From the NCBI RefSeq assembly GCF_900111455.1, contig NZ_FOIE01000009.1, forward strand, positions 62,001-126,000: a stretch of 64,000 nucleotides of DNA. Reading direction: 5' to 3'. This DNA comes from Geodermatophilus poikilotrophus (GTDB taxonomy: Bacteria; Actinomycetota; Actinomycetes; Mycobacteriales; Geodermatophilaceae). Position 1 is the first letter of the stretch, and every line of letters starts with the position of its first letter. The notes under the pieces were generated by a model. It was not told the DNA's origin. It saw nothing but the letters and a program-made list of their open reading frames with translations, and did no database searches. Below are positions 1-64,000 of this stretch, in pieces. A program made the translations under genes and the position numbers.

Positions 1-48
1 CCCGCCCGTAGGCTGCGCGGCAGCCGGAGTCGGAGGGGGCGAGCGGCC

Positions 49-849
49 GTGCGACCGTCCCCGGACGCCCAGCAGGACCCCGCACCGGTGGTCGCGCGGC
101 TGCGCGCGGCGGGTTGCGTCTTCGCCGAGGAGGAGGCCGCCGAGCTGCTGGCCGCCGCGACCGGCCCCGCGCACCTCGCGTCGCTGCTGGGCCGGCGGGT
201 CGCCGGCGAGCCGCTGGAGCTGGTGCTCGGCTGGACGACGTTCTGCGGCCTGCGCGTCGCCGTGGAGCCCGGCGTCTTCGTGCCCCGCCAGCGGACCGCC
301 CTGCTGGTCGAGCGGGCGGTCGCGCTGCTGCGGGACACCCCCCGGACGCCGCTGGTGGTCGACCTGTGCTGCGGGTCCGGCGCGGTCGGCCTGGCGGTGG
401 CCACCGCCCTCGGCGCGGTCGAGCTGCACGCGGCCGACGTCGACCCGGTCGCCGTCCGCTGCGCCCGACGCAACCTCGCAGGGGTCGGCGGCCGGGTGCA
501 CCGGGGGGACCTCTACGCCTCCCTGCCGGCGGGGCTGCGCGGGCGGGTCGACCTGCTGGCGGTCAACGCGCCCTACGTGCCCAGCGCCGCCGTGGCGCTG
601 ATGCCGCCCGAAGCGCGCGACCACGAGCCGCGCACCGCGCTGGACGGCGGTCCCGACGGCACCGACCTGCAGCGCCGGGTCGCGGCCGGAGCGCGGCACT
701 GGCTGGGACCGGGCGGATCGCTGGTCGTGGAGACCAGCGTGCGCCAGGCGCCGCGCACCGTCGCCGCCGTCGAGGGCGGGGGGTTGCGCGCGGTGCTGGT
801 GCGGGACGACGAACGGGACGCGACGGTCGTCGTCGGGAGCGCGTGTTGA
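49..849 (+). CDS. putative protein N5-glutamine methyltransferase (PrmC/HemK-like)
   Basis: This 266-residue class I SAM-dependent methyltransferase belongs to the PrmC/HemK family, which methylates the GGQ glutamine of peptide release factors. The SAM motif VVDLCCGSGAVG lies near residues 103-114. The catalytic NPPY motif appears as NAPYVP near 173-178, a variant seen in a PrmC-like actinobacterial subfamily, so the substrate may not be a release factor. An N-terminal helical region (about 1-60) precedes the fold. The GTG start is chosen because a strong GGAGGGGG ribosome site sits 9 bases upstream. It reads in the same direction as the stress-protein gene but 124 bases separate them, so co-transcription is uncertain. 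Confidence 0.85.
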   Translation: MRPSPDAQQDPAPVVARLRAAGCVFAEEEAAELLAAATGPAHLASLLGRRVAGEPLELVLGWTTFCGLRVAVEPGVFVPRQRTALLVERAVALLRDTPRTPLVVDLCCGSGAVGLAVATALGAVELHAADVDPVAVRCARRNLAGVGGRVHRGDLYASLPAGLRGRVDLLAVNAPYVPSAAVALMPPEARDHEPRTALDGGPDGTDLQRRVAAGARHWLGPGGSLVVETSVRQAPRTVAAVEGGGLRAVLVRDDERDATVVVGSAC

Positions 850-924
850 GATCGTCACTCTCCGCTGTGACACACGCGGTCACCATTCGGAACGGATCAG
901 TCACGCGCTGACCTGGGGAGACAC

Positions 925-938
925 GGGCCCTTGGTCCC
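925..938. promoter_or_regulatory. DosR/DevR-box-like palindrome upstream of the universal stress gene
   Basis: The sequence GGGCCCTTGGTCCC is a near-perfect inverted repeat matching 11 of 14 core positions of the mycobacterial DosR box (GGGACTWWAGTCCC). A possible -10 box TACACG lies at 960-965, giving a start near 972 and placing the palindrome centre about 40 bases upstream, the usual position for an activator touching the polymerase. A DevR homologue is encoded 2.4 kb away. Binding is inferred. Confidence 0.5.
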
Positions 939-973
939 TGCCGCCCCGCAACGGGGGGGTACACGATCGCCGC

Positions 974-1510
974 ATGGACGATGCGCACCGGTTCGGCCAC
1001 GGGCCGGAGGGGGAGCGGCCGGACCCACCCGCGACAGGCGACACGTCGGCGGACGCCGCGAGCGACCGGCGCCGGGTCGAGCCGATGCGACTCACCCCGC
1101 TGCTGCCGCGGCGCCAGAACCCCTGGCTGCTCGTCGACGTCGACGGCTCGCCGTCCTCGCACGGCGCCCTCGTGTGGGCACTGCGGGAGGCCGCCCGCCG
1201 GGAGGCCACCGTGGTCGCCGTCTGCGTCCTCGACGACGAGGGCGACGACGGGCTGCCGGGCCTGGGCCGGCCGGGACGGCGCACGGGCACCGTCGCCCTG
1301 GAACGGCTGGAGGCCCAGGTCCTGCGGGCCATCGCCGAGACCGGCGTCTCCGGCCGGGTGCGCACCGCCGTGCTCGAGCGCCCGGTCTTCGAGGCGCTCA
1401 GCAGCGCCGCCCGCGGCGCCGACCTGGTGGTGGTCAGCGGCCACGGCAAGACCCTGCTGCGCCCCGCCGTCCCCCGGCAGCCACCCCGTCGCCTGGCCCG
1501 CGGAGCCTGA
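974..1510 (+). CDS. universal stress protein (UspA family), atypical C-terminus
   Basis: The 178-residue protein carries a single Usp fold: the beta1 strand PWLLVDVDGS with the family Asp, then SHGALVWALREAARREATVVAVCVL, and the late strand DLVVVSGHGK. A low-complexity tail of about 45 residues precedes the domain. The usual nucleotide loop G-X2-G-X9-G(S/T) is not recognisable: after SGHGK the protein ends in an Arg/Pro-rich tail. ATP binding is therefore doubtful, or the 3' end has been remodelled. A TACACG box 8 bases before the ATG suggests a leaderless or nearly leaderless transcript. The gene sits directly before the DevS-like kinase and behind a DosR-like box, the context of hypoxia-induced Usp genes in mycobacteria. 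Confidence 0.8.
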   Translation: MDDAHRFGHGPEGERPDPPATGDTSADAASDRRRVEPMRLTPLLPRRQNPWLLVDVDGSPSSHGALVWALREAARREATVVAVCVLDDEGDDGLPGLGRPGRRTGTVALERLEAQVLRAIAETGVSGRVRTAVLERPVFEALSSAARGADLVVVSGHGKTLLRPAVPRQPPRRLARGA

Positions 1511-1614
1511 CGGAGACACACATCGCCACGACCTCGCCGCTCCTCCCGGAGCACCCCGACCACCGGGCCCTGACCCCGCCCGGCGCCGGGGCGGCCGGTC
1601 TGCCCACGGCCGAG

Positions 1615-3225
1615 GTGTCCGTCCTGGGCAGTCAGCCCACGGCGCACAGCACCCAGGTCGACGGCACGCTGAAGGAGATCGTGCAGGCCGCCGTCGAGAC
1701 CACCGGTGCCACGTACGGCGCGCTCGGCGTCCTCGACGACACCGGCGCGGCCTACGAGCGTTTCGTCGTCGTCGGCATGGACGCCGCCACACGCGAGCGG
1801 ATCGGCCGGCCGCCGGTGGGGGCCGGCGTCGTCGGCCTGCTGCTGGGGCGGTCCGAGCCGGTGCGCCTCGACGACCTGACCACGCACCCGGAGGCGGTCG
1901 GCTTCCCACCCGGCCACCCGTCGATGCGCTCGTTCCTCGGGGTCCCGGTCCGGGTGCGGGGCGCGGTGTTCGGTCACCTGTTCGTGACCGTCGAGCGCGT
2001 CGACGCGTTCACCGTGGCCGACGAGGCCGCGGCGGTGGGGCTGGCCGCCGCGGCCGGCCTGGCCATCGGCAACGCCGAACTGGTCGAGCGGGCCGAGCAC
2101 CGCCGCGCGTGGGCCCAGGCCGGGACCGACATCGCGACCGCCCTGCTCTCCGGCGCCGACCCGGACATGGTGCTGCGCTCCATCGGTGAGCAGGTCGCCG
2201 AGCTCGCCTCGGCCGACGCCGCCGGCGTGCTGGTGCCGAGCCCGGACGACGAGAACGTGCTCACCGTGGTGGTGGCCGTCGGCGCGCACTACTACGAGTA
2301 CGCCGAGGGCGTGCGCCTCCCGCTGACCGACACGCAGCTGGGGACGGCGCACCGCACCGGCACGCCGGTGCTCATCCCCGACGTCAGCGCCGCCGCGGTC
2401 GGCGGCCAGCGTGCTCCGGTGCTCGGCGAGCTGACCGAGCGCTTCGGCCCCACGCTGATGATCCCGTTGGGCGGTCGCCCGGCGCTGGGGACCGTCGTCG
2501 CCATGCGGCGGCGCGGGCGGGAGCCCTTCGAGCCGGACACCCTCGAGCTGGCGTCGGTGTTCGCCGCCCAGGCCTCGGTCGCGCTGGAGCTGGCGCGCAG
2601 CCAGCAGCGGGAGCGGCGGCTGCAGGTGCAGGCCGACCGTGACCGGATCGCCCGGGACCTGCACGACCACGTCGTCCAGCGCATCTTCGCCACCGGCCTG
2701 GCGCTCGACCGGGTCAGCCGCTCCCTGGAGGAGACCCTCCCCGAGACGGCGGCGGCGCTGGCCGAGCGGGTCGACGAGCTCGACGGCACCATCGCCCGCA
2801 TCCGCTCGGCCATCTTTGAGCTGCACGAGGCCGACGACGCCTCGCCCGACGCGGTCCGCAGCCGCATCGTCGACGTCGTCCGCTCGATCACCGGCGGGCA
2901 GGGGCTGCGGCCGGACGTGCGGCTGCGCGGGGACGACGACCTGCCACCGGCGCTGCTGCCCGACGTCGTCGCCGTCGTCCGCGAGCTGGTGACCAACGTG
3001 GTGCGGCACGCCTCGGCGACCCGGGTGACGGTCACGGTCACCGTGGACTCCGAGGTGCGCGTCGTCGTCACCGACAACGGTGTCGGCCTGCCCGCGGTCG
3101 CCGTGCGCAGCGGGCTGACCAACCTCGCCGACCGCGCGGAGCGCCACGGCGGGCGGCTGACGACCTCCACCGGCCCGAAGGGCACGCAGATCCGGTGGTC
3201 CGTGCCGATGCCGCGCCGGGACTGA
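1615..3225 (+). CDS. DevS/DosS-like two-GAF sensor histidine kinase
   Basis: This protein of about 536 residues has two GAF domains (about 15-160 and 170-340), a HisKA_3 dimerisation helix with phosphoacceptor His in DRDRIARDLHDHVVQ, and a HATPase_c domain with N box ELVTNVVRHA and G box TDNGVGL. It resembles mycobacterial DevS/DosS closely. In the first GAF, His101 in FPPGHPSMRSFLGVPV aligns with the proximal haem ligand His149 of DevS, while the residue aligned with distal Tyr171 is Phe123. No membrane segment is seen, so it is cytosolic. The start is uncertain: GTG 1615 is the first canonical start past the preceding stop; a CTG at 1507 or a non-standard codon near 1522 after a GGAG site would add 31-36 residues. 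Its partner is the convergent DevR-like gene at 3368. Confidence 0.85.
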   Translation: MSVLGSQPTAHSTQVDGTLKEIVQAAVETTGATYGALGVLDDTGAAYERFVVVGMDAATRERIGRPPVGAGVVGLLLGRSEPVRLDDLTTHPEAVGFPPGHPSMRSFLGVPVRVRGAVFGHLFVTVERVDAFTVADEAAAVGLAAAAGLAIGNAELVERAEHRRAWAQAGTDIATALLSGADPDMVLRSIGEQVAELASADAAGVLVPSPDDENVLTVVVAVGAHYYEYAEGVRLPLTDTQLGTAHRTGTPVLIPDVSAAAVGGQRAPVLGELTERFGPTLMIPLGGRPALGTVVAMRRRGREPFEPDTLELASVFAAQASVALELARSQQRERRLQVQADRDRIARDLHDHVVQRIFATGLALDRVSRSLEETLPETAAALAERVDELDGTIARIRSAIFELHEADDASPDAVRSRIVDVVRSITGGQGLRPDVRLRGDDDLPPALLPDVVAVVRELVTNVVRHASATRVTVTVTVDSEVRVVVTDNGVGLPAVAVRSGLTNLADRAERHGGRLTTSTGPKGTQIRWSVPMPRRD

Positions 3226-3249
3226 AGGACCCCGTCCTCCTCACCGGAG

Positions 3250-3306
3250 AAGGACCTCGTCCTCCCCACCCTTCGCAGGCTCAGGGCGGGACCCGGGACG
3301 AGGCCT
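3250..3306. repeat. 3'-end hairpin repeat, copy 1 (GTCC type)
   Basis: An imperfect inverted repeat with arms AGGACCTCGTCCTCCCC and GGGACGAGGCC around the conserved apex TTCGCAGGCTCAGG. A partial copy of the left arm also follows the kinase stop codon (3226-3245). It lies between two convergent genes and probably acts as a bidirectional terminator. Related copies occur elsewhere in the window. Confidence 0.65.
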
Positions 3307-3367
3307 CGCGCCGAGCCTCTGGACGGGGCCTGACGCGAGCTCGCGAGTGGTGGGGGCAGGCGGGTCC

Positions 3368-4024
3368 CTAGTCGCCGCGGTCGCGCAGCTCGGTGGCGAG
3401 GATCGCGGCCTGAGTGCGCCGCTCGAGCCCCAGCTTGGCCAGCAGGTGGCTGGTGTAGTTCTTCACCGTCTTCTCGGCCAGCCCCATCCGGACGCCGATC
3501 TGGCGGTTGGTCAGGCCCTCGCCGATCAGCCGCAGCACCGTGCGCTCCTGCTCGGTGAGCACGGCCAGCCGGCGGTCGCGCTCGGCCGGGCGGCGGCGCG
3601 CCGCCGGGGTCGAGACCCCGGTGTCCCGGTCGAACAACGTCCCGCCCCCGGCGACGGTGTGCACGGCGGACACCAGCGCCGAGCCGCGGACCTGCTTGAG
3701 GACGTAGCCCGAGGCACCGGCGGCGACCGCGGCCGCGACGGCGTCCTCGTCGGGGAAGCTGGTCAGGACCAGGCAGCGCAGCCCGGGCACCCGCTCGCGC
3801 AGCTTGCGGCAGACCTCCGCGCCGTCCCCGTCGGGCAGGCGCATGTCGACGACGGTGACGTCCGGCCGCACCGCCGGCACCCGCGCGAGGGCCTCGGCGA
3901 CCGACCCGGCCTCGCCCACGACGCTGATGACCGGATCCTCCTCCAGGACCTCGGCGACGCCGCGCCGGACGACCTCGTGGTCGTCGACGAGGAACACGCG
4001 CACGGGAGTGTCACTGGACCCCAC
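3368..4024 (-). CDS. DevR/DosR-like NarL-family response regulator
   Basis: This 218-residue regulator has an N-terminal receiver (about 8-125) with acidic pair DDHE, phosphoacceptor Asp in [11 protein letters not shown] and the conserved Thr/Lys pair (LTSF, YVLKQ). Its C-terminal LuxR helix-turn-helix carries [21 protein letters not shown] and [17 protein letters not shown]. It is almost collinear with mycobacterial DevR (about 217 residues), including [14 protein letters not shown] and the terminal [13 protein letters not shown]. The gene faces the DevS-like kinase tail to tail, with only 142 bases and a hairpin repeat between them, so the pair is not one operon. A CRP-like palindrome lies just upstream of its start. 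DNA targets may include the DosR-like box at 925. Confidence 0.9.
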
Positions 4025-4042
4025 GGGCTGCCCTCTCCGGAG

Positions 4043-4058
4043 AGTGACCTAGCTCACG
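4043..4058. promoter_or_regulatory. CRP/GlxR-type palindrome upstream of the DevR-like gene
   Basis: The sequence AGTGACCTAGCTCACG contains GTGA-N6-TCAC with a central TA, fitting the actinobacterial CRP/GlxR consensus TGTGANNTANNTCACA except for the two outer bases. It ends about 20 bases before the ATG of the regulator gene, so binding would probably cover the promoter. A cAMP-CRP role is inferred. Confidence 0.5.
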
Positions 4059-4169
4059 CAGGGTAGCGAGTGGGCGATGTCCCCACCAGCGGCCCCTCCC
4101 CGGACGCCGCCGGCCCCGTCCCGGGGCTCGCCGCGGGCCGGCGAGCGGCGGTGGCAGGCAGGCCTCCCA

Positions 4170-5204
4170 TCAGGCCGGGAGCAGCAGCGCCGCGTAGAGC
4201 GTCAGCCCCGGGCCGAACGCCATCGCCACGACCGGGCCGTCGGCGTCGGCGAGCTCCTCGAGCACGAGCAGCACCGTGGCCGACGAGCAGTTGCCGTGCT
4301 CGGCCAGCACGTGGCGCGAGGCGGCCAGCTGCTCCTCGGCCAGCCCGAGCTGGTCGCGGACGACGTCGAGGATGCGCGGGCCCCCCGGGTGCACGGCCCA
4401 GCCGGCGACGTCCTCGATCCGCAGCCCGGCGCCGGTCAGCAGCTCGTCGACGACGTCGCCGACGTGCCGGGAGAGCACGTCGGGCACCCGCGGCGACAGG
4501 CCCATGCGGAAGCCGAGGTCGGTGACGTCCCAGGTCATGTGGTCGGCGGTCGAGGGGTCGGTCCGGGCCACCACGCCGGCCAGCCGGCGCCGCTGCCCGT
4601 GCCCCGCCCGCCCGGGCTCCAGGACGACGGCCGTCGCGGCGTCGGAGAACAGCGCGTGCGCGACGACCTGGTCGAGGTCCCGCACCGGCGGCTGCACGTG
4701 CAGGCTGGTCAGCTCGCAGCACAGCAGCACGGCCGGCCGGGACCGGGCCTCCACGTAGTCGCCGACCGCGGCGAGGCCGGGGATGGCGGCGTAGCAGCCC
4801 ATGTGCCCGACCAGCAGCCGCTGCAGCCCCGGCGGCATGCCGAGGTCGCTGGCCAGCCGGATGTCCAGGCCGGGGGTGGCGTACCCGGTGCAGGTGGCGA
4901 CGGCGAACAGGCCGACGTCCCCCGGCGCGAGGCCGGCGTCGTCGAGGGCGGCGGCCACCGCCTGCTTGCCCAGCGGCAACGCCTCCTGGACGTAGCGCTG
5001 CATCCGGGCGCCGGTGCTCCAGCTGCTGATGTCCTCGTCGAGCGGGTTGGCCACCGCGTGCCGGCGCCGCACCCCGGCGCCGGCGAACACCCGCCGCGCC
5101 GCGCGGACGTCGGCGTAGTGGCCGGCGAAGAAGCCCTCCCAGACCGCGTCCTGCTCGATCGTCGTCGGCAGGGCGCGACCGGCGCCGGTCAGGACGGCGC
5201 TCAT
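4170..5204 (-). CDS. type III polyketide synthase (chalcone/stilbene synthase family)
   Basis: A complete 344-residue type III PKS of the thiolase fold. The Cys-His-Asn triad is visible as Cys137 in VGHMGCYAA, His272 in WAVHPGGPRILD and Asn305 in HGNCSSAT; the C-terminal AFGPGLTLYAALL loop is also typical. Such enzymes condense malonyl-CoA with an acyl-CoA starter to give pyrones, resorcinols or naphthols. The SAM methyltransferase 71 bases upstream on the same strand is probably co-transcribed and may tailor the product. I see no adjacent oxidoreductase, P450 or prenyltransferase, so this is a minimal two-gene cluster. The product cannot be predicted from sequence. The ATG overlaps the stop of an 8-codon ORF. 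Confidence 0.93.
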   Translation of the reverse strand: MSAVLTGAGRALPTTIEQDAVWEGFFAGHYADVRAARRVFAGAGVRRRHAVANPLDEDISSWSTGARMQRYVQEALPLGKQAVAAALDDAGLAPGDVGLFAVATCTGYATPGLDIRLASDLGMPPGLQRLLVGHMGCYAAIPGLAAVGDYVEARSRPAVLLCCELTSLHVQPPVRDLDQVVAHALFSDAATAVVLEPGRAGHGQRRRLAGVVARTDPSTADHMTWDVTDLGFRMGLSPRVPDVLSRHVGDVVDELLTGAGLRIEDVAGWAVHPGGPRILDVVRDQLGLAEEQLAASRHVLAEHGNCSSATVLLVLEELADADGPVVAMAFGPGLTLYAALLLPA

Positions 5205-5227
5205 CGGCGCAGCTCACGGGCGCTCAT
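5201..5227 (-). other. possible 8-codon upstream ORF coupled to the PKS start
   Basis: Reading from the ATG at 5227, MSARELRR is followed by a TGA that overlaps the PKS start as ATGA. Such an arrangement can couple translation, but with no conservation data this may be chance. Confidence 0.25.
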
Positions 5228-5275
5228 GACCCCGACCCTATGGGCGGCCGATGGGTGGCGCCTGCGTCGGCGCCC

Positions 5276-5977
5276 TCACCGGCGGCTCCCGTAGCCGGCG
5301 AACACCACGGCGGTGGACCGGACCGGCTTCATCCGCACCGTGTCCCGCCGGCCCAGCCGCCAGGCCAGCGCCTCGCGGAACGAGGGCCGCAGCCCGACCA
5401 GGCGCAATTCCAGTCCGAGCCGGTCGGCGGCGGCGAGCAGCCGGACGCGGTCGACGAACAGGGCGGGGTCGTGGATGCCGGGGGGCGGGCCGCCGGGCAG
5501 CCGCTCGGCCACGGTCACCATGAGGAAGCGCCCGATCCGGGTGTCGGCCAGCGCGTCGATGACCAGCGTGCCGCCGGGGCGCAGCAGCCGGGCGCACTCG
5601 GCGAGCACCCCGACGTCGTCCTCGACGTGCTCGAGGATCTCGCCGGCCACGACGACGTCGGCGCACCCGTCGGCGAGCGGGACGGCGAGCACCGATCCCC
5701 GCACGGCCAGGACGCCGTGCTCGCGGGCCACCCGCAGGCCCGGCGCGCCGAGGTCGACGCCCACGTGGCGGTAGCCGAGCCGGGCGGCGTGCGGCGCCAT
5801 CAGCCCCCCGCCGCAGGCCAGGTCGACCAGGACCGCGTCCGGACCCGGCGCCGGGGGGATGTGCTCGGCCCGCGAGGCGGCCAGCCAGTGCAGTGCCGCG
5901 AACCCGCCGGAGGCCTCCCACCACTGGTCAGCCAGGTCGTCGTACTGGGCGGGGTCGTTGCGGCGCAGGTCGGTCAT
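5276..5977 (-). CDS. class I SAM-dependent methyltransferase (UbiG-like), PKS partner
   Basis: The 233-residue methyltransferase begins DPAQYDDLADQWW, typical of UbiG/Methyltransf_11 proteins, followed by SAM motif VLVDLACGGGLMAPHAA (about 49-65), the acidic loop VGVDLG and motif IV region ADVVVAGEILEHVED. A C-terminal positively charged cap ends with AVVFAGYGSRR. It is transcribed toward the type III PKS with a 71-base gap. O- or C-methylation of the polyketide is the natural inference, though a quinone-type substrate is possible. It begins 7 bases after the DUF3140 gene stop, so the three genes may form one transcript. Confidence 0.82.
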   Translation of the reverse strand: MTDLRRNDPAQYDDLADQWWEASGGFAALHWLAASRAEHIPPAPGPDAVLVDLACGGGLMAPHAARLGYRHVGVDLGAPGLRVAREHGVLAVRGSVLAVPLADGCADVVVAGEILEHVEDDVGVLAECARLLRPGGTLVIDALADTRIGRFLMVTVAERLPGGPPPGIHDPALFVDRVRLLAAADRLGLELRLVGLRPSFREALAWRLGRRDTVRMKPVRSTAVVFAGYGSRR

Positions 5978-5984
5978 CCGGGGA

Positions 5985-6329
5985 CTAGCTCTCCTTCAGC
6001 GGGTCGTGGCCCCAGTTCATCAGCGAGTACCGCCACCTGGAGGTCTCGACGTCCTCCTTGCCCGGCTGCTGCGCCAGGTGGCGGGCCACGTAGCCGTGCA
6101 CCTTGCGCATGTGGGCGAGGTCGTCGTCGGTGAGGTCCGACTTCTTCGTGCGCAGCAGCTCGACGATCCGGCGCCCCGCGGCGTGGCCGGTGGACTCGCC
6201 GTCGCCGTCCTTCTGCCCCACCGACTGCGACTCGTCGGTCTCCAGCCAGCGTTCGAGCTCGGCGGCGGTCATGTTCACCACCTCGCCGAACTCGCGGCGG
6301 GTGGTGTCCGGGTCCTCGTCGTGCGCCAT
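5985..6329 (-). CDS. DUF3140 family protein
   Basis: This 114-residue acidic cytosolic protein matches the DUF3140 family: EFGEVVNMTAAELERWLETDESQSVGQKDGDGES at the N-terminus and HMRKVHGYVARHLAQQP plus SRWRYSLMNWGHDPLK at the C-terminus. The family has been linked to DNA binding in actinobacteria, but no function is established that I can name. The ATG at 6329 is chosen because the family motif starts about 12 residues later; longer in-frame extensions are low-complexity. It is divergent from the DUF6328 gene and 7 bases upstream of the methyltransferase gene. Confidence 0.85.
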   Translation of the reverse strand: MAHDEDPDTTRREFGEVVNMTAAELERWLETDESQSVGQKDGDGESTGHAAGRRIVELLRTKKSDLTDDDLAHMRKVHGYVARHLAQQPGKEDVETSRWRYSLMNWGHDPLKES

Positions 6330-6410
6330 GGCTGCTCCCGCGGTGTCTGCCCGTGTCGGGGCGCGTGTCGGGGTGGGTTGGGGTCGGTTCCCCGGCGGTA
6401 CCGCAGGTGG

Positions 6411-6908
6411 GTGGCGCGGAAACGGACCGACGTGGCCGGGGCCGCGGTCGCCCGCGGGCAGTCGCTCGAGGAGGTGCTCGACCGCAACCTCGCCGAGCTG
6501 CTGCAGGAGATGCGCGTGGCGATCACCGGCGTGCAGATCCTGTTCGCCTTCCTGCTGACCCTGCCGTTCAGCGCCCGCTTCGAGGAGCTCGGCCCCTTCG
6601 GGACGACGGTCTACGCGGTCACCCTGCTCAGCACCGCGAGCGCGACGCTCGTGCTCATCGCGCCGGTCTCCTTCCACCGCACCCTGTTCCGGCAGCGGCG
6701 CAAGCAGCAGCTGGTCGCCTTCGCCGACGGGGCGCTGGTCGTCGGGCTGGCGCTGCTGCTCCTGGGCATCGCGGCGGCGGTCCTGCTGGTGCTCGACGTC
6801 GTCCTCGGCCGCTGGCCGGCGGTCGTCTGCTGCGCCTTCGTCGTCGTGTTCGGCGCAGTGGCCTGGTACCTCCTGCCGCTGCGCCAGCGCCGGCCGACCG
6901 ACGGCTGA
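6411..6908 (+). CDS. DUF6328 family membrane protein
   Basis: This protein of about 165 residues has four predicted membrane helices: GVQILFAFLLTLPF, TTVYAVTLLSTASATLVLIAP, DGALVVGLALLLLGIAAAVLLVLDVV and AVVCCAFVVVFGAVAWYLLPL. The amphipathic N-terminus ARGQSLEEVLDRNLAELLQEMRVAITG is the family signature. Function is unknown. GTG 6411 is selected because a TACCGC box at 6399-6404 would place transcription start on the GTG (leaderless); GTG 6432 is an alternative. It is divergent from DUF3140 and 26 bases from ribokinase. Confidence 0.75.
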   Translation: MARKRTDVAGAAVARGQSLEEVLDRNLAELLQEMRVAITGVQILFAFLLTLPFSARFEELGPFGTTVYAVTLLSTASATLVLIAPVSFHRTLFRQRRKQQLVAFADGALVVGLALLLLGIAAAVLLVLDVVLGRWPAVVCCAFVVVFGAVAWYLLPLRQRRPTDG

Positions 6909-6934
6909 GGACCGGTTCTGGTAGAGCTGCTTGG

Positions 6935-7867
6935 GTGAGCGTCACCGTCGTCGGCAGCCTCAACGAGGACGTGCTGGTCCGCGTGCACCGCCTGCCCGGC
7001 CGCGGCGAGACCGTCGTCGGCCGCGGGACCGTGCTGGCGCCCGGCGGCAAGGGCGCGAACCAGGCCGCGGCCGCCGGGCGGCTCGTCGGCGGGGTGGCGA
7101 TGGTCGGCCGGGTCGGCGACGACCCGGCCGCCGACCGCCAGCTGGCGGCGTTGACCGCTGCAGGGGTCGACGTCACGGCCGTGGCGCGGACGCCGGGGGC
7201 GCTCACCGGCAGCGCGACCATCCCGGTCGAGGACGGGAGCGGTGAGAACCTGATCGTCGTCGTCCCCGGTGCGAACGCCGAGCTGCGACCGGGCGACGTC
7301 GACGTCGCGGCGGTGCGCGACGCGCGGGTGGTGCTGCTGCAGCTGGAGGTGCCGCTGCAGACCGTGCAGGCGGCGACCGCGGTGGCCGCGGGCACCGTCG
7401 TCCTCACCCCCGCGCCGCCGCAGCCGCTGGCGGCGGACCTGCTCGCGCGGGTCGACGTCCTGGTGCCCAACGAGCACGAGCTGCTGCAGCTGGCCGAGGC
7501 GGCCCCCGGCGACCGGGCACCCGGCGAGCTGGCGGCGCTGGCGCGCAGCCTGACGGGTGGCACGGTGGTGGTCACCCTCGGCGGGCGCGGCGCGCTGCTG
7601 GTGCCGGACGACGGCCCGGCGCTGCTTCAGCCTCCGCTCGCGGTGCGGCCCGTCGACACCACCGGCGCCGGCGACGCCTTCTGCGGGGCGCTCGCGGTCG
7701 CCCTCGCCGCCGGCACGGCACCGGCCGAGGCGGTGGCGACGGCGGTCACGGCGGCTGCGCTGTCGACGACCGGACCCGGCGCCCGGGGCGCACTGCCCGA
7801 CGCGGCAGCGGTCGCCGCGGCCCGGTCCGGGCTGCCGCCCGCCGTCCCGGCGGACCAGGGCGGTTGA
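6935..7867 (+). CDS. ribokinase (PfkB family)
   Basis: A 310-residue PfkB carbohydrate kinase. The first signature is seen as APGGKGANQAAAAGRL near residue 35, and the second as RPVDTTGAGDAFCGALAVAL, where Asp is the catalytic base and GAGD forms the anion hole. NEHELLQL near 170 and the ribokinase-like N-terminus VVGSLNEDVLVRVHRLPGRGET support ribose or a related pentose as substrate. The GTG start fits a leaderless transcript: TAGAGC at 6922-6927 ends 7 bases before it. No ribose transporter is adjacent, so the sugar may come from nucleoside turnover. Confidence 0.87.
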   Translation: MSVTVVGSLNEDVLVRVHRLPGRGETVVGRGTVLAPGGKGANQAAAAGRLVGGVAMVGRVGDDPAADRQLAALTAAGVDVTAVARTPGALTGSATIPVEDGSGENLIVVVPGANAELRPGDVDVAAVRDARVVLLQLEVPLQTVQAATAVAAGTVVLTPAPPQPLAADLLARVDVLVPNEHELLQLAEAAPGDRAPGELAALARSLTGGTVVVTLGGRGALLVPDDGPALLQPPLAVRPVDTTGAGDAFCGALAVALAAGTAPAEAVATAVTAAALSTTGPGARGALPDAAAVAAARSGLPPAVPADQGG

Positions 7868-7887
7868 CCCGGCTGCCCGCCGGGCAC
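7863..7887 (+). promoter_or_regulatory. SigB/SigF-like stress promoter before a small acidic gene
   Basis: GTTG-N15-GGGCAC, ending 35 bases before the GTG start. It matches the general stress sigma pattern GTTT-N14-16-GGGTA loosely and recurs before other small genes in the window. Confidence 0.45.
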
Positions 7888-7922
7888 AGCCTCGGCCAGC
7901 CGACGATCGAGGAGGCAGTCCC

Positions 7923-8069
7923 GTGAGCGAACCCGACCAGCCCGCGCACACCACCCAACCCGCCGAGGGCGGGGACCCGCCCGATGAGCAGCCGGGGGGA
8001 CAGACGCCGCACCCCGACCAGCCCGCCGAGGGCGGCGACGTACCGGCGGACGGCGCGGACACCCCCTGA
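7923..8069 (+). CDS. small acidic Pro/Gly-rich protein, unknown
   Basis: A 48-residue protein with no hydrophobic segment, rich in Pro, Asp, Glu and Gly. It contains an internal duplication of the unit QPAEGGD (residues 12-18 and 33-39, each followed by a Pro-rich stretch), so it looks intrinsically disordered. The GTG start has a good AGGAGG site 7 bases upstream, the main argument that it is real. A stress-type promoter box lies upstream. I do not recognise a family; homologues are likely confined to close relatives. Confidence 0.6.
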   Translation: MSEPDQPAHTTQPAEGGDPPDEQPGGQTPHPDQPAEGGDVPADGADTP

Positions 8070-8185
8070 CCCGAGCCGGGAGCGCGGGCCGGGCGGCGTG
8101 TCCGGCCCGCGCAGCCGGGGCCCGACGGCCACCGAGAGTGACGCATCTCTCCGTGATGTCGGCTCAACTCACCGTTGCGGGGTCT

Positions 8186-8210
8186 GTTTCGCGACCGGTC
8201 GCGCGGGGGA
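8186..8210 (+). promoter_or_regulatory. SigB/SigF-like stress promoter candidate
   Basis: GTTT-N15-GGGGGA lies immediately before the small gene at 8221. The -35 half matches the stress consensus exactly; the -10 half is poor. Transcription would begin a few bases before the ATG. Confidence 0.4.
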
Positions 8211-8220
8211 CGCTGGGGCC

Positions 8221-8361
8221 ATGGAGGAGACCCACGACCAGCCCCGTGTAGGTACCGAGACCTCTGAGGAGCGTGCGGCCGACGAGTCGCAGGCCCGGCA
8301 GACCTCGACCGCGCCCCTGGCCCGCCTGCTGGCCAACCCGCGCCGGACCCGCAGGGCCTGA
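8221..8361 (+). CDS. small hydrophilic protein, unknown
   Basis: A 46-residue protein, acidic in the first half (MEETHDQPRVGTETSEERAADE) and basic at the end (LLANPRRTRRA). There is no membrane segment or recognised domain. No good ribosome site precedes the ATG; the GTTT-N15-GGGGGA promoter candidate would make it nearly leaderless. A hairpin repeat starts 4 bases after its stop, as after several other small genes here, which supports a real transcription unit. Confidence 0.5.
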   Translation: MEETHDQPRVGTETSEERAADESQARQTSTAPLARLLANPRRTRRA

Positions 8362-8364
8362 GGG

Positions 8365-8419
8365 AGGACCCCTGCCCCCCACCGCTGGCAGGCTCGCGGT
8401 GGGGCCCGGCAGGGGGGCC
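8365..8419. repeat. 3'-end hairpin repeat, copy 2a (TGCC type)
   Basis: Inverted repeat with arms GGACCCCTGCCCCCCACC and GGGCCCGGCAGGGGGGCC around the apex GCAGGCTCGCGG. It begins 4 bases after the stop codon of the small gene and is followed 19 bases later by a second copy. Confidence 0.65.
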
Positions 8420-8437
8420 GCCGTCCTCACGACTCGC

Positions 8438-8490
8438 CGGCCCCGTCCTCCCCATCCCTCGGCAGGTTCGGGTGGGCCCGGGACGGGGCC
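8438..8490. repeat. 3'-end hairpin repeat, copy 2b (GTCC type)
   Basis: Inverted repeat with arms GGCCCCGTCCTCCCC and GGGACGGGGCC and apex TCGGCAGGTTCGGG. Tandem to copy 2a but of the other arm subtype, so the pair was not made by simple duplication of one unit. Little else is seen between here and the TetR gene at 8640. Confidence 0.6.
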
Positions 8491-8639
8491 CCCCGAGGTC
8501 ACGGATCGTCACACCCGCCCCACCGGTCCCCCGGGTCCCGGTCAGCCCGGGAGTACCTCGTCACTCACCGCAACCACCTGTCGGTCCTCCCCGGCGTGCC
8601 GTGGACTGCTCCGTCACGCACTCGGGCAGCATCCCCGGC

Positions 8640-9263
8640 GTGACCGCAGCCGCCATCCCCCTCGCCGCCGACGACGCCTCGGCCCCCGTCCGCCGGAGCC
8701 GGGCCGAGCGGCAGGCCATCGTCCTGGACACCGCCGAGCGGCTGTTCGCGACCCGCAGCTCGCGCAGCGTCGGCATGGACGAGCTGGTCCGCGAGACCGG
8801 GCTGGGCAAGATGACCGTCTACCGGCTGTTCAAGAGCAAGGACGACCTGGTCGGCGCCTACCTCGCCCGCAAGGCGGCCACCGTGCTGGCCCGCATCGAC
8901 GCCGAGCTCGCGCGCCTCGAGGGCGACCCCCGGGCGGCGCTGCTGTCGGTCGTCGACACCGTGGAGGCCGACGTCACGCGGGCCGGCTTCCGCGGCTGCC
9001 CGTTCACCAACGTCAGCAGCGAGTACGACGACCCGCAGCACCCCGCGCGCAGCGCCGCCGCCGACTACAAGTTCGAGCTGCACGCCCGGCTGGAGCGCCT
9101 CGCCGAGCAGGTCGCCCCGGGCGCCGGCGAGGACCTCGCCGCGCAGGTGCACCTGATCATCGACGGCATGTACCTCTCCGGCGGGCTGCTGGGCCCCGAC
9201 GGCCCCGCCTCGCACGGCCGCGAGCTGGCCGAGCGGCTCGTCGACACCGCCGTCACCCGCTGA
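8640..9263 (+). CDS. TetR/AcrR-family transcriptional regulator
   Basis: A 207-residue TetR-type repressor. The helix-turn-helix spans about residues 20-65, including RQAIVLDTAERLFATRSSRSVGMDELVRETGLGKMTVYRLFKSKDDLVGAYL. A C-terminal ligand domain with GFRGCPFTNVSSEYDDPQHP, also found in TetR proteins of the YxaF/LmrA type, follows. GTG 8640 was chosen because homologous sequence starts about 15 residues later; GTG 8601 would add 13 residues. No obvious target gene is adjacent, so it may regulate itself or distant genes. Confidence 0.85.
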   Translation: MTAAAIPLAADDASAPVRRSRAERQAIVLDTAERLFATRSSRSVGMDELVRETGLGKMTVYRLFKSKDDLVGAYLARKAATVLARIDAELARLEGDPRAALLSVVDTVEADVTRAGFRGCPFTNVSSEYDDPQHPARSAAADYKFELHARLERLAEQVAPGAGEDLAAQVHLIIDGMYLSGGLLGPDGPASHGRELAERLVDTAVTR

Positions 9264-9300
9264 GCCTGCGGCGCCGTACCGGGCACCCCAGGATGGGCCG

Positions 9301-9726
9301 GTGAGCACCGACCGCAGCCGGCCCGACCTCGACGACACCACCGTGGAGGGCCTCGGCAAGCTCTCCGAGGCCCTCGAGACGATCGAGCAGGCGCGCGGCC
9401 AGCTCTACGGCTTCCACCAGCACTCCGGCAAGGCCGACCTGCTGCTCCAGGACGCCGTCGAGCTGCTCCGCGAGGCCGGCCACACCCAGCTCGCCGACGA
9501 CCTCGACCGCGACCTCGTCGGCCGCAACGTCATCGCCGACCGCTGGACCTTCCAGATCGTCGAGGACTACGACGCCACCTACTGGTCGGTCTTCCGCGCC
9601 TTCGACGAGCGCGCGCGCACCGAGCTGGCCGACGGCGACCGGCACGTCCTCGAGGCGCGGATGAAGCAGCGCGAGCGCACGAAGGGCCACCCGCACCACG
9701 AGGCGGGCCCGGTCCTGCAGGAGTAG
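9301..9726 (+). CDS. conserved hypothetical protein, helical
   Basis: A 141-residue soluble protein, mostly alpha-helical by eye, with LGKLSEALETIEQARGQLYGFHQHSGKADLLLQDAVELLREAGH at 18-61 and DRWTFQIVEDYDATYWSVFRAFDERARTEL in the middle. I recognise it as a conserved actinobacterial family but cannot name a function. The GTG start sits 7 bases after CAGGAT (9289-9294), consistent with a leaderless transcript. It follows the TetR gene by 37 bases. Confidence 0.72.
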   Translation: MSTDRSRPDLDDTTVEGLGKLSEALETIEQARGQLYGFHQHSGKADLLLQDAVELLREAGHTQLADDLDRDLVGRNVIADRWTFQIVEDYDATYWSVFRAFDERARTELADGDRHVLEARMKQRERTKGHPHHEAGPVLQE

Positions 9727-9731
9727 GGGAC

Positions 9732-9756
9732 GTGGCCCGGCGGGCAGACCGGGCAG
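9732..9756 (+). promoter_or_regulatory. SigB/SigF-like promoter candidate (weak)
   Basis: GTGG-N15-GGGCAG upstream of the small gene at 9805. The -35 half departs from GTTT, so this is the weakest member of the set. Confidence 0.3.
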
Positions 9757-9804
9757 CACGCTCCTGGAGTCGCCGTCCGGAGGACGCCGACGCACACTCG
9801 GGCC

Positions 9805-9969
9805 ATGACCATGCCGGAGCCCGACGAGCCGCGCGACGTCCAGCCCCTCGGCGGCGAGGTCGCCCCGCCCGGCGACCCGGACTCCCAGGGCGGCACCCCC
9901 GGTCCGGCCGACGGGGTCGCGGGCCCGAGCTACCCGCCGGCCGGGACGGAGCCCGACGCGCACGGCTGA
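9805..9969 (+). CDS. small Pro/Asp/Gly-rich protein, unknown
   Basis: A 54-residue acidic, disordered protein starting MTMPEPDEPRDVQPLGGEV and ending PAGTEPDAHG. It belongs compositionally with the other tiny acidic proteins at 7923, 10542, 10793 and 56761. A CGGAGGACG stretch about 20 bases upstream is only a poor ribosome site, so the start is supported mostly by coding-like codon use and by analogy. The LapA gene follows 37 bases later. Confidence 0.5.
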   Translation: MTMPEPDEPRDVQPLGGEVAPPGDPDSQGGTPGPADGVAGPSYPPAGTEPDAHG

Positions 9970-10006
9970 CCGTGCGCGGAGCAGCGGCGGGCACCAGACT
10001 CGCACC

Positions 10007-10369
10007 GTGACCACCCCCGGCTCCGACCCCCTGCGCACCCCGACCGGCTCGACCGGCACACCCGGGACGACCACGGGTCCGGCCACCACCGGCCCGGCCA
10101 CCACCGGCAGGAAGGCGACGCCCGAGCGTCACCCCGTCCGCAACGCCGGCCGCACCGCCGGCCGGACGCTCGCCCTGGCGCTGCTGCTGTTCGTCACCGT
10201 GCTGCTCGTGCTGTTCGTCGTCTACAACACCCAGACCGTCGAGATCAGCCTGGTCTTCGCCGACGTGCAGGCCCCGCTGGTGCTGGCCCTGGTCATCGCC
10301 GCGGCGCTCGGCGGCCTGCTGGTCGGGCTGGCCGGCCTCGTGCTGCGCGCCCGCCGCCGCAGCAGCTGA
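10007..10369 (+). CDS. LapA (DUF1049) domain membrane protein
   Basis: A 120-residue protein with a Thr/Gly/Pro-rich N-terminal tail containing repeated TTGPA units, then two membrane helices typical of LapA/DUF1049: LALALLLFVTVLLVLFVVYNTQTVEISLVF and APLVLALVIAAALGGLLVGLAGLVL. The NTQTVEISLVF link between helices is the family hallmark. In E. coli the related LapA/YciS works with LapB in envelope assembly; in actinobacteria the role is unknown. It stands alone after a small gene and before a GC-rich hairpin at about 10378-10412. Confidence 0.85.
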   Translation: MTTPGSDPLRTPTGSTGTPGTTTGPATTGPATTGRKATPERHPVRNAGRTAGRTLALALLLFVTVLLVLFVVYNTQTVEISLVFADVQAPLVLALVIAAALGGLLVGLAGLVLRARRRSS

Positions 10370-10480
10370 GCGGTCACCTCCCCGCCCCGGCGTGGGCCGG
10401 ACCGGGGAGGACGGCGGCCGGACGGGGCCGTCGGGCCCCTGCAGGAGGCCGACCGCGCGTCACCGCGGCAGCCGCCGGTC

Positions 10481-10505
10481 GTTTCAGGGCGACGACGGCG
10501 GGCAT
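10481..10505 (+). promoter_or_regulatory. SigB/SigF-like stress promoter
   Basis: GTTT-N15-GGGCAT, 37 bases before the GTG at 10542. It differs at one -10 base from the mycobacterial SigF consensus GTTT-N15-GGGTAT and is the best match in the window. Confidence 0.55.
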
Positions 10506-10541
10506 GGCCCGGGGGACAGCGCCGTCGGACAGGAGGCTCCC

Positions 10542-10793
10542 GTGAGCGACCCCCAGGGCAGCGACCGGATCCAGCAGGACATCCCGACCGCGTCGGGCAC
10601 CGGCGACAACAGCAGCACCGGGTCCGGCTTCGACGACGTCCCCCTCACCGCCGACGAGGCGATCGAGCGGGACGCCGCCGCGGGCGACGACCTGCCGGCC
10701 CGCGCCGACTCCGACGTCGCCCGGGCCCGTACGGACGGCGCGTCCGGCGAGGTCTCGGGACCGACTCCCCGATCCGGAGGAAGGGACACCTGA
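10542..10793 (+). CDS. small acidic protein, unknown (operon with next gene)
   Basis: An 83-residue hydrophilic protein (SDPQGSDRIQQDIPTASGTGDNSSTGSGFDDVPLTADEAIERDAAAGDDLP...). It is rich in Asp, Ser, Gly and Thr, with no membrane segment, and is probably disordered. The GTG start has an AGGAGG site 5 bases upstream. The stop overlaps the next start as TGATG, so the two are translationally coupled. The motif VPLTADEAIERDAAAGDDLP resembles VALTTDEDAQRDDGLIRPG in the neighbour, suggesting the two genes are related by duplication. Confidence 0.65.
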   Translation: MSDPQGSDRIQQDIPTASGTGDNSSTGSGFDDVPLTADEAIERDAAAGDDLPARADSDVARARTDGASGEVSGPTPRSGGRDT

Positions 10794-10987
10794 TGAGCAA
10801 CCCCGACGACACCGGCTACCGGGATTCCCCGGACACCACCGACGGGCCGACGAACGCCAACATGGTCGACGGCGTCCCCGGTGAGGACCGTTCGGACGGC
10901 GGCGAGCGCGACGAGGTCGCCCTGACCACCGATGAGGACGCCCAGCGCGACGACGGCCTGATCCGCCCCGGCAACCTCCCGGACTAG
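10793..10987 (+). CDS. small acidic protein, unknown (coupled to preceding gene)
   Basis: A 64-residue acidic protein starting MSNPDDTGYRDSPDTTDGPTNANMVDGVPGEDRSD and ending DGLIRPGNLPD. Its ATG overlaps the previous stop codon. Its C-terminal (V)ALTTDEDAQRDD motif parallels the partner's LTADEAIERDA motif. Nothing suggests an enzyme. A hairpin repeat follows immediately, ending the two-gene unit that the stress-type promoter starts. Confidence 0.62.
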   Translation: MSNPDDTGYRDSPDTTDGPTNANMVDGVPGEDRSDGGERDEVALTTDEDAQRDDGLIRPGNLPD

Positions 10988-10988
10988 C

Positions 10989-11041
10989 AGGACCCCCTGC
11001 CCCCACCGCTCGCCAGTCAGCGGTGGGTCCTGCAGGGGGCC
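10989..11041. repeat. 3'-end hairpin repeat, copy 3 (TGCC type)
   Basis: Inverted repeat with arms GGACCCCCTGCCCCCACCGC and GCGGTGGGTCCTGCAGGGGG, apex TCGCCAGTCA. It fills the space between the small gene and the convergent response regulator and probably terminates both. Confidence 0.65.
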
Positions 11042-11043
11042 GT

Positions 11044-11649
11044 TCAGATCCAGCCGTGCCGGCGGGCCGCCTCGACGGCGGCGTGCCGGTTGCGCGCGCC
11101 GAGCTTCACCGCCGCGGCCGACAGGTGGTTGCGCACCGTCCCCGGGGACAGGTGGGCACGGGCCGCGATCTCCTCGACCGGCGCACCGCCGGCCGCCAGC
11201 TCCAGGACGTCCGCCTCCCGCGGGGTCAGCGGACTGTCCCCGGCGCTGATCGCCTCCGCGGCGAGCTCCGGGTCCACGTACCGGCCCCCGCGGTGCACGG
11301 TGCGGACGACGTCGGTGAGCACCGGCGCGCTCACGGTCTTGGGCAGGAACCCGCGCACGCCGGCCTCGAGCGCGCGCTTGAGGTGCCCGGCGCGGCCGTG
11401 CCCGGTGACGATCACGACCGCGCAGCCGGGCAGCACGGTGGCCAGCTCGCCGGCGACCGAGATGCCGTCGCGGTCGGGCATCTGCAGGTCCAGGACGGCG
11501 ACGTCCGGGGTGTGCGCCCGCGCCATCGCCAGCGCCTCCGCGCCGGAGGCGGCCTGGGCCACGACCGCGAGGTCCTCCTCCAGCGCGAGCAGCGCCGCGA
11601 GGGCGGAGCGGATCAGGTTCTCGTCGTCGGCCAGCAGCACCCGGATCAC
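11044..11649 (-). CDS. NarL/DesR-type response regulator
   Basis: A 201-residue LuxR-type regulator: receiver with ADDENLIRSALAALLALEEDL, phosphoacceptor Asp in VAVLDLQMPDRDG and FLPKTVSAPVL, then a helix-turn-helix with LTPREADVLELAAGGAPVEEIAARAHLSPGTVRNHLSAAAVKLG. It matches the DesR/LiaR-like regulators that pair with DesK-type kinases. The GTG start overlaps the kinase stop (GTGA), so the two are translationally coupled at the end of a four-gene operon with an ABC exporter. It probably activates that operon. Confidence 0.88.
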   Translation of the reverse strand: MIRVLLADDENLIRSALAALLALEEDLAVVAQAASGAEALAMARAHTPDVAVLDLQMPDRDGISVAGELATVLPGCAVVIVTGHGRAGHLKRALEAGVRGFLPKTVSAPVLTDVVRTVHRGGRYVDPELAAEAISAGDSPLTPREADVLELAAGGAPVEEIAARAHLSPGTVRNHLSAAAVKLGARNRHAAVEAARRHGWI

Positions 11650-12848
11650 GCCGGCACCCCCACCGGGACGGTCGCGGCGAGGACGAACCGGTCGCCGTCC
11701 GGCCCCGCCGACAGCCCACCGCCGGCCGCCGCCAGCCGCTCGGCGAGGCCGGTGAGCCCGTTGCCCCAGGTCGTCCCCGTGCCGGGGGCGCCGTCGTTGG
11801 CCACCCGCAGCTCCGCGTCTCCGCCGACCGCACGCAGCTCGACGCTGCACCAGCTCGCCCGGCTGTGCCGCAGCACGTTGGTCACCGCCTCGCGCACCAC
11901 CCAGCCCAGCGCCGCCTGCACCTGCTCGGGCAGCGCCACGGCCTCCTCCTCGCCGGTCACCGTGACGCCCACCCCGGCCGCACGGAGCACCGACCGGGCG
12001 CCGGCCAGCTCGCCGGGCAGGTCGGTGCGCCGGTAACCGCGGACGACGTCGCGCACCTCCCGCAGCGACTCCTCGGCGACCCGGCTGATGTCGGCGAGCT
12101 CCTCGGCCGCGCCACCCCTCCCCCGCCGGACCAGCTCGGCGGCCAGCTGGCTCTTCACCGCGATGGCCGAGAGGTTGCGGCCCATCACGTCGTGCAGGTC
12201 GCGGGCGAAGCGCAGGCGCTCCTCGGCGACGGCGAGCTGCGCCTGCACGCCGCGGCTGCGCTCCATCTCCAAGACCACGTCGAGGATCCAGACGCTGAAG
12301 CGGAAGGCCGTGACGAAGAAGCCGACCGCCACGCCGATCGAGGCGCCGACGACGACGGCGGCGGCCGGTGGACCGCCCTCGGCGTACGCCACCGCGCCGG
12401 CCAGCACACCGGTGACCGCGGCACCGGCGACCAGCGGCCGGGTCGGGACGGTCACCGACAGCGCCAGCAGCACCGCGGCGCCCACCAGGCCGGCCACGAA
12501 CGGTGCCGCGGGCGCCGGCCCCGCTGCCGTGGCGGCCAGCGCCGCCAGGACGGTGACCAGGCCGGCGACGAGGGCGACCAGCAGGGCCGGCCGGTCGGGG
12601 CCCGCGCTGCGGTCGCAGAACCCGCGCCGGGTGAGCAGGAGGCAGGCCGCCGTCGTGACCACCGAGGAGCCGAGCAGCACCGGCGGCTGCCACGTGGAGG
12701 CCGCCACCCAGTTCGGCGCCACCGCGAAGAGCAGCAGGACCGGGACGAACACCAGCGTCGAGTAGTACGAGGAGCGGGTGTAGAGGTCGATGCGCTGCGG
12801 GTCGGTACGACTGCTCCACCAGCGCGCGACGGTCGGCACGGCGCCCAT
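11646..12848 (-). CDS. DesK-type membrane sensor histidine kinase
   Basis: A kinase of about 400 residues. The N-terminal half has about six membrane helices (for example STLVFVPVLLLFAVAP, LVALVAGLVTVLAALAATAA, VVVGASIGVAVGFFVTAFRF). A HisKA_3 segment follows with phosphoacceptor His in ERLRFARDLHDVMGRNLSAIAVK, then an HATPase domain (AVTNVLRHSRA, TWGNGLTGLAERL). The absence of an extracellular domain suggests membrane-intrinsic sensing, as in DesK or bacitracin-type sensors. The ATG is 32 bases after the permease stop. It probably senses the exporter's substrate or membrane state and phosphorylates the coupled regulator. Confidence 0.85.
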   Translation of the reverse strand: MGAVPTVARWWSSRTDPQRIDLYTRSSYYSTLVFVPVLLLFAVAPNWVAASTWQPPVLLGSSVVTTAACLLLTRRGFCDRSAGPDRPALLVALVAGLVTVLAALAATAAGPAPAAPFVAGLVGAAVLLALSVTVPTRPLVAGAAVTGVLAGAVAYAEGGPPAAAVVVGASIGVAVGFFVTAFRFSVWILDVVLEMERSRGVQAQLAVAEERLRFARDLHDVMGRNLSAIAVKSQLAAELVRRGRGGAAEELADISRVAEESLREVRDVVRGYRRTDLPGELAGARSVLRAAGVGVTVTGEEEAVALPEQVQAALGWVVREAVTNVLRHSRASWCSVELRAVGGDAELRVANDGAPGTGTTWGNGLTGLAERLAAAGGGLSAGPDGDRFVLAATVPVGVPA

Positions 12849-12880
12849 GCTGCCGTACCGACCGCCGCTCGCCGGGCGGG

Positions 12881-13681
12881 TCAGCGCCGCGGGGCCCAGC
12901 GGAACCACCGCACGGTCGCCGCTGCCCCGAGCGCGGTCCACGCGAGCGTGACGCCCAGCGGGACCAGCGCGGCCCCCCACAGCTCGGCGCCGGCGACGGC
13001 CGCGCCGTCCCAGGTCCGACCCGCGAGGCCCAGCTGCACCAGCTCGATGACCGGCGTCAGCGGCAGCAGGCGGGCGACCGTGGCCAGGTCTCCAGGGAGC
13101 GCGCTCAGCGGGAAGAACAGCCCGGAGAGCGCGGTCGCCCCGAGGACGACGGGCAGCGTGGTGATCTGCGCCGACTCCGGCGTCCGGGTGAACACCGTGC
13201 TCGCGGTGGCCAGCACGACCATCAGCGCCGCGCCGAGCAGGACCCCCAGGACCGGCAGGACGGCGTCCACCGGCGCGGTCCACAGGCCGAGCACGGCCAC
13301 GCCCACGGCGACCAGGACGAGCTGGCCGACGGTGACCAGCAGGGTGGGGACGGCGGTGGCGGCGAGCACCTCGCCGTCGCTCAGCTCGCCGGTGCGCATC
13401 CGCTGCAGCACCAGGTCCTCGCGCCGGGCGACGTAGGTGGTCACCAGGTTGTAGTAGGTCAGGAAGACGAGCGTGAAGCCGGCGGCCGCGGTCAGCAGGC
13501 CGGGCCCGGTGGCCCGGTCGTCGAGGCCCATCCCGGGGACGAGGGCCACCAGCAGCAGCGGCATGAGCACGGAGTTGACGACGGCGGTGCGGTTGCGCAG
13601 CAGCAGGCGGGTCTCCGCGGCGGCGAGGGACCCGACGCGGCGCAGGCGGGAGGGGGCGACGGGAACGGCGATCGTGGTCAC
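12881..13681 (-). CDS. ABC-2 type exporter permease
   Basis: A 266-residue permease with six predicted helices and the ABC-2 type layout (DrrB-like): cytosolic N-terminus AAETRLLLRNRTAVVNSVLMPLLLVALVPG, a long loop ARREDLVLQRMRTGELSDGEVLAA, and FFPLSALPGDLATVARLLPLTPVIELV before the last helix. The GTG start has GGAG 7 bases upstream and lies 25 bases after the ATPase stop. With the ATPase it forms an exporter for a drug, lipid or peptide; the substrate is not evident. Confidence 0.85.
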   Translation of the reverse strand: MTTIAVPVAPSRLRRVGSLAAAETRLLLRNRTAVVNSVLMPLLLVALVPGMGLDDRATGPGLLTAAAGFTLVFLTYYNLVTTYVARREDLVLQRMRTGELSDGEVLAATAVPTLLVTVGQLVLVAVGVAVLGLWTAPVDAVLPVLGVLLGAALMVVLATASTVFTRTPESAQITTLPVVLGATALSGLFFPLSALPGDLATVARLLPLTPVIELVQLGLAGRTWDGAAVAGAELWGAALVPLGVTLAWTALGAAATVRWFRWAPRR

Positions 13682-13706
13682 GGGGACTCCTGGAGGGGTG
13701 GGGAGG

Positions 13707-14657
13707 TCACTCGGTGTCGGTGTCGGTGTCGGCGACGGCGAGGAAGGCCTGCTCCAGCGAGGCGGCGCGGGCCTGCAGCCCCCTCAGCACCACGCCGTAC
13801 GCGGCGGCCCACGCCAGCAGCTGGGCCAGCGCCGGCTGCAGCGCGCGGGTGTGCCACTCGACCCGCGGGCCGGCGCCGACCACCTCGACCCCCGAGGGCA
13901 CCGGCGGCTGCGGGTCGCCCGGGGCGAGGGTGAAGCGGATGGTGGCCGGCTGGGTCTCGGCGATCTCCTCGCGGGTGCCGGCGAGCACGATCCGGCCGGC
14001 CCGCATGACCGCGATCCGGTCGGCCAGCTCCTCGGCCTCCTCCAGGTGGTGCGTGGTGAGCACCACCGCGGCACCGTCGTCCACCAGGCCGCGGACCAGG
14101 CCCCACACGGTGCGCCGGCTCTCCGGGTCCAGGCCGGTGGTGGGCTCGTCGAGCACCAGCACCCGCGGGCGGCCGAGCAGGGCCAGCGCGAGGTCGAGCC
14201 GGCGGCGCTCCCCGCCGGAGAGGCTGCGCACCCGGACGTCGGCCCGGCCGGTGAGGTCCACCTGCGCCAGCGCCTCGTCGACCGGGCGCGGCGTGGTGAG
14301 GGTGCCGGCCCAGGTCCGGACGGTCTCGGCGACGGTCAGGTCGCCCGGCAGGCCGCTCGTCTGCAGCAGCACGCCCAGGTGCGGGCGGACGGCGGCCCGC
14401 TCGCGCCGCGGGTCGGCACCGAGGACCCGCACGGTCCCGCCCGACGCGGGCGCCAGGCCCTCGAGCACCTCCAGCGCGGAGGTCTTGCCGGCGCCGTTCA
14501 CGCCGAGCAGCGCGAAGACCTCACCCGGCCTCACGTCGAAGGAGACGCCCCGGACGGCCGCGAAGTCGCCGTAGCGGCGGTGCAGGTCGACGACCTCGAC
14601 GACCGGTGGGGCGGCAGCCGCCGGGGACGGCGGGGCGGGTGCGACGGACGGGTGCAC
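13707..14657 (-). CDS. ABC transporter ATP-binding protein (DrrA-like)
   Basis: A 316-residue ATPase with Walker A GVNGAGKTS, Q-loop GVLLQTSGLPG, signature LSGGERRRL, Walker B VLVLDEPTTGLD and H-loop LTTHHLEEAEELADR. A C-terminal accessory domain (about 225-316) ends in a DTDTDTE tail encoded by a short simple repeat. GTG 14657 is preferred because GAGGAGG lies 5 bases upstream; an in-frame ATG at 14798 would add a low-complexity leader running into an inverted repeat. First gene of the ABC-permease-kinase-regulator operon. Confidence 0.87.
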   Translation of the reverse strand: MHPSVAPAPPSPAAAAPPVVEVVDLHRRYGDFAAVRGVSFDVRPGEVFALLGVNGAGKTSALEVLEGLAPASGGTVRVLGADPRRERAAVRPHLGVLLQTSGLPGDLTVAETVRTWAGTLTTPRPVDEALAQVDLTGRADVRVRSLSGGERRRLDLALALLGRPRVLVLDEPTTGLDPESRRTVWGLVRGLVDDGAAVVLTTHHLEEAEELADRIAVMRAGRIVLAGTREEIAETQPATIRFTLAPGDPQPPVPSGVEVVGAGPRVEWHTRALQPALAQLLAWAAAYGVVLRGLQARAASLEQAFLAVADTDTDTE

Positions 14658-15012
14658 GGCGACCTCCTCGGTGCGCCCGCCGGCCGGGGTCCGGCCGTTC
14701 GTCCCGGGCGCACCCCTGACGCTGCCGTCGCCCCGGCGCCGGCACAGGTGCCGTCGCTCACGACTTCCCCCTGGCCCGCCACGGGCGCCCGGTGACACGT
14801 GTCAGGGGGCGCCCGTGGGCTGCTCCTGGACCCGGTGCGGCCCGTTCCTCCCAGACGGACCGCCACGTCGAGCCGCGCAGCCTCCGTCCGCCCGTGGCGG
14901 CCTGCGGCTCCGACGGACGGTCGGGTGGTGTGGTCCAGCACCACCGCGACAGGTGCAGGTGTGTGGCCGCGCACCGTGTGCCGGACGACAGAACGGCCTA
15001 GCGTTCGGCCAC
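14658..15012. other. 355-base divergent intergenic region
   Basis: Between the divergent ABC exporter operon and the 3-hydroxybutyrate dehydrogenase gene. It holds a nested palindrome (14780-14817) and, at 14999-15004, a TAGCGT box 8 bases before the dehydrogenase ATG. No convincing small ORF was found. Confidence 0.6.
14780..14817. promoter_or_regulatory. nested palindrome: TGACACGTGTCA inside an 11-bp inverted repeat
   Basis: Outer arms CACGGGCGCCC and GGGCGCCCGTG are exact inverse complements. They enclose the perfect 12-bp palindrome TGACACGTGTCA with GG on each side. The centre lies about 140 bases upstream of the ABC ATPase start. It could be an operator for the DesR-like regulator or another dimeric protein, or a hairpin in a long leader. 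Confidence 0.5.
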
Positions 15013-15768
15013 ATGGCGGACTCAGGAACCCTCAGCGGCCGGCGGGCCCTCGTCACCGGCGGCGCCTCGGGCATCGGCCGGGCGTGCGCGGTGCGGCTGG
15101 CCGAGGCCGGCGCGGACGTGGTCGTCGTCGACCGCGACGCCGACGCGGCGAAGGCGGTGGCCGAAGCGGTCGGGGGGACGTCGGTCGCCGTCGACCTCTC
15201 CGACCTCGACGCGGTCGACGGTCTGGACCTCGACGTCGACGTGCTGGTCAACAACGCCGGACTGCAGCACGTGGCCCCGCTGCACGAGTTCCCGGTCGAC
15301 CGCTTCTCGCTGATCCTGCGGCTGATGCTGGAGACCCCGTTCCGGCTGGTCCGGGGCGCGCTGCCGCACATGTACGAGCGCGGCTGGGGCCGGGTGGTCA
15401 ACGTCAGCTCGGTGCACGGGCTGCGCGCCTCGGCGTACAAGAGCGCCTACGTCACCGCCAAGCACGGCCTGGAGGGCCTGTCGAAGGTGATCGCGCTGGA
15501 GGGCGCCCCGCACGGGGTCACCTCGAACTGCGTCAACCCGGCCTACGTGCGCACCCCCCTGGTGGAGAACCAGATCGCCGACCAGGCCAAGGCACACGGC
15601 CTGTCCGAGGACCAGGTCGTGGAGCAGATCATGCTCGCACCGGCGGCGGTCAAGCGGCTGATCGAGCCGGCGGAGGTCGCCGAGGCGGTCGCCTACCTGT
15701 GCTCACCGGCGGCAGCGTCCATCACCGGCAGCTCCCTGGTGATGGACGGCGGGTGGACCGCCCACTGA
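15013..15768 (+). CDS. 3-hydroxybutyrate dehydrogenase (SDR)
   Basis: A 251-residue classical short-chain dehydrogenase: NAD loop TGGASGIG, NNAGLQHVAPLHEFP, catalytic Ser in NVSSVHGLRAS, and SAYVTAKHG with the Tyr/Lys pair. NNAGLQHVAPLHEFP, LMLETPF and SNCVNPAYVRTPLVENQI are diagnostic of 3-hydroxybutyrate dehydrogenases, which interconvert (R)-3-hydroxybutyrate and acetoacetate. The transcript appears almost leaderless from TAGCGT at 14999. A large PucR-like regulator follows in the same direction, which may control it. Role: use of hydroxybutyrate or polyhydroxybutyrate breakdown products. Confidence 0.9.
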   Translation: MADSGTLSGRRALVTGGASGIGRACAVRLAEAGADVVVVDRDADAAKAVAEAVGGTSVAVDLSDLDAVDGLDLDVDVLVNNAGLQHVAPLHEFPVDRFSLILRLMLETPFRLVRGALPHMYERGWGRVVNVSSVHGLRASAYKSAYVTAKHGLEGLSKVIALEGAPHGVTSNCVNPAYVRTPLVENQIADQAKAHGLSEDQVVEQIMLAPAAVKRLIEPAEVAEAVAYLCSPAAASITGSSLVMDGGWTAH

Positions 15769-15770
15769 TG

Positions 15771-15882
15771 GAGGACCCCCTGCCCGCCTCGAAGGGCCCC
15801 CCTGCCCCCCACCACTCGCAGGCTCGCGGCGGGACCCGGCAGGGGGGCCGGTCGACGCTCGCGGCGGGAGCCGGCAGGGGGC
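15771..15882. repeat. 3'-end hairpin repeat, copy 4, compound
   Basis: Begins 2 bases after the dehydrogenase stop. A truncated left arm (GGACCCCCTGCCCGCCTCG) is followed by a full element with arms GGGCCCCCCTGCCCCCCACC and GGGACCCGGCAGGGGGGCC (apex TCGCAGGCTCGCGG), then an extra right arm GGGAGCCGGCAGGGGGCC. It looks like one element inserted inside, or duplicated within, another. Confidence 0.6.
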
Positions 15883-15896
15883 CGGCACCGGCGAGG

Positions 15897-17834
15897 ATGC
15901 CGGTCGTGACCCGGCCCACCCCGCCGCCCGCCGAGCCGGCCCCGGCAGCCGGCGAGCTGGCCGCCGCCGAGTACTTCGCGCTGCTGCTCGAGGAGGCCGC
16001 GGCGATCGAGTTCGAGGGGCCGGTCGTGCGCGCCCGGACCGCCGGCGCCGACAGCGCCACGGTCGCCGGGCTGGAGCGGGTGAAGCTGCTGGCCCTGCAG
16101 GTGCGCGACGCGTTCGCCGCGCGCCGCCGCCGGGAGTCCGAGCTGGCCGCGCTGTTCGACACCGCCGGCGACCTCGCCGCGCTGCGCAGCGTCGACGACG
16201 TGCTCACGGCGATCGTGCGGCGGGCCCGGCAGCTGCTGGGGAGCGACGTCTCCTACCTGACCCTGCACGACGACGCCCGGGGCGACACCTACATGCGGGT
16301 GACGGACGGCTCGGTCTCGGCCCGGTTCCAGTCGCTGCGGCTGCCGATGGGGGCCGGCCTCGGCGGCCTGGTCGCGCAGACCGCTGCGCCGTACGCCACC
16401 GCCCGCTACTTCGCCGACCCCCGGTTCCAGCACACCGACGACATCAACGGCGGCGTCGCCGAGGAGGGCCTGGTCGCCATCCTCGGCGTGCCGCTGGTCC
16501 GCGGCTCGCGGGTGATCGGGGTGCTCTTCGCCGCCGACCGCAACGAGCGGCTCTACGACCGCTCCGAGGTGTCGCTGCTGGGCTCGCTCGCCGCGCACGC
16601 GGCCATCGCGCTGGACAACGCCCGCCTGCTCGAGGAGACCCGCGCGGCGCTCGAGGAGCTCTCGGCGGCCACCCGCGAGCTGCGCGCGCACTCCGCCTCG
16701 GTGGAGCGGGCCGCGGGCGCGCACGACCGGTTCATCGACATCGTGCTGCGCGGCGGTGGCGTGGAGGACGTCGCAGCGGCGGTCACCGAGGCGCTCGGCG
16801 GGCGGATCACCATCCTCGACGAGCACGGCCGCGGCACGCCGTCCCCCGCGTCGGACGACGACCTGCCGCCCGACCCCGCCGCCGCGCTCACGCTCGCCCG
16901 CTCGACCGGCCGGACGGTCCGCGACGGCAGCTGGTGGACCGCGGCGGTGACCGTGGGCGCCGAGCTGCTCGGCGGCCTGGTGCTGCACCGGGACGACGAG
17001 CTCTCCGACTCCGACCAGCGCATCCTCGAGCGTGCCGCACTCGTGACCTCCCTGCTGCTGCTCATCCGGCGCACCGCCGGCGAGGCCGAGGGCCGGGTGC
17101 GCGGCGAGCTGCTGGAGGAGCTGCTCGGGCCGGCAGTGCGCGACCCCGACGGGCTGCGGGAGCGCGCCCGCCGGCTGGGCGCCGACCTCGACCGGCCGCA
17201 CGCCGTCGTCGTCGTCCTGGTCGAGGAGCGCTCCCGGGGCCGGGCGCTGGCCGCCGCCACCCACCTGGCCGCCGTCCGCGGCGGGCTGGCCGGCCTGAAC
17301 GACGGGCGGGTGGTGCTGTGCCTGCCGGGTCAGGAGCCCGGCGCCGCGGCGGCGCAGGTGTGCCGGGAGATCGGCACGGCCGTGGGCCGGCCGGTGACCG
17401 CCGGCGGCGCCGGACCGGCGCAGGGGCCGGCCGCGGTCGCCCCCGCCCACGTCGAGGCCCAGCGCTGCGCCTCGACGCTGGTCGCCCTCGGCCGGGCGGG
17501 CCAGGCGGCCAGCGCCGACGAGCTGGGCTTCGTCGGGCTGCTGGTCGGCGAGGGGCGGGACGTGCGCGGCTTCGTCACGGCCACGCTCGGCCCGGTGCTG
17601 GACTACGACGAGCGACGCGGCACCGACCTGGTCGGGACGCTGCGGGCCTGGTTCGACGCCGGCGGTTCACCGGCGCGGGCGGCCGAGGCGCTGCAGGTGC
17701 ACGTCAACACCGTGACCCAGCGCCTGGAGCGGGTGGGGCGGCTGCTCGGCCGCGGGTGGTCGGCGCCGGAGCGCGCCCTGGAGGTCCACCTGGCGCTCCG
17801 GCTGCACCGGCTCACCGGCCCCGTCGTCGACTGA
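15897..17834 (+). CDS. PucR/CdaR-like regulator with GAF domain and C-terminal HTH
   Basis: A 645-residue regulator. A GAF domain (about 85-245: LAALRSVDDVLTAIVRRARQLLGSDVSYLTLHD) is followed by a coiled linker, a middle region with SDDDLPPD and DQRILERAALVTSLLL, and a GGDEF-like CdaR region. The C-terminal PucR-type helix-turn-helix contains RAWFDAGGSPARAAEALQVHVNTVTQRLERVGRLLG. The usual family role is ligand-controlled activation of a nearby catabolic gene. It follows the hydroxybutyrate dehydrogenase gene directly, so that gene is the likeliest target. ATG 15897 is followed 9 bases later by a possible GTG start; neither has a strong ribosome site. Confidence 0.85.
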   Translation: MPVVTRPTPPPAEPAPAAGELAAAEYFALLLEEAAAIEFEGPVVRARTAGADSATVAGLERVKLLALQVRDAFAARRRRESELAALFDTAGDLAALRSVDDVLTAIVRRARQLLGSDVSYLTLHDDARGDTYMRVTDGSVSARFQSLRLPMGAGLGGLVAQTAAPYATARYFADPRFQHTDDINGGVAEEGLVAILGVPLVRGSRVIGVLFAADRNERLYDRSEVSLLGSLAAHAAIALDNARLLEETRAALEELSAATRELRAHSASVERAAGAHDRFIDIVLRGGGVEDVAAAVTEALGGRITILDEHGRGTPSPASDDDLPPDPAAALTLARSTGRTVRDGSWWTAAVTVGAELLGGLVLHRDDELSDSDQRILERAALVTSLLLLIRRTAGEAEGRVRGELLEELLGPAVRDPDGLRERARRLGADLDRPHAVVVVLVEERSRGRALAAATHLAAVRGGLAGLNDGRVVLCLPGQEPGAAAAQVCREIGTAVGRPVTAGGAGPAQGPAAVAPAHVEAQRCASTLVALGRAGQAASADELGFVGLLVGEGRDVRGFVTATLGPVLDYDERRGTDLVGTLRAWFDAGGSPARAAEALQVHVNTVTQRLERVGRLLGRGWSAPERALEVHLALRLHRLTGPVVD

Positions 17835-17929
17835 CCCGGCGCCGCCGTGCGCAGGGAGTGGTCCCACGTGGCCCCGAGACCACCACCGGTGCACGACGGG
17901 CGAGGTGGAGACAGCGACTCGGCCCCTGC

Positions 17930-18088
17930 TCATCTCAGCGACCCCGGCGGCAGCCCACCGAGATCGCCCAGCTGCCTGCCGCACCGCCGGCAGACCTCCT
18001 GGTCCGGACCGTGCGACCGCTCGTCGGCGGGGTGCTGCCGCACCCAGGAGTGGAACCCGAGGCGGCACGGGAGGGGCTTGCCGGCCAT
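17930..18088 (-). CDS. small Cys/His-rich protein (putative zinc-binding), conserved
   Basis: A 52-residue protein: MAGKPLPCRLGF, HSWVRQHPADERSHGPDQ, EVCRRCGRQLG. The C-X4-HxW ... CRRCGR spacing suggests a single small metal site made by Cys8, His13, Cys33 and Cys36. I recognise similar CRLGFHRWV...CRRCGR micro-proteins in actinobacteria, but no function. It lies between the convergent regulator end (17834) and the divergent glycosylase-like gene (18157). No clear ribosome site was seen, so the start is provisional. Confidence 0.62.
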   Translation of the reverse strand: MAGKPLPCRLGFHSWVRQHPADERSHGPDQEVCRRCGRQLGDLGGLPPGSLR

Positions 18089-18156
18089 GCGGTGGTGCTG
18101 GGCAGCCGGTGGCTCGCGCGACACGGCCGGAGGTCCCTGCCGCCTACCCTGGCCGG

Positions 18157-19032
18157 GTGCCCGCCGTCCCCGTCCCCCTGCCGGCGGCCGAGTGGACGGC
18201 GCTGGCACGGGCACACGCGGAGCGGGCCGACGCGCTGACCGCGGGGCACCGGGCCCGCCGGGCGACCGGCACCCGCCACCCCGTCGAGGACTTCCTCCAC
18301 GAGTACTACAGCGCGCGGCCGGCCCAGCTGCGCCGCTGGCACCCCGGCGCCGGGGTGGTGCTCGCACCCGGCGCGGACGGGCCCGCACCGCACGCGGCCT
18401 GGCGCTGGTACGCCACCGGGGACGGCGCGGTCACCCTCGACCTCGACGCCTTCCGCGCCGACCGCGGGGACACCGTCGCCTTCGTCGCCCGGTTGCTGGC
18501 CGCGACGGCGGCCCGGCCGGTGCACACCGGGTGCTTCGGGCTGCACGAGTGGGCGATGGTCTACCGGGACGACGAGCACCGGCACCCGCTGCCGCTGCGG
18601 CTGGGGCAGGCCGGCACCGACGCCGTCGTCGAGGCCCATCCGATCCGCTGCTCGCACTTCGACGCGTTCCGGTTCTTCACACCCGCCGCCGTCGGCCGCA
18701 ACCGGCTGCAACCCACCCGGGCGACCCAGGTCGAGTTCGAGCAGCCCGGCTGCCTGCACGCGACCATGGACCTCTACAAGTGGGCGTACAAGCTCGGCGC
18801 GGCGGTTCCCGGCGCGCTGCTGCTGGACTGCTTCGTGCTGGCGGCCGACGTCCGGGAGCTCGACATGCGGGCCTCGCCCTACGACCTGCGCGAGGCCGGC
18901 TACGAGCCGGTGCCGATCGAGACCCCGGAGGGCAAGGCGCAGTACGCCGCCGCCCAGCGCGAGTTCGCCCGCCGGGGTGCCGGGCTGCGGTCGCGTCTGC
19001 TGGCGGTGTGCGACCGGCTCCTGGAGAGCTGA
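18157..19032 (+). CDS. 3-methyladenine DNA glycosylase-like protein
   Basis: A 291-residue protein whose sequence ALTAGHRARRATGTRHPVEDFLHEYYSARPAQLRRWHPGAG and CFGLHEWAMVYR is typical of an actinobacterial family annotated as 3-methyladenine DNA glycosylase. I know of no biochemical proof, and no helix-hairpin-helix or AlkA-type catalytic motif is evident to me, so the enzyme name is by family label only. FRFFTPAA and QPGCLHATMDLYKWAYKL are other conserved blocks. GTG 18157 lies exactly 7 bases after TACCCT (18145-18150), indicating a leaderless transcript. Confidence 0.72.
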   Translation: MPAVPVPLPAAEWTALARAHAERADALTAGHRARRATGTRHPVEDFLHEYYSARPAQLRRWHPGAGVVLAPGADGPAPHAAWRWYATGDGAVTLDLDAFRADRGDTVAFVARLLAATAARPVHTGCFGLHEWAMVYRDDEHRHPLPLRLGQAGTDAVVEAHPIRCSHFDAFRFFTPAAVGRNRLQPTRATQVEFEQPGCLHATMDLYKWAYKLGAAVPGALLLDCFVLAADVRELDMRASPYDLREAGYEPVPIETPEGKAQYAAAQREFARRGAGLRSRLLAVCDRLLES

Positions 19033-19131
19033 CCGACCGCAGCAGGCGCCGCCACCCCGCCGTCCGCCCGTACCCCCGCGGTGGGTCGACCGCGGGGGCA
19101 CCGGCGGTGCCGGGATCCGTCCGGACCTCGG

Positions 19132-20790
19132 CTACCCCGTCGCGCAGTCGAAGCTGCTCGCCTCGTCGGGGCTGCCCGTGCCGCTGTACCGCGGGTGGGC
19201 CGGGTACTCGCACAGCGGCCGGGTGCGGGTGGCGCCGGGGTTGGTGTCCCGGACGACGGGGTCCGTCGGCGCCACGCCGGTCTCGACCCAGCGCTCCAGA
19301 GCGGTGAGGGAGTCCCAACCGGCGGCGAAGGCGGCTGCGAGGTTGGCGTGGTTGGCCCCGGGGACCAGGTAGAAGCGGGCGAACGCGTCGACCCGCCGCT
19401 CCCCCATGGTCTGCACCAGCCCCTCGTAGTACTCCACCGTGGCCCGGTGGCTGACCAGCTCGTCCGCCGTCCCGTGCAGCAGCAGGAGCTTCCCGCCCCG
19501 CCTCGCGAAGGGCCGCAGGTCGGTGCTGTTGACGTCCTGCAGCGCGGTGAGCTCCGAGATGCGGTCCTGCCAGGGACCCGGGGCCAGCGGGTCCAGGGAC
19601 AGCGAGTCGAAGCCGGGGTCCCGGGTGACGGCGTACTTCACCCAGGCGTCCCAGAACTGCATGCCGTAGCCCGCGGTCTTCGGGATGGGCGTGGCCGGCG
19701 GGGTCGTCCCCAGGCCGAGCAGCGGTGTCGACATGTCCGCGCCCGACAGGAACGGGAAGCCCGGGTAGCCGGTCTCGCCGCTGGCCAGGGGGTACGGGAA
19801 CGTGACCGCGCTGGAGACGGCACGGATCGCGGTGATCTGCGGGTCCGACAGGCAGGTGTCACCGCCGTCCTGCCCCTCCGGGCAGCGGAGGACGGCGGGG
19901 TCGAAGTCGCAGGCCGGCTCGTCGCTGATGACGCCGTCGGGCAGCCCGTCGAGGCCGTCGCAGGTCCTGATGACGGCGTCGTAGAGCAGCACCTGCTGCG
20001 CGGGACGGGGGAAGGCGCCCGGTGCGGCCAGCTGACGGGTCATGTGGCCGAAGTACAGGTCGAGGGTGGCGGCGTTGAACGCGGGGTAGACGCTGATGAC
20101 CCCGTCGAAGTCGCGCTCCCAGCGCTGCGCGACGGCGAGCGCCTCCCGGCCGCCGGTGGAGCCGCCGGCGAAGTAGGTCCGCTCCGGCTCCTCCCGGTCG
20201 TAGTACCGGCCGATGACGAACACCGCGGCGTCCCGGGTCTTCTTCAGGGCGTCGCCGGCGAAGTTGCGCAGCGCCTCGTCGTTGGCGAGGAACTCGCCGT
20301 AGAGCGAGGCGGTCGGCAGGTACCCGGCGGGTGCCTGGTGCCCGGAGTCGCTGGCGAAGGTCGCGTACCCCCGGCCGAGCGGGCGGGCGGCGTCGCCGGG
20401 ACCGAAGGGGACGTTGCCGTCGAGTGCCGGGATGGTCCCGTTGTAGCCGCCCCCGCCGAACATCAGCGCCTCCTGGTTCCACGTGGTGGGCAGGGCCACC
20501 TGCATGCGGATGTCCGGGGCGGCGGGGTCCACGGGGTGCAGCGCGGCGGTGACCCTGCAGTACTCGCCGATCGCGGTGCTGCCGCTCCCGGACGGTGCCA
20601 CGAGGGTGGCTTCGGTCACCTCGCCGCCGGTCGTCGGGAGGCCGACGACGCGTGCGGGGATGTCGACCCCCGACAGCGCCGCACACCGGGCGGCGGCGTC
20701 CGCGGCGCCCGCGGGCGTCGTCCACCCGAGTGGGGCGACGACGGCGAGGACCACTCCCGCCACGACCGTCCTGGCTCTGGTCAGGTCCAT
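19132..20790 (-). CDS. secreted tannase/feruloyl esterase family hydrolase
   Basis: A 552-residue protein with an N-terminal signal peptide (basic start MDLTRAR, hydrophobic VVAGVVLAVVAPLGW, likely cleavage after AGA-A). The tannase-fold hydrolase has nucleophile Ser in FAGGSTGGREAL, an acidic residue in LLHGTADELVSH and His in VPGANHANLAAAF. Cys residues flanking the triad (CDGLDGLPDGVISDEPACDFDP) resemble the calcium-binding, disulfide-bearing lid of this family. The substrate would be an ester of gallic, ferulic or another aromatic acid, acting outside the cell. AGGAG lies 5 bases before the ATG. A CRP-like site is found about 90 bases upstream. Confidence 0.88.
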   Translation of the reverse strand: MDLTRARTVVAGVVLAVVAPLGWTTPAGAADAAARCAALSGVDIPARVVGLPTTGGEVTEATLVAPSGSGSTAIGEYCRVTAALHPVDPAAPDIRMQVALPTTWNQEALMFGGGGYNGTIPALDGNVPFGPGDAARPLGRGYATFASDSGHQAPAGYLPTASLYGEFLANDEALRNFAGDALKKTRDAAVFVIGRYYDREEPERTYFAGGSTGGREALAVAQRWERDFDGVISVYPAFNAATLDLYFGHMTRQLAAPGAFPRPAQQVLLYDAVIRTCDGLDGLPDGVISDEPACDFDPAVLRCPEGQDGGDTCLSDPQITAIRAVSSAVTFPYPLASGETGYPGFPFLSGADMSTPLLGLGTTPPATPIPKTAGYGMQFWDAWVKYAVTRDPGFDSLSLDPLAPGPWQDRISELTALQDVNSTDLRPFARRGGKLLLLHGTADELVSHRATVEYYEGLVQTMGERRVDAFARFYLVPGANHANLAAAFAAGWDSLTALERWVETGVAPTDPVVRDTNPGATRTRPLCEYPAHPRYSGTGSPDEASSFDCATG

Positions 20791-20877
20791 GGGACTCCTG
20801 TCGATCGGCGGTGGAGGGCGCGGACGAGGCGGTGGCGACCGCGGCTCGGCACGACCGAGCGCCTCCCGCGGACGCCG

Positions 20878-20893
20878 AGTGAAGCAGGTCACA
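20878..20893. promoter_or_regulatory. CRP-like palindrome between esterase and phosphatase genes
   Basis: AGTGAAGCAGGTCACA holds GTGA-N6-TCAC. The centre lacks TA. It sits about 90 bases before the esterase start and 115 before the phosphatase start, fitting catabolite control of the esterase. Confidence 0.4.
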
Positions 20894-21007
20894 CAGTAGG
20901 GAGTGGCACGCGCGGTCTCCACGTCAGCGGACTCCACAGTCGCGACACCGGGCGTGGGGTCCGGGCCCACACCGGGCCGGCGTCCCGGGGGTCGTACCGT
21001 CGTGCGC

Positions 21008-21868
21008 GTGACCTCCGGAGCCTCCGACCGCCTGCGGACCGACCGCTGGCTGCGCCTCGACGGGACGACGAACACCCGCGACCTCGGCGGCCTGCCCACC
21101 TCCGACGGCGGGAGCACGGTCCCCGGCCGGGTGCTGCGCAGCGACAACCTGCAGACCCTGAGCGAGGCCGACGTCCGCCGGCTGGTCGACGAGGTGCGGC
21201 TGCGCGAGGTCGTCGACCTGCGCACCACCGCCGAGGTGCTGCTCGAGGGGCGCGGCCCGCTGCGCGCGGTCCCCGGGGTGACGCACCGGCACTTCACCCT
21301 GCTGCCCGAGCGCGGCCACCACACCGACGTGTTCGCCGTCGAGGAGGACGCCCTGGCGGAGCTGCCGGCCGACTGGGCCGAGTCGATCCTGCCGCGGCAG
21401 GTGGCCGAGGGCGACCAGGGCGAGCCGCCGGCGGTGCGCTCCTACCTGGGCTACCTCGCGCACCGGCCCGAGAACGTGATCGCCGCGCTGCGCGCCCTCG
21501 CCGCAGCGACCGACGGGGCCACGGTCGTGCACTGCGCCGCGGGCAAGGACCGCACGGGGGTCGTGGTGGCCTTCGCGCTCGCCGTGGCCGGCGTGCCGCA
21601 CGAGGAGATCGTCGCCGACTACGCCCTGACCGCCGAGGTCATCGACGACCTGGTGGCCAAGCTCGCCGCGTCGCCGACCTACGCCGAGGACATGGTGCGC
21701 CGCGACGTCGCCAGTCACACGCCGCGGGCGGAGACCATGCGGCGGGTGCTCGAGCTGCTCGACGAGCGGCACGGCGGTCCGCTGGGCTGGCTCACCGAGC
21801 ACGGCTTCGGCCCCGGGGAGCAGGCCGCCCTGCGCGCCCGCCTGCGGGACCAGCACCTGCGGCTATGA
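21008..21868 (+). CDS. tyrosine-protein phosphatase (PtpB/MptpB-like)
   Basis: A 286-residue phosphatase with the P-loop VHCAAGKDRTG (Cys nucleophile, CX5R) and N-terminal LDGTTNTRDLGGLPTSDG, the usual opening of the MptpB-type family. That family acts on phosphotyrosine, phosphoserine/threonine and phosphoinositides. A helical lid region follows the P-loop. GTG 21008 is 8 bases after TACCGT (20995-21000), consistent with a leaderless transcript. Its stop overlaps the end of the convergent GGDEF gene. No signal peptide is seen, so a cytosolic location is likely. Confidence 0.87.
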   Translation: MTSGASDRLRTDRWLRLDGTTNTRDLGGLPTSDGGSTVPGRVLRSDNLQTLSEADVRRLVDEVRLREVVDLRTTAEVLLEGRGPLRAVPGVTHRHFTLLPERGHHTDVFAVEEDALAELPADWAESILPRQVAEGDQGEPPAVRSYLGYLAHRPENVIAALRALAAATDGATVVHCAAGKDRTGVVVAFALAVAGVPHEEIVADYALTAEVIDDLVAKLAASPTYAEDMVRRDVASHTPRAETMRRVLELLDERHGGPLGWLTEHGFGPGEQAALRARLRDQHLRL

Positions 21869-23953
21869 CTCGTGGCCCCCCTCAGGGTGCTGCGGCGAGC
21901 TGGCGAGCCGTGGGGGGGAGGGGGTCCTCTTCTTGTGGCGGTACATGTCGGCGTCGGAGGCGCGCAGCAGCGTGTCGGCGCCGCCCTGGCCGCCCGCGTG
22001 GACGGCGACGCCCACGCTGGTGCCGACGGCGACGGCGGTGCCCTCGAGGCGGAAGGGCTCATCGAAGCAGCCCAGCACCCGGGCGACGACGCGGTCGGCG
22101 TCCTCCGGCCGGGCGAGGGCGGGCAGCAGCACGGCGAACTCGTCGCCGCTGAGCCGGCCCACCATGTCGCCGGGGCGGATCGCGGCGCGCAGCCGGGCCG
22201 ACACCTGTCGCAGCAGCTCGTCACCGGCGGCGTGGCCGAGGGAGTCGTTGACCGACTTGAAGCGGTCGAGGTCGCAGAAGAGCACGCCGACGTGCTGCTC
22301 CGCGGGCGTGGTGGTCAGCGCCTCGCCGAGCCGGTCGAGGAAGAGCACCCGGTTGGGCAGCCCGGTGAGCGCGTCGTGGGTGGCCTGGTGCCGCACGGTC
22401 TCGAGCAGGCGTGCGCGCTGGAGGGCGGTCGCGGCCTGGTCGCCGACACCGCGCAGGCGGTGCAGCACGTCACCGGCGAGGACCTCCGGGGCCCGCCCGG
22501 CCGGCCAGCTCGCCGTGGCGACACCGAGGAAGGTGCGCCCGGCCACGAGCGGGACGGCGACGACGTCGGTGAGCTCCAGCGCCGTGAGCAGCTGCTGCAG
22601 CACCGGGCTGCTGGACTCGGGCCGCAGGAAGCGCGGCTCCCGGTCGGTCAGCATCCCGACCAGCTCGGGGACGTCCTCGGCGTGCAGGGGCGTCTCGTAC
22701 ATCAGCCGCTGGTGTGACTCGTCGGGGTCCACGTGGGCGGCGGTGCGCAGGCAGCCCGCCGCGGGGTCCCAGAGCATCACCGCGGCGCTGTCGCAGCCCA
22801 CGACGCGGGGCAGCGCCGCGGCGACCACCGCGCACACGTCGTCGGCCTCGGTGGCCTCGGCGAGCTCGTGGGCCAGGGTGAGCAGCGTCCCGGCGCGGTC
22901 GGCCTCCTGCCGCGAGGTCTCCAGGGCCATGAGCAGGTCGAGCGCGGCCGCGGCGTGGCCGGCGTAGGCGCCCAGCATCCCGTGCTCGTGACCGAACCCG
23001 CCGTCACCGGGACGGTAGACCGCGGCCAGCCGGCCGTGCACGCGACGGGCGGAGGCGACGTCGACCGCGACGACGTTGGGGCCGGGGTCGGCGCCGGCCA
23101 GCAGCGTCGCGGCCAGGGCCTCGACCTCGGCTGCCGGCAGGCCGGCGCTGTGCACCAGCGCCGGACCGCCCGCGGGGTCGGCGACGGCCAGCACCCAGCC
23201 CGGGGCGAGCACGGCCTCGGCGGCCTTCTCGACGATCCGCTGCAGGACGGTGCCGACGTCGTCGCTGGCGACGAGGTCGGCCGCGGCCGACTGGAGGATG
23301 CGCAACTGCTCGCGCAGGGCCAGCAGCTCGCGGCTCTCGCCCTCGCCGCGGCGCCGGCCGCCGAAGCGGCGGCGGCGTTCCCAGCTGAGGTGGTACAGGC
23401 AGACCGGGTGGCCGTCGGACTCGCACTCGGTGTGCACCACCTCGGCCGGGGGCAGCCCGAACACCGTCGGCACGGCGCCGATCAGCCCCTGGGCGTACTC
23501 GCAGTCCAGCCGGGAGTGCCGGTAGCCCTCGTGCAGCCGGTAGCTGAGCGTGGCGGAGGTGGCGCCGGACTCCAGGACGCGCATCGTGGACGTGGTCGAG
23601 AACTTGGCGACGGCGCGCGGCAGCTGCCGGTACACCTGACGGGGCGACCCCATGGCACGGATGAGCAGGACCAGCGAGGGACCCAGACCGAGGCCGAGGG
23701 CCTCCCGGCCGACGTGGAACATCGTCCGCGGGTCGCCGAGCACCTCGGTGGCCGCGGTGAACAGCCTGATCCGGGTGTCGTAGCTGGTCCACAGCGCGAG
23801 GCTCTCCAGCTCCGCGGTGCTGTGCGGGACGTCGGCACGGCGCAGCACCTCCGTGACCGCGTCGTCCCCGCCCTGCTGGCGCACGTAGCCCAGCAGCAGC
23901 CCCGTGGTGGCGCCGGACGTCTCCCTGGCCTCGGACACCGCAGGGCCGCTCAC
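21863..23953 (-). CDS. diguanylate cyclase-type GGDEF protein with V4R-like sensor and GAF domains
   Basis: A protein of about 696 residues. The N-terminal region (about 1-185) resembles helix-rich sensors that end in a V4R-like Cys motif (CESDGHPVCLYHLSW). Two GAF-like segments follow (about 205-355 and 375-535), then a GGDEF domain (about 540-690) with DALTGLPNR, FCDLDRFKSVND and active-site loop RLSGDEFAVLL. SGDEF instead of GGDEF is usually tolerated, so c-di-GMP synthesis is plausible; no inhibitory RxxD site precedes it. No EAL domain is attached. The start is provisional: GTG 23953 or 23938. It is convergent and overlapping with the phosphatase gene. Confidence 0.82.
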   Translation of the reverse strand: MSGPAVSEARETSGATTGLLLGYVRQQGGDDAVTEVLRRADVPHSTAELESLALWTSYDTRIRLFTAATEVLGDPRTMFHVGREALGLGLGPSLVLLIRAMGSPRQVYRQLPRAVAKFSTTSTMRVLESGATSATLSYRLHEGYRHSRLDCEYAQGLIGAVPTVFGLPPAEVVHTECESDGHPVCLYHLSWERRRRFGGRRRGEGESRELLALREQLRILQSAAADLVASDDVGTVLQRIVEKAAEAVLAPGWVLAVADPAGGPALVHSAGLPAAEVEALAATLLAGADPGPNVVAVDVASARRVHGRLAAVYRPGDGGFGHEHGMLGAYAGHAAAALDLLMALETSRQEADRAGTLLTLAHELAEATEADDVCAVVAAALPRVVGCDSAAVMLWDPAAGCLRTAAHVDPDESHQRLMYETPLHAEDVPELVGMLTDREPRFLRPESSSPVLQQLLTALELTDVVAVPLVAGRTFLGVATASWPAGRAPEVLAGDVLHRLRGVGDQAATALQRARLLETVRHQATHDALTGLPNRVLFLDRLGEALTTTPAEQHVGVLFCDLDRFKSVNDSLGHAAGDELLRQVSARLRAAIRPGDMVGRLSGDEFAVLLPALARPEDADRVVARVLGCFDEPFRLEGTAVAVGTSVGVAVHAGGQGGADTLLRASDADMYRHKKRTPSPPRLASSPQHPEGGHES

Positions 23954-24055
23954 CTGGGGCCACCCGTTCTGCTCACGCCCGTCCCATCGGCAGGACGGGG
24001 CCCGGAGTTGAACGGTCACACTCCAACGGGGGACGGCGCAACCGGGTGGTGCCTG

Positions 24056-24072
24056 ATACCCCGTGGGGGTAT
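24056..24072. promoter_or_regulatory. CsoR/RcnR-type metal operator-like palindrome
   Basis: ATACCCCGTGGGGGTAT: arms ATACCCC and GGGGTAT around GTG. G/C tracts flanked by TA in dyad symmetry are typical of CsoR-family copper or persulfide operators. It lies 54 bases before the DUF4396 start and could overlap its promoter. No csoR gene is in the window. Confidence 0.55.
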
Positions 24073-24126
24073 GCTGTCCCCGTCGGGGCAGCCGTGCCCG
24101 ACGTCCGACCCGAGGAGGCGACTCCC

Positions 24127-24627
24127 ATGACGACGAGTTCGCACGACCACGCGCCCCGGGCACACGCGGGGCACCCGGCCGACCCCCGCCCCGCCTCGTG
24201 GGCCATGGCGGCGTCGGCCACGCTGCACTGCCTCACCGGCTGCGCCATCGGCGAGGTGCTCGGCATGGTGATCGGCACGTCCGTCGGCCTGTCCGACTGG
24301 GCCACGGTGGCGCTCGCCGTCGCCCTGGCCTTCGTCTTCGGGTACGCGCTGACGATGCGGGGGGTGCTGCGCGCGGGGCTGCCCTTCCGTCGCGCGCTCC
24401 AGGTGGCGCTGGCCGCCGACACGATCTCCATCGCCGTCATGGAGGTCGTCGACAACGCCGTGATGCTGACGGTCCCGGGCGCGATGGAGGCGGGCATCTC
24501 GGGCGCGCTGTTCTGGCTCGCCCTCGCCGGCGCCCTGGCGGTCGCCTTCGTCGTGACCCTGCCGATCAACCGCTGGATGATCAGCCGCGGCCGGGGCCAC
24601 GCCGTCGTCCACCAGCTGCACGGCTGA
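24127..24627 (+). CDS. DUF4396 family membrane protein
   Basis: A 166-residue membrane protein with a His-rich N-terminus (SSHDHAPRAHAGHP) and about four helices. The core blocks are TLHCLTGCAIGEVLGMVIG, VALAVALAFVFGYALTMRGVLRAG, ADTISIAVMEVVDNAVML and FVVTLPINRWMISRGRGH. DUF4396 proteins are often found with copper or heavy-metal genes, and the His-rich tail plus the CxxxC motif in helix 1 fit metal handling. The palindrome 54 bases upstream suggests metal-responsive repression. GAGGAGG lies 8 bases before the ATG. Confidence 0.82.
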   Translation: MTTSSHDHAPRAHAGHPADPRPASWAMAASATLHCLTGCAIGEVLGMVIGTSVGLSDWATVALAVALAFVFGYALTMRGVLRAGLPFRRALQVALAADTISIAVMEVVDNAVMLTVPGAMEAGISGALFWLALAGALAVAFVVTLPINRWMISRGRGHAVVHQLHG

Positions 24628-24644
24628 CGGACCCCGGACAGCAA

Positions 24645-24679
24645 GCGACCCCGGTCTCCACCAGGGAGGCCGGGGTCGC
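24645..24679. terminator. hairpin terminator between convergent genes
   Basis: A 15-bp stem with one mismatch (GCGACCCCGGTCTCC / GGAGGCCGGGGTCGC) and 5-base loop, 18 bases after the DUF4396 stop and 18 bases before the end of the convergent small gene. There is no T tract, as is usual in actinobacteria. Confidence 0.7.
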
Positions 24680-24696
24680 GCGTCGTCGGGAAGGGC

Positions 24697-24843
24697 TCAG
24701 CGGGTGAACCCGCTGCTGTTCGCCATCGTCAGCAGCTCGTCGCGCATCGCCGGGCTGCTGGTGCGCGCCAGGGCGCGGTCGAGCGCCCGCCGCGTCCGCG
24801 CCGCCTGCCGACGCCGCCGCCAGCTGGAGGTCACGCTGTTCAT
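24697..24843 (-). CDS. small basic conserved protein, unknown
   Basis: A 48-residue protein: MNSVTSSWRRRRQAARTRR, then ALDRALARTSSPAMRDELLTMANSSGFTR. It is strongly basic in the first half and helical in the second, suggesting nucleic-acid or membrane-surface binding. Similar short SWRRRRQAARTRRALDRAL proteins occur in related actinobacteria, from memory. GAAGAAGG lies about 7 bases before the ATG. It is followed by a hairpin shared with the DUF4396 gene. Confidence 0.6.
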   Translation of the reverse strand: MNSVTSSWRRRRQAARTRRALDRALARTSSPAMRDELLTMANSSGFTR

Positions 24844-24978
24844 GTCCCGATGCCTTCTTCCGGTCTCGTGGGGGTGTACACCAAGAACAATGCAGGCGCA
24901 CGCCCGAGTATTCCGAAGAAAGCCAGGTGAACGGCGCGACACGGCGACGATCCATTACCCCGAGGGGTGACGTCGACC

Positions 24979-26691
24979 TCAGCCGTCGACGCCCAGCTCC
25001 CGGCGCGCCGCCGCGCGCGCCTCGTGCGGGTCGTCGGTCAGCAGCGCCGCCTCGGCGGCCCGCCGGCAGGCGTCGGTGTCGACCACGGCCAGGCGGGCCC
25101 CGACCCCGGCGATGGACGACGCGGCGCAGGACAGCGAGGTGACACCGAGGCCGACGAGGACGCAGGCCAGCAGCGGGTCGGCGGCGGCCTCCCCGCAGAC
25201 CCCGACCGACCTCCCGGTGCGGCGGCCGGCCTCGGCGGTCAGCTGCACCAACGCCAGCAGGGCCGGCTGCCAGGGGTCGGTGAGGTCGGCGAGGTCGGCC
25301 GAGAGCCGGTCGGCGGCCAGCGTGTACTGCGACAGGTCGTTGGTGCCGATCGACAGGAAGTCGACGTGCCGCAGCAGCCGCTCGGCCATCAGCGCCGCCG
25401 AGGGGACCTCGATCATCACGCCGGGGGTGAGCCCGCGGGCGCGCACCCGCGCGCCGAAGTCCGCGGCCTCCCCGACGGTGGCCACCATCGGCGCCATCAC
25501 CCAGGGCGAGGCGCCGGTCCGACGGGCGGCCTCGGCGATCGCGTCGAGCTGCCGCTCCAGCAGGCCGGGGTCGCGCCGGGCGACCCGCAGGCCACGGACG
25601 CCGAGGGCGGGGTTGTCCTCGTCGGGCATCGTGGCGAAGGCCAGCGGCTTGTCCGACCCGGCGTCCAGCGTGCGGACGACGACCCGCTGACCGGGGAAGG
25701 CCTCGAAGACCTCGGCGTAGCCGCGGGCCTGCTCCTCCACCGAGGGCTCCTCGGCCCGGCTGAGGAAGGCCAGCTCGGTGCGCAGCAGCCCGACCCCCTC
25801 GGCGTGGGCGGCGGCCGCGGCCCGCGCGCCCGCGCCGTCCTGCACGTTGGCCAGCACCTTCACCTCGAGCCCGTCCCGGGTGCGGCCCGGGCCGCGGTAA
25901 CCGGCCAGCGCCGCGGCGGCGGCCTGTGACGCCTGCAGCCGGGCGCGCGCCTCCTCCGGGTCGGGGTCGACGGTGACCGTGCCGCGCTCGCCGTCGAGCA
26001 GCACGGTGGCGCCCTCCGGCACGTCGGCCAGGCCACCGACGGCCACCACGCACGGCAGCCCCAGCTGGCGGGCGATGATCGCGGTGTGGCTGGTCGTGCC
26101 GCCCAGCCTGGTGGCCAGGCCGGTGATGCGCCGGGGGTCGAGTCCCGCGGTGTCGGCCGGCGCGAGGTCGTCGGCCAGCAGCACCGACGGCTGGGCCGGG
26201 CTCGGCACGCCGGGCTCCCCCTGCCCGGTCAGCTGGGCGACGATCCGGTCGCGGACGTCGCGGACGTCGGTCACCCGCTCGGCCATGAGCCCACCGAGGC
26301 TGGTGAACAGGTCGACGAACTGCTGCGCGGCCTGCACGGTCGCGACGGCGGCGGGCGTGCCGGCGTCGATCCGCTGCTCGACGGACGACAGCAGGCCGCG
26401 GTCGCGGGCCAGTCCGGCGGTCGTGGCCAGCACCTCCGCGCTCACCCCGGTCGCCGCAGCCGCGCGCTCGGTCAGCCGGTCGGCCACCACGCCGGCGGCC
26501 GCGGCGAAGCGCTCCTTCTCCCCCGCGCGCTCCTCCTCGGCGACCACGGCACCGTCGTCGGCCGGCAGCAGGACCGTGCCCGACGGGCGGACGACCGGGC
26601 CCCAGGCCACCCCGGGGACGACGGGTGTCCCGGGCAGGACCACCGGAGCGGCGGTCGTGGGGGCGGTGGTTCCGGGAGCGTGGGTGGTCAT
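24979..26691 (-). CDS. ptsI: PTS enzyme I (phosphoenolpyruvate-protein phosphotransferase)
   Basis: A 570-residue enzyme I of usual length. The phospho-His is His202 in RLGGTTSHTAIIARQLG; the PEP-binding C-terminal barrel shows VGLLRTELAFL, FLSIGTNDLSQYTLAADR and VCGEAAADPLLACVL with its catalytic Cys. It transfers phosphate from PEP to HPr in the cytosol. It is divergent from fruR-fruK-fruA-ptsH and shares a 160-base regulatory region with a perfect palindrome. Together the locus encodes every protein needed for fructose uptake as fructose 1-phosphate. Confidence 0.95.
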   Translation of the reverse strand: MTTHAPGTTAPTTAAPVVLPGTPVVPGVAWGPVVRPSGTVLLPADDGAVVAEEERAGEKERFAAAAGVVADRLTERAAAATGVSAEVLATTAGLARDRGLLSSVEQRIDAGTPAAVATVQAAQQFVDLFTSLGGLMAERVTDVRDVRDRIVAQLTGQGEPGVPSPAQPSVLLADDLAPADTAGLDPRRITGLATRLGGTTSHTAIIARQLGLPCVVAVGGLADVPEGATVLLDGERGTVTVDPDPEEARARLQASQAAAAALAGYRGPGRTRDGLEVKVLANVQDGAGARAAAAAHAEGVGLLRTELAFLSRAEEPSVEEQARGYAEVFEAFPGQRVVVRTLDAGSDKPLAFATMPDEDNPALGVRGLRVARRDPGLLERQLDAIAEAARRTGASPWVMAPMVATVGEAADFGARVRARGLTPGVMIEVPSAALMAERLLRHVDFLSIGTNDLSQYTLAADRLSADLADLTDPWQPALLALVQLTAEAGRRTGRSVGVCGEAAADPLLACVLVGLGVTSLSCAASSIAGVGARLAVVDTDACRRAAEAALLTDDPHEARAAARRELGVDG

Positions 26692-26753
26692 GGCTACCTC
26701 GCACGGGTCAGGGTGGGACGCGACTTCGGCTATGACCAGAGTCACGAAGAGGT

Positions 26754-26783
26754 GTTGACTTGTCAACGGATCACACGTAGAAC
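26754..26783 (+). promoter_or_regulatory. fruR promoter with overlapping GTTGAC-TT-GTCAAC palindrome
   Basis: TTGACT (26755-26760), 17-base spacer and TAGAAC (26778-26783) form a sigma-70-type promoter. The perfect palindrome GTTGACTTGTCAAC (26754-26767) covers its -35 box and gives TTGACA on the opposite strand, where it may also serve ptsI. The leader downstream is unusually A/C-rich with repeated CAACA units. It is a likely FruR operator. Confidence 0.65.
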
Positions 26784-26851
26784 AACAGCAACACAACACC
26801 AAGCCAACACAAACGGGCAACCCGCATGTGCTACGGGCAGGGAGGTGGGAC

Positions 26852-27619
26852 GTGTACGCGGAGGAACGCCAGCAGGCGATCGCCGGGCTGGTCGCCGACC
26901 GCGGCCGGGTGTCGGTGGCCGCCCTCGCCGAGGAGTTCCGGGTCACCACCGAGACGGTGCGCCGCGACCTCGCCGTCCTGGAACGAGCGGGGATGCTGCG
27001 CCGGGTGCACGGTGGCGCCGTGCCGGCCGGCGCCCTGACCTACGTGGAGACCGCGCTCGGCGAGCGGCACGGCACCCGCAGCGAGCAGAAGCGCAAGATC
27101 GCCGCCGCCGCGCTGGACCTGCTGCCCGGCACCGGCGGCAGCCTGCTGCTCGACGGCGGCAGCTCCGTCGCCGCGCTGGCCGAGGTCCTCCCCGCCGACC
27201 GCCGACTCCTGGTGGCCACCCACTCGGTGCCGCTCGCCGCCCGGCTGGCCGTGGCCCCCGGTGTCGACCTGCACGTGCTCGGCGGGCGGGTCCGCGGGAT
27301 CACCCAGTGCGCCGTGGGCGAGCGGACGGTCGCCACCCTCGCCGACCTGCGGGCCGACGTGGCCGTCCTCGGCACCAACGGCATCACCGCCGAGCACGGC
27401 TTCACCACCCCCGACGAGGCGGAGGCCGCGGTGAAGCGTGCGATGATCCGCGCCGGGCAGAAGGTGGTCGTGCTCGCCGACAGCAGCAAGCTCGGCCGCG
27501 AGCACCTGGTCCGCTTCGCCACGTCGGCCGACGTCGACGTCCTGGTCACCGACGCCGAGGCCGCACCGGCCGACCTCGCCCGTCTCGAGGACGCCGGGAT
27601 CGAGGTCGTGGTCGCATGA
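26852..27619 (+). CDS. fruR: DeoR/GlpR-family regulator of the fructose PTS (FruR-like)
   Basis: A 255-residue DeoR-family repressor: N-terminal helix-turn-helix VYAEERQQAIAGLVADRGRVSVAALAEEFRVTTETVRRDLAVLE, HGGAVPAG link, and a DeoR C-terminal sugar-phosphate domain with LLLDGGSS, LGTNGITAEHGFTTPDEAEAAVKRAM and LADSSKLG. Fructose 1-phosphate is the expected inducer by analogy with other fru operons. GTG 26852 has GGGAGGTGGG upstream. Its stop overlaps the fruK start (ATGA), so the two are coupled. It probably represses its own operon and ptsI through the palindrome at 26754. Confidence 0.88.
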   Translation: MYAEERQQAIAGLVADRGRVSVAALAEEFRVTTETVRRDLAVLERAGMLRRVHGGAVPAGALTYVETALGERHGTRSEQKRKIAAAALDLLPGTGGSLLLDGGSSVAALAEVLPADRRLLVATHSVPLAARLAVAPGVDLHVLGGRVRGITQCAVGERTVATLADLRADVAVLGTNGITAEHGFTTPDEAEAAVKRAMIRAGQKVVVLADSSKLGREHLVRFATSADVDVLVTDAEAAPADLARLEDAGIEVVVA

Positions 27620-28650
27620 CTGCACGGGTCGTCACCCTCACCGCCAACCCCAGCCTGGACCGGACGCTCGCGCTGCCCGGCCCGCTGGTGCGCGGCGGCG
27701 TGGCCCGCCTGGCGCCGAGCTCCACCGAGCCGGGTGGCAAGGGCGTCAACGTGGCCCGCGCGGTCGCCGCTGCCGGCGGGGACGTCGTCACGGTGCTGCC
27801 CGCGGCCGACGACGACCCGATCGTCCGGGCGCTGCGGGAGCTGGACCTGCCGATGGCCACGGTCCCGATCGCCACGCCGGTGCGCACCAACTACACGCTG
27901 GCAGAGCCCGACGGCACCACCACCAAGCTCAACGAGCCCGGTGCCCCGCTGGACGACGAGGCCCGCGGAGCGCTGACGATCGCGATGCACCAGCACGCCG
28001 AGGGCGCCCGCTGGGTGGTGCTCTCCGGCTCGCTGCCGCCCGGTACGCCGCTGGACTGGTACGCCGACCTGGTCCGCTCGTTGCGCGACACCGGCGCGAA
28101 GATCGCAGTCGACACCTCCGAGGCCCCGCTGCTGGCGCTGCTGGACGCCGGCCCCGACGCCGCGCCGGACCTGCTCAAGCCCAACTCCGAGGAGCTCGCT
28201 CAGCTCTCCGGGGTGCCCGAGGCCCACCTCACCGCCAACCGCGCCACCGCCCTGGCCGCCGTCGACACGCTGCACGCGCGCGGCGTGGCCGAGGTGCTGC
28301 TGACCCTCGGCGCCGACGGCGCGCTGCTGTCCGGCGCCGAGGGCGTCTGGGCGGCCACGCCGCCGCGGATCGCCGTCCGCAGCACCGTCGGCGCGGGCGA
28401 CTGCAGCCTGGCCGGCCACCTGCTGGCCGACCTGGCCGGTGGCGGGCCGGCCGAGCGGCTGCGCAGCGCGGTCGCGTACGGCGCCGCCAGCGCGTCGCTG
28501 CCCGGTTCCGCCGTCCCCTCGCCGGAGCAGGTCGCCGCCCTCGACGTCGAGGTCGCCACCGTCCGGACCGAGGGCCTGCCCAGCAGCACCACCGCACCGC
28601 CCGTCACATGGAGCACCACCGTCCCGGCCGCCGGCCGCGACGTCCACTGA
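27616..28650 (+). CDS. fruK: 1-phosphofructokinase
   Basis: A 344-residue PfkB-family kinase. It has LTANPSLDRTLALPGPLVRGGVAR at the N-terminus (FruK/LacC type), STEPGGKGVNVARAVAAAGG, KLNEPGAPL and the catalytic TVGAGDCSLAGHLLA with the Asp base. It converts fructose 1-phosphate to fructose 1,6-bisphosphate. It is translationally coupled to fruR and 18 bases upstream of fruA. A Thr/Pro-rich C-terminal tail of about 30 residues extends beyond the fold. Confidence 0.92.
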   Translation: MTARVVTLTANPSLDRTLALPGPLVRGGVARLAPSSTEPGGKGVNVARAVAAAGGDVVTVLPAADDDPIVRALRELDLPMATVPIATPVRTNYTLAEPDGTTTKLNEPGAPLDDEARGALTIAMHQHAEGARWVVLSGSLPPGTPLDWYADLVRSLRDTGAKIAVDTSEAPLLALLDAGPDAAPDLLKPNSEELAQLSGVPEAHLTANRATALAAVDTLHARGVAEVLLTLGADGALLSGAEGVWAATPPRIAVRSTVGAGDCSLAGHLLADLAGGGPAERLRSAVAYGAASASLPGSAVPSPEQVAALDVEVATVRTEGLPSSTTAPPVTWSTTVPAAGRDVH

Positions 28651-28668
28651 CCACTCCGGAGGTGGGCC

Positions 28669-30801
28669 ATGCCCGACCTGATCACCCCAGACCTGGTGGC
28701 GCTCGACGCCGACCTGGGTTCCGACAAGACCACGGTGGTGCGCCGTCTCGCCGGCCTCGTCGCCGGCGCCGGGCGGGCCACCGGAGCCGACGCCCTCGCC
28801 GACGACGCCCTCGCCCGTGAGGCGCAGGCCGCCACCGGCCTGCCCGGCGGCATCGCGATCCCGCACTGCCGCTCGGCCGCGGTCACCGAGGCCTCGCTGG
28901 CCTTCGCCCGGCTGGACCCCGCGGTCGACTTCGGCGCCCCGGACGGCCCGGCCGACCTGGCGTTCCTCATCGCCGCGCCGGCCCACGGCGACGCCGACCA
29001 CCTCACCCTGCTGACCGCGCTGGCCCGGGCGCTGGTGCGGCCGGAGTTCGTGGCCTCGCTGCGCGCCGCCGGCTCCGCCGACGAGGTGGTGCGGCTGGTG
29101 CAGGAGGTCGTCGCCCCCGAGCCGGCTCCCGCCGGGGCCCCCGCGGCGTCCGGCTCCTCGAGCGCCGCGACCGCCGCGACCCCCGCCGCCGCACCGGCCG
29201 CGGACACCTCCACCACCGCGCGCCGCAGCCTGGTCGTGGTCAGCGCCTGCCCGACCGGCATCGCGCACACCTACATGGCCGCCGACAAGCTCACCGCCGC
29301 CGCCGAGGGGGCCGGGGTCGACGTGCACGTCGAGACCCAGGGCTCCTCGGGCTCCACCCCGCTCGACCCGGCCGTCATCCGGGCCGCGGACGCGGTCATC
29401 TTCGCCGTCGACGTCGGCGTCCGGGACCGCGACCGGTTCGCCGGCAAGCCGCTCGTCCAGTCCGGCACCAAGCGGGCCATCAACGAGCCGGACGTCATGA
29501 TCCGCGAGGCGCTGGCCGCCGCCGACGACCCGAACGCCCGCCGGGTGCCGGGTGGTGCCGGTGGCACCGACGAGCCCGCCGCTTCCGCAGGCGGCCGACC
29601 GGGCGCCGCCACGGAGATCCGACGCTGGTTGCTCACCGGCGTCAGCTACATGATCCCGTTCGTCGCCGCTGGCGGTCTGCTCATCGCCCTGGGCTTCCTC
29701 TTCGGCGGCTACCAGATCGTCAACCCCGACCCGTCCTCCGCCGACGGCAACAGCTACGCGCTGAACTGGGCGTTGAACAACACCTTCTTCAACCTGCCCG
29801 ACGTCGCGCCGCTCGAGGGACTCAACGACGGCTTCTGGGGCTACCTCGGCGCGGTGTGCACCGTGCTGGGGCAGGCGGCCTTCAGCTTCCTGGTCCCGGC
29901 GCTGGCCGGCTACATCGCCTACGCGATCGCCGACCGGCCGGGCATCGTCCCCGGCTTCGTCGTCGGCTTCGTCTCCGTCCAGGTGGGTGCCGGCTTCATC
30001 GGCGGACTGATCGGCGGCATCATCGCCGGCTTCGCCGCGCTGTGGATCAGCCGCTGGAAGCTGCCCGTCGGGGTCCGTGGCCTGCAGCCGGTCGTCATCA
30101 TCCCGCTGCTCGCCACGCTCATCTCCAGCGGGCTCATGGTCGTCGTCCTCGGCCGCCCGCTGGCCGCCGCCCTCACCGGCCTCGGCAACTGGCTCAACGG
30201 CCTGACCGGCACCTCGGCGATCCTGCTCGGGATCATCCTCGGCCTGATGATGTGCTTCGACCTCGGCGGCCCGGTCAACAAGGCCGCCTACGTCTTCGCC
30301 ACCACGGGGCTGGCCGCCGGCTCCGGCGCCCCGTTGGTCATCATGGCCACCGTCATGGCGGCCGGCATGGTGCCTCCGCTGGCGATGGCCCTCAGCACCG
30401 CCATCCGGCCGAAGCTGTACACCCCGGCCGAGCGGGACAACGGCAAGGCCGCCTGGCTCCTCGGCGCCTCGTTCATCTCCGAGGGCGCGATCCCGTTCGC
30501 CGCGGCCGACCCGCTGCGGGTCATCCCCTCGATGATGCTCGGCGGCGCGACCACCGGTGCGATCGTCGCGGCCTCCGGCATCGAGCTGCGGGCCCCGCAC
30601 GGCGGCATCTTCGTGTTCTTCGCGATGAGCAACGCCCTGCTGTTCGCCCTGGCGGTGGTCATCGGCATGGTGGTCGGCGCCATCGCGGTGACCATCGCCA
30701 AGAGCATCGGCCGCCCGAAGGCCGACGCCGTCCCGGAGGACGCCGTCGACATGGCGCACGCCCACAACGCCGCCCCGGTCACCCAGCCGGCTCGGGCCTG
30801 A
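28669..30801 (+). CDS. fruA: PTS fructose transporter IIABC
   Basis: A 710-residue fused PTS permease. The IIA domain (about 1-148) has phospho-His66 in GIAIPHCRS. An Ala/Pro-rich linker leads to IIB (about 186-290) with phospho-Cys194 in VSACPTGIAHTYMAADKL. IIC (about 310-690) contains the helices WLLTGVSYMIPFVAAGG, IIGLMM-type segment MMCFDLGGPVNKAAY and FISEGAIPFAAADPLRVIPS. Domain order IIA-IIB-IIC matches actinobacterial FruA. It imports fructose as fructose 1-phosphate. A GGAGGTGGG ribosome site precedes the ATG. HPr follows 50 bases downstream. Confidence 0.95.
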   Translation: MPDLITPDLVALDADLGSDKTTVVRRLAGLVAGAGRATGADALADDALAREAQAATGLPGGIAIPHCRSAAVTEASLAFARLDPAVDFGAPDGPADLAFLIAAPAHGDADHLTLLTALARALVRPEFVASLRAAGSADEVVRLVQEVVAPEPAPAGAPAASGSSSAATAATPAAAPAADTSTTARRSLVVVSACPTGIAHTYMAADKLTAAAEGAGVDVHVETQGSSGSTPLDPAVIRAADAVIFAVDVGVRDRDRFAGKPLVQSGTKRAINEPDVMIREALAAADDPNARRVPGGAGGTDEPAASAGGRPGAATEIRRWLLTGVSYMIPFVAAGGLLIALGFLFGGYQIVNPDPSSADGNSYALNWALNNTFFNLPDVAPLEGLNDGFWGYLGAVCTVLGQAAFSFLVPALAGYIAYAIADRPGIVPGFVVGFVSVQVGAGFIGGLIGGIIAGFAALWISRWKLPVGVRGLQPVVIIPLLATLISSGLMVVVLGRPLAAALTGLGNWLNGLTGTSAILLGIILGLMMCFDLGGPVNKAAYVFATTGLAAGSGAPLVIMATVMAAGMVPPLAMALSTAIRPKLYTPAERDNGKAAWLLGASFISEGAIPFAAADPLRVIPSMMLGGATTGAIVAASGIELRAPHGGIFVFFAMSNALLFALAVVIGMVVGAIAVTIAKSIGRPKADAVPEDAVDMAHAHNAAPVTQPARA

Positions 30802-30851
30802 CACGCCAGGCTGTCCCCGACCACCCGTCCCCCAACAGAGGGAGAGACCCC

Positions 30852-31112
30852 ATGCCCAGTCAGACCGTCACCGTCGGTTCCCGGGTCGGGCTGCACGCCC
30901 GGCCGGCGGCCCTCATCGCCGAAGCCGTCGGCAAGGCCGGGACGCCGGTCACGCTGGCCACGCCCGGAGGCAACCCGGTGGACGCCGGGTCGCCGCTGAT
31001 GATCATGACGCTCGGCGCGAAGCAGGGGACGGAGGTCGTCGTGAGCAGCGAGGACCCCGCCGTCCTCGAGCAGATCGCGGGCCTGGTCGCCCAGGACCTC
31101 GACGCCGAGTAG
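30852..31112 (+). CDS. ptsH: phosphocarrier protein HPr
   Basis: An 86-residue HPr with phospho-His15 in RVGLHARPAALIAEAV. The regulatory-Ser region reads DAGSPLMIMTLGAKQG, with Ser47 in the place of Ser46 of Firmicutes; no HPr kinase is in the window. It passes phosphate from enzyme I to FruA. It ends the fructose operon and is followed by two hairpins. AGGGAGAG precedes the ATG. Confidence 0.95.
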   Translation: MPSQTVTVGSRVGLHARPAALIAEAVGKAGTPVTLATPGGNPVDAGSPLMIMTLGAKQGTEVVVSSEDPAVLEQIAGLVAQDLDAE

Positions 31113-31116
31113 CCGC

Positions 31117-31172
31117 AGGACCCCGTCCTCCCCACCCCCCGCGAGCGCAGGGCGGGACCCAGGACGGGACCT
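31117..31172. repeat. 3'-end hairpin repeat, copy 5 (GTCC type)
   Basis: Starts 5 bases after the ptsH stop: left arm AGGACCCCGTCCTCCCCACC, right arm GGCGGGACCCAGGACGGGACC, apex GCGAGCGCAGG. The apex departs most from the other copies. Confidence 0.6.
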
Positions 31173-31180
31173 CCCCAGAC

Positions 31181-31219
31181 GACGGCGCCCGTCCCCTGCA
31201 GAAGGGGGCGGGCGCCGTC
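31181..31219. terminator. strong hairpin after the fructose operon
   Basis: A 16-bp stem (GACGGCGCCCGTCCCC / GGGGGCGGGCGCCGTC, one mismatch) with a 7-base loop, between convergent ptsH and the SRPBCC gene. It probably acts as a bidirectional terminator in addition to the repeat just before it. Confidence 0.7.
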
Positions 31220-31267
31220 CTGTGTGCGGGCTCCCGCGCCGTGGTCATGCGGGGGCAGGGGCTCCTC

Positions 31268-31735
31268 TCACTGCTGGTCCGGCCGCGGGACGTCGCCGCG
31301 CCAGGCGCCGGTCTCGGTGCCGCGGCTCTCGATGAACTCCTTGAACCGCTTGGCGTCGGCCTTGACCTGGCGGTCGTCGAAGCCGAGCGCCGCGCCGGCC
31401 TTCTCCACGATGCCGGTCGGCTCCCAGTCGATCTGGATCATCACGCGGGTCTTGGTGTCGTCGAGGCGGTGGAAGGTGACCACGCCGGCGTGCTTGGCGT
31501 CGCCGCTGGTGCTGGTCCAGGCCACCCGCTCCTCGGGGTGCTGCTCGGTGATCTCCGCGTCGAACTCCCGCTTGACGCCGTCGATGTTGGTCACCCAGTG
31601 GGTGCGCGTCTCGTCGATCTGGGTGATCCGCTCGACGCCACCCATGAACTGCGGGAAGGACTCGAACTGCGTCCACTGGTCGTAGGCGACCCGGATCGGG
31701 ACGTCGACGTCGACGGATTGCTGCACGCTGGCCAC
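31268..31735 (-). CDS. SRPBCC (START-like) family protein
   Basis: A 155-residue cyclase/dehydrase-type SRPBCC protein. It has VQQSVDVDVPIRVAYDQWTQFESFPQFMGGVERITQIDETRTHW at the N-terminus, then HPEERVAWTSTSGDAKHAGVVTFHRLDD and MIQIDWEPTGIVEKAGAALGFDDRQVKADAKRFKEFIESR. This subfamily is common in actinobacteria and cyanobacteria and is thought to bind hydrophobic ligands; no enzyme activity is assigned. The start is GTG. A stress-type promoter candidate (GTGT-N16-GGGTAG) lies upstream, in line with the stress-protein neighbourhood. Confidence 0.82.
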   Translation of the reverse strand: MASVQQSVDVDVPIRVAYDQWTQFESFPQFMGGVERITQIDETRTHWVTNIDGVKREFDAEITEQHPEERVAWTSTSGDAKHAGVVTFHRLDDTKTRVMIQIDWEPTGIVEKAGAALGFDDRQVKADAKRFKEFIESRGTETGAWRGDVPRPDQQ

Positions 31736-31774
31736 GTTGGCCTCCTCTGCTCGGGGTCCTCGGATGGAGTCGCT

Positions 31775-31800
31775 CTACCCGGCGTCCCCGCGCAGGACAC
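31775..31800 (-). promoter_or_regulatory. SigB/SigF-like promoter before the SRPBCC gene
   Basis: On the minus strand GTGT-N16-GGGTAG lies 40 bases before the GTG start. The -10 half matches GGGTA; the spacer is one base longer than in the other cases. Confidence 0.4.
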
Positions 31801-31947
31801 CTGCCCCACGCCGGGTCACCGCAGCGCGGCCGCCGTGCCATCCGGCGGCGCCGCCGCAGGAGTCCGACGGCTCCGCCCAGCCGGCGTCCCGCTCGGATCC
31901 GTCGTCCTGGACCGTGATGCCACGCAGCCCCAGGACCTGGAACGAGG

Positions 31948-32787
31948 TCAGGACCGGGCCACCGGCCGGCGACCGGCGTTCTCGACCGCCCAGTCCAGCG
32001 CGAGGTCGGCCACCGCCTCCCAGCCGGGCTCGGCGCAGGTCCAGTGCGAGCGGCCGGGCAGGTCACGCACCTCCGTGAGCGCCGCCGAGCGACGGTAGTG
32101 GCGGGCGTTGGCGTGGTTCACCGACGGCGGCATCAGGCGGTCCTCACCGCCGGTGACGAACAGCAGCGGCGCCCGGTCGTCCCGGCGGTAGTCCACCCAG
32201 GTCTCCTGGTGCCCTGGCCGGAAGTTGGCGATCAGCCCGTAGTCCCAGATCCAGCGCCCCGGCGCGGGGACGTGGTAGCGCTCGTAGGCCGCGTCGGACT
32301 CCTCGCGGGAGAGCGTGGTGGCGAACGCGGCGTGGAACTGCTCGGCGGTGAACCCGACCGCACGGTGCCGGTTCGCCGGGTTGCGGAGGAACGGGAAGAG
32401 CGCCCGCAGTTGCGACGGCGGGTTGACCCGCACCCCCTCGGTCGGCGCGGAGTCGATCGCGACCCCGGCTGCACCCAGCCCGCGGGCCAGGAGCAACTGG
32501 GTCAGCGTGCCGCCGAAGGAGTGGCCGATGAGCAGCGGGGGCCGGTCGAGAGCAGCCACCACCGAGGCGAGGTGCTCGACCGTGTCGGTGATCGACAGGT
32601 CGGCGATGACCTGCGGGTCCGCCCGCAGCGCCTCGACCTCGATCTCGAAGCCCGGATAGCCGGGGGTCAGCACGCGCAACCCGCGGGCCTCGACGTGGGG
32701 CACCCAGCGCTCCCAGCTGCGCGGGGTCATCCACAGGCCGTGGACGAGGACGACGGTGTCGGGGCCCGCGGTCGGTACGTCGCTCAT
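31948..32787 (-). CDS. alpha/beta hydrolase
   Basis: A 279-residue hydrolase: oxyanion strand VVLVHGLWMTPRSW, nucleophile elbow LLIGHSFGG, an acid in TGGEDRLMPP and His in LPGRSHWTC. A cap domain (about 125-205) with RALFPFLRNPANRHRAVGFTAEQFHAAF is typical of small-ester or lactone hydrolases. The substrate is not predictable. It stands alone on the minus strand; about 210 bases with nothing notable except the stress-like box separate it from the SRPBCC gene. Confidence 0.85.
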   Translation of the reverse strand: MSDVPTAGPDTVVLVHGLWMTPRSWERWVPHVEARGLRVLTPGYPGFEIEVEALRADPQVIADLSITDTVEHLASVVAALDRPPLLIGHSFGGTLTQLLLARGLGAAGVAIDSAPTEGVRVNPPSQLRALFPFLRNPANRHRAVGFTAEQFHAAFATTLSREESDAAYERYHVPAPGRWIWDYGLIANFRPGHQETWVDYRRDDRAPLLFVTGGEDRLMPPSVNHANARHYRRSAALTEVRDLPGRSHWTCAEPGWEAVADLALDWAVENAGRRPVARS

Positions 32788-32957
32788 GGCACGCCTCTCG
32801 CCGATGGGGAGCGAGCCGGGCACGTTGCGCGGACCGGCCCGCGCTGGCGCGGCGGACGCTAGTGGCCCCGCGACGTCCGCCCCCAGGGCCGACGACACCG
32901 CTGCCGCGCGTCGCTCACGGCGTGGAGCCGGCCGGTGCGCCGGCCGGCTCCACCCCG

Positions 32958-34421
32958 TCAGAACGCCAGCGCGGTCCCCGGGTCGGACAGCAGGGCCCCG
33001 ACGTCGGCGAGGAACCGGCTGCCCAGCTCCCCGTCGATGATCCGGTGGTCGAACGACAGCGCCAGCTGGGTCACCTGCCGGGGCCTGACCTTGCCCTTGT
33101 GCACCCAGGGCATCTCGCGGATCGCGCCGAAGGCCAGGATCGCCGACTCGCCGGGGTTGAGGATCGGCGTCCCGGTGTCGACGCCGAACACCCCGACGTT
33201 GGTGATGGTCATCGTGCCGCCGGTCATGTCCTCCGGTGCGGTCCGCCCGGCCCGCGCCGTCTCCGTGAGCTGCGCGAGCGCGCCGGCCAGCTCGGCCAGC
33301 GACAGCCGGCCGGCGTCCTTGACGTTGGGGACGACGAGCCCGCGCGGGGTGGCCGCGGCGATGCCGAGGTTGACCTGCCCGTGGACGACGATCTCCTGCG
33401 CCGCCTCGTCCCAGGAGCTGTTGACCATCGGGTGCCTCGCGGCGGCCAGCAGCAGCGCCTTGGCGGCGAACAGCAGCGGGCTGACCTTGACGCCCGCGAA
33501 CTCCGGCCGCGCGGCGATCCGCGACCGCAGCTTGACCATCCGCGTGACGTCGACGGTCAGGAACTCGGTGACGTGCGGGGCGGTGAAGGCGCTGGCCACC
33601 ATGGCCGCGGCGGTGTGCTTGCGCACCCCCTTGACGGGGATCCGCTGCTCCCCCGCCGTCGCCGCGGGAGCCGGCCGCAGTTCCGTTCCCGACGCCGGGG
33701 CCCCGGCCGCCTGCTGCACGTCGGCCCGGGTGATCACCCCGCCGTCGCCGCTGCCGGTCAGCGCGGTCAGGTCGACGCCGAGGTCCTTGGCCAGCTTGCG
33801 CACCGGCGGCTTGGCCAGCGGCCGGGGGCGGCGCCGCCCCTGCTCGGCCGCGCGGGAGGGCGCGGCGTCGACCGACGCGGCGTGCGCCTCCGCCTGACGG
33901 CCCACCTCGAGGCCCCCGTGCCGCACCGGCTTGGTGGTCACGTCCGGCGCGGTGGCCAGCAGCGGCGGGCGGTCCTGGCCGCCGGAGCCGTAGTCCGCGC
34001 CAGGGGTCGGGGCCGGCGCGGCGTGGACGGCGCGGCGCGGGCGCCGGCGGGCCTCGGTGTTCCGCGGCCCGTAGCCGACGAGCACCGCCGTCCGCCCGCC
34101 GGGCGCCGCACCGCCGATCAGGCCGGCGGCCGGCTCGGCGGCGCCGTCGCCCGCGCCGACCCCCGCTGCGTCCGGCCCGCCGACGTCGATGGTGATGATG
34201 GGCGTCCCGACGTCGACCGTGTCCCCGGCCTCGTGCAGCAGCGCGGTGACCGTCCCCGCGTACGGCGAGGGCAGCTCGACGGCGGCCTTCGCCGTCTCCA
34301 CCTCGCACAGCGGCTGGTTGACGGTGACCGTGTCGCCCACGGCGACCAGCCACTGCAGGATCTCCCCCTCGGTCAGCCCCTCGCCGACGTCGGGCAGCTT
34401 GAACTGCTTGAGCGTCCCCAT
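32958..34421 (-). CDS. 2-oxoacid dehydrogenase E2 (dihydrolipoamide acyltransferase)
   Basis: A 487-residue E2 with one lipoyl domain (lipoyl Lys45 in CEVETAKAAVELPSPY), a Pro/Ala/Arg-rich linker and an E3-binding domain (PLAKPPVRKLAKDLGVDLTALTGSGDGGVITRADV, about 205-240). The catalytic acyltransferase domain ends in LALSFDHRIIDGELGSRFLADV, carrying the HxxxDG active site. It moves the acyl group from E1 to CoA. It sits 3 bases after the E1beta stop. No E3 (lipoamide dehydrogenase) is adjacent, so E3 is supplied from elsewhere. Pyruvate or branched-chain 2-oxoacids are possible substrates. Confidence 0.92.
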   Translation of the reverse strand: MGTLKQFKLPDVGEGLTEGEILQWLVAVGDTVTVNQPLCEVETAKAAVELPSPYAGTVTALLHEAGDTVDVGTPIITIDVGGPDAAGVGAGDGAAEPAAGLIGGAAPGGRTAVLVGYGPRNTEARRRPRRAVHAAPAPTPGADYGSGGQDRPPLLATAPDVTTKPVRHGGLEVGRQAEAHAASVDAAPSRAAEQGRRRPRPLAKPPVRKLAKDLGVDLTALTGSGDGGVITRADVQQAAGAPASGTELRPAPAATAGEQRIPVKGVRKHTAAAMVASAFTAPHVTEFLTVDVTRMVKLRSRIAARPEFAGVKVSPLLFAAKALLLAAARHPMVNSSWDEAAQEIVVHGQVNLGIAAATPRGLVVPNVKDAGRLSLAELAGALAQLTETARAGRTAPEDMTGGTMTITNVGVFGVDTGTPILNPGESAILAFGAIREMPWVHKGKVRPRQVTQLALSFDHRIIDGELGSRFLADVGALLSDPGTALAF

Positions 34422-34424
34422 CGG

Positions 34425-35405
34425 TCAGAACCCCATCGCGCGGTCGACGGCGTCGAGCACCCGGTCGAGGTCGGGGAGGTACTCCTCCTCGAGCTTCGAC
34501 GGCGGGTAGGGCGTGTCGTAGCCGCCCACCCGCAGCACGGGCGCCTCCAGTGAGTGGAAGCAGGCCTCGGTGACCCGCGCGGCGATCTCCGCGCCCAGCC
34601 CGAGGGTCACCGGCGCCTCGTGGACGACGACGCAGCGCCCGGTGCGCCGCACCGAGTCGACCACCGGGTCGAGGTCGAGCGGGCTGATCGTCCGCAGGTC
34701 GACGACCTCCAGCGAGCGGCCCTCCTCCGCCGCCGCCTCGGCCGCCTGCAGCACCGTCTTCACCATCGGGCCGTAGGCGAGCACGGTGACGTCGTCGCCG
34801 CCGCGGACCAGGCGGGAGGCGAAGAGCGGGTCGGGCGTGGCCGCGGTGTCGACCTCGGCCTTGTCCCAGTACCGGCGCTTGGGCTCGAGGAAGACGATCG
34901 GGTCGGGGTGGGCGATCGCCTGCTGGATGCCCCAGTAGGCGTCGACCGGGTTGCTGACGGCGACCACCTTGAGCCCCGGCGTGTGCGCGAAGTAGGCCTC
35001 GGGGCTCTCGCTGTGGTGCTCGACCGCGCCGATGCCGCCGCCGAACGGAATCCGGATGACGACCGGCATGGCCAGCCGGCCGCGCGAGCGGGCGTGGATC
35101 TTGGCGACCTGGGTGACGATCTGGTTGTAGGCGGGGAAGACGAACCCGTCGAACTGGATCTCGCAGACCGGCCGGTAGCCGCGCATGGCCAGGCCGACGG
35201 CGGTGCCGAGGATGCCGGCCTCGGCCAGCGGGGTGTCGACGACGCGGTCCTCCCCGAAGTCCTTCTGCAGGCCGTCGGTGATGCGGAAGACCCCGCCGAG
35301 GCGGCCGATGTCCTCCCCCATGAGCACGACCTTGGCGTCGTCCTCCATGGCCCGGCGCAGGCCGAGGTTGAGCGCCTTGCCGATGGTGAGCGTCTGGGTG
35401 CTCAT
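34425..35405 (-). CDS. 2-oxoacid dehydrogenase E1 component, beta subunit
   Basis: A 326-residue transketolase-like E1beta: VVLMGEDIGRLGGVFRITDGLQKDFGEDRVVDTPLAEAGILGTAVG near the N-terminus, RIPFGGGIGAVEHHSESPEAYFAHTPGLKVV in the middle and the C-terminal VHEAPVTLGLGAEIAARV. It forms a heterotetramer with E1alpha around thiamine diphosphate. The ATG overlaps the E1alpha stop (ATGA). Gene order E1alpha-E1beta-E2 with a divergent Lrp/AsnC regulator matches bkd operons, so branched-chain 2-oxoacids are my preferred substrate. Confidence 0.92.
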   Translation of the reverse strand: MSTQTLTIGKALNLGLRRAMEDDAKVVLMGEDIGRLGGVFRITDGLQKDFGEDRVVDTPLAEAGILGTAVGLAMRGYRPVCEIQFDGFVFPAYNQIVTQVAKIHARSRGRLAMPVVIRIPFGGGIGAVEHHSESPEAYFAHTPGLKVVAVSNPVDAYWGIQQAIAHPDPIVFLEPKRRYWDKAEVDTAATPDPLFASRLVRGGDDVTVLAYGPMVKTVLQAAEAAAEEGRSLEVVDLRTISPLDLDPVVDSVRRTGRCVVVHEAPVTLGLGAEIAARVTEACFHSLEAPVLRVGGYDTPYPPSKLEEEYLPDLDRVLDAVDRAMGF

Positions 35406-36538
35406 TCCGACGCCTCCTCGAAGGTCGCCTGGTAGGCCTCGAAGGCGGCCTGCTGCGCGGCCAGGTGCGGCGTCTGCTCGGCGAAGACCTGGTCGAACAT
35501 CGCCGTCCCCGGCGGGTCCGGCATCTCGGTCGTGCCGCGCCGGATGCGCGCCGCGAGCTCGTCGGCCTCGGCCTCGACGGCGTCGAAGAAGTCCTGGTCG
35601 GCGGTGCCGCTCCGGGACAGGTACGCCTTGACCCGGGCGATCGGGTCGCGCAGCTTCCACTCCTCCAGCTCGCTGGCCAGCCGGTAGCGGGTGGGGTCGT
35701 CGGAGGTGGTGTGCGCGCCCATCCGGTAGGTGAAGGCCTCGACGAACGTCGGGCCCTGGCCCTCCCGGGCGGCCGCCAGCGCGGCCCGCGTCACCGCCAG
35801 GACGGCGAGGACGTCGTTGCCGTCGACCCGGACGCCGGGGAAGCCGAAGCCGGCGGCGCGCTGGTAGAGCGGCACCCGCGACTGGCGCTCCAGCGGGACG
35901 CTGATCGCGTACTGGTTGTTCTGGCAGAAGAAGACGACCGGCGCGGAGAAGCTGGCCGCCCAGATCATCGCCTCGTTGACCTCGCCCTGGCTGGTCGCGC
36001 CGTCGCCGAGGAAGGCCAGCACGGCGCCCTCCGCCCCGTCGCGCTGCAGGCCCATGGCGTAGCCGGTGGCGTGCAGGGTCTGGGCGCCGATGACGACGGT
36101 GTAGAGGTTGAACGCGGTGGCGACCGGGTCCCAGCCACCGTTGTCGACGCCGCGGAACAGGCTGATGACGTGCAGCGGGTCGACCCCGCGGGTCCAGGCC
36201 ACGCCGTGCTCGCGGTAGGTGGGGAAGGCCATGTCGCCGGGCTGCAGCGCGCGGCCGGCGCCGACCTGGGCGGCCTCCTGGCCGAGCAGCGAGGCCCAGA
36301 TGCCCAGCTCGCCCTGGCGCTGCAGGGCGGTGGCCTCGACGTCCCACCGGCGGACCAGCGCCAGGTCGCGGTAGAGGTCGCGCAGCTCGTCGGCGTCGAG
36401 GTCGAGGGAGTACTGCGGGTGCTCGACCCGCTCGCCCTCCGGCGTCAGCAGCTGCACCAGGTCGGGTTGCCGCGGCAGGTGGGGCGCCCCCGCCCCCGGT
36501 ACCGGGTCGACCACCTCGGTGGCACTGGACACGCTCAC
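35402..36538 (-). CDS. 2-oxoacid dehydrogenase E1 component, alpha subunit
   Basis: A 378-residue thiamine diphosphate enzyme subunit. The cofactor motif GDGATSQGEVNEAMIWAASFSAPVVFFCQNNQYAIS (GDGxx...NN) spans about 205-240, and the phosphorylation-loop region reads YRMGAHTTSDDPTRYR. It decarboxylates a 2-oxoacid and loads E2. The GTG start at 36538 has GAGGAGGAG 3 bases upstream. This lineage is labelled both PdhA and BkdA in databases; the Lrp neighbour favours branched-chain substrates. Confidence 0.92.
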   Translation of the reverse strand: MSVSSATEVVDPVPGAGAPHLPRQPDLVQLLTPEGERVEHPQYSLDLDADELRDLYRDLALVRRWDVEATALQRQGELGIWASLLGQEAAQVGAGRALQPGDMAFPTYREHGVAWTRGVDPLHVISLFRGVDNGGWDPVATAFNLYTVVIGAQTLHATGYAMGLQRDGAEGAVLAFLGDGATSQGEVNEAMIWAASFSAPVVFFCQNNQYAISVPLERQSRVPLYQRAAGFGFPGVRVDGNDVLAVLAVTRAALAAAREGQGPTFVEAFTYRMGAHTTSDDPTRYRLASELEEWKLRDPIARVKAYLSRSGTADQDFFDAVEAEADELAARIRRGTTEMPDPPGTAMFDQVFAEQTPHLAAQQAAFEAYQATFEEASE

Positions 36539-36684
36539 GTGCTCCTCCTCGCCGTCGGCCGCCGCTGCCGGGGTCGCCGGCTCCGAGCGCGCGGTGTGGA
36601 CGTCTCGCGGCGCCCGGGTGTGGCACCACTCACACATCGTGGCACGGCCCGGCCGCTCGTGGAGCAGACACCTCCCCATCGATC

Positions 36685-36713
36685 TGCGCAAGATCCCCCC
36701 GAAGGATTGCGCA
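36685..36713. promoter_or_regulatory. inverted repeat TGCGCAA-N15-TTGCGCA in the E1alpha/Lrp divergent region
   Basis: Two 7-bp perfect inverted half-sites (36685-36691 and 36707-36713) lie between the divergent E1alpha and Lrp/AsnC genes. Their centres are about 22 bases apart, two helical turns, which suits the octameric Lrp type of protein. A probable autoregulatory operator. Confidence 0.5.
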
Positions 36714-36757
36714 CGATGACGCCTCGAGGGGCCGACCGGCCTGTCAGACTGAGCGGT

Positions 36758-37237
36758 GTGCCGGCCCTCGACGCCACCGACGCCCGCCTGCTGCAGGCCC
36801 TGGGCGAGGACCCGCGCGCGACGGTGATGGCGCTGTCGCAGCGGCTCGGGCTCGCGCGCAACACCGTGCAGGCGCGGCTGGCCCGGCTGGAGTCCGGCGG
36901 CGCACTGGCGCCCTTCGACCACCGCGTCCGCCCCGAGGCGCTGGGCTACCGGCTCGGCGCGTACGTGACCGTGCAGGTGGTGCAGCGCAGCCTGGCCGAC
37001 GTCGGCGAGGCGCTGGGGCAGATCCCCGAGGTGCTCGAGGTGACCGCGCTCTCGGGCGTCGCCGACCTGCTGGTGCAGGTGGTCGCCGTCGACGCCGACG
37101 ACCTGTGGCGGATCACCGAGCGGGTGCTGGCCATCCCCGGCGTCCAGCGCACCGACACCGCGCTGGCGCTGCGCCGGCTGGTCGACCACCGCATGGGGCC
37201 GCTGCTGGAGCGGGCGGCCGGGACCGACCAGGCCTAG
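36758..37237 (+). CDS. Lrp/AsnC-family regulator (BkdR-like)
   Basis: A 159-residue Lrp/AsnC protein: helix-turn-helix LDATDARLLQALGEDPRATVMALSQRLGLARNTVQARLARLES, followed by the RAM ligand domain with LGAYVTVQVVQRSLADVGEALGQIPEVLEVTALSGVADLLVQVVA. Amino acids such as leucine or valine are typical effectors. GTG 36758 fits a leaderless transcript (CAGACT ends 8 bases before); ATG 36716 would add 14 residues. It is divergent from the E1alpha-E1beta-E2 operon, which it probably controls. Its stop shares CTAG with the stop of the convergent next gene. Confidence 0.87.
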   Translation: MPALDATDARLLQALGEDPRATVMALSQRLGLARNTVQARLARLESGGALAPFDHRVRPEALGYRLGAYVTVQVVQRSLADVGEALGQIPEVLEVTALSGVADLLVQVVAVDADDLWRITERVLAIPGVQRTDTALALRRLVDHRMGPLLERAAGTDQA

Positions 37238-37488
37238 CCGGCGACGCGGCGCACGCGCACCGGCCCGCGTGCGGTGCCGACGTCGACGACCTCCCCGCGC
37301 TGGGTGACCTCCACCCGACCGGCCGCGGCCAGCCGACCGGCCGCTGCGCGGGCCGCGGGCATCAGCTCGCGCCAGCCGTCCGGGTCGACGGCGCGGGCGG
37401 CCTCCGACGGGCAGATCGTCGCGCCGGCCCGCCGGTCGTCGAGCAGCGCGCCGATCACCTGCTCCAGCCGCGCGTCGACGTCGTCCAC
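37234..37488 (-). CDS. DUF3253 domain protein
   Basis: An 84-residue protein that is essentially one DUF3253 domain, a winged-helix-like fold: RLEQVIGALLDDRRAGATICPSEAARAVDPDGWRELMPAARAAAGRLAAAGRVEVTQRGEVVD. The ICPSEAAR motif is the family hallmark. Function is unknown; the fold suggests nucleic-acid or protein binding. The start is a GTG; an in-frame upstream extension to 37578 is Arg/Gly-rich and unlikely. The last codon shares CTAG with the Lrp gene stop. Confidence 0.82.
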   Translation of the reverse strand: MDDVDARLEQVIGALLDDRRAGATICPSEAARAVDPDGWRELMPAARAAAGRLAAAGRVEVTQRGEVVDVGTARGPVRVRRVAG

Positions 37489-37675
37489 GCCGCCCAGGGT
37501 GGACGTCGCGCCGCCGCCGCGCCACGGCACCCGGCTCCCGGCTCCCGGCCTGCGGCGTGCTCCCCCGCTGCTCCGCACGGCGGGCAGGGGGAACGCGTCC
37601 GCGGAGGGTCACGCGCCCGCGGTCCAGCGGGGGACGCCGTCGGCGCGGGGACGGCGGTCGCGGGATGCTGGGTGG

Positions 37676-38218
37676 GTGCGCCGCTGGACGACCGGGCTGC
37701 TCGCCGGCCTGCTGCTCGTGCTCGCCGGCTGGGTGCTGGCACCGGCCGCCTCGGCGTGCGGCTGCACCGGGGGGACGACGTCCGAGCACGCGCTGCGCGC
37801 CGACGCGGTGTTCGCCGGCCGGCTCGTCGACCGCGAGGTCATCGGCGGGACGGCCCTGCACGTCTTCGCCGTCGACACCGTCTACACGGGCGCGGTGTCC
37901 GCCCGCCAGGGCGTGCTGTCGCCCTCGTCCGGCGCATCGTGCGGTCTGGAACTCAGCGGGGAGGGGCCGTTCCTCGTGTTCGCCGCCCACGAGGACGGCC
38001 GGCTGGCCGCCGACCTGTGCGGCGGGACGGCGGCGTGGACCCCCGGGGCCGCGGCCGAGGTGCAGATGCTGACCGGCGCGACCGCACCCGAGCCCGGGTC
38101 GGCCGGCACCGAGCTGCCCGGGGGTCCGTCCGGCACGACCCTGGAGGCGGCTGTCGCCGTCCTGCTCGTGGCGGTGTTCGCAGGCGGGCTGCTCCTCCGG
38201 CGGCGGGCGGCCGGGTAG
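37676..38218 (+). CDS. exported, C-terminally membrane-anchored protein
   Basis: A 180-residue protein with an N-terminal signal peptide (VRRWTTGLLAGLLLVLAGWVLAPAASA), then CGCTGGTTSEHALRADAVFAGRLVDRE, which resembles TIMP/NTR-like secreted domains with a CxC start. Two more Cys follow (ASCGLEL, DLCGGT). A C-terminal helix AAVAVLLVAVFAGGLLL and an RRRAAG tail would anchor it facing outward. GTG 37676 is 7 bases after GATGCT, suggesting a leaderless transcript. Function unknown. Confidence 0.75.
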   Translation: MRRWTTGLLAGLLLVLAGWVLAPAASACGCTGGTTSEHALRADAVFAGRLVDREVIGGTALHVFAVDTVYTGAVSARQGVLSPSSGASCGLELSGEGPFLVFAAHEDGRLAADLCGGTAAWTPGAAAEVQMLTGATAPEPGSAGTELPGGPSGTTLEAAVAVLLVAVFAGGLLLRRRAAG

Positions 38219-38319
38219 ACCGGGCACCGCTGCCGACACCGCCCACCCACGACTCCGGGGTGCGGCGCCGTCGAGCGGTGCGCGGCTGGTCGCCGCGGAC
38301 CTGTGCCGTGCTGAGCTGC

Positions 38320-38344
38320 GTGTACCCGGCCGTTCGACGGGGGT
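38320..38344 (+). promoter_or_regulatory. SigB/SigF-like promoter before a membrane protein
   Basis: GTGT-N15-GGGGGT, 11 bases before the ATG at 38356. It belongs to the recurrent stress-type promoter set; the -35 half is GTGT rather than GTTT. Confidence 0.4.
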
Positions 38345-38355
38345 AGACCGGGCGG

Positions 38356-38874
38356 ATGGCGAAGCGCACCCCGCTGGGGACCATCGGCAAGGGACGGCGC
38401 GGCATCAGCGTGGCGGGTTGGGCCCTGCGCGGCGCGGCGGCCGGCGCGGCGGGCAGCACCGCGCTCAACGCCGTCACCTACCTCGACATGACCGTCCGCG
38501 GCCGCCCGACGAGCTCCACCCCCGAGCAGACCGTCGAGAAGCTGGCCGAGAAGGCGCACGTGCCGATCCCGGGGGACGGCGACACGCGGCAGAACCGCAT
38601 CCAGGGGCTGGGCCCGATCACCGGGCTGGTGGCCGGCGTGGGGGTCGGGGTCGTCGTCGGGCTGGTGCGCGCGGCCGGCTACCGGTCGCAGCCACTGGTC
38701 GGCACGCTGCTGACCACGCTGGGTGTGCTGGTCGTCGCCAACGGCCCGATGACCGTCCTCGGCATCACCGACCCGCGCACCTGGTCGGCGACCGACTGGG
38801 CCAGCGACATCGTCCCGCACCTGGCCTACGGCGCGGTCGTGAAGACGACGATGGACGCCTTCGACCGCCGGTGA
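38356..38874 (+). CDS. conserved membrane protein, unknown
   Basis: A 172-residue protein with a basic N-terminus (MAKRTPLGTIGKGRRG), a Gly/Ala-rich helix (GWALRGAAAGAAGSTALNAVTYLDM), a hydrophilic stretch GRPTSSTPEQTVEKLAEKAHVPIPGDGDTRQNRIQGLGPI and further helices (TGLVAGVGVGVVVGLVRAAGY, VGTLLTTLGVLVVANGPMTVLG). Similar proteins are frequent in actinobacteria; no function is known to me. A stress-type promoter candidate abuts it. Confidence 0.72.
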   Translation: MAKRTPLGTIGKGRRGISVAGWALRGAAAGAAGSTALNAVTYLDMTVRGRPTSSTPEQTVEKLAEKAHVPIPGDGDTRQNRIQGLGPITGLVAGVGVGVVVGLVRAAGYRSQPLVGTLLTTLGVLVVANGPMTVLGITDPRTWSATDWASDIVPHLAYGAVVKTTMDAFDRR

Positions 38875-38965
38875 GCGCCCGCGAGACCTGCCCAGCGGTG
38901 CCCATCAGCGGCGGGATCGCCACCACTGTGCAGATCTCGCGGCACGGAGCCGACCGGCGCAGCAG

Positions 38966-40291
38966 TCAGGCCCGCCAGCCGCCCTCGTCCACGCCGCCGG
39001 GCACCGGGGCGCCGGGGTCGTAGGGCTGCCGGGTGAAGACGAAGGTGCCCAGGTCCAGGTGGTCCTCGGCGATGCGCAGCGGCTCGCCGGCGTAGTAGCC
39101 GTCCAGGCCCACCCACGTGCCGTCGTCCCGGCGGGCGAAGCGGCTGGCCCGCCCGGCGCGGCCCGGCAGCGGGCCGAGGTGCAGCAGGCCGCCCGGCAGC
39201 GCCCGCAGCGCGTGCGGCCCGGGGCCCCAGTACCAGATGCCGAGGGCCTCCAGCGGGACCGGCGGCGGCGAGGGCACCCACGCCTCGACGACCCGCGGCT
39301 CGGCGGCGCGCAGGTCCGCGAGCAGGTCGGGCAGCAGCGGGTCCAGACCGGCGGTGGTGTTCGCCAGCGAGACGGCGCCGATCTGCTCCTCGCGGTCGAC
39401 GAAGACGCCGGCGAGGAAGCCGGGCATCGAGCCGCCGTGGCCGACCAGCGTGCGCCCGTCGACCCGCAGCACCTGCAGCCCCAGCCCGTACGCCGACCAC
39501 CCCGGTGCCGAGGAGTCCACGCCCGCGGGCACGGTCATCTCCTCCAGCGTCGCGGGGTCGAGCACGTCGCCGGTGTCGCCGAGCAGGAAGGCGGCGAAGC
39601 GCCCGAGGTCGGTCAGCGTCGCCCACAGCTGCCCGGCGGCGGCCATCACCCCGGCGTCGTGCTCGGGCTCGGGCAGGACGACGTCGGCCCACGGGTGCAC
39701 CGCACGCCCCTCGGCGGCGGGGGCGACCGGCCGGGGCGTCGTCCGGTCCATGCCCAGGGGCGCCAGCACCTCGGTGCGGACGACGTCCTCCCACGGGCGC
39801 CCGCGCAGCCGGGCGACCAGCTCGCCGAGCAGGCCGAAGCCGAGGTTGGAGTAGTGGAAGCGGCGCGCGGCGCCGAGGACGACGTGCTCCGGAGCCAGCT
39901 GGAGGTCCGCCAGCGAGCCACCGGGCGCCCGCTCCCACCACGCGCCCGGGCTCTCCGCGGCGGCACCGGCGACGTGGGCCAGCAGCTGGCCGACGGTGCG
40001 GTCCCCGAGGGGAGTGCCGGGGACGTGCCGGTCGAGCGGGTCGTCGAGGTGCACCCGGCCCTCGTCGCGCAGCCGCAGGACGGCGACCGCGGTGACCGTC
40101 TTGCTGATCGAGCCCAGCCGGTACTGGACGTCGGTGTGCGGCTCGGGGACGTCGCCGCGGCCCGCCGACCAGGCCAGCCCGCCGTCCCGGACGACGCCGG
40201 CGACCAGGCTGGGCGCCCGGCCGTCGCGCTGGACCCGGGCGGTGCGGGCGAGCAGCAGTCGGGCGGTGGACGGCAGGACGGCGTCGGGCAC
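38966..40291 (-). CDS. serine hydrolase, class C beta-lactamase/esterase family
   Basis: A 441-residue penicillin-recognising hydrolase. The SxxK motif is SISKT (YRLGSISKTVTAVAVLRLRDEG), the YxN motif is in RFHYSNLGFGLLGELVARL, and the third motif is LVGHGGSMPGF (HGG in place of KTG). A C-terminal extra domain (about 330-441, EAWVPSPPPVPLEALGIWYWGPG...) resembles the lipocalin-like tail of EstB-type esterases. No signal peptide is evident, so it is probably an intracellular esterase or peptidase rather than a beta-lactamase. The start is GTG. It lies 26 bases after the DUF3817 gene on the same strand. Confidence 0.85.
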   Translation of the reverse strand: MPDAVLPSTARLLLARTARVQRDGRAPSLVAGVVRDGGLAWSAGRGDVPEPHTDVQYRLGSISKTVTAVAVLRLRDEGRVHLDDPLDRHVPGTPLGDRTVGQLLAHVAGAAAESPGAWWERAPGGSLADLQLAPEHVVLGAARRFHYSNLGFGLLGELVARLRGRPWEDVVRTEVLAPLGMDRTTPRPVAPAAEGRAVHPWADVVLPEPEHDAGVMAAAGQLWATLTDLGRFAAFLLGDTGDVLDPATLEEMTVPAGVDSSAPGWSAYGLGLQVLRVDGRTLVGHGGSMPGFLAGVFVDREEQIGAVSLANTTAGLDPLLPDLLADLRAAEPRVVEAWVPSPPPVPLEALGIWYWGPGPHALRALPGGLLHLGPLPGRAGRASRFARRDDGTWVGLDGYYAGEPLRIAEDHLDLGTFVFTRQPYDPGAPVPGGVDEGGWRA

Positions 40292-40317
40292 GGGCCCAGA
40301 CGCTAGCGAGCCGCGGC

Positions 40318-40653
40318 TCAGGAGGTGGGCGCCGCCTCGGGCACGGGCAGCCGGCCGGTGCGGGTGGCCCAGCGGTCGAACCACAGCGTGGCCAGCGGCG
40401 GCACCGACGCGGCGAGGGCCAGCAGGGTGGTCACCGCGTTCCAGCGCAGCACCCGGGCGGCCACGACCGCGACCACCACGTAGGCGACGAAGATGCCGCC
40501 GTGGATCGGGCCGAAGACCTGCACCCCGCGCTCTGAGGTCGCCAGCACGTACTTCACGAACATCCCGGCCAGCAGCCCCACCCAGGAGCACGCCTCGGCG
40601 AGGGCGACGGCACGGAAGGCCAGGGCGACGGCGCGCGGGGTCACGCGCCCCAT
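40318..40653 (-). CDS. DUF3817 family membrane protein
   Basis: A 111-residue integral membrane protein with three helices. Its family blocks are [51 protein letters not shown] and [27 protein letters not shown] and the terminal [10 protein letters not shown] are DUF3817 hallmarks. Function is unknown (some relatives are labelled YdzA or integral membrane protein). ATG 40653 is used; GTG 40644 is an alternative. Confidence 0.85.
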
Positions 40654-40737
40654 GGTCCCCGACGCCGGGGCGGGCCGGCCGCGACGGTCGGGGTGACCCG
40701 CGCCACCCGTCGTCCCCCCGTGGCAGGGTCGGCGCCC

Positions 40738-41271
40738 GTGCGGGGTCTGGCGCGGCGCGAGTTCTGCCTGGTGCTGCTGCGCCGGATGGCCGACCTGCGC
40801 CCGGACCTGGTGGCCGAGGCGCTGCCCCGGCTGGGCGCCACGCGCGCGGAGGCGCACGCGGCGCACACCCGCTGGCAGGCGCTGCAGCACTCGCCGCGGG
40901 CACCGCGCGGGCTGGCGCTGCGCTCGGCCGTCCTCGGCCCGCCGGAGGAGACCGAGGACCGCCGCTCCGGCGACCTGGACCTGGAGGTGCGCCGCTGGCC
41001 GGTGCCGCTCTGGCCGCACCTCTGCTGGGAGGTGCTCTCCGGCACGGGCGGCAGCGTGCTGCACGAGCACCTGGTGCGGGCACCGGGCTCGCCCGTGCCG
41101 CGGGCCACGCCCGGCCGGCTGCTGGTGTGGGAGCACACCCTGGACGACGCCGTCGGCCTGCGCGGGGCGCGGAGCGTGGACCCCGGCGTGGTCACCCGCT
41201 GGGAGGTGCACCTGCCCGGCGGCGTCCGCGCCCGTTTCGTCTGGGGTCTGCTGCAGGCCGTCGACCCGTGA
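40738..41271 (+). CDS. conserved hypothetical protein
   Basis: A soluble protein of about 177 residues. It opens [47 protein letters not shown] and has a later beta-rich half ending [28 protein letters not shown] do not recognise a family. The start is uncertain: GTG 40738 lies 9 bases after CAGGGT, while GTG 40693 would add 15 low-complexity residues. A hairpin repeat begins at its stop codon. Confidence 0.65.
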
Positions 41272-41325
41272 GGGACCCCTGCCCCGCCACGCGCGAGCTC
41301 GCGGCGGGCCCCGGCAGGGGGCCGG
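41270..41325. repeat. 3'-end hairpin repeat, copy 6 (TGCC type)
   Basis: Arms GGGACCCCTGCCCCGCC and GGCGGGCCCCGGCAGGGGGCC, apex ACGCGCGAGCTC. It starts at the stop codon of the upstream gene and ends 6 bases before the end of the convergent NlpC/P60 gene. Confidence 0.65.
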
Positions 41326-41331
41326 GGGACC

Positions 41332-42384
41332 TCATGACGCGATGCGGTTGAACTTCGGCGTCGCGCCCATGGTGTCGACGCTGGCGACCTTGACGACGTC
41401 GCCGGACGTCGGCGCGTGCACCATCTGCCCGTTGCCCAGGTAGATGCCGATGTGGCTGACCGGGCTGTAGAAGGCCACCAGGTCACCGGGGCCCGCCTCG
41501 GCCCGCGAGATCGGCGTCCCCATCTGCGACTGCATGCGGCTGGAGTGCGGCAGGCTGACGCCCACGGCCTGGAAGGCGTACTGCACCAGGCCGGAGCAGT
41601 CGAAGGAGCTCGGGCCGCCCGCGGCCCACACGTAGGGCTTGCCGCGCTGGGCCAGCGCGCGGTCGACGACCGCCTGGAGCGAGCCCCCGGCGACCGCCAC
41701 GGGAGCGGAGGAGGCCGCGGCCGGCTCCTCCCGATCGGTGCGGCTGACCCGGCCGCCCTCGCCGGCGCCGTGCGCGGCCGCGGCGGCCCCGAGGGCGGCC
41801 CGCCGCTCCTCGGTGGACAGCCGGGCGTAGTCGGCCTGGTACTCGGCGATCCGGGCCTGCAGGTCGGCCTGCTGCTGGGCCACCGCGTCGTACTGCTGCT
41901 GCGCCTCGCCGGCGGCCCGGTCGGCCACGATCCGCGCCTGCGCGGCGGCCTCCCCCGCGACGACGGCCGCGTCGAGCAGCTCGCCCTGGTGGCCGGCCAC
42001 GGCCTGCAGCAGGGTCACCCGGTCGACGAACTCGTCGGCGGACTCGCTGGTCATCAGCGCCTGGAACGACCCCATGGTCTCGCCGGTGAAGGCGGTGCGG
42101 GCGACGCCCACGACGGAGTCCCGGGCGAGGTCGACCGCCGCCTCCGCCTCGGTCACCGCCGCGGCCGCGGCCTGCGCGGCCGCCTGCTGGCCGGCCAGCA
42201 GCTCGCGCGCCTCGTTGAAGTCCTCGGTGAGGACCTCCAGCTCGTGCCCGCGGGCGGCGACGAGGGCCGCGGCCTCCGCAGCGGTGGTCGGCTCCTCGGC
42301 GCCGGCGGGAGCCGGGGCGAAGGCGAGACCGAGGGAGCCGGCGAGGACGAGGGCGGCGCGGCGGGCGGTGCGAGGGGTCGCCAT
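41332..42384 (-). CDS. secreted NlpC/P60 peptidoglycan hydrolase (RipA-like)
   Basis: A 350-residue protein with a signal peptide (MATPRTARRAALVLAGSLGLAFAPAPAGA), a long coiled coil (about 32-205, rich in Ala, Gln and Glu) and a C-terminal NlpC/P60 domain (about 240-350). The catalytic Cys is in SSFDCSGLVQYAF, with His in SHIGIYLGNGQMVHAP. It cleaves stem peptides in the wall, probably at the D-Glu-mDAP bond, during division or resuscitation. The coiled coil resembles the autoinhibitory region of RipA-type enzymes. A c-di-AMP riboswitch precedes it, so expression responds to c-di-AMP. Confidence 0.92.
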   Translation of the reverse strand: MATPRTARRAALVLAGSLGLAFAPAPAGAEEPTTAAEAAALVAARGHELEVLTEDFNEARELLAGQQAAAQAAAAAVTEAEAAVDLARDSVVGVARTAFTGETMGSFQALMTSESADEFVDRVTLLQAVAGHQGELLDAAVVAGEAAAQARIVADRAAGEAQQQYDAVAQQQADLQARIAEYQADYARLSTEERRAALGAAAAAHGAGEGGRVSRTDREEPAAASSAPVAVAGGSLQAVVDRALAQRGKPYVWAAGGPSSFDCSGLVQYAFQAVGVSLPHSSRMQSQMGTPISRAEAGPGDLVAFYSPVSHIGIYLGNGQMVHAPTSGDVVKVASVDTMGATPKFNRIAS

Positions 42385-42409
42385 GGTGCGGCGGCACTCC
42401 GTTCATCCA

Positions 42410-42572
42410 CGGCCGCCTACCGGGTCAGCTGACGGGTTCGGGCCGGACGTGCCCGGCGCGGCCGGCTGCGGTGCCGGCGTGCGCGCTTCACCCCAGTGGT
42501 TCGGTGGGTCCCCGGCCCGGCGCCCTCGGGGAGGAGAGCGCCGGCTCGGCGGCATCCGCGGGGTGTCACCCA
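42410..42572 (-). promoter_or_regulatory. c-di-AMP riboswitch (ydaO-yuaA type)
   Basis: On the minus strand the leader contains, in order, the conserved blocks GCGGATGCCGCC, GGGGACCCACCGAACC, CTGGGGTGAAGCGC, GGCCCGAACCCGTCAGCTGA and CCCGGTAGGCGGC. These are the diagnostic segments of ydaO riboswitches in actinobacteria, with a variable GC-rich hairpin between the third and fourth. It ends about 25 bases before the NlpC/P60 start. In this class c-di-AMP binding generally turns gene expression off. Confidence 0.9.
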
Positions 42573-42605
42573 GGCTGGTGACGGAGCGCCCCGACGGGTG
42601 TACTC

Positions 42606-42635
42606 ACCGTAGGGGCCGTGACGCCGCCGTGACAA
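42606..42635 (-). promoter_or_regulatory. promoter of the riboswitch-NlpC/P60 unit
   Basis: TTGTCA-N18-TACGGT on the minus strand, with transcription predicted about 30 bases before the riboswitch core. The spacer is one base longer than optimal. Confidence 0.5.
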
Positions 42636-42715
42636 TCACCGGGATGTGATTTCGTGGACTCTCGACTCGACCGCACAGGTCGGCGACGACGGGCGGGGCG
42701 GGTGTGACGGGTGGG

Positions 42716-42740
42716 GTTCACCGGCGGCGCGGCGGGGCAC
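42716..42740 (+). promoter_or_regulatory. SigB/SigF-like promoter before a small lipoprotein
   Basis: GTTC-N15-GGGCAC, 9 bases before the ATG at 42750. A good match to the recurrent pattern. Confidence 0.45.
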
Positions 42741-42749
42741 GCAGCGGTC

Positions 42750-42962
42750 ATGGATCTCAAGCGACCCCTCGTCGTGCTGGCCGCCGTCGCCGCCCTGGCC
42801 GGGTGCAGCGCCAGCACGGAGACCGGCGGCAACACCGATCTGGATCGGGGGACCACCGAGTGCGCCGCCGCCGAGGCCGGGTCGACCGACGAGGAGGCGT
42901 GCCAGGACACCGAGCAGGACAACGAGCAGCAGACCGACGAGGAGGACGACGGCGAGGGCTGA
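42750..42962 (+). CDS. small acidic lipoprotein
   Basis: A 70-residue lipoprotein: signal MDLKRPLVVLAAVAALAGC with lipobox LAGC (Cys19 lipidated), then a mature part extremely rich in Thr, Glu, Asp and Gln (for example DTEQDNEQQTDEEDDGEG) with a Cys pair (ECAAA, EACQD). It would be anchored on the outer face of the membrane. It lies between the divergent NlpC/P60 unit and an FAD oxidoreductase. A stress-type promoter candidate sits directly before it. No family recognised. Confidence 0.68.
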   Translation: MDLKRPLVVLAAVAALAGCSASTETGGNTDLDRGTTECAAAEAGSTDEEACQDTEQDNEQQTDEEDDGEG

Positions 42963-43020
42963 CCGCGCACCGGCCCCGCGACGGACGGCCCTCCGGCCAC
43001 GCACCGGTTACGGTCCGCCG

Positions 43021-44574
43021 GTGGGTGCGCACAGGTACGACGCCGTCGTCGTGGGAGCCGGGCACAACGGGCTGGTGGCCGCGGCCTACCTGGCCCGCGC
43101 CGGGTGGTCGGTCCTGGTGCTCGAGCGGCTCGCCGAGGTCGGCGGCGCCGCGGTCAGCCGGCAGGTCTTCCCCGGCGTCGACGTCCGGCTGTCGGCCTAC
43201 TCGTACCTGGTCAGCCTGCTGCCCGACCGGATCGTCACCGACCTCGGCCTGCAGGTGACGCTGGCCGATCGCGCGGTCGCCTCCTACACCGCCGTCCCCG
43301 GCGGCCCGGGGCTGCTCGTGGAGCGGGACGAGGGTCCCGCCACCGCCGCGTCCTTCCGGGCCCTCACCGGCTCCGACGCCGAGCTGGCGGCCTGGCAGCG
43401 GTTCTACGGCCGGGTCGCCACGCTCGCCGAGGACCTCGCGCCCACCCTCACCGAGCCGCTGCTGTCCCCCGCCGACCTGGCCGGCCGGCTGCGCGACCCG
43501 CAGCTGTGGCACGACCTGCGGGAGCGCCCGCTGGCCGACGTGGTCGCCGACGAGGTGTCGCACGACGTCGTCCGCGGGGTGGCGCTCACCGACGGGCTGA
43601 TCGGCACCCACGCCGACGTGCACGCCGCCGACGGCCTGGCCGGGCGCTGCTTCCTCTACCACGTGGTCGGCAACGGCACCGGACGCTGGCGGGTACCGGT
43701 CGGGGGGATGGGCGCGGTCAGCGGCGCGATGGCCGCCGCGGCGCGCGGCGCGGGCGCCGAGCTGATGACCCGGGCCGAGGTGACGGCGGTCGAGCCGCGG
43801 GGCGACGGCGCCACCGTGCACTGGACCGACGACGACGGCGCCGAGCGGGCGGTGGACGCCGGCTGGGTGGTCGGTGGCGCCGCCCCGGCGGTGCTCCAGC
43901 GGCTGCTCGGCGAGACGCCCCGCCCCTCTGTTGACGGCGCCCAGCTCAAGGTCAACATGGTGCTGGCGCGGCTGCCCCGGCTGCGCTCCGGGGTGGACCC
44001 GGCGGTGGCCTTCGCCGGCACCTGCCACGTCGACGAGGCGGCGTCGCAGCTCGACGACGCCCACGCGCAGGCCGCCGCCGGCCGGCTGCCCGACGTCGTC
44101 CCCTTCGAGGTCTACTGCCACTCGCTGACGGACCCGACGGTGCTGGGCCCGGCGGAGCGGGGCGCGGGCTGGCACACCCTCACCTTGTTCGGCCTGCACA
44201 CCCCGGCGGCGCTGTTCCGCGAGGACCCGGAGGGCAGCCGGGACGAGGCGGTGCGCCGGGTGGTGGCCCAGCTGGACGCGCACCTGGCCGAGCCGCTGCT
44301 GGACTGCCTGGCCCGTGACGCCGAGGGCCGGCCGTGCCTGCAGGCGGCCTCGCCGCTGGACGTCGAGGCGTCCCTGGCGATGCCGGGCGGGCACATCTTC
44401 CACGGCGACCTCTCCTGGCCGGTCGCCGCGACGCCGGACGAGGTCGGCACCTGGGGCGTGGGGACGGCGCACCCGCGGGTGGTCGCCGCCTCCTCGGGCG
44501 GCACCGTGCGCGGCGGGGCGGTCAGCGGCCTCGGCGGCTACGCGGCGGCCCGCTCCCTGCTGGACCGGCGCTGA
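43021..44574 (+). CDS. NAD(P)/FAD-dependent oxidoreductase (phytoene-desaturase/PYROXD2-like)
   Basis: A 517-residue flavoprotein with the N-terminal dinucleotide fold YDAVVVGAGHNGLVAAAYLARAGWSVLVLERLAEVGGAAVSRQ and a C-terminal FAD contact WGVGTAHPRVVAASSGGTVRGGAVSGLGGYAAARSLL. Blocks such as DGLIGTHADVHAADGLAGRCFLYHVVGNGTGRWRVPVGGMGAVSGAM match the PYROXD2-like branch of the CrtI superfamily. No other carotenoid genes are nearby, so a desaturase role in pigment synthesis is not implied. GTG 43021 follows TACGGT (43010-43015), suggesting a leaderless transcript. YihY follows 14 bases later. Confidence 0.85.
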   Translation: MGAHRYDAVVVGAGHNGLVAAAYLARAGWSVLVLERLAEVGGAAVSRQVFPGVDVRLSAYSYLVSLLPDRIVTDLGLQVTLADRAVASYTAVPGGPGLLVERDEGPATAASFRALTGSDAELAAWQRFYGRVATLAEDLAPTLTEPLLSPADLAGRLRDPQLWHDLRERPLADVVADEVSHDVVRGVALTDGLIGTHADVHAADGLAGRCFLYHVVGNGTGRWRVPVGGMGAVSGAMAAAARGAGAELMTRAEVTAVEPRGDGATVHWTDDDGAERAVDAGWVVGGAAPAVLQRLLGETPRPSVDGAQLKVNMVLARLPRLRSGVDPAVAFAGTCHVDEAASQLDDAHAQAAAGRLPDVVPFEVYCHSLTDPTVLGPAERGAGWHTLTLFGLHTPAALFREDPEGSRDEAVRRVVAQLDAHLAEPLLDCLARDAEGRPCLQAASPLDVEASLAMPGGHIFHGDLSWPVAATPDEVGTWGVGTAHPRVVAASSGGTVRGGAVSGLGGYAAARSLLDRR

Positions 44575-44588
44575 GGCGGGCCTGGTCG

Positions 44589-45437
44589 GTGCGCCGGCTG
44601 CGCGCCGAGGCGGCGGCGCTGCTGCGCGGCGCCGCCGAGCAGCTGCGCGGCCGGGACGTCGCGCTGATCGCCGCCGGGCTGACCTTCTACGCCGGCATCG
44701 CCGTGGTGCCGTTGCTGCTGGTCGCCTTCTCGCTCACCGCGCTGCTCACCTCGGCCGAGCGGGTGCGCGAGCTGAGCGACCGGCTGGCCCAGCTGCTGCC
44801 GCCGCAGCTGGGCGCTCCCGGGGCGCTGCGGACGCTGGCCGAGGCCGGCACCGGCCTGGACCTGCTGGGCTTCGTCCTGGCGCTGGTCCCGCTGTCGTTC
44901 TACGGCGAGGGGCTGCGCCGAGCGCTGCTGCGCTTCACCCCCCGCCAGGACCGGCTGACCGGCTGGCGCGGGCGGCTGCTGGCGCTGCCGCTGGTGCTGG
45001 CCACGCCGTTGCTGATGTACCCGCTGCTGCTGGCCGCGTCGGCGATGGTGGAGCTCACCGAGCGGGGCAGCGCGCTGGGCACCGTCGCCGTCGGCTACTA
45101 CTCGGTGCTGTTCGCCCTGACCGTGCCGCTGCTGTGGGGCTTCGGCGTGGTCGCGGCCGGGGACCTGCGCTGGCCGGCCCTGGTCTCCGGCGTGCTGTTC
45201 ACCGCCGCCTGCCTGTCGGGTTTCCTGCAGGGCTTCGCGATCTTCCTGGCCCTGCCGCTGGCGCTGGGCGCGCCGTTCGGCGGCCTGACCGTGGTCGGCG
45301 CGGTCGTGGCGATCAGCCTGTGGCTGTTCCTGCTGCACCTGGTCGTGATCGCCGGCTGGCTGCTGACCCAGTCACTCGACGGCCGGCTGCGGCGAGGGGC
45401 TCAGTCCTCCGGCCGGCCGGAGTCCGGCCGGCCCTGA
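44589..45437 (+). CDS. YihY/BrkB family membrane protein
   Basis: A 282-residue integral membrane protein with about six helices. The YihY/BrkB hallmark DVALIAAGLTFYAGIAVVPLLLVAFSL is near residue 25, followed by FVLALVPLSFYGEGLRRAL and LWGFGVVAAGDLRWPALVSGVLFTAAC. Once called RNase BN, the family is now viewed as transport- or envelope-related with unknown substrate. It probably forms an operon with the preceding oxidoreductase. Its last 12 codons overlap the end of the convergent PBP gene by 37 bases. Confidence 0.86.
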   Translation: MRRLRAEAAALLRGAAEQLRGRDVALIAAGLTFYAGIAVVPLLLVAFSLTALLTSAERVRELSDRLAQLLPPQLGAPGALRTLAEAGTGLDLLGFVLALVPLSFYGEGLRRALLRFTPRQDRLTGWRGRLLALPLVLATPLLMYPLLLAASAMVELTERGSALGTVAVGYYSVLFALTVPLLWGFGVVAAGDLRWPALVSGVLFTAACLSGFLQGFAIFLALPLALGAPFGGLTVVGAVVAISLWLFLLHLVVIAGWLLTQSLDGRLRRGAQSSGRPESGRP

Positions 45438-47875
45438 CCGTCCTGGCCCCCGTCCTGGCCCCCGTCCTGGCCCTCGTCCTGGCCCTCGTCCTGGCCCTCG
45501 TCCTGGCCAGGGCCCTGTCCCTGCTCCTGGGCGGGCTCCTCCGGCGCCCGCTCGGGTTCGGGTTCGGGCTCCGGGGAGTCGGCCGGCGGCTCCGGGGCCT
45601 CCGACTGCTGCTGACGCTCCCGCGACGGCTCGGGGTCCGGTTGCGGCCGCGGCGGGACGTAGTCCTCGCCGTTGCTGACCAGGATCGAGACGACCTGGCC
45701 CGGCACCGCCCGGCCGCCGCGCGGCGGGCTGGTGCCCAGGAAGGTGCCGGAGCGCCGGGCGCTGTCGGTCTCGACGGTCCGGTGGTCGAAGCCGGCCTCC
45801 TCGAGCGCCGCCCGGCAGGCCCGCACCGAGGAGCAGCCCGGCACCGGACGGGTGTTGCCGTTCATCACGACGTCGTCGGCCGGCGGGAACTCCCCGCTGC
45901 CCCGGGCCTCCAGGATCGGTGCCATCGCGTCGCGCCAGACGGTGGCCGCCTTGCCGCCGCCGAACCCGCCGACGTTCTGCTTGCGCTTGGGGTTGAGCAC
46001 CATGACGCTCGCGGCGATCTCCGGGGTGTACCCGACGAAGGCGATCGAGTCGTTGTCCTGCGACGTCCCGGTCTTGCCGGCGATCTGGTGGCCCGGGACG
46101 TACGCGCGGGTGCCGGTCGCGCCGGAGTTCCCCGGCTCGACGTCCTTGCGCAGCATCTGGTTGAGCGTGTTGGCCACGCCGGGCTTGATCGCCTCGGGGG
46201 TGCAGCGGTCACCGACGGCGATCGGCTCGCCGTCCGGCCCGAGCACGGGGTCGCCGTGCTGGTCGAGCACCGCGGTCACCGGGACGACCTCGCACTGGGT
46301 GCCACCGGCCGCCAGCGTCGAGTAGGCGCTGGCCAGGGCGAGCGGGCTGGTGGCCTCGGAGCCGAAGGTGAACGACCCCCGGTTCTCGTCGATGATCTGC
46401 TGCGGCAGCGCCGGGTCGCTGAACTGGAACAGCCCCATCCGCTCGGCCATCCGCACCGGCTCCTCGACGCTGCCGAGGGCGTCCTCGAGGGCCAGGAAGT
46501 AGGTGTTGGAGGACTGGTAGAGCGCGGTGGTCAGGTCCAGCGTGGAGCGGAACGTGCCGGCGTTCTCGACGTCGTAGGGCCCGCTGCCGTCCCGGTAGAC
46601 GCGGGACACGTAGGGGTCCGACGTCGTCAGCGTGTAGTAGCCCGAGAAGCCCCGGTCCAGCGCCGCCGCGGCGGTGAAGACCTTGTAGGTCGAGCCGGAG
46701 CCCTTGCTGGCGGCGAGGTTGAGGTTGAACGACTCCTGCGCGCGGTCCTCCTTGTCGTAGCCGAAGACCCGGTTGACGCTCATCGCCAGCAGGTGGCCGG
46801 TGCCTGGCTCGACGGCGGTGAACATGCCGGCCAGCGAGTTGCCCATGGCCAGCGTCTCCAGGACGGCGGCGTCCCCGGCGCGCTGCAGGTCGGTGTCCAG
46901 CGTGGTCTGGATGACGTAGCCGCCGTTGTCCAGCTCCTGCTGGGTCAGCCCCAGCTCCTGGATGAGGTAGCGCTGCACGAAGTCGCAGACGAAGGGCCCG
47001 ACCGATGCCTGGGCGCAGCCGCGGGGCGGGGCCGGCGCGGGGGCGAGACCCAGCGGTGCGGCCTGCGCCGCGGCGACCTCCGCCTGACCGATCAGGCCCT
47101 GCTCGGCCATCCGGGACAGGACCTCGTTGCGGCGCGTGGTGGCCGCCTCGGGGTCGGTGAAGGGGTCGTCCTCGGTCGGGCTCTGCGCCAGGCCGGCCAG
47201 CAGGGCGGCCTGCGGCAGGGTGAGGGCGGCGGCGTCGATGCCGAAGAAGGCCCGCGCGGCCGGCTGCACGCCGTAGGCGTTCTGCCCGAAGTAGACGATG
47301 TTGAGGTAGCGGGTGAGCAGCTCGTCCTTGGAGTAGGTGTCCTCGAGGGCCAGCGCCAGCCGGGCCTCCCGCAGCTTGCGGCCGAGCGTCTGCTCGGTGG
47401 CCGCGCTGCGCTCCTCGGGGGTGTCCGCGGTCTGCAGCAGGGTCTGCTTGACCAGCTGCTGGGTGAGCGTGGACCCGCCCTCCTGCACGCCCCCCGCGGC
47501 GAGGTTGGTGACCAGCGCCCGCGCCGTGCCCTGCACGTCGAGGCCGTGGTGGTCGTAGAAGCGGGCGTCCTCGATGGCGATCATCGCCTGCTTCATGACC
47601 TCGGCGATGCGGTCGCCGGTCACGGGGGCCCGGTTCTCCTCGTAGAAGGAGGTGATCACCTCGCCGTTGGCCGCCTTGAGCACGGTGTTCGCGGGCGGTG
47701 CGTCGACGGTGAGCTCGGTGGGCAGGTCACCGAGCAGGCTGGTCGACTGCTGGGCGGCCACCGCCGGCCCGCCGACCCAGGGGAAGAGGAGGCCCGCGAC
47801 GAGTGCTCCGGCCACCACGACCGTGGCAGCGAGCTTGAGCACCGTCCTGACCCGTGCGTCCGAGCGCAGGTCCAT
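45401..47875 (-). CDS. class A penicillin-binding protein (PBP1-like) with PASTA domain
   Basis: An 824-residue bifunctional murein synthase: a short cytosolic tail, one N-terminal membrane anchor (VLKLAATVVVAGALVAGLLFPW), and a GT51 transglycosylase domain with EDARFYDHHGLDVQGTARAL and GGVQEGGSTLTQQLVKQTLL. The transpeptidase has SxxK as STYK (SKGSGSTYKVF), SxN in YQSSNTYFLALE and KTG in IAGKTGTSQDN. A PASTA-like segment (about 700-755) and a low-complexity acidic tail of QDEG/QDGG repeats follow. It polymerises and cross-links peptidoglycan outside the membrane. The C-terminal repeat is encoded by six 12-base units and lies opposite the YihY 3' end. Confidence 0.93.
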   Translation of the reverse strand: MDLRSDARVRTVLKLAATVVVAGALVAGLLFPWVGGPAVAAQQSTSLLGDLPTELTVDAPPANTVLKAANGEVITSFYEENRAPVTGDRIAEVMKQAMIAIEDARFYDHHGLDVQGTARALVTNLAAGGVQEGGSTLTQQLVKQTLLQTADTPEERSAATEQTLGRKLREARLALALEDTYSKDELLTRYLNIVYFGQNAYGVQPAARAFFGIDAAALTLPQAALLAGLAQSPTEDDPFTDPEAATTRRNEVLSRMAEQGLIGQAEVAAAQAAPLGLAPAPAPPRGCAQASVGPFVCDFVQRYLIQELGLTQQELDNGGYVIQTTLDTDLQRAGDAAVLETLAMGNSLAGMFTAVEPGTGHLLAMSVNRVFGYDKEDRAQESFNLNLAASKGSGSTYKVFTAAAALDRGFSGYYTLTTSDPYVSRVYRDGSGPYDVENAGTFRSTLDLTTALYQSSNTYFLALEDALGSVEEPVRMAERMGLFQFSDPALPQQIIDENRGSFTFGSEATSPLALASAYSTLAAGGTQCEVVPVTAVLDQHGDPVLGPDGEPIAVGDRCTPEAIKPGVANTLNQMLRKDVEPGNSGATGTRAYVPGHQIAGKTGTSQDNDSIAFVGYTPEIAASVMVLNPKRKQNVGGFGGGKAATVWRDAMAPILEARGSGEFPPADDVVMNGNTRPVPGCSSVRACRAALEEAGFDHRTVETDSARRSGTFLGTSPPRGGRAVPGQVVSILVSNGEDYVPPRPQPDPEPSRERQQQSEAPEPPADSPEPEPEPERAPEEPAQEQGQGPGQDEGQDEGQDEGQDGGQDGGQDGQGRPDSGRPED
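45439..45510. repeat. 12-base tandem repeat in the PBP C-terminal tail
   Basis: Six units of CGTCCTGGCCCY (last unit diverged) encode QDEG/QDGG repeats of the PBP tail on the minus strand. Copy number is probably variable between strains. Confidence 0.85.
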
Positions 47876-47974
47876 GGGCCCCCTTTCGTGGAGTGTCACT
47901 GGAACAGGATTCGGCGTCGGCCACAACCACCCGCGCCGAGGGCATGATCACCCGCTGCGCGTGCGACACAGGCG

Positions 47975-49987
47975 TCACGCCACGAGCAGCTCCGGCAGGT
48001 CGCCGGTGTGCAGCACCACCAGTGTGCTCACCGCCCGGGTGAGGACGACGTAGAGCCGGTGCAGCCCGCGCGGCTCGGCCGCGGCGATCGCGGCGGGGTC
48101 CACCACGACGACCGCGTCGAACTCCAGCCCCTTCGCCAGCGTGGCCGGGACGACGGCCAGCAGCCCCGCGTCGCCGTCCTCCCCGAGGACCGACGCGGGC
48201 AGCCCGGCGGCGACCAGCGCACCGGTCACCTCGGCCACGGCGGCGTCGGCGCAGACCACCCCGATCGAGCCCGGCGTGGCCGCGAGCTCGCGCACCACGT
48301 CGGGCAGCGGGCCGTCCGGCCGGACGCGCAGCGACCCCGTTCCGCGGCGCACCGCCGTGGCGACCGGCAGCCCGGGCGCGATCGCCGGCAGCAGCCGGTT
48401 GGCGTACTCGAGCACCTCGCCGGGCACCCGGTAGCCGCGGGTGAGCGGCCGCACGGCGGTCTCCGGCCGCCCCAGACCCGCGAGCGTGCGGCTCCAGTCG
48501 GCCGCCGACCACGGGCTGGTGGCCTGCGCGAGGTCGCCCAGCACGGTGAGCGACCCGGCGGCCAGGCGACGGGCGATCGCGCGGCACTGCATGGGTGAGA
48601 GGTCCTGCGCCTCGTCGACGACCACGTGCCCGTAACCGGCACTGCGCTCCAGCAGCCCGGCGACCTCGTCGACCAGCACCGCGTCGGCCTCGGTCCAGGG
48701 AGCGCCGCGCAGCGGGCCGGCCGGGCGGAGGAGCAGCGCCTGCTCGCCGTCGTCGAGCACGCCGCGGGCCGCCCGCGCCAGGACGGCGGGGTCGGTGAGC
48801 AGGGCGTGCACCAGCTCCGCGGCGTCCCGGGCCGGCCACACCGCGTCGCAGAACGCGCGCACCTCCGGGCTGCGGGCCGCCCGGCGGGTCTCGGCGTCGG
48901 TGGGGCTGCCGCCGGCGGCCTCGGCCTGCCGTCGGGCGTCCTCGGCCAGCAACATCGCCAGCCGCTCCCGTCCGGCGGCGTGGTGCAGCACCTGCTGGTC
49001 GTCGCCGGCCCGGCCGCGGCGGCGCAGGTCGTCGACGTACCGCTTCAGCCGCTCCACCGGCACGCGCCGACGGCGCCCGGTCATCGGCACCTGGACGTCG
49101 TCCGCCGGCTTGGTGATCGAGCCCCACAGGGCGCGGTGCAGCACCTCGGCCATGCGGGCGTCGCCCTTGAGGACGGCGACCCCGGGGGCGTCCGTGCCGC
49201 GCACCGGCACCCGGGCGGTCAGCTCGGCGACGGTGGTCTGGTCGACGTCGACCTCGCCGAGGGTGGGCAGCACCTGCTCGATGTAGCGCAGGAACGCGCG
49301 GTTGGGTCCCACGACGAGGACGCCGGTGCGGGCCAGCTGGCCGCCGTGGGTGTAGAGCAGGTAGGCCGCGCGGTGCAGGCCGACGGCGGTCTTCCCGGTG
49401 CCCGGAGCGCCCTGCACGCAGATCGACTCGGCCAGCGGCGCCCGCACGATGGCGTCCTGCTCGGGCTGGATGGTGGCCACGATGTCGCGCATCGGCCCGG
49501 AGCGCGGGCGCTCGATCTCCTGCTCGAGCAGCCTGCTGGAGGCGGCGTCCCCCACCCCGAGCAGCTCGTCCTCGTAGCTGGTGAGCTCCCCGCCGGCGAA
49601 GCCGAAGCGGCGGCGGCGCACCAGGCCCTGCGGATCGGCGGCGCTGGCCTGGTAGAACGGCCGGCTCATCGGCGCCCGCCAGTCGATGACGACCGGGGTG
49701 CCGTCGGTGTCGCGCACGTGCCGGCGACCGATGTGGAAGGTCTCGACGCCGGTGTCGGTGCGGCCGAAGAACGGCGGGACGCCCGGGTCGGCGGCCAGCG
49801 CCCGCAGCCGATCGGCACGGGCGGCGCCGAGCCGCTCGGACGCCCAGGCGTCGACGCCGGCGTCGACGACGGCGGAGGTGGCCGCGCGCATGGCGGTCAG
49901 GCAGTCGGCCGCGTGCGCCAGGTGGGCGCGCTCGGCGGTCAGCACGGGGTCGGAGGCGACGGTCGTCTCGCGCATCGCGGAGGACAC
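47975..49987 (-). CDS. HelD-like UvrD/Rep-family ATPase
   Basis: A 670-residue superfamily 1 ATPase with an N-terminal coiled coil (about 15-75), DTGVETFHIGRRHVRDTDGTPVVIDWRAPMSRPFYQAS, Walker A ICVQGAPGTGKTAVGLHRAAYLLY, Walker B VVVDEAQDLSPMQCRAI and late motif LYVVLTRAVSTLVVLH. This layout matches HelD factors, which bind RNA polymerase, free stalled complexes and, in some actinobacteria, protect against rifamycins. A canonical helicase role is less likely because of the N-terminal arm. The start is GTG 49987 or ATG 49975. It is divergent from the dehydrogenase gene. Confidence 0.86.
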   Translation of the reverse strand: MSSAMRETTVASDPVLTAERAHLAHAADCLTAMRAATSAVVDAGVDAWASERLGAARADRLRALAADPGVPPFFGRTDTGVETFHIGRRHVRDTDGTPVVIDWRAPMSRPFYQASAADPQGLVRRRRFGFAGGELTSYEDELLGVGDAASSRLLEQEIERPRSGPMRDIVATIQPEQDAIVRAPLAESICVQGAPGTGKTAVGLHRAAYLLYTHGGQLARTGVLVVGPNRAFLRYIEQVLPTLGEVDVDQTTVAELTARVPVRGTDAPGVAVLKGDARMAEVLHRALWGSITKPADDVQVPMTGRRRRVPVERLKRYVDDLRRRGRAGDDQQVLHHAAGRERLAMLLAEDARRQAEAAGGSPTDAETRRAARSPEVRAFCDAVWPARDAAELVHALLTDPAVLARAARGVLDDGEQALLLRPAGPLRGAPWTEADAVLVDEVAGLLERSAGYGHVVVDEAQDLSPMQCRAIARRLAAGSLTVLGDLAQATSPWSAADWSRTLAGLGRPETAVRPLTRGYRVPGEVLEYANRLLPAIAPGLPVATAVRRGTGSLRVRPDGPLPDVVRELAATPGSIGVVCADAAVAEVTGALVAAGLPASVLGEDGDAGLLAVVPATLAKGLEFDAVVVVDPAAIAAAEPRGLHRLYVVLTRAVSTLVVLHTGDLPELLVA

Positions 49988-50032
49988 GGTCGGTGGACGT
50001 TACGCGCGCTCCTGGGCGGGGAGGAAGGGGTC

Positions 50033-51043
50033 ATGCCCGAGACGATGCTCGCCGGACGGTTGGACGTGCGCACCCGCGACTTCGCGGTCGAGGAGGTGCC
50101 CAAGCCCTCCCCCGGCCCCGGCGAGGTGCTGGTCCGGGTGGCTGCCGCCGGCATCTGCCTGTCCGACGTCCACCTCATCGAGGGCCAGCTCAGCCCGCTG
50201 TTCCTCGCCGGCGACGCGGTGACCCTCGGCCACGAGGTGGCCGGCACCGTCGCCGAGTTGGGGGACGGCGTGACCGGCGCGACCGTGGGGCAGCGGGTGC
50301 TGCTGCAGGCCGGCGAGGAGAGGGACGGCTGGGTGCACACCCGGGGTGTCGACTACGACGGGGGCTGGGCCGAGTACGCGCTGGCCACGGTCGGCACGCT
50401 GGTGCCGGTGCCGGACGGGATGCCGCTGGAGCAGGCCTGCATCGTGCCGGACGCGGTCTCCACGCCGTGGGCCTCGATCGTGCGCACCGCGGGCGTCCGG
50501 GCCGGTCAGCCGGTCGGCGTCTGGGGCATCGGCGGCCTGGGCGCGCACGCCGTGCAGCTGCTGCGGCTGGCCGGGGCGGCACCGATCGTGGCCGTCGACC
50601 CGGTGCCCGCCGCGCGCGAGCGGGCGCTCGCCTTCGGCGCCGACCTCGCCCTCGACCCGGCGGACGACGTCGCCGCGCGGGTGCGGGAGCTGACCGGCGG
50701 TGCCGGGCTGGCGCACGCCTTCGACTTCGCCGGGGTGGCGCAGGTGCGCGAGCAGGCGGTGCGGACGCTGGAGCGCGACGGCGCCCTGGTCCTCGTCGGG
50801 CTCACCGACCAGCCGCTGACCATCCGCAACGGCACTCAGTTCAGCTACTTCGGCCAGCGGGTCCTCGGCCACTACGGCTCCGAACCCGCGCACGTGCAGG
50901 AGCTGGTGTCCCTGGTCCGGCACGGCCGGCTGGACCTCTCCCGGTCGATCTCGGGCACGCTGCCGCTGACCGAGGCCGCCCGCGGTGTGGAGATGCTCGC
51001 GCGCAAGGAGGGCGACCCGATCCGTCTCGTGCTCACGCCGTGA
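50033..51043 (+). CDS. zinc-type alcohol dehydrogenase (MDR family)
   Basis: A 336-residue MDR dehydrogenase with catalytic-site motifs GICLSDVHL (Cys) and TLGHEVAGTV (His, Glu) and the NAD fold VGVWGIGGLGAHAVQLLRLAG. The structural-zinc lobe with its four Cys is missing: the stretch VLLQAGEERDGWVHTRGVDYDGG replaces it. Only a catalytic zinc is expected. The substrate is unknown; homologues oxidise varied alcohols. A GAGGAAGGGG ribosome site precedes the ATG. A long hairpin follows the stop. Confidence 0.85.
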   Translation: MPETMLAGRLDVRTRDFAVEEVPKPSPGPGEVLVRVAAAGICLSDVHLIEGQLSPLFLAGDAVTLGHEVAGTVAELGDGVTGATVGQRVLLQAGEERDGWVHTRGVDYDGGWAEYALATVGTLVPVPDGMPLEQACIVPDAVSTPWASIVRTAGVRAGQPVGVWGIGGLGAHAVQLLRLAGAAPIVAVDPVPAARERALAFGADLALDPADDVAARVRELTGGAGLAHAFDFAGVAQVREQAVRTLERDGALVLVGLTDQPLTIRNGTQFSYFGQRVLGHYGSEPAHVQELVSLVRHGRLDLSRSISGTLPLTEAARGVEMLARKEGDPIRLVLTP

Positions 51044-51052
51044 GGTGTCCGG

Positions 51053-51117
51053 CCGTGATCATCGGCGGGTGGTCGCCCGACACGCTGCGAGCGACCACCG
51101 CACGCCGATGATCACGG
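51053..51117. terminator. 24-bp stem hairpin between convergent genes
   Basis: A two-part stem: CCGTGATCATCGGCG pairs with CGCCGATGATCACGG and GGTGGTCGC with GCGACCACC, with a 3-base bulge and 14-base loop. The stop codon of the convergent acVLRF1 gene (51112-51114) lies inside one arm. A probable bidirectional terminator. Confidence 0.75.
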
Positions 51118-51807
51118 GGGCGACCGCTCGCCCGGCTCCACGATGTGGACCTCGACCGCGCGGAACTGCGCCGGGGTCTCCAGCAGCACCGCCTTCGTCG
51201 GGTCGCCCACCTCCAGCGCCGGCCCGCGGCGCAGCGCGGCCAGCGCCCGCAGCCGCGGGTCGGCCAGGACGTCGTCCACCAGGCCGCGGTCACCGCCGGT
51301 GAACAGCGCCTCGACCTCGCCGGCGTGGGGCAGCAGCACCCGGACGGCGGTCTCGACCGCGGCACCCACCACCGCGTCGGTCTGGTGGGCCCGCCGCCGG
51401 GCGAAGCGCTGCTGCGACCAGCCGCCGGCCGCCGTCCGCCCCTGGACCTGGCGCGCGTCGACCTTGGAGACCACCAGGTCCCCGCCGTCGAACACCCCGA
51501 CCGCCCACCGTCCGCGGCGGACGAGCAGGACGGCGGCGCGGTGCGGCACGCGGACGGCCGCGGTGAACGAGGAGAGCACCAGCGGGGTGGGTGGGGACGT
51601 CGCAGCCGGCCCCGGCCGCCACTCGAACGGCGCCCGCAGGGTGACCTCGGTGGTGTCCGCGCAGGTCACCCGGACACCGTCGGCCACCGGCTCGACGGCG
51701 TCGAAGGTGCCGTGCCGGCCGGCGACCCCGTCCAGCCAGCGCCCCAGGCGTTCGGGCGGGACGCGCAGCCGCCGGCCGCCGCCGGCGGCGGGCCGGGACC
51801 GGGTCAG
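51112..51807 (-). CDS. acVLRF1 family peptidyl-tRNA hydrolase
   Basis: A protein of about 231 residues of the actinobacterial VLRF1/release-factor-like family: LRVPPERLGRWLDGVAGRHGTF at the N-terminus, AVLLVRRGRWAVGVFDGGDLVVSKVDARQVQGRTAAGGWSQQRFARRRAHQTDAVVGAA in the middle. The GGWSQQRF loop is the catalytic element of VLRF1-type enzymes that release nascent chains from stalled ribosomes. No ATG, GTG or TTG exists between the previous gene's stop and the conserved N-terminus. A CTG at 51807 overlapping that stop (CTGA) is the likely start; the next GTG would remove about 50 residues. Confidence 0.75.
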   Translation of the reverse strand: MTRSRPAAGGGRRLRVPPERLGRWLDGVAGRHGTFDAVEPVADGVRVTCADTTEVTLRAPFEWRPGPAATSPPTPLVLSSFTAAVRVPHRAAVLLVRRGRWAVGVFDGGDLVVSKVDARQVQGRTAAGGWSQQRFARRRAHQTDAVVGAAVETAVRVLLPHAGEVEALFTGGDRGLVDDVLADPRLRALAALRRGPALEVGDPTKAVLLETPAQFRAVEVHIVEPGERSPP

Positions 51808-52232
51808 GCGCCGTCCCGGGTGGTGGGCAGCCCGGCCGCGGCCCAGGCCCGGTAGCCGCCGACCACGTCGGTGGCGCGGTGCAGGCCCAGTGCGCGCAGC
51901 GAGTCGGCGGCGAGGCTGGAGGCGTAGCCCTCGTTGCAGAGCACGATCACCTCGACGTCGTGCCCGGTGGCCTCGGGCAGCCGCGCGTCGCTGGCCGGGT
52001 CCAGGCGCCACTCGAGCACGTTGCGCTCGACGACCACGGCACCGGGGACCTCGCCGTCGGCCTCGCGCTGGGCGACCGGGCGGGTGTCGACGAGCAGGGC
52101 GCCGTCGGCCATCCGCGCCGCGGCCTCGGCCGGCTGGAGGCGGTGGAGGCGCCCACGCGTCTCCGCGAGCACCTCGTCGATGGAGCGTGGGGCGGGCGGG
52201 GTGCCGCCGGGCTCCGTCCTCGGCCCGGTCAC
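51804..52232 (-). CDS. rhodanese-like domain protein
   Basis: A 142-residue protein with a single rhodanese domain: GALLVDTRPVAQREADGEVPGAVVVERNVLEWRLDP, active-site loop VIVLCNEGYASSLAADSLRALGL with Cys nucleophile (CNEGYAS), and ATDVVGGYRAWAAAGLP. It probably carries persulfide sulfur in the cytosol. Both ends overlap neighbours by 4 bases (GTGA with the MFS stop, CTGA with acVLRF1), so the three genes are translationally coupled. Confidence 0.88.
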   Translation of the reverse strand: MTGPRTEPGGTPPAPRSIDEVLAETRGRLHRLQPAEAAARMADGALLVDTRPVAQREADGEVPGAVVVERNVLEWRLDPASDARLPEATGHDVEVIVLCNEGYASSLAADSLRALGLHRATDVVGGYRAWAAAGLPTTRDGA

Positions 52233-53443
52233 CGGGCCATCGCCGGCTCGGCGGCGTGCTCGGCCGGCACGTGCAGCAACCGCTGGGTGGCCGCGACGAC
52301 CACCGTGGCGACGGCGGCGGCGAGGGTGGCCACCCAGAACGCGGAGCTGGCCCCGGTGGTGTCCACCAGCTTGCCGGCGGCCGAGGAGCCGAGGGCGACC
52401 CCGAGACCCAGGGCGGTGCCGATCCAGGTGAACGCCTCGGTGGTGGCCGAGCGCGGGACCAGCACCTCGGCGAGGGTGAACGAGCTGATTAACGACGGGG
52501 AGACGGCGAGCCCCGCGACCACCACGAACGGGATCAGCAGCCAGACGTCGCGCACCAGCGCCAGCGGCAGGCTCAGCACCGTCAGCACGGCGAGGACGAC
52601 GACCAGCCGGTGGCGCAGTGGGTGCCGCCAGTGCACGCTCCCCCAGCCGATGCCGCTGGCCATGGACCCGAGCGCCAGCGCCGCGATGAGCACGCCGGAC
52701 AGCGCCATCGCGCCGGCCTCGTCGGCGAAGGCGACGAGCGCGATCTCCAGGCTGCCGAGGATCGCGCCGACGGCGGCCCCGACGACGAACAGCACCTGGA
52801 GTCCGGGCGTGCGGATGGCCGACGGGCCGCTGCGGGCGGCGTGCCCGTGCGGTGGCGGCTCGGTGCGGCCCTGGGCGGCGAACAGCAGGCTGCCGACGAC
52901 GGCGAGGACGAAGGCGGTGACCACCCCGGAGGTGGCGTGCCCGGTCGTGGACAGGAAGGTGACCAGCACCGGACCGACGATGAAGACGAACTCGTCGACC
53001 ACCGACTCCATCGCCAGCGCCGCCGGCAGCCGGTGCGTGCCGCGGAGGAGGTGGGTCCAGCGGACCCGGATCATCGACGCGACCGGGGGGATGCAGGCGC
53101 CGGCCAGCCCGGCCGAGGCGAACAGGATCCAGCGCGGCCAGTCCTCCTTGACCGCGGGCAGGAACACGCACCCCGCGGCCACGAAGACGGCGAGCACCGG
53201 CAGCAGCGTGCGGCGCTGGCCGTGGGTGTCCGCCCACCGTCCCAGCAGCGGACCGGAGATCGCCGTGGTGACGGCCCCGGTCGCGGCGACCGCCCCGCCC
53301 AGCCCGTAGCTGCCCGTCTCGGAGGCGATGAGCAGGACCGAGCCGAGCCCGACCATCGACAGCGGCAACCGCCCGACGAAGGCGGCCAGCACCATCGGCA
53401 GTGCGTGGGGCGTGCGGAGCACGTGCAGGTACGGGTTGAGCAC
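52229..53443 (-). CDS. MFS transporter
   Basis: A 404-residue 12-helix major facilitator. The first half has LLGRWADTHGQRRTLLPVLAVFVAAGCVF (the loop 2-3 motif is GRWADTHGQRR) and FIVGPVLVTFLSTTGH. An amphipathic loop with GRTEPPPHGHAARS separates the two halves. The resemblance is to small drug exporters. The substrate is unknown; coupling to a rhodanese and a ribosome-rescue protein gives no clear clue. The start is GTG. Confidence 0.83.
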   Translation of the reverse strand: MLNPYLHVLRTPHALPMVLAAFVGRLPLSMVGLGSVLLIASETGSYGLGGAVAATGAVTTAISGPLLGRWADTHGQRRTLLPVLAVFVAAGCVFLPAVKEDWPRWILFASAGLAGACIPPVASMIRVRWTHLLRGTHRLPAALAMESVVDEFVFIVGPVLVTFLSTTGHATSGVVTAFVLAVVGSLLFAAQGRTEPPPHGHAARSGPSAIRTPGLQVLFVVGAAVGAILGSLEIALVAFADEAGAMALSGVLIAALALGSMASGIGWGSVHWRHPLRHRLVVVLAVLTVLSLPLALVRDVWLLIPFVVVAGLAVSPSLISSFTLAEVLVPRSATTEAFTWIGTALGLGVALGSSAAGKLVDTTGASSAFWVATLAAAVATVVVAATQRLLHVPAEHAAEPAMAR

Positions 53444-53560
53444 GGATGGCGACCTGTCGTCTCAGGTGAGGGGCTCCGGTACGACGGACCACGCTAACCG
53501 ACCGGAGCAGCGGCGGCCCGGCGGCGAGGAGCCGGTCGCGTGCCCCGCCTCCGGAACGGC

Positions 53561-53604
53561 GCAGGGCCCCGCACCGGTCGCCGTCGACCGGTGCGGGGCC
53601 CTGC
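53561..53604. terminator. perfect 20-bp hairpin after pckG
   Basis: GCAGGGCCCCGCACCGGTCG pairs exactly with its inverse complement at 53585-53604 around the 4-base loop CCGT. It lies 34 bases beyond the pckG stop on the minus strand and about 120 bases upstream of the MFS start, and prevents read-through. Confidence 0.85.
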
Positions 53605-53637
53605 GGGACCGACTCCGGGGAGCCGGCGCGGCCGGCT

Positions 53638-55452
53638 CTAGGCGAGCCGGTGCTCCAGGATGGCGAGCTCGTCCCACATGGTGCTGGGGAGCTTGTCGCC
53701 GAACTTCTCGAACCACTCGGTGATCTGCGGGATCTCGGCGCGCCACTCGTCCTTGTCGACGGCGAGCGCCTTCTCCACCTGCTCGCGGGTCAGGTCCAGC
53801 CCGGAGACGTCCAGCGAGTCCGGCGTCGGCACGTGGCCGACCGCGGTCTCCTCGGCCGCCGCGGTGCCCTCGAGCCGCTCGACGACCCACTTGAGGACCC
53901 GGCTGTTCTCGCCGAAGCCCGGCCACAGGAAGCCGCCGTCCTCGTCGCGGCGGAACCAGTTCACGTAGAAGATCCGCGGCAGCTTGCTGGCGTCGTGGGC
54001 CTTTCCCGTCTCGACCCAGTGGCGGAAGTAGTCACCGGCGTTGTAGCCGATGAACGGCAGCATGGCGAACGGGTCCCGGCGGACGACGCCGACCGCACCG
54101 GTGGCGGCGGCGGTGGTCTCCGAGGACAGCGTCGCGCCCATGAAGACGCCGTGGTTCCAGTCCCGGGCCTCGCTGACCAGCGGGATGGTCGTCTTGCGGC
54201 GGCCGCCGAAGAGGATCGCCGAGATCGGCACGCCCTTCGGGTCGGTGTACTCCGGCGCCAGGATCGGGCACTGGGTGATCGGCGTGCAGAACCGGCTGTT
54301 CGGGTGGCTGGAGGGCTCGTCGCTGTCCGGCGTCCAGTCCCGGCCCTTCCAGTCGGTGAGGTGCGCCGGCGGCTCGTCGGTCATGCCCTCCCACCAGATG
54401 TCACCGTCGTCGGTGAGGGCGACGTTGGTGAAGACCGAGTTGCCCTTGTCGATCGTGCGCATCGCGTTGGGGTTGGTGTCCCAGCCGGTGCCGGGGGCGA
54501 CCCCGAAGAGGCCGAACTCGGGGTTGAGCGCGTAGAGCCGGCCGTCCTCGCCGAAGCGCATCCAGGCGATGTCGTCGCCGAGGGTCTCGACCCTCCAGCC
54601 CGGGATGGTCGGCTCGAGCATCGCCAGGTTGGTCTTGCCGCAGGCCGAGGGGAAGGCGGCGGCGATGTAGTAGGTCTTCTGCTGCGGGCTGGTCAGCTTG
54701 AGGATCAGCATGTGCTCGGCGAGCCAGCCCTCGTCGCGCGCCATGACCGAGGCGATGCGCAGGGAGTAGCACTTCTTCCCGAGCAGGGCGTTGCCGCCGT
54801 AGCCCGAGCCGTAGGACCAGATGGCCCGCTCCTCGGGGAAGTGCACGATGTACTTGGTGTCGCTGCAGGGCCACGGCACGTCCTGCTGGCCCTCGTCGAG
54901 CGGGGCGCCGAGGGAGTGCATCGCCGGCACGAACGGCCGGTCGGTGCCCATCGCCTGCAGGACGTGGCTGCCGATGCGGGCCATGACCCGCATCGAGACC
55001 ACGACGTACTCGGAGTCGGTCAGCTCGACGCCGAACATCGGGTTCTCGGCCTCGACCGGGCCCATGCAGAATGGGATGACGTACATCGTCCGGCCGCGCA
55101 TGCACCCCCGGTACAGCTCGGTCATGATCGACTTCATCTCGGCCGGGTCCATCCAGTTGTTGGTGGGACCGGCGTCGGCCTCGTCGACCGAGCAGATGAA
55201 GGTGCGGTCCTCGACGCGCGCGACGTCGCTGGGGTCCGAGGCGCACCAGAACGAGTTGGGCTTCGCGTCCAGGCGGGTGAAGGTGCCGGCGTCGACCAGC
55301 TGCTGGGTGAGCCGCTCCCACTCCTCGTCGCTGCCGTCGACCCACACGACCCGGTCCGGCGTCGTCAGCTCGGCCATCTCCCGCACCCAGGCGAGCAGCC
55401 GGGCGTGCGTGGTGGGGGCGTTCTCGATACCGGGGGTGGCCACTGAAGTCAC
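53638..55452 (-). CDS. pckG: phosphoenolpyruvate carboxykinase (GTP)
   Basis: A 604-residue GTP-dependent PEPCK of normal length. The PEPCK kinase P-loop is [14 protein letters not shown] with the reactive Cys, the metal/OAA region is [22 protein letters not shown], and [16 protein letters not shown] blocks appear as [28 protein letters not shown]. It turns oxaloacetate into PEP for gluconeogenesis. GTG 55452 has GGAG 6 bases before it. A GTTACA-N17-TAGGCT promoter lies about 120 bases upstream and a perfect hairpin follows. Confidence 0.96.
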
Positions 55453-55833
55453 GGCGTCTCCATCCTCTGGGCACACCGGGCGGGGACCCGCCGGCGCTGT
55501 ACTCGTCCTGCTCAGCTGTCGTCCGGGCCGCCGGGCGCCACGGGCGCCGGTGGGGTCCCGGGTCCGGACAGCCTAACGGTGCGGACGACCACTGTAACCG
55601 TGAGAGATGTTACGTATAAGACGTCTACCTCGCGGGCCGGAAGACCCTGGTGGGGCTGCCCGTCGACCCGGCCGCGCGGACCGTGCACCGGCCTCCGCGC
55701 CGACCGTGGGGCCGTCTCCCGCGGCCCGGCCGACCTGGGTCGCGGCAGCCCACGCGGTGGCGGGGCGACCCCGGCGTCGCCGTCCACCCCGCTCGGGGGG
55801 TCCGCAGCGCGGGGACGCCCTCCAGGCGCCGGG
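55453..55833. other. 381-base intergenic region
   Basis: The part next to pckG (55453-55630) holds its promoter and an unusually A/T-rich stretch (55590-55625) with TTACGTATAAG. The rest, toward the SRPBCC gene end, shows no supported gene; short ORFs are Arg/Pro-rich shadows. Confidence 0.6.
55570..55598 (-). promoter_or_regulatory. pckG promoter
   Basis: On the minus strand GTTACA-N17-TAGGCT, predicting a 5' leader of about 110 bases before the pckG GTG. Confidence 0.5.
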
Positions 55834-56361
55834 TCAGGAGCCGGTCGACATCCCGTAGACCGGCCCGGCGACCTCGGCGGCGAAGTCCTCCCAGTCCCGC
55901 GGGACGGGCCGCCCGCCGACCTCGGCGTCGAACTTGTCCAGGTACCAGTGCCAGCCGGCGGCGAAGTCGGCGACGTCCGCGTCAGGGGCGAACAGCTGGC
56001 GGAAGCGCAGGACCGACCGGTCCTCCTCGGCCCACAGGTCCAGCTCGACGGACCAGTCGGCCTGACCGACCCACTCGACGACCAGCCGGCGCGGCGGGTC
56101 GCACTCGGCGATGCGCACCGCCTCGCCGGCAGGCTCGTCCTCGTGGGTCATCGTGAAGGTGCCGGCGCCGCCGGGTGCACGCTCGCCGTCGTAGGTGCCG
56201 ATCCAGCGGGCCAGCCGGTCGGGCTCGGTGAGCGCCGACCACACGTCCTCGACCGGGTCCGGCCAGGAGCGGCGGAACTCCAGGCGCTGCCGGCCGTCGT
56301 CCTCGGTGCTGACGACACCACGGCGGGCCATCGCGTCGGACAGGGCGTCCTGCTGGGTCAT
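55834..56361 (-). CDS. SRPBCC family protein (AHSA1-like), coupled to ArsR
   Basis: A 175-residue AHSA1-type SRPBCC protein: LEFRRSWPDPVEDVWSALTEPDRLARWIGTYDGERAPGGAGTFTMTHEDE, CDPPRRLVVEWVGQADWSVELDLWAEEDRSVLRFRQLF and AGWHWYLDKFDAEVGGR. It should bind a hydrophobic ligand in a helix-grip pocket. The ATG overlaps the ArsR stop (ATGA). ArsR-SRPBCC pairs are a frequent actinobacterial module in which the regulator controls the pair itself. Confidence 0.87.
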   Translation of the reverse strand: MTQQDALSDAMARRGVVSTEDDGRQRLEFRRSWPDPVEDVWSALTEPDRLARWIGTYDGERAPGGAGTFTMTHEDEPAGEAVRIAECDPPRRLVVEWVGQADWSVELDLWAEEDRSVLRFRQLFAPDADVADFAAGWHWYLDKFDAEVGGRPVPRDWEDFAAEVAGPVYGMSTGS

Positions 56362-56687
56362 GGCGTCCCTCCACTCCTGCGGGCCCGTCGGCCGCGGGCC
56401 ATCTCGGTGTCCAGTGCGTCGAACCGCCGGGCCCACAGGTCGCGGTAGGGCTCCAGCCAGTCGTCGAGCTCCCGCAGCGGGCGCGGGTCGAGCACGTAGA
56501 GCCGCCGGCGTCCCTCGACCCGGCTGCGGACCAGCCCGGCCTCGCGCAGCACGCGGAGGTGCCGGCTGATCGCCGGCCGGCTCACCGGGAACCGCTCGGC
56601 GAGTTCCCCGGCGGCCAGTTCCCCCCGTGCCAGCAGGGCGACCAGCTCGCGCCGGGTCGGATCGGCGAGGGCCGCGAGCGCCTCCAC
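56358..56687 (-). CDS. ArsR/SmtB-family regulator
   Basis: A 109-residue winged-helix repressor: ALAALADPTRRELVALLARGELAAGELAERFPVSRPAISRHLRVLREAGLVRSRVEGRRRLYVLD. No metal-binding Cys cluster is seen, consistent with the metal-independent group that pairs with SRPBCC proteins. GTG 56687 is preferred since it places the perfect palindrome (56693-56716) in front of the gene; GTG 56705 would add 6 residues and lie inside the palindrome. Confidence 0.86.
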   Translation of the reverse strand: MEALAALADPTRRELVALLARGELAAGELAERFPVSRPAISRHLRVLREAGLVRSRVEGRRRLYVLDPRPLRELDDWLEPYRDLWARRFDALDTEMARGRRARRSGGTP

Positions 56688-56692
56688 CCAGT

Positions 56693-56716
56693 ATGCGTAA
56701 CACACGGGTTACGCAT
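56693..56716. promoter_or_regulatory. ArsR autoregulatory operator (9-bp perfect dyad)
   Basis: ATGCGTAAC-N6-GTTACGCAT, 6 bases before the preferred ArsR start. It is AT-richer than its surroundings and overlaps the expected promoter, typical of ArsR-family autorepression. Confidence 0.7.
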
Positions 56717-56726
56717 TCGGCCAGGG

Positions 56727-56751
56727 GTTGGCGCGCGACCCCGCCGGGAAC
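56727..56751 (+). promoter_or_regulatory. SigB/SigF-like stress promoter
   Basis: GTTG-N15-GGGAAC, ending 9 bases before the ATG at 56761. Member of the recurrent set. Confidence 0.4.
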
Positions 56752-56760
56752 CGGAGCCGC

Positions 56761-57024
56761 ATGACGGTCACCGACCCCGACGTCCCGGACCCGCTCAACG
56801 ACCCCCGCACCCTGCAGGCCGACCCCGGCGCGTACGGGCAGGGCGGGGACCTCGCCTCGACCGAGGACGACGCCGTGTCGACCGGCGCGGACGAACTGGC
56901 CGCGGACGACCTGACCGGCGACGACCCGACCGACGACGACCTGACCGCCGGTCGGAACGCGGCCGACGACGCCGGCGGTGGCGACGTGACCGGCGGCGCG
57001 TTCTCCGAGAGCCCGCGCGGCTGA
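56761..57024 (+). CDS. small very acidic protein, unknown
   Basis: An 87-residue Asp-rich protein (DPDVPDPLNDPRTLQADPGAYGQGGD, then ADDLTGDDPTDDDLTAGRNAADDAGGGDVTGGAF). It is highly negative with no hydrophobic core, so it is probably disordered. ATG 56761 is chosen as the first start past the promoter candidate. It is divergent from ArsR and followed 77 bases later by another small stress-type gene. Composition links it to the proteins at 7923-10987. Confidence 0.62.
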   Translation: MTVTDPDVPDPLNDPRTLQADPGAYGQGGDLASTEDDAVSTGADELAADDLTGDDPTDDDLTAGRNAADDAGGGDVTGGAFSESPRG

Positions 57025-57037
57025 GACGAGGCGGTCC

Positions 57038-57062
57038 GTTTCAGGAACCGCCGGCCGGGCAA
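57038..57062 (+). promoter_or_regulatory. SigB/SigF-like stress promoter
   Basis: GTTT-N15-GGGCAA, about 40 bases before the ATG at 57102. The -35 half is a perfect match; TTTCAGG follows the same way as at 10481. Confidence 0.5.
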
Positions 57063-57101
57063 CCCTCGGGCCCCAGTCACCCAGCGAGGAGGAGGACCAC
57101 C

Positions 57102-57344
57102 ATGGCCACCGGTGAGACCGGCTTCGAGGACGTCACCTACGACCTCATCTCGGTGCAGTACCACTCGCTCAAGGCCGGGCACGACTACGGCCAGTACGTC
57201 CGTGACGCGGAGAACGCCGGGCTGCAGGACATCGCGTCGTTCTTCCGCGAGGTCATGGAGCAGGACTCCGCGCGGGCGCGGCGCTGCCACGAGTTCCTGC
57301 GGCAGATCTCCGGCACCGAGCAGGGCGGACCCGCGACCCAGTAG
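57102..57344 (+). CDS. small helical protein, ferritin-like character
   Basis: An 80-residue protein: FEDVTYDLISVQYHSLKAGHDYGQYVRDAENAGLQDIASFFREVMEQDSARARRCHEFLRQISG. Two long amphipathic helices with regularly spaced His, Asp, Glu and Tyr recall a half ferritin-like bundle, and similar short proteins are widespread in actinobacteria. Whether it binds metal is not shown. A GAGGAGGAGG site precedes the ATG, the best ribosome site among the small genes. It is led by a stress-type promoter and ended by a hairpin repeat. Confidence 0.72.
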   Translation: MATGETGFEDVTYDLISVQYHSLKAGHDYGQYVRDAENAGLQDIASFFREVMEQDSARARRCHEFLRQISGTEQGGPATQ

Positions 57345-57346
57345 TG

Positions 57347-57403
57347 GAAGGACCCCGTCCTCCCCAACCTTCGCAGGCTCAGGTCGGGGCCCGGGACGGG
57401 GCC
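57347..57403. repeat. 3'-end hairpin repeat, copy 7 (GTCC type)
   Basis: Starts 3 bases after the small gene's stop: arms AAGGACCCCGTCCTCCCC and GGGCCCGGGACGGGGCC, apex CTTCGCAGGCTCAGG identical to copy 1. The nitronate monooxygenase start lies 30 bases further. Confidence 0.68.
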
Positions 57404-57433
57404 GGTCAGGAGCGGCACGGGCACGATGGCCGC

Positions 57434-58396
57434 GTGATCCGCACACCGCTGACCCGCACCTTCTCCCTGGCCGCACCGGTCGTCGGGGCACCGATGGCCG
57501 GTGTGGCCGGCGGTGCGCTGGCCCGGGCCGTCTCGCTGGGCGGGGGCCTCGGGATGATCGGCGTCGGCAACGCCGCCACGACGGACTTCGTCGCCGAGCA
57601 GGCGGCCATCCCCGCGACCGACGGCCTGCCGTTCGGCATCGGCCTCATGGCCTGGGCGCTGGCCGAGCGCCCCGAGCTGCTCGACGCGGCGATCGCCGCG
57701 GGCCCGGCGCTGGTGTCGGTCTCCTTCGGCGACGCTGCACCCGCCGCCGCGCGGCTGCACGACGCGGGCATCGCCGTCGCCGCGCAGGTGAACACCGCCG
57801 ACGACGTCCGGCGGGCGCAGGCGGCCGGGGTGGACCTGCTCGTCGCCCAGGGCACCGAGGCCGGCGGGCACACCGGGCAGCGGGCCACCCTGCCGCTGCT
57901 GCAGGAGGTGCTGACCCTGGCCGACCGCCCGGTCCTCGCCGCCGGCGGCATCGCGACCGGGGCGGGCATGGCCGCGGCCCTGGCCGCCGGCGCCGCCGGG
58001 GTGTGGATCGGCACGCCGCTGCTCGCCTGCCCCGAGGGGCTCAACTCCCCCGCCGCCCGGGCCCGCGTCTGTGCGGCCACCGGTGAGGACACCGTGCTGA
58101 CCCGTGCCTTCGACGTGGCGCAGCGGCTGGCCTGGCCCGAGCGCTGGCCGGGACGGGCGGTGGCGAACGACTTCAGCCGTGAGTGGCACGGCCGGGAGGT
58201 CGAGCTGGCGGCGGACGCCGAGGCGGCCCGCCGGGTGCAGGAGGCACGCCGGACCGGCGACCTCTCCGCGGCCCCGCTCTATGCCGGGGAGTCGGTCGGC
58301 CTGGTCACCGGGGAGCGCCCCGCGGCCGACGTCGTCCGGGAGCTGGCCGCCGGTGCCGAGCGAGCGCTACGAGCGGCCTGCGACCTGCTGACCTGA
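57434..58396 (+). CDS. nitronate monooxygenase
   Basis: A 320-residue FMN-dependent TIM-barrel enzyme: LAAPVVGAPMAGVAGGALARAVSLGGGLGMIG at the N-terminus, LLVAQGTEAGGHTGQRATLPLLQEV with the catalytic His, and the FMN phosphate loop PVLAAGGIATGAGMAAALAAGAAGVWIGTPLL. It oxidises alkyl nitronates such as propionate 3-nitronate. Its last 30 bases overlap the end of the convergent DsbA-like gene. A hairpin repeat separates it from the gene before. Confidence 0.88.
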   Translation: MIRTPLTRTFSLAAPVVGAPMAGVAGGALARAVSLGGGLGMIGVGNAATTDFVAEQAAIPATDGLPFGIGLMAWALAERPELLDAAIAAGPALVSVSFGDAAPAAARLHDAGIAVAAQVNTADDVRRAQAAGVDLLVAQGTEAGGHTGQRATLPLLQEVLTLADRPVLAAGGIATGAGMAAALAAGAAGVWIGTPLLACPEGLNSPAARARVCAATGEDTVLTRAFDVAQRLAWPERWPGRAVANDFSREWHGREVELAADAEAARRVQEARRTGDLSAAPLYAGESVGLVTGERPAADVVRELAAGAERALRAACDLLT

Positions 58397-59068
58397 CCGC
58401 GCGGCGTCGGCCCACGCCCGCTCCAGGACCTGCAGCAGCAGGTCGACGGGCTGGGCGCCGGCGGCGCCGTACCTGCGGTCGACGACGAAGAAGGGGACGC
58501 CGGTCGCCCCGAGCTCCTGGGCGGTGCGGATGTCGTCGAGGACGGCGGCGCGGTACCGGTGGTCGGCGAGCGCGGCGCGCACCTCGGCCTCGTCCAGGCC
58601 GACCTCCACCGCCAGCGCGACCAGGGAGTCGACGTCGAAGACCGACCGTCCCTCCTCGAAGTGCGCGTGCAGCAGCCGCTCCTTCACCGCGCCCTGGAGC
58701 CCGCGCGCGGTGGCGAGGTGGAGGAGCTCGTGGGCCAGCAGCGTGTTGCCGCTGACGCCGCTCGCCAGGTCGTAGTGCAGGCCCTCGCCGGCGGCGGTCT
58801 CCTCGACGTGCTGCATCATCCCGCGCACGTCCTCGACCGGTCGGCCGAACTTCGCGGCCAGCGCCGGGAGGGTCCGGTGGGTCTCGCCCTCGGGCGTGCT
58901 CGGGTCGAGCTGGAAGGACCGCCAGACGACCTCGACCTCGTCCCGGTGGGGGAACCGCTCCAGCGCGGCCTCCAGCCGGCGCTTGCCGATGTAGCACCAG
59001 GGGCAGACGACGTCGGACCAGACCTCGATGCGCACGGACCGCAGCAACCCCGTCACCCGCGGGCTCAT
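58367..59068 (-). CDS. DsbA-family oxidoreductase (FrnE-like)
   Basis: A 233-residue cytosolic thioredoxin-fold protein with active site CPWC in VRIEVWSDVVCPWCYIGKRRLEAALERF, the FrnE hallmark. The helical insert has LLHAHFEEGRSVFDVDSLVALAVEVGLD and the cis-Pro loop is ATGVPFFVVDRRYGAAGAQP. Such proteins act as disulfide isomerases in redox stress. Starts at 59068 (ATG) or 59056 (GTG) are possible. No signal peptide is present. Confidence 0.88.
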   Translation of the reverse strand: MSPRVTGLLRSVRIEVWSDVVCPWCYIGKRRLEAALERFPHRDEVEVVWRSFQLDPSTPEGETHRTLPALAAKFGRPVEDVRGMMQHVEETAAGEGLHYDLASGVSGNTLLAHELLHLATARGLQGAVKERLLHAHFEEGRSVFDVDSLVALAVEVGLDEAEVRAALADHRYRAAVLDDIRTAQELGATGVPFFVVDRRYGAAGAQPVDLLLQVLERAWADAARSGQQVAGRS

Positions 59069-59255
59069 TCCGGCCGGTGCGCCCCCGCCCGCGCCCGGGC
59101 GTCCCCGAGGCTGGGGTCGGGGAAGCGCACCGCACCTCCGCGCCGCCGGGGTCGTGCGGAGTGGGGGTCCGGAGGGTCCCCGACGAGCGGCCGGGTGGCT
59201 CAGCGCAGGGCGGGGACGCCTCCTGGTCGCGGGGTCGGCCGGGAGGCCGACGGTG

Positions 59256-59633
59256 TCAGCGCACCCCGACGAGGTCGACGACGAAGACCAGGGTCGCGCC
59301 GGGCTTGATGACCCCACCCGCGCCGCGGTCGCCGTAGGCCTTGTGCGGCGGGATGGTCAGCCGGCGCCGGCCGCCGACCCGCATCCCCTGCATGCCCTCG
59401 TCCCAGCCCTGGATGACCATGCCGACGCCGAGCCGGAACTCCAGCGGGTCGCCGCGGTCCCAGGAGGCGTCGAACTGCTCACCGCCGTCGTGGGCGACGC
59501 CGACGTAGTGGGCGCTGACCAGGTCACCGGCCTTCGCCTCGGGGCCGTCGCCGACGGTGATGTCCTCGATCACGAGGTCGTCGGGGGCGGGGCCGGTCGG
59601 CGTCTCGACGTCGGGGCGGGTGGGCTCGGCCAT
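59256..59633 (-). CDS. FKBP-type peptidyl-prolyl cis-trans isomerase
   Basis: A 125-residue single-domain FKBP: LVIEDITVGDGPEAKAGDLVSAHYVGVAHDGGEQFDASWDRGDPLEFRLGVGMVIQGWDEGMQGMRVGGRRRLTIPPHKAYGDRGAGGVIKPGATLVFVVDLVGV, containing the active-site aromatic and Asp residues (HYVG, FDASW, VIQGWDEG, AYG). A short disordered N-terminus precedes it; no signal, so it is cytosolic. AGGAG lies 5 bases before the ATG. Confidence 0.93.
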   Translation of the reverse strand: MAEPTRPDVETPTGPAPDDLVIEDITVGDGPEAKAGDLVSAHYVGVAHDGGEQFDASWDRGDPLEFRLGVGMVIQGWDEGMQGMRVGGRRRLTIPPHKAYGDRGAGGVIKPGATLVFVVDLVGVR

Positions 59634-59749
59634 CGGTTTCTCCTGAGGTCGGTGCCGGGTGGGTCCCGACGGTCGTCCCCATCCAAACAGCGGTTCCACC
59701 GGGTCGCCGGGCGGGCCGCGGTCCGGCGCCGTCCCGGCGGGTGAACCGC

Positions 59750-60496
59750 TCAGCGGCCGCCGGCGACGTCGAGCAGGCTGCCGGTGCAGTAGCCCGCGTC
59801 GTCGCCGAGCAGCCACAGCACGGCGGCGGCGACCTCCGCAGGCAGACCGGCCCGGCCCATCGGCACCGTCGGCCCCACCCGGGCGACCCGGTCGGGCTGG
59901 CCGCCGCTGGCGTGGATCTCCGTCTCGATGATCCCGGGCCGCACGACGTTGACCCGGATCCCCTCCCCGGCCACCTCGCGGGCGAGGCCGACCCCGAGGG
60001 TGTCGACCGCGCCCTTGCTGGCCGCGTAGTCGACGTACTCGCCGGGCGACCCGAGCCTGCTGGCCGCCGAGGAGACCAGCACGACGGACCCGCCCGGGCC
60101 GCCGTGCCGGGTGGACATCCGCCGCACCGCCTCGCGGCAGCACAGGACGGTGCCGAGCACGTTGACCGCGAGCATCCGCTGCACCCGGTCGGCGGTCAGC
60201 TCGTCGACCCGCGCCCGCTGCCCCACGATCCCGGCGTTGGCCACCAGTCCGGTCACCGGGCCCAGGCCCTCGGCGGCGGCGAAGGCGGCCAGAACGTCGT
60301 CCTCGACCGAGACGTCGGCGCGCACGGCGCACGCGGTCCCGCCGGCCGCCTCGATGCCGGTCACGACGGCGGCGGCCGCGCCCTCGTCGTCCCGGTACGT
60401 GACAGCGACCGACCACCCGGCCGCCGCCGCGGCGCGCGCGGTCGCCGCGCCGATGCCGCGGCTGCCGCCGGTCACGAGCACCACACCAGGAGGCAC
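59750..60496 (-). CDS. SDR family oxidoreductase (glucose/3-oxoacyl reductase type)
   Basis: A 248-residue classical SDR: TGGSRGIGAATARAAAAAGW, VANAGIVGQ (replacing NNAG), VLVSSAASRLGSPGEYVDYAASKGAVD with Ser, Tyr and Lys, and VRPGIIETEIHASGGQPDRVARVGPTVPMGRAGLPAEVAAAVLWLLGDDAGYCTGSLLDVAGGR. The PTVPMGR block is usual in the YgfF-like subfamily. The substrate is unknown. GTG 60496 is chosen because the fold starts 5 residues later; an extension to 60556 would be Arg/Pro-rich and run toward the divergent glucosidase. Confidence 0.86.
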   Translation of the reverse strand: MPPGVVLVTGGSRGIGAATARAAAAAGWSVAVTYRDDEGAAAAVVTGIEAAGGTACAVRADVSVEDDVLAAFAAAEGLGPVTGLVANAGIVGQRARVDELTADRVQRMLAVNVLGTVLCCREAVRRMSTRHGGPGGSVVLVSSAASRLGSPGEYVDYAASKGAVDTLGVGLAREVAGEGIRVNVVRPGIIETEIHASGGQPDRVARVGPTVPMGRAGLPAEVAAAVLWLLGDDAGYCTGSLLDVAGGR

Positions 60497-60554
60497 GGTC
60501 GGACCGTAGCGCGGAGCGGGTGCGGGACGCCGCACGGCGTGCTGGGCTGGGCGC

Positions 60555-62279
60555 ATGCCCGCCGATCCCCCGTGGTGGACCCGCGCCGTCGTCTACCAGG
60601 TCTACCCGCGCTCGTTCCAGGACTCCGACGGCGACGGGATCGGTGACCTCGGCGGGATCCTGCAGCGCGTCGACCACCTCGCCGACCTGGGCGTCGACGT
60701 CGTCTGGCTCTCGCCGATCTACCCCTCGCCGCAGGCCGACAACGGCTACGACATCAGCGACTACACCGACGTCGACCCGCTGTTCGGCTCGCTGGCGCAG
60801 CTCGACCAGCTCATCGCCGCGCTGCACGAGCGCGGGGTGAAGCTGGTCATGGACCTGGTGGTCAACCACACCAGCGACCAGCACCCGTGGTTCGAGGAGA
60901 GCAGGGCGTCCCGGACGTCCCCGAAGCGCGACTGGTACTGGTGGCGGCCGCCGCGCGCGGGCATGACGGCGGGGCAGCCCGGCGCCGAGCCGACCAACTG
61001 GCACTCGTACTTCTCCGGGCCGACCTGGCAGCTCGACGAGGCCAGCGGCGAGTACTACCTGCACCTGTTCGCCCGCGAGCAGCCGGACCTGAACTGGGAG
61101 AACCCCGAGGTCCGCCAGGCGGTGTACGCGATGATGCGGGGTTGGCTCGACCGCGGCGTCGACGGGTTCCGCATGGACGTCATCAACATGATCAGCAAGG
61201 ACGTCGCCCCGGACGGCTCGCTGCGCGACGGCCCGGCACTGCCGGGCCTGCCCTACGGCGACGGGACGGCGTCCTTCCTCTGCGGGCCGCGGATCCACGA
61301 GTTCCTGCAGGAGATGCACCGCGAGGTCTTCGCCGGGCGGTCCGACCGGCTGCTGACCGTGGGCGAGATGCCCGGCGTGACCGTGGAACAGGCGCGGCTG
61401 TTCACCGACCCGGCGCGGGCCGAGGTGGACATGGTGTTCCAGTTCGAGCACGTGGGCCTGGACTTCGACGAGTCCAAGTGGCGCCCACGGCCGCTGCGGA
61501 TGCGCGACCTCAAGGCCTCCCTCGGCCGCTGGCAGGCGGGGCTGGCCGACGTCGGCTGGAACTCCCTCTACTGGGACAACCACGACCAGCCGCGCGCCGT
61601 CTCGCGCTTCGGCGACGACTCGCCCCGGTACCGCCGCGACTCCGCGACCTGCCTGGCCACCCTGCTGCACCTGCACCGCGGGACGCCCTACGTCTACCAG
61701 GGCGAGGAGCTGGGGATGGCCAACGCCCCGTTCGACCGCATCGACGACTTCCGGGACGTCGAGTCGCTCAACCACTTCGCGCAGGCGGTGGCGCACGGCG
61801 AGGACCCGGAGACGGTGCTGGTCGCGCTGCGCCGGATGAGCCGGGACAACGCGCGCACGCCGGTGCAGTGGGACGCCTCGCCGTCCGCCGGCTTCACCAC
61901 CGGCACGCCGTGGATCCCGGTCAACCCCGACTCCACCGAGTGGAACGCCGAGGCCCAGCGCGCCGACCCGGCCTCGGTGTTCGCCCACCACAAGCGGCTG
62001 ATCGCGCTGCGGCACGCCGACCCGGTGGTCGCGCTCGGCGACTTCGGCATGCTGCTGCCCGATCACGACGAGCTGTACGCCTTCACCCGCAGCCTGGACG
62101 GCGCGACGCTGCTCGTCGTCTGCAACCTCGGCGCCTCGACGCACCCGCTGGGCGAGCTGCTGCCCGAGACGGCCGGCGCCGAGCTGGTGCTGGGCAACCT
62201 GACCGACGACGGCGACCCCGCCGTCCTGCGGCCGTGGGAGGCGCGGGTCCTGCGCCTGGCGAGCGGCCGCGCGGCCTGA
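60555..62279 (+). CDS. alpha-glucosidase, GH13 (oligo-1,6-glucosidase/trehalose-type clade)
   Basis: A 574-residue GH13 enzyme. The four conserved regions are VMDLVVNHTS, GFRMDVINMI with nucleophile Asp, LLTVGEMPG with acid/base Glu, and YWDNHDQPR with the third Asp. The opening WWTRAVVYQVYPRSFQDSDGDGIGDLGGI is typical of GH13 subfamilies 17, 23, 30 and 31, which hydrolyse short alpha-glucosides. With no signal peptide it should act on sugars after import. No transporter is adjacent. A strong hairpin ends the gene. Confidence 0.92.
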   Translation: MPADPPWWTRAVVYQVYPRSFQDSDGDGIGDLGGILQRVDHLADLGVDVVWLSPIYPSPQADNGYDISDYTDVDPLFGSLAQLDQLIAALHERGVKLVMDLVVNHTSDQHPWFEESRASRTSPKRDWYWWRPPRAGMTAGQPGAEPTNWHSYFSGPTWQLDEASGEYYLHLFAREQPDLNWENPEVRQAVYAMMRGWLDRGVDGFRMDVINMISKDVAPDGSLRDGPALPGLPYGDGTASFLCGPRIHEFLQEMHREVFAGRSDRLLTVGEMPGVTVEQARLFTDPARAEVDMVFQFEHVGLDFDESKWRPRPLRMRDLKASLGRWQAGLADVGWNSLYWDNHDQPRAVSRFGDDSPRYRRDSATCLATLLHLHRGTPYVYQGEELGMANAPFDRIDDFRDVESLNHFAQAVAHGEDPETVLVALRRMSRDNARTPVQWDASPSAGFTTGTPWIPVNPDSTEWNAEAQRADPASVFAHHKRLIALRHADPVVALGDFGMLLPDHDELYAFTRSLDGATLLVVCNLGASTHPLGELLPETAGAELVLGNLTDDGDPAVLRPWEARVLRLASGRAA

Positions 62280-62297
62280 GGAGCGGCCGGCCCTCTC

Positions 62298-62354
62298 CTG
62301 CCCGCGGTGCTCCGGTGGTGGGTGCTCCTGCGCTCACCACCGGAGCCGCGGCAG
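62298..62354. terminator. hairpin between convergent glucosidase and MFS genes
   Basis: A perfect 12-bp core stem GCTCCGGTGGTG / CACCACCGGAGC with a 14-base loop, extended outward by CTGCCCGCGG / CCGCGGCAG with a small mismatch. A probable bidirectional terminator. Confidence 0.75.
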
Positions 62355-62367
62355 GGACGACCCGCGC

Positions 62368-63642
62368 TCAGGCCGGGGCCGCGGCCGGCTCGGCCGCCTC
62401 GGGCTCGTCCAGCGGGTGGGCGAGCTCGTCGGCGGGCAGCCGCCACGCCAGGACGGCGACGACGGCGAGCACCGGCGGCACCAGCCCGGCCAGCAGGAAC
62501 GTGCCGGTCAGGCCGAGCGTCTGGCTGACCGGACCGGCCAGCGCCATCGACAGCGGCATGAACGCCAGCGAGACGAAGAAGTCGAGACTGGACACCCGCC
62601 CCAGCAGCGCCGGGGGCACCCGCCGCTGCAGCAGCGTCCCCCAGATGACCGTGCCCGCCTCGAACGCCGCCCCGAGCAGCCCGGCCGCCGCGATCATCAC
62701 CCACAGCTGCGAGGTCGCGCCGAAGACGACCAGCGGCACGCAGCCGGCGCCCCACAGCAGGTTCATCACCGTGAGGTAGCGGCGCGGCAGCCGCAGCGAG
62801 GCGACGACGGCCGACCCCAGGGCGCCGCCGATGCCGAAGGCGGCCAGCACCCAGGCGTGCTCGGCGGGCCCACCGCCGGCCCGGTCCCGGACCGCGAAGG
62901 GGACCAGGACCTCGAACGGACCCATGATCAGCAGCACCATCAGCGAGGCGAACAGCAGCGTGGCCAGCAGCCAGGGCGTGCCGACCATGTAGGCCACGCC
63001 CTCGCGGACGTCGGTCAGCAGCCCGGGGTGCTCGCCCTCGCGGCGGACCGGCAGCGTCGGCAGCGCCGCCACGCACGCGGCCGCGGCCGCCGAGGTCGAC
63101 GCCGTCGCCAGCAGCGCCGCGCCCGGCGAGAGGACGGCCACCACCAGGCCGCCGACCGCGGGACCGGCGGCCATCGCCAGCGCCGGGCGGACGACGCCCT
63201 CGAGGCCGTTGGCCGCCAGCAGCTCGCCGGGCGGGACGACGCCGGGCACCAGCGCCGAGTAGGCCGGGTAGTAGAAACCCGTCGCGACCCCGCCGGCCAG
63301 GGACGCCGCGGCCAGCGGCCCGAGCGCGAGGGCGCCGGCCAGCGACAGCAGCGCCACCGACCCGACCGCTGTCGTCTGCAGCAGGGCGACGCCGAGCAGG
63401 ATGCGCCGCTGCGGCACCCGGTCGGCCAGCGCGCCGCCGACCAGCGTGCTGGCCAGCATGCCGGCGGCCTGCAGCGAGGTGGCCAGGGAGAGCGCGCCGG
63501 GGCCGCCGCCGAGGTCCACGACCTGCCAGACCAGCGCCACGGTCCACATGCCCTGCGCGAACAGCGACAGGCCCATGGACGAGGCCAGCAGGCGGTAGTC
63601 CCGGGAGCGCAGGGGCGCGAGCGCGCGCGGCAGGCCGGCCAT
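62368..63642 (-). CDS. MFS exporter (EntS-like, MFS_3)
   Basis: A 424-residue transporter with about 12 helices: LRSRDYRLLASSMGLSLFAQGMWTVALVWQVVDLGGGPGALSLATSLQAAGMLASTLVGGALADRVPQRRIL covers the first helices and the GALADRVPQRR loop motif. This is the usual start of the MFS_3 exporters (EntS and macrolide-type). The substrate is not evident. GGAGGGGGAG directly precedes the ATG at 63642; a longer in-frame start at 63825 would add low-complexity residues. Confidence 0.85.
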   Translation of the reverse strand: MAGLPRALAPLRSRDYRLLASSMGLSLFAQGMWTVALVWQVVDLGGGPGALSLATSLQAAGMLASTLVGGALADRVPQRRILLGVALLQTTAVGSVALLSLAGALALGPLAAASLAGGVATGFYYPAYSALVPGVVPPGELLAANGLEGVVRPALAMAAGPAVGGLVVAVLSPGAALLATASTSAAAAACVAALPTLPVRREGEHPGLLTDVREGVAYMVGTPWLLATLLFASLMVLLIMGPFEVLVPFAVRDRAGGGPAEHAWVLAAFGIGGALGSAVVASLRLPRRYLTVMNLLWGAGCVPLVVFGATSQLWVMIAAAGLLGAAFEAGTVIWGTLLQRRVPPALLGRVSSLDFFVSLAFMPLSMALAGPVSQTLGLTGTFLLAGLVPPVLAVVAVLAWRLPADELAHPLDEPEAAEPAAAPA

Positions 63643-63858
63643 CTCCCCCTCCGTCGTCGGCGGGCACGCCGTCGGCGCCCGGACCCCCATGCTCGCGGAC
63701 GGCACCGACAGCGGGCACGTGGTTATCGGGAGGAGGGCAAGGACGGTCGGGTGGCCGGCAGCACCTCGTCCACGGCGGAGCGGCGGGCCCGCAGCTGCAG
63801 CCCGTCGCGTTCCGGCGGGTGCCACGGCGGCAGCGGGACGAGCAGACGCCCGGCCACC

Positions 63859-63902
63859 TATCTCACAATCACTTCACATATCTCACACGACTGTGCTAAG
63901 AA
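63859..63902 (+). promoter_or_regulatory. promoter with direct repeats before the last gene
   Basis: TATCTCACA occurs at 63859-63867 and 63879-63887, exactly 20 bases apart. TTCACA (63873-63878), 18 bases and TAAGAA (63897-63902) form a promoter whose start falls on the GTG at 63910. The stretch is strikingly A/T-rich. Nothing else stands out in 63643-63858. Confidence 0.5.
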
Positions 63903-63909
63903 CGTCCCC

Positions 63910-64000
63910 GTGACCGACCGCCTCGACGTGACGCTCCGCCTGATCCGCAACGCCGGCCGGGCATCGCTGACCGACCTCGCGTCCCGGCTGGGCGTCTCGG
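63910..64000 (+). CDS. N-terminus of a helix-turn-helix regulator (cut by window end)
   Basis: Thirty codons are visible: VTDRLDVTLRLIRNAGRASL, then TDLASRLGVS. This reads as the first two helices of a winged helix-turn-helix (DeoR-, IclR- or ROK-like); the family cannot be fixed from so little. The transcript looks leaderless. Confidence 0.6.
   Translation, partial: MTDRLDVTLRLIRNAGRASLTDLASRLGVS

Follow-up and report, generated by a model that had tools for sequence, protein, structure and literature searches.

Conserved GTTT-like and GGGNA boxes point to a SigF-type regulon of mostly small proteins in Geodermatophilus poikilotrophus

The closest described relatives of the promoters considered here belong to SigB/SigF-type sigma factors. 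In the part of the M. smegmatis SigF regulon study available to us, the same boxes recur, GTTT, GTGT, GTTG, or GTTC followed by GGGTA, GGGCA, or GGGAA across spacers mostly of 14-17 nt, and as in our DNA the sites include one group 8-11 nt and a second about 22-69 nt away from the start codon (PMC4694148). The available excerpt on S. coelicolor SigB-homologue promoters likewise describes a near-invariant GGG plus A with a looser fourth base, a GTTT or GNNT -35 box, and similar spacers, and quotes for the B. subtilis SigB regulon a consensus of the same box type, GTTTAA-N12-14-GGGA/TAA/T (PMC8346170). RsbW proteins are partners of SigF in M. smegmatis, again as here, and within the portion of that paper at hand M. 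smegmatis RsbW1 failed to phosphorylate RsfB in vitro (PMC7693655).

Throughout, the window is the whole 64,000-nucleotide stretch of Geodermatophilus DNA that was analysed. It carries eight sites, all (8/8) combining GGGNA with GTT[TGC] or GTGT, and all eight main boxes lie where the initial annotation had placed them. Its proposal that they form one SigB/SigF-type regulon is supported by conserved boxes, fixed distances to gene starts, a single sigma gene, and the same boxes at the sigma operon, and judging from sequence we are confident, short of certainty, that all eight serve as promoters for the only SigB/SigF-type sigma factor of this organism.

Eight promoters and the genes behind them

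Gene starts were taken from our own gene caller and tblastn, except that three genes use the starts of the initial annotation; the caller missed two ORFs (7923 and 8221). Orthologues of each gene were counted by tblastn among 17 sequences, window included, and congener counts leave out the window's own copy unless stated. The strict pattern was GTT[TGC]/GTGT-N14-17-GGGNA, with the fourth -10 base left free.

At four genes (8221, 38356, 42750, and 56761) the box lies 10-11 nt before ATG, a leaderless arrangement; at the other four (7923, 10542, 31735, and 57102) the distance is mostly 34-48 nt and the start is accompanied by a Shine-Dalgarno sequence. The two distance classes agree with Shine-Dalgarno content: similar sequences occur in 15/15, 15/16, 16/16, and 16/16 copies of the leadered genes, and in 3/9, 0/16, 0/13, and 6/15 copies of the leaderless ones.

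The first leadered promoter on the plus strand is GTTG-N15-GGGCA (7863..7886; 14/14 congener upstreams), 36 nt from the GTG of a very acidic, low-complexity 48-aa protein (7923..8069, plus strand) with tblastn matches in 15/17 sequences, window included. GTTT-N15-GGGCA(TG) (10481..10504; 12/15 congeners) stands 37 nt from the GTG of an 83-aa acidic protein without a Pfam match (10542..10793, plus strand), whose stop is overlapped by a 64-aa acidic ORF (10793-10987) that is probably cotranscribed with it; counted by eye in 25 genomes, the -35 box of this gene is GTTT in 19, GTGT in 1, and GCATG in 5, and the -10 sequence GGGCATG is retained in nearly all. GTTT-N15-GGGCA (57038..57061), found in 15/15 congeners but with TGGCA in place of GGGCA in a genome outside that set (G021), lies 40 nt from the ATG of an 80-aa protein (57102..57344, plus strand) that occurs in several actinobacterial families and whose ferritin-like match is weak and below threshold (14 bits, cut-off 24.5); related promoters precede this gene in other genera. 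The only minus-strand promoter, GTGT-N16-GGGTA (31776..31800; 14/15 congeners), is 40 nt from the GTG of a 155-aa SRPBCC or polyketide cyclase-like protein (31268..31735, minus strand), which the initial annotation had also called SRPBCC (PF03364, 72.6 bits, cut-off 23.4).

The leaderless promoters, all on the plus strand, each lie 10 nt from an ATG. GTTT-N16-GGGGA (8186..8210; 8/8 gene-bearing congeners) precedes a 46-aa hydrophilic protein of net charge zero (8221..8361, plus strand; tblastn matches in 9/17 sequences, window included). GTGT-N17-GGGTA (38320..38345; 14/15 congeners) precedes a 172-aa basic protein without a Pfam match (38356..38874, plus strand), found in 26/26 genomes of the genus, its own included, and by eye probably a membrane protein; GGGTA is close to the ATG in 26/26 genomes (by eye), and a distant paralogue (G000:C18:153470, 31% identity) has a promoter of the same type. 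GTTC-N15-GGGCA (42716..42739; 7/12 congeners) precedes the ATG at 42750 of a 70-aa acidic putative lipoprotein (42750..42962, plus strand; LPAM_1 18.3 bits, slightly below the cut-off of 20), for which our gene caller chose GTG 42774, 34 nt from the promoter. GTTG-N15-GGGAA (56727..56750; 13/14 congeners) precedes an 87-aa Asp-rich acidic protein without a Pfam match (56761..57024, plus strand), whose named relatives among the matches listed (120 of 983) are Geodermatophilus and Blastococcus.

The general outline given by the initial annotation thus stands with amendments. Its spacer of 15, once 16, holds for the five N15 sites, but two sites have N16 and one N17; its GGGCAN or variant is an exact GGGCA at only 4/8 sites, the fourth base being specific to the gene. 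The three GTTG or GTTC sites differ from GTTT at one position and fall outside GNNT. "Tiny" describes 6/8 proteins (<90 aa, against 5/59 other genes; Fisher p = 1.1e-4, or 4/6 and p = 0.0024 without the two caller-missed ORFs) but not the two larger ones; "acidic" describes the five with a pI below 4.8 (one at 4.79) but not the basic 38356 product (pI 10.4) or the near-neutral 8221 product (pI 6.6); and "orphan" is wrong at the genus level, tblastn orthologues being present in 9-16 of 17 sequences, window included.

Conservation and chance

For each of the eight genes, 58-100% of congener orthologues carry the strict pattern; with the window counted, and in gene order, the sites number 15/15, 9/9, 13/16, 15/16, 15/16, 8/13, 14/15, and 16/16. 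Of the 58 other genes that have orthologues in congeners, 47 lack the site altogether, and the highest of the rest, 50033 (4/6 congeners) and 6411 (4/13), lack one in the window itself. Exactly eight of the 62 groups with at least eight sequences reach 60%, window counted. The fourth -10 base is constant within six genes (C 15/15, G 9/9, C 13/13, T 15/15, T 15/15, and C 8/8) and mixed within two (C 12, A 2; C 10, A 5, G 1). Across 26 genomes the leaderless geometry gives 68 matches, against 3 with the pattern reversed and 4 with the distance shifted; many of the 68 are orthologues of a few genes and the congeners are related, so these counts are not independent events. Some observations count against the regulon reading: the 42750 site is kept in just 7/12 congeners; five of 25 species have GCATG in place of GTTT at 10542; and the -35 box is variable while two -10/spacer types coexist.

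Could the eight sites be chance matches in GC-rich DNA, selected by eye? GGGNA is frequent at about 76% GC, as the initial annotation had rightly warned for GGGC, and the loose pattern shows no enrichment when gene-start geometry is ignored (151 matches in 800 kb; control spacings give 116-186), so that the loose motif is by itself weak evidence. Conservation, spacing, permutation, and geometry controls (altered spacings, permuted boxes, reversed pattern, shifted distances) nevertheless all oppose this reading. When spacers from 4 to 33 are scanned with a pooled GT[TG][TCG] box, gene groups reach 60% of sequences only at N15 (4 groups), N16 (2), and N17 (1), the remaining 27 spacers yielding none; 239 permutations of GTT[TGC] plus GGGNA average 0.28 groups, against 6 unpermuted (8 with GTGT added), the only high permutations (6, 6, and 5) being overlapping near-copies. 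On the reverse strand, 56358 scores 11/12 by viewing the 56761 site from a divergent gene, followed by 37234 (6/14) and 5985 (5/14, adjoining 6411), with all others at 2 or fewer. In 1,176,091 bases of the same genome outside the window, the pattern falls at the two expected distances in 21 genes, against 3-6 at seven control spacings; judged by these controls, 3-6 of the 21 may be chance matches. We accordingly give almost no credence to chance, an explanation that is refuted for the eight sites taken together and holds for the weak ninth case at 9805, rejected as a regulon member with the strict pattern in 0/14 congeners, many of which have a GTCGCC...GCAGACT-like element there instead (by eye).

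Two narrower descriptions of the motif were also rejected. Canonical GTTT-N14-16-GGGTA as the main form has 2 sites in the genome (reversed, 0), against 9 for GTTT-N15-GGGCA (reversed control, 2), and a strict coupling of spacer and fourth base fails at other genes and genera.

The sampled-genome rate would put 1.14 sites in the window, where there are 8 (Poisson 2.6e-5); that 8 includes two ORFs and one start from the initial annotation, while the sample consists of caller genes only; caller genes alone give 6 sites (P = 0.0012, or about 0.09 after multiplying by 75 windows). The remainder of the contig has 3 in 136,091 bases, plus one (L009) in an unsampled 2 kb. Because of the caller-only recount, and because the window was chosen by a reader who had seen its sites, the case for clustering is weakened to suggestive. 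Of the 21 sampled genes, 8 that looked stress-like by eye were searched against Pfam, as was the L009 gene; 5/8 matched a family, and some of the remaining 13 resemble ordinary metabolism.

The sigma factor, its operon, and competing readings

A SigB/F/G-type sigma gene is present once per genome in 26/26 genomes (517-532 bits, runner-up at most 95.4 bits), and the copy in this genome passes NCBIfam SigBFG (297.5 bits, cut-off 234.35). Sigma70_r2 has 28 matches in the genome, of which three proteins were run against NCBIfam and the others viewed as translations; at two of the loci (L035 and L039) a sigma ORF was absent from the translations viewed. The sigF gene (G000:C7:863.2-864.3 kb) lies behind rsbW, overlapping it by 4 nt in 26/26 genomes, and GTTT-N16/17-GGGTA precedes the operon within 230 nt upstream of rsbW in 25/26, the strict site being absent in G018; these sites stand 122-181 nt from the start of rsbW and belong to neither distance class. 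The RsbW-like protein matches HATPase_c_2 (36 bits, cut-off 27.4) and scores 20.5 of the 145 needed for the NCBIfam RsbW equivalog, scanned on a truncated frame; its N-box reads DEACATL, without Asn, in the 25 of 26 genomes in which it was found.

Housekeeping sigma promoters have the form TTGACA-N17-TANNNT. By eye, GGGNA occupies the -10 position at 8/8 sites, and the -35 region of 7923 contains TTGAC in some species and TTCGG or similar in others. Conserved boxes, fixed distances, one sigma gene, and the same boxes before its operon together argue for a SigF regulon, in which the single SigF-type sigma factor very probably recognises the shared on-switch.

We infer SigF recognition, start sites, release from RsbW, stress induction, and protein functions. 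In non-inducing conditions SigF would stay bound to the RsbW-like protein until a signal releases it; freed SigF would read GTTT/GTGT/GTTG/GTTC at -35 with GGGNA at -10; four promoters would fire at or next to ATG to give leaderless mRNAs, and the other four would give short leaders carrying a Shine-Dalgarno site. With the same boxes and a longer leader before the sigma operon, the response would reinforce itself. Its products, mostly small hydrophilic proteins plus the SRPBCC protein, membrane protein, and putative lipoprotein, probably protect under drying, osmotic, or oxidative stress, a response to stress being suggested by analogy with relatives.

An improbable alternative divides the sites between two regulators, SigF at GGGTA sites (31735, 38356, and the sigF operon) and another sigma factor or activator at GTTT/GTTG/GTTC-N15-GGGCA. 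The two types do differ in spacer and fourth base, the latter constant within most genes, and at 10542 four species repeat GGGCATG 22 bp apart in place of GTTT (by eye), a possible binding site; yet each genome has just one SigB/F/G-type sigma gene, GGGCA and GGGAA both occur among the SigF/SigB-type promoters reported from relatives, and the 57102 -10 box, GGGCA or GGGAA in Geodermatophilus, is more often GGGTA elsewhere, implying that the two types interchange at one promoter. That the SigF regulon serves development or stationary phase rather than stress is a possible but less favoured view, a rival for function only and compatible with the promoter assignment. The better-conserved GTTT of the S. 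coelicolor sporulation-specific SigF, SigH, and SigN promoters, in the excerpt available (PMC8346170), speaks for it; against it, M. smegmatis SigF reportedly acts in oxidative, heat, and acid stress as well as stationary phase, and sampled members outside the window, chosen by eye, match OsmC, pyridoxamine oxidase-like, DUF2630, DUF5313, and CDGSH families. An elaboration of the SigF reading that we consider rather unlikely holds that SigF uses a graded promoter code, in which the fourth -10 base and spacer of each gene (N15 with C/A, N16 with G, N16-17 with T) and its leaderless or leadered start would set the transcription order and translation mode of small, family-specific, disordered protectants, many of them encoded in a single region of the chromosome, on which tolerance of drying and radiation would rest.

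Significance and relation to described regulons

Geodermatophilus and its relatives are noted for withstanding drying and radiation, and we found no general stress regulon described for them in the open-licence listings that we searched. The type of switch is well known; the set of eight genes, mostly for tiny proteins, is newly described. One sigma factor, one motif, and precise start prediction yield a testable gene list; small proteins without Pfam matches gain a likely functional context; and a promoter rule, 10-11 nt for leaderless genes and about 34-48 nt for leadered ones, is offered as a means to find or correct the starts of tiny genes that callers miss.

The Geodermatophilus system also departs from its described relatives. 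Its sigma factor has an acidic N-terminal extension, apparently distinguishing it from the mycobacterial protein. Many sites in the M. smegmatis table available to us lie >100 nt from the start, and GGGTA is the usual -10 box there, whereas most window promoters carry another fourth base (PMC4694148). Finally, S. coelicolor, in the portion of the source at hand, has nine SigB homologues against one per genome here (PMC8346170), and with one sigma factor per genome the assignment of these promoters is simple.

Conserved sites upstream of eight genes

The initial annotation had proposed GTTN-N15-GGGCAN-like promoters before eight mostly small genes (named by start position in the window: 7923, 8221, 10542, 31735 on the minus strand, 38356, 42750, 56761, and 57102), and all eight sites were located as claimed in this window (G000:C18:62001-126000) of 73-77% GC. 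The proposed form fits only part of them: the spacers, in gene order, are 15, 16, 15, 16, 17, 15, 15, and 15 nt, so that N15 holds in five but N16 in two and N17 in one, and the -10 box is GGGCA in four but GGGTA in two, GGGGA in one, and GGGAA in one.

The syntenic region was taken from 16 congeners (from one as 20 kb only), orthologues of 67 genes were located by tblastn, and G(TT[TGC]|TGT)-N14-17-GGGNA was sought in the 120-nt upstream sequences; the gene set comprised 65 genes called in the window and two tiny ORFs from the initial annotation that the caller missed, and the annotated start of 42750 was kept where the caller favoured 42774. Counting congeners only, the strict site precedes 7923 in 14/14, 8221 in 8/8, 57102 in 15/15, 31735 and 38356 each in 14/15, 56761 in 13/14, 10542 in 12/15, and 42750 in 7/12, so this test backs all eight picks made by eye; a weaker ninth candidate at 9805 is a false case, with the strict pattern in 0/14 congeners. 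No congener upstream carries the strict site in 47 of the 58 other genes with congener orthologues. The highest among these 58 are 50033 (4/6 congeners) and 6411 (4/13), whose copies in the window lack it; 50033 may be a ninth regulon member in other species, and the patchy sites of both could possibly reflect regulon turnover. By eye, 10542 upstreams in four congeners (G008, G012, G014, and G015) lack GTTT and carry GGGCATG twice, 22 bp apart, and that in G021 has GCATG alone at the -35 position.

Could so GC-rich a background produce such sites by chance? GT[TG][TCG]-Nx-GGGNA was scored in the 62 gene groups that have 8 or more sequences once the window is counted; it reached 60% of sequences in 4, 2, and 1 groups for x = 15, 16, and 17, and in none for the other 27 spacers between 4 and 33; with a very loose GNNT box, lone groups also appeared at N20 and N29. 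Permuting GTT[TGC] and GGGNA 239 times gave a mean of 0.28 groups and 16 sequence matches, against 6 groups and 91 matches for the original pair, which adding GTGT raises to 8 and 121. At least one group was reached by 48 of the 239 permutations; three of these stand out (6, 6, and 5 groups) and are near-copies overlapping real sites. The fourth GGGNA base, left free by the pattern, is invariant in six of the eight genes, and spacer identity is 0.49-0.64, against a box identity of 0.93-1.0 that is largely imposed by the search.

Outside the window, enrichment over background held at gene-start distances but not for the loose pattern as such. In 60 stretches from the rest of the genome (4.83 Mb, 18 contigs), totalling 1,176,091 bases and 1109 called genes, the pattern lies at a start distance of 9-12 or 30-50 nt in 21 genes, compared with 3, 4, 6, 5, 5, 5, and 4 at seven control spacings; regardless of gene starts, 151 matches in 800 kb compare with 116-186 at other spacings. 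Across 26 genomes of the genus, our own among them, GTTT-N14-17-GGGYA gave 581 matches against 179 for the reversed pattern, the 581 being unfiltered and including some identical across several genomes, possibly rRNA or other repeats. The initial observation is correct, and far stronger than it first appeared; clustering of sites within the window is suggestive only.

Leaderless and leadered geometry

In 8221, 38356, 42750, and 56761, the final A of GGGNA lies 10-11 nt before the ATG; in 7923, 10542, 31735, and 57102 it precedes the start by 34-48 nt (medians 37-40), except in one 10542 orthologue at 11 nt. Window counted, a Shine-Dalgarno-like sequence is present in 62/63 upstreams of the longer class versus 9/53 of the shorter. 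Since transcription from a sigma promoter begins about 6-9 nt beyond the -10 box, we infer that the four genes of the shorter class should have leaderless mRNAs.

A caller-independent search of 26 whole genomes for GTTT-N15-17-GGGYA-N10-11-ATG found 68 matches; reversing the pattern left 3, and shifting the distance to 17-18 left 4. The 68 are not independent events, because many are orthologues of a few genes. Eleven are 38356 orthologues (by place), and many others are a DUF2630 gene and one glycosyltransferase-like gene (the latter named by eye). Thirty of the 68 loci were translated and, DUF2630 excepted, named by eye; one is spurious, opening an 8-residue frame. The DUF2630 and glycosyltransferase-like genes form a second small cluster at G000:C13:386431-397469 of our genome, about 11 kb apart and both with leaderless SigF-type promoters, and such pairs lie 10-18 kb apart in many congeners. 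By eye, CAGGATG-like and GCAGACT-like elements near the starts of 9301 and 9805, respectively, recur in many congeners and suggest leaderless housekeeping promoters.

Products and distribution of the genes

Six of the eight products are shorter than 90 residues, as proposed for most of them, versus 5/59 for the other genes (p = 1.1e-4; the five include one truncated at the window end), but two are larger; leaving out the two added ORFs gives 4/6 (p = 0.0024). Clear acidity (pI <4.8) holds for five of the eight, versus 11/59. Only the SRPBCC protein (31735) exceeds its Pfam cut-off; the putative lipoprotein 42750 and the weakly ferritin-like 57102 have matches below theirs, and Pfam gave none for 38356, 7923, 8221, 10542, or 56761. 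The products are restricted rather than orphan: named relatives of 56761 (best 120 of 983 rows) and 10542 (best 120 of 523) belong to Geodermatophilus and Blastococcus. Picked by eye from the 21 genes elsewhere in the genome, OsmC, pyridoxamine oxidase-like, DUF2630, DUF5313, and CDGSH genes would be content of a kind typical of stress regulons, though the selection was by eye.

The highest-identity named relatives of 57102 are mostly Geodermatophilus, which identifies the genus of the 26 genomes as Geodermatophilus or a part of it. Among the best 80 of 336 loci (79 read, one being too short upstream), the strict site occurs in 48/79: by title, 18/19 in Geodermatophilus, 13/13 in Modestobacter, 8/26 in Blastococcus, and 9/21 in others. 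GTTT control spacings gave 3 matches in the 79 loci; relaxed GNNT-N14-18 matched 62/79, which is weak evidence because 16 control spacings together yield 88 matches. In Blastococcus, 20/26 upstreams carry a block of the TGTGAC type, and GGGTA often comes after it. The fourth -10 base is C in 8, A in 9, G in 1, and never T in Geodermatophilus; outside it, counting strict or relaxed sites, T prevails (8/13, 11/15, and 13/16).

Several neighbouring elements deserve mention. The gap separating 56761 from the divergent 56358, which by eye is ArsR-like, holds an inverted repeat, ATGCGTAAC...GTTACGCAT (window 56690-56730), shortly upstream of the SigF-type box and with variants in many congeners; this repeat is possibly an operator of 56358. 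A GTGACGCATCTCTC-like block (window 8110-8150), about 80 nt before 8221, is conserved by eye across orthologue upstreams. One kb left of the window (G000:C18:60930), GTTT-N15-GGGCA precedes a gene for a 216-aa membrane-like protein, with sites in all three readable congener stretches (G003, G008, and G014), two at 55-56 nt from the start. Window 4170-5204 holds a gene resembling those of type III polyketide synthases (PF02797, PF00195).

A single SigF-type factor and known systems

Among 28 Sigma70_r2 matches in the genome, the sigma gene at C7:863.2-864.3 kb scores 297.5 bits against NCBIfam SigBFG, over the threshold of 234.35, its best NCBIfam match being a SigF subfamily at 333 bits, under that model's cut-off of 372; WhiG and a FliA-like factor, the two other sigma proteins scanned, fall below the SigBFG cut-off. 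Each of the 26 genomes has exactly one match at 517-532 bits (next best at most 95.4), and in all 26 the sigma gene overlaps by 4 nt a preceding gene of 165-169 aa, in our genome encoding a HATPase_c_2 protein and, by position and domain, the putative rsbW. GTTT-N16/17-GGGTA lies within 230 nt upstream of this operon in 25/26 genomes, and the sigma gene is therefore itself behind the motif; the sites are 122-181 nt from the rsbW start, a longer leader than in the window genes. The G018 operon lacks the strict site and has a GTTTACC...GGGCTATAT variant outside the pattern.

In all 26 genomes the sigma factor (L014:1084-2163 in the stretch carrying our operon; L223-L248) has an acidic N-terminal extension of variable length, 53-124 residues before the query part and 19-41% Asp+Glu, which is probably disordered. 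The N-box of the RsbW-like protein (L014:590-1084) reads DEACATL in 25/26 genomes, all those where it was found, and so lacks the Asn that we take to mark a kinase-active RsbW, suggesting a binding-only anti-sigma factor. M. smegmatis RsbW1 likewise lacks kinase activity towards RsfB, which is reported to be phosphorylated by RsbW2 and not by RsbW1 or RsbW3 (PMC7693655).

The SigB/SigF-type reading was thus right in kind, given i) conservation of the sites, ii) their geometry, iii) the single sigma gene of this type, and iv) the motif at its own operon. We conclude from these sequence comparisons that the eight genes very probably form a SigF regulon; its induction by stress is a prediction. 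No such regulon in Geodermatophilus is described in the literature searched by titles and abstract openings; as far as searched, it is new for the genus and of a type already known. The leaderless/leadered split and gene-specific -10 bases are features worth testing. S. coelicolor SigB-homologue promoters are reported to keep the -10 GGG and A, with a -35 of GTTT or GNNT and a -10 set including GGGCAC, GGGCAT, GGGCAA, and GGGAAC (PMC8346170); a SigF -10 is reported at 56 hypoxia-induced start sites (PMC6448022); and M. smegmatis SigF sites are GTTT-N15/16-GGGTA, with variants GTGT, GTTG, GTTC, GGGAA, and GGGCA, many of the listed distances being 8-11 or 22-69 and others beyond 100 (PMC4694148).
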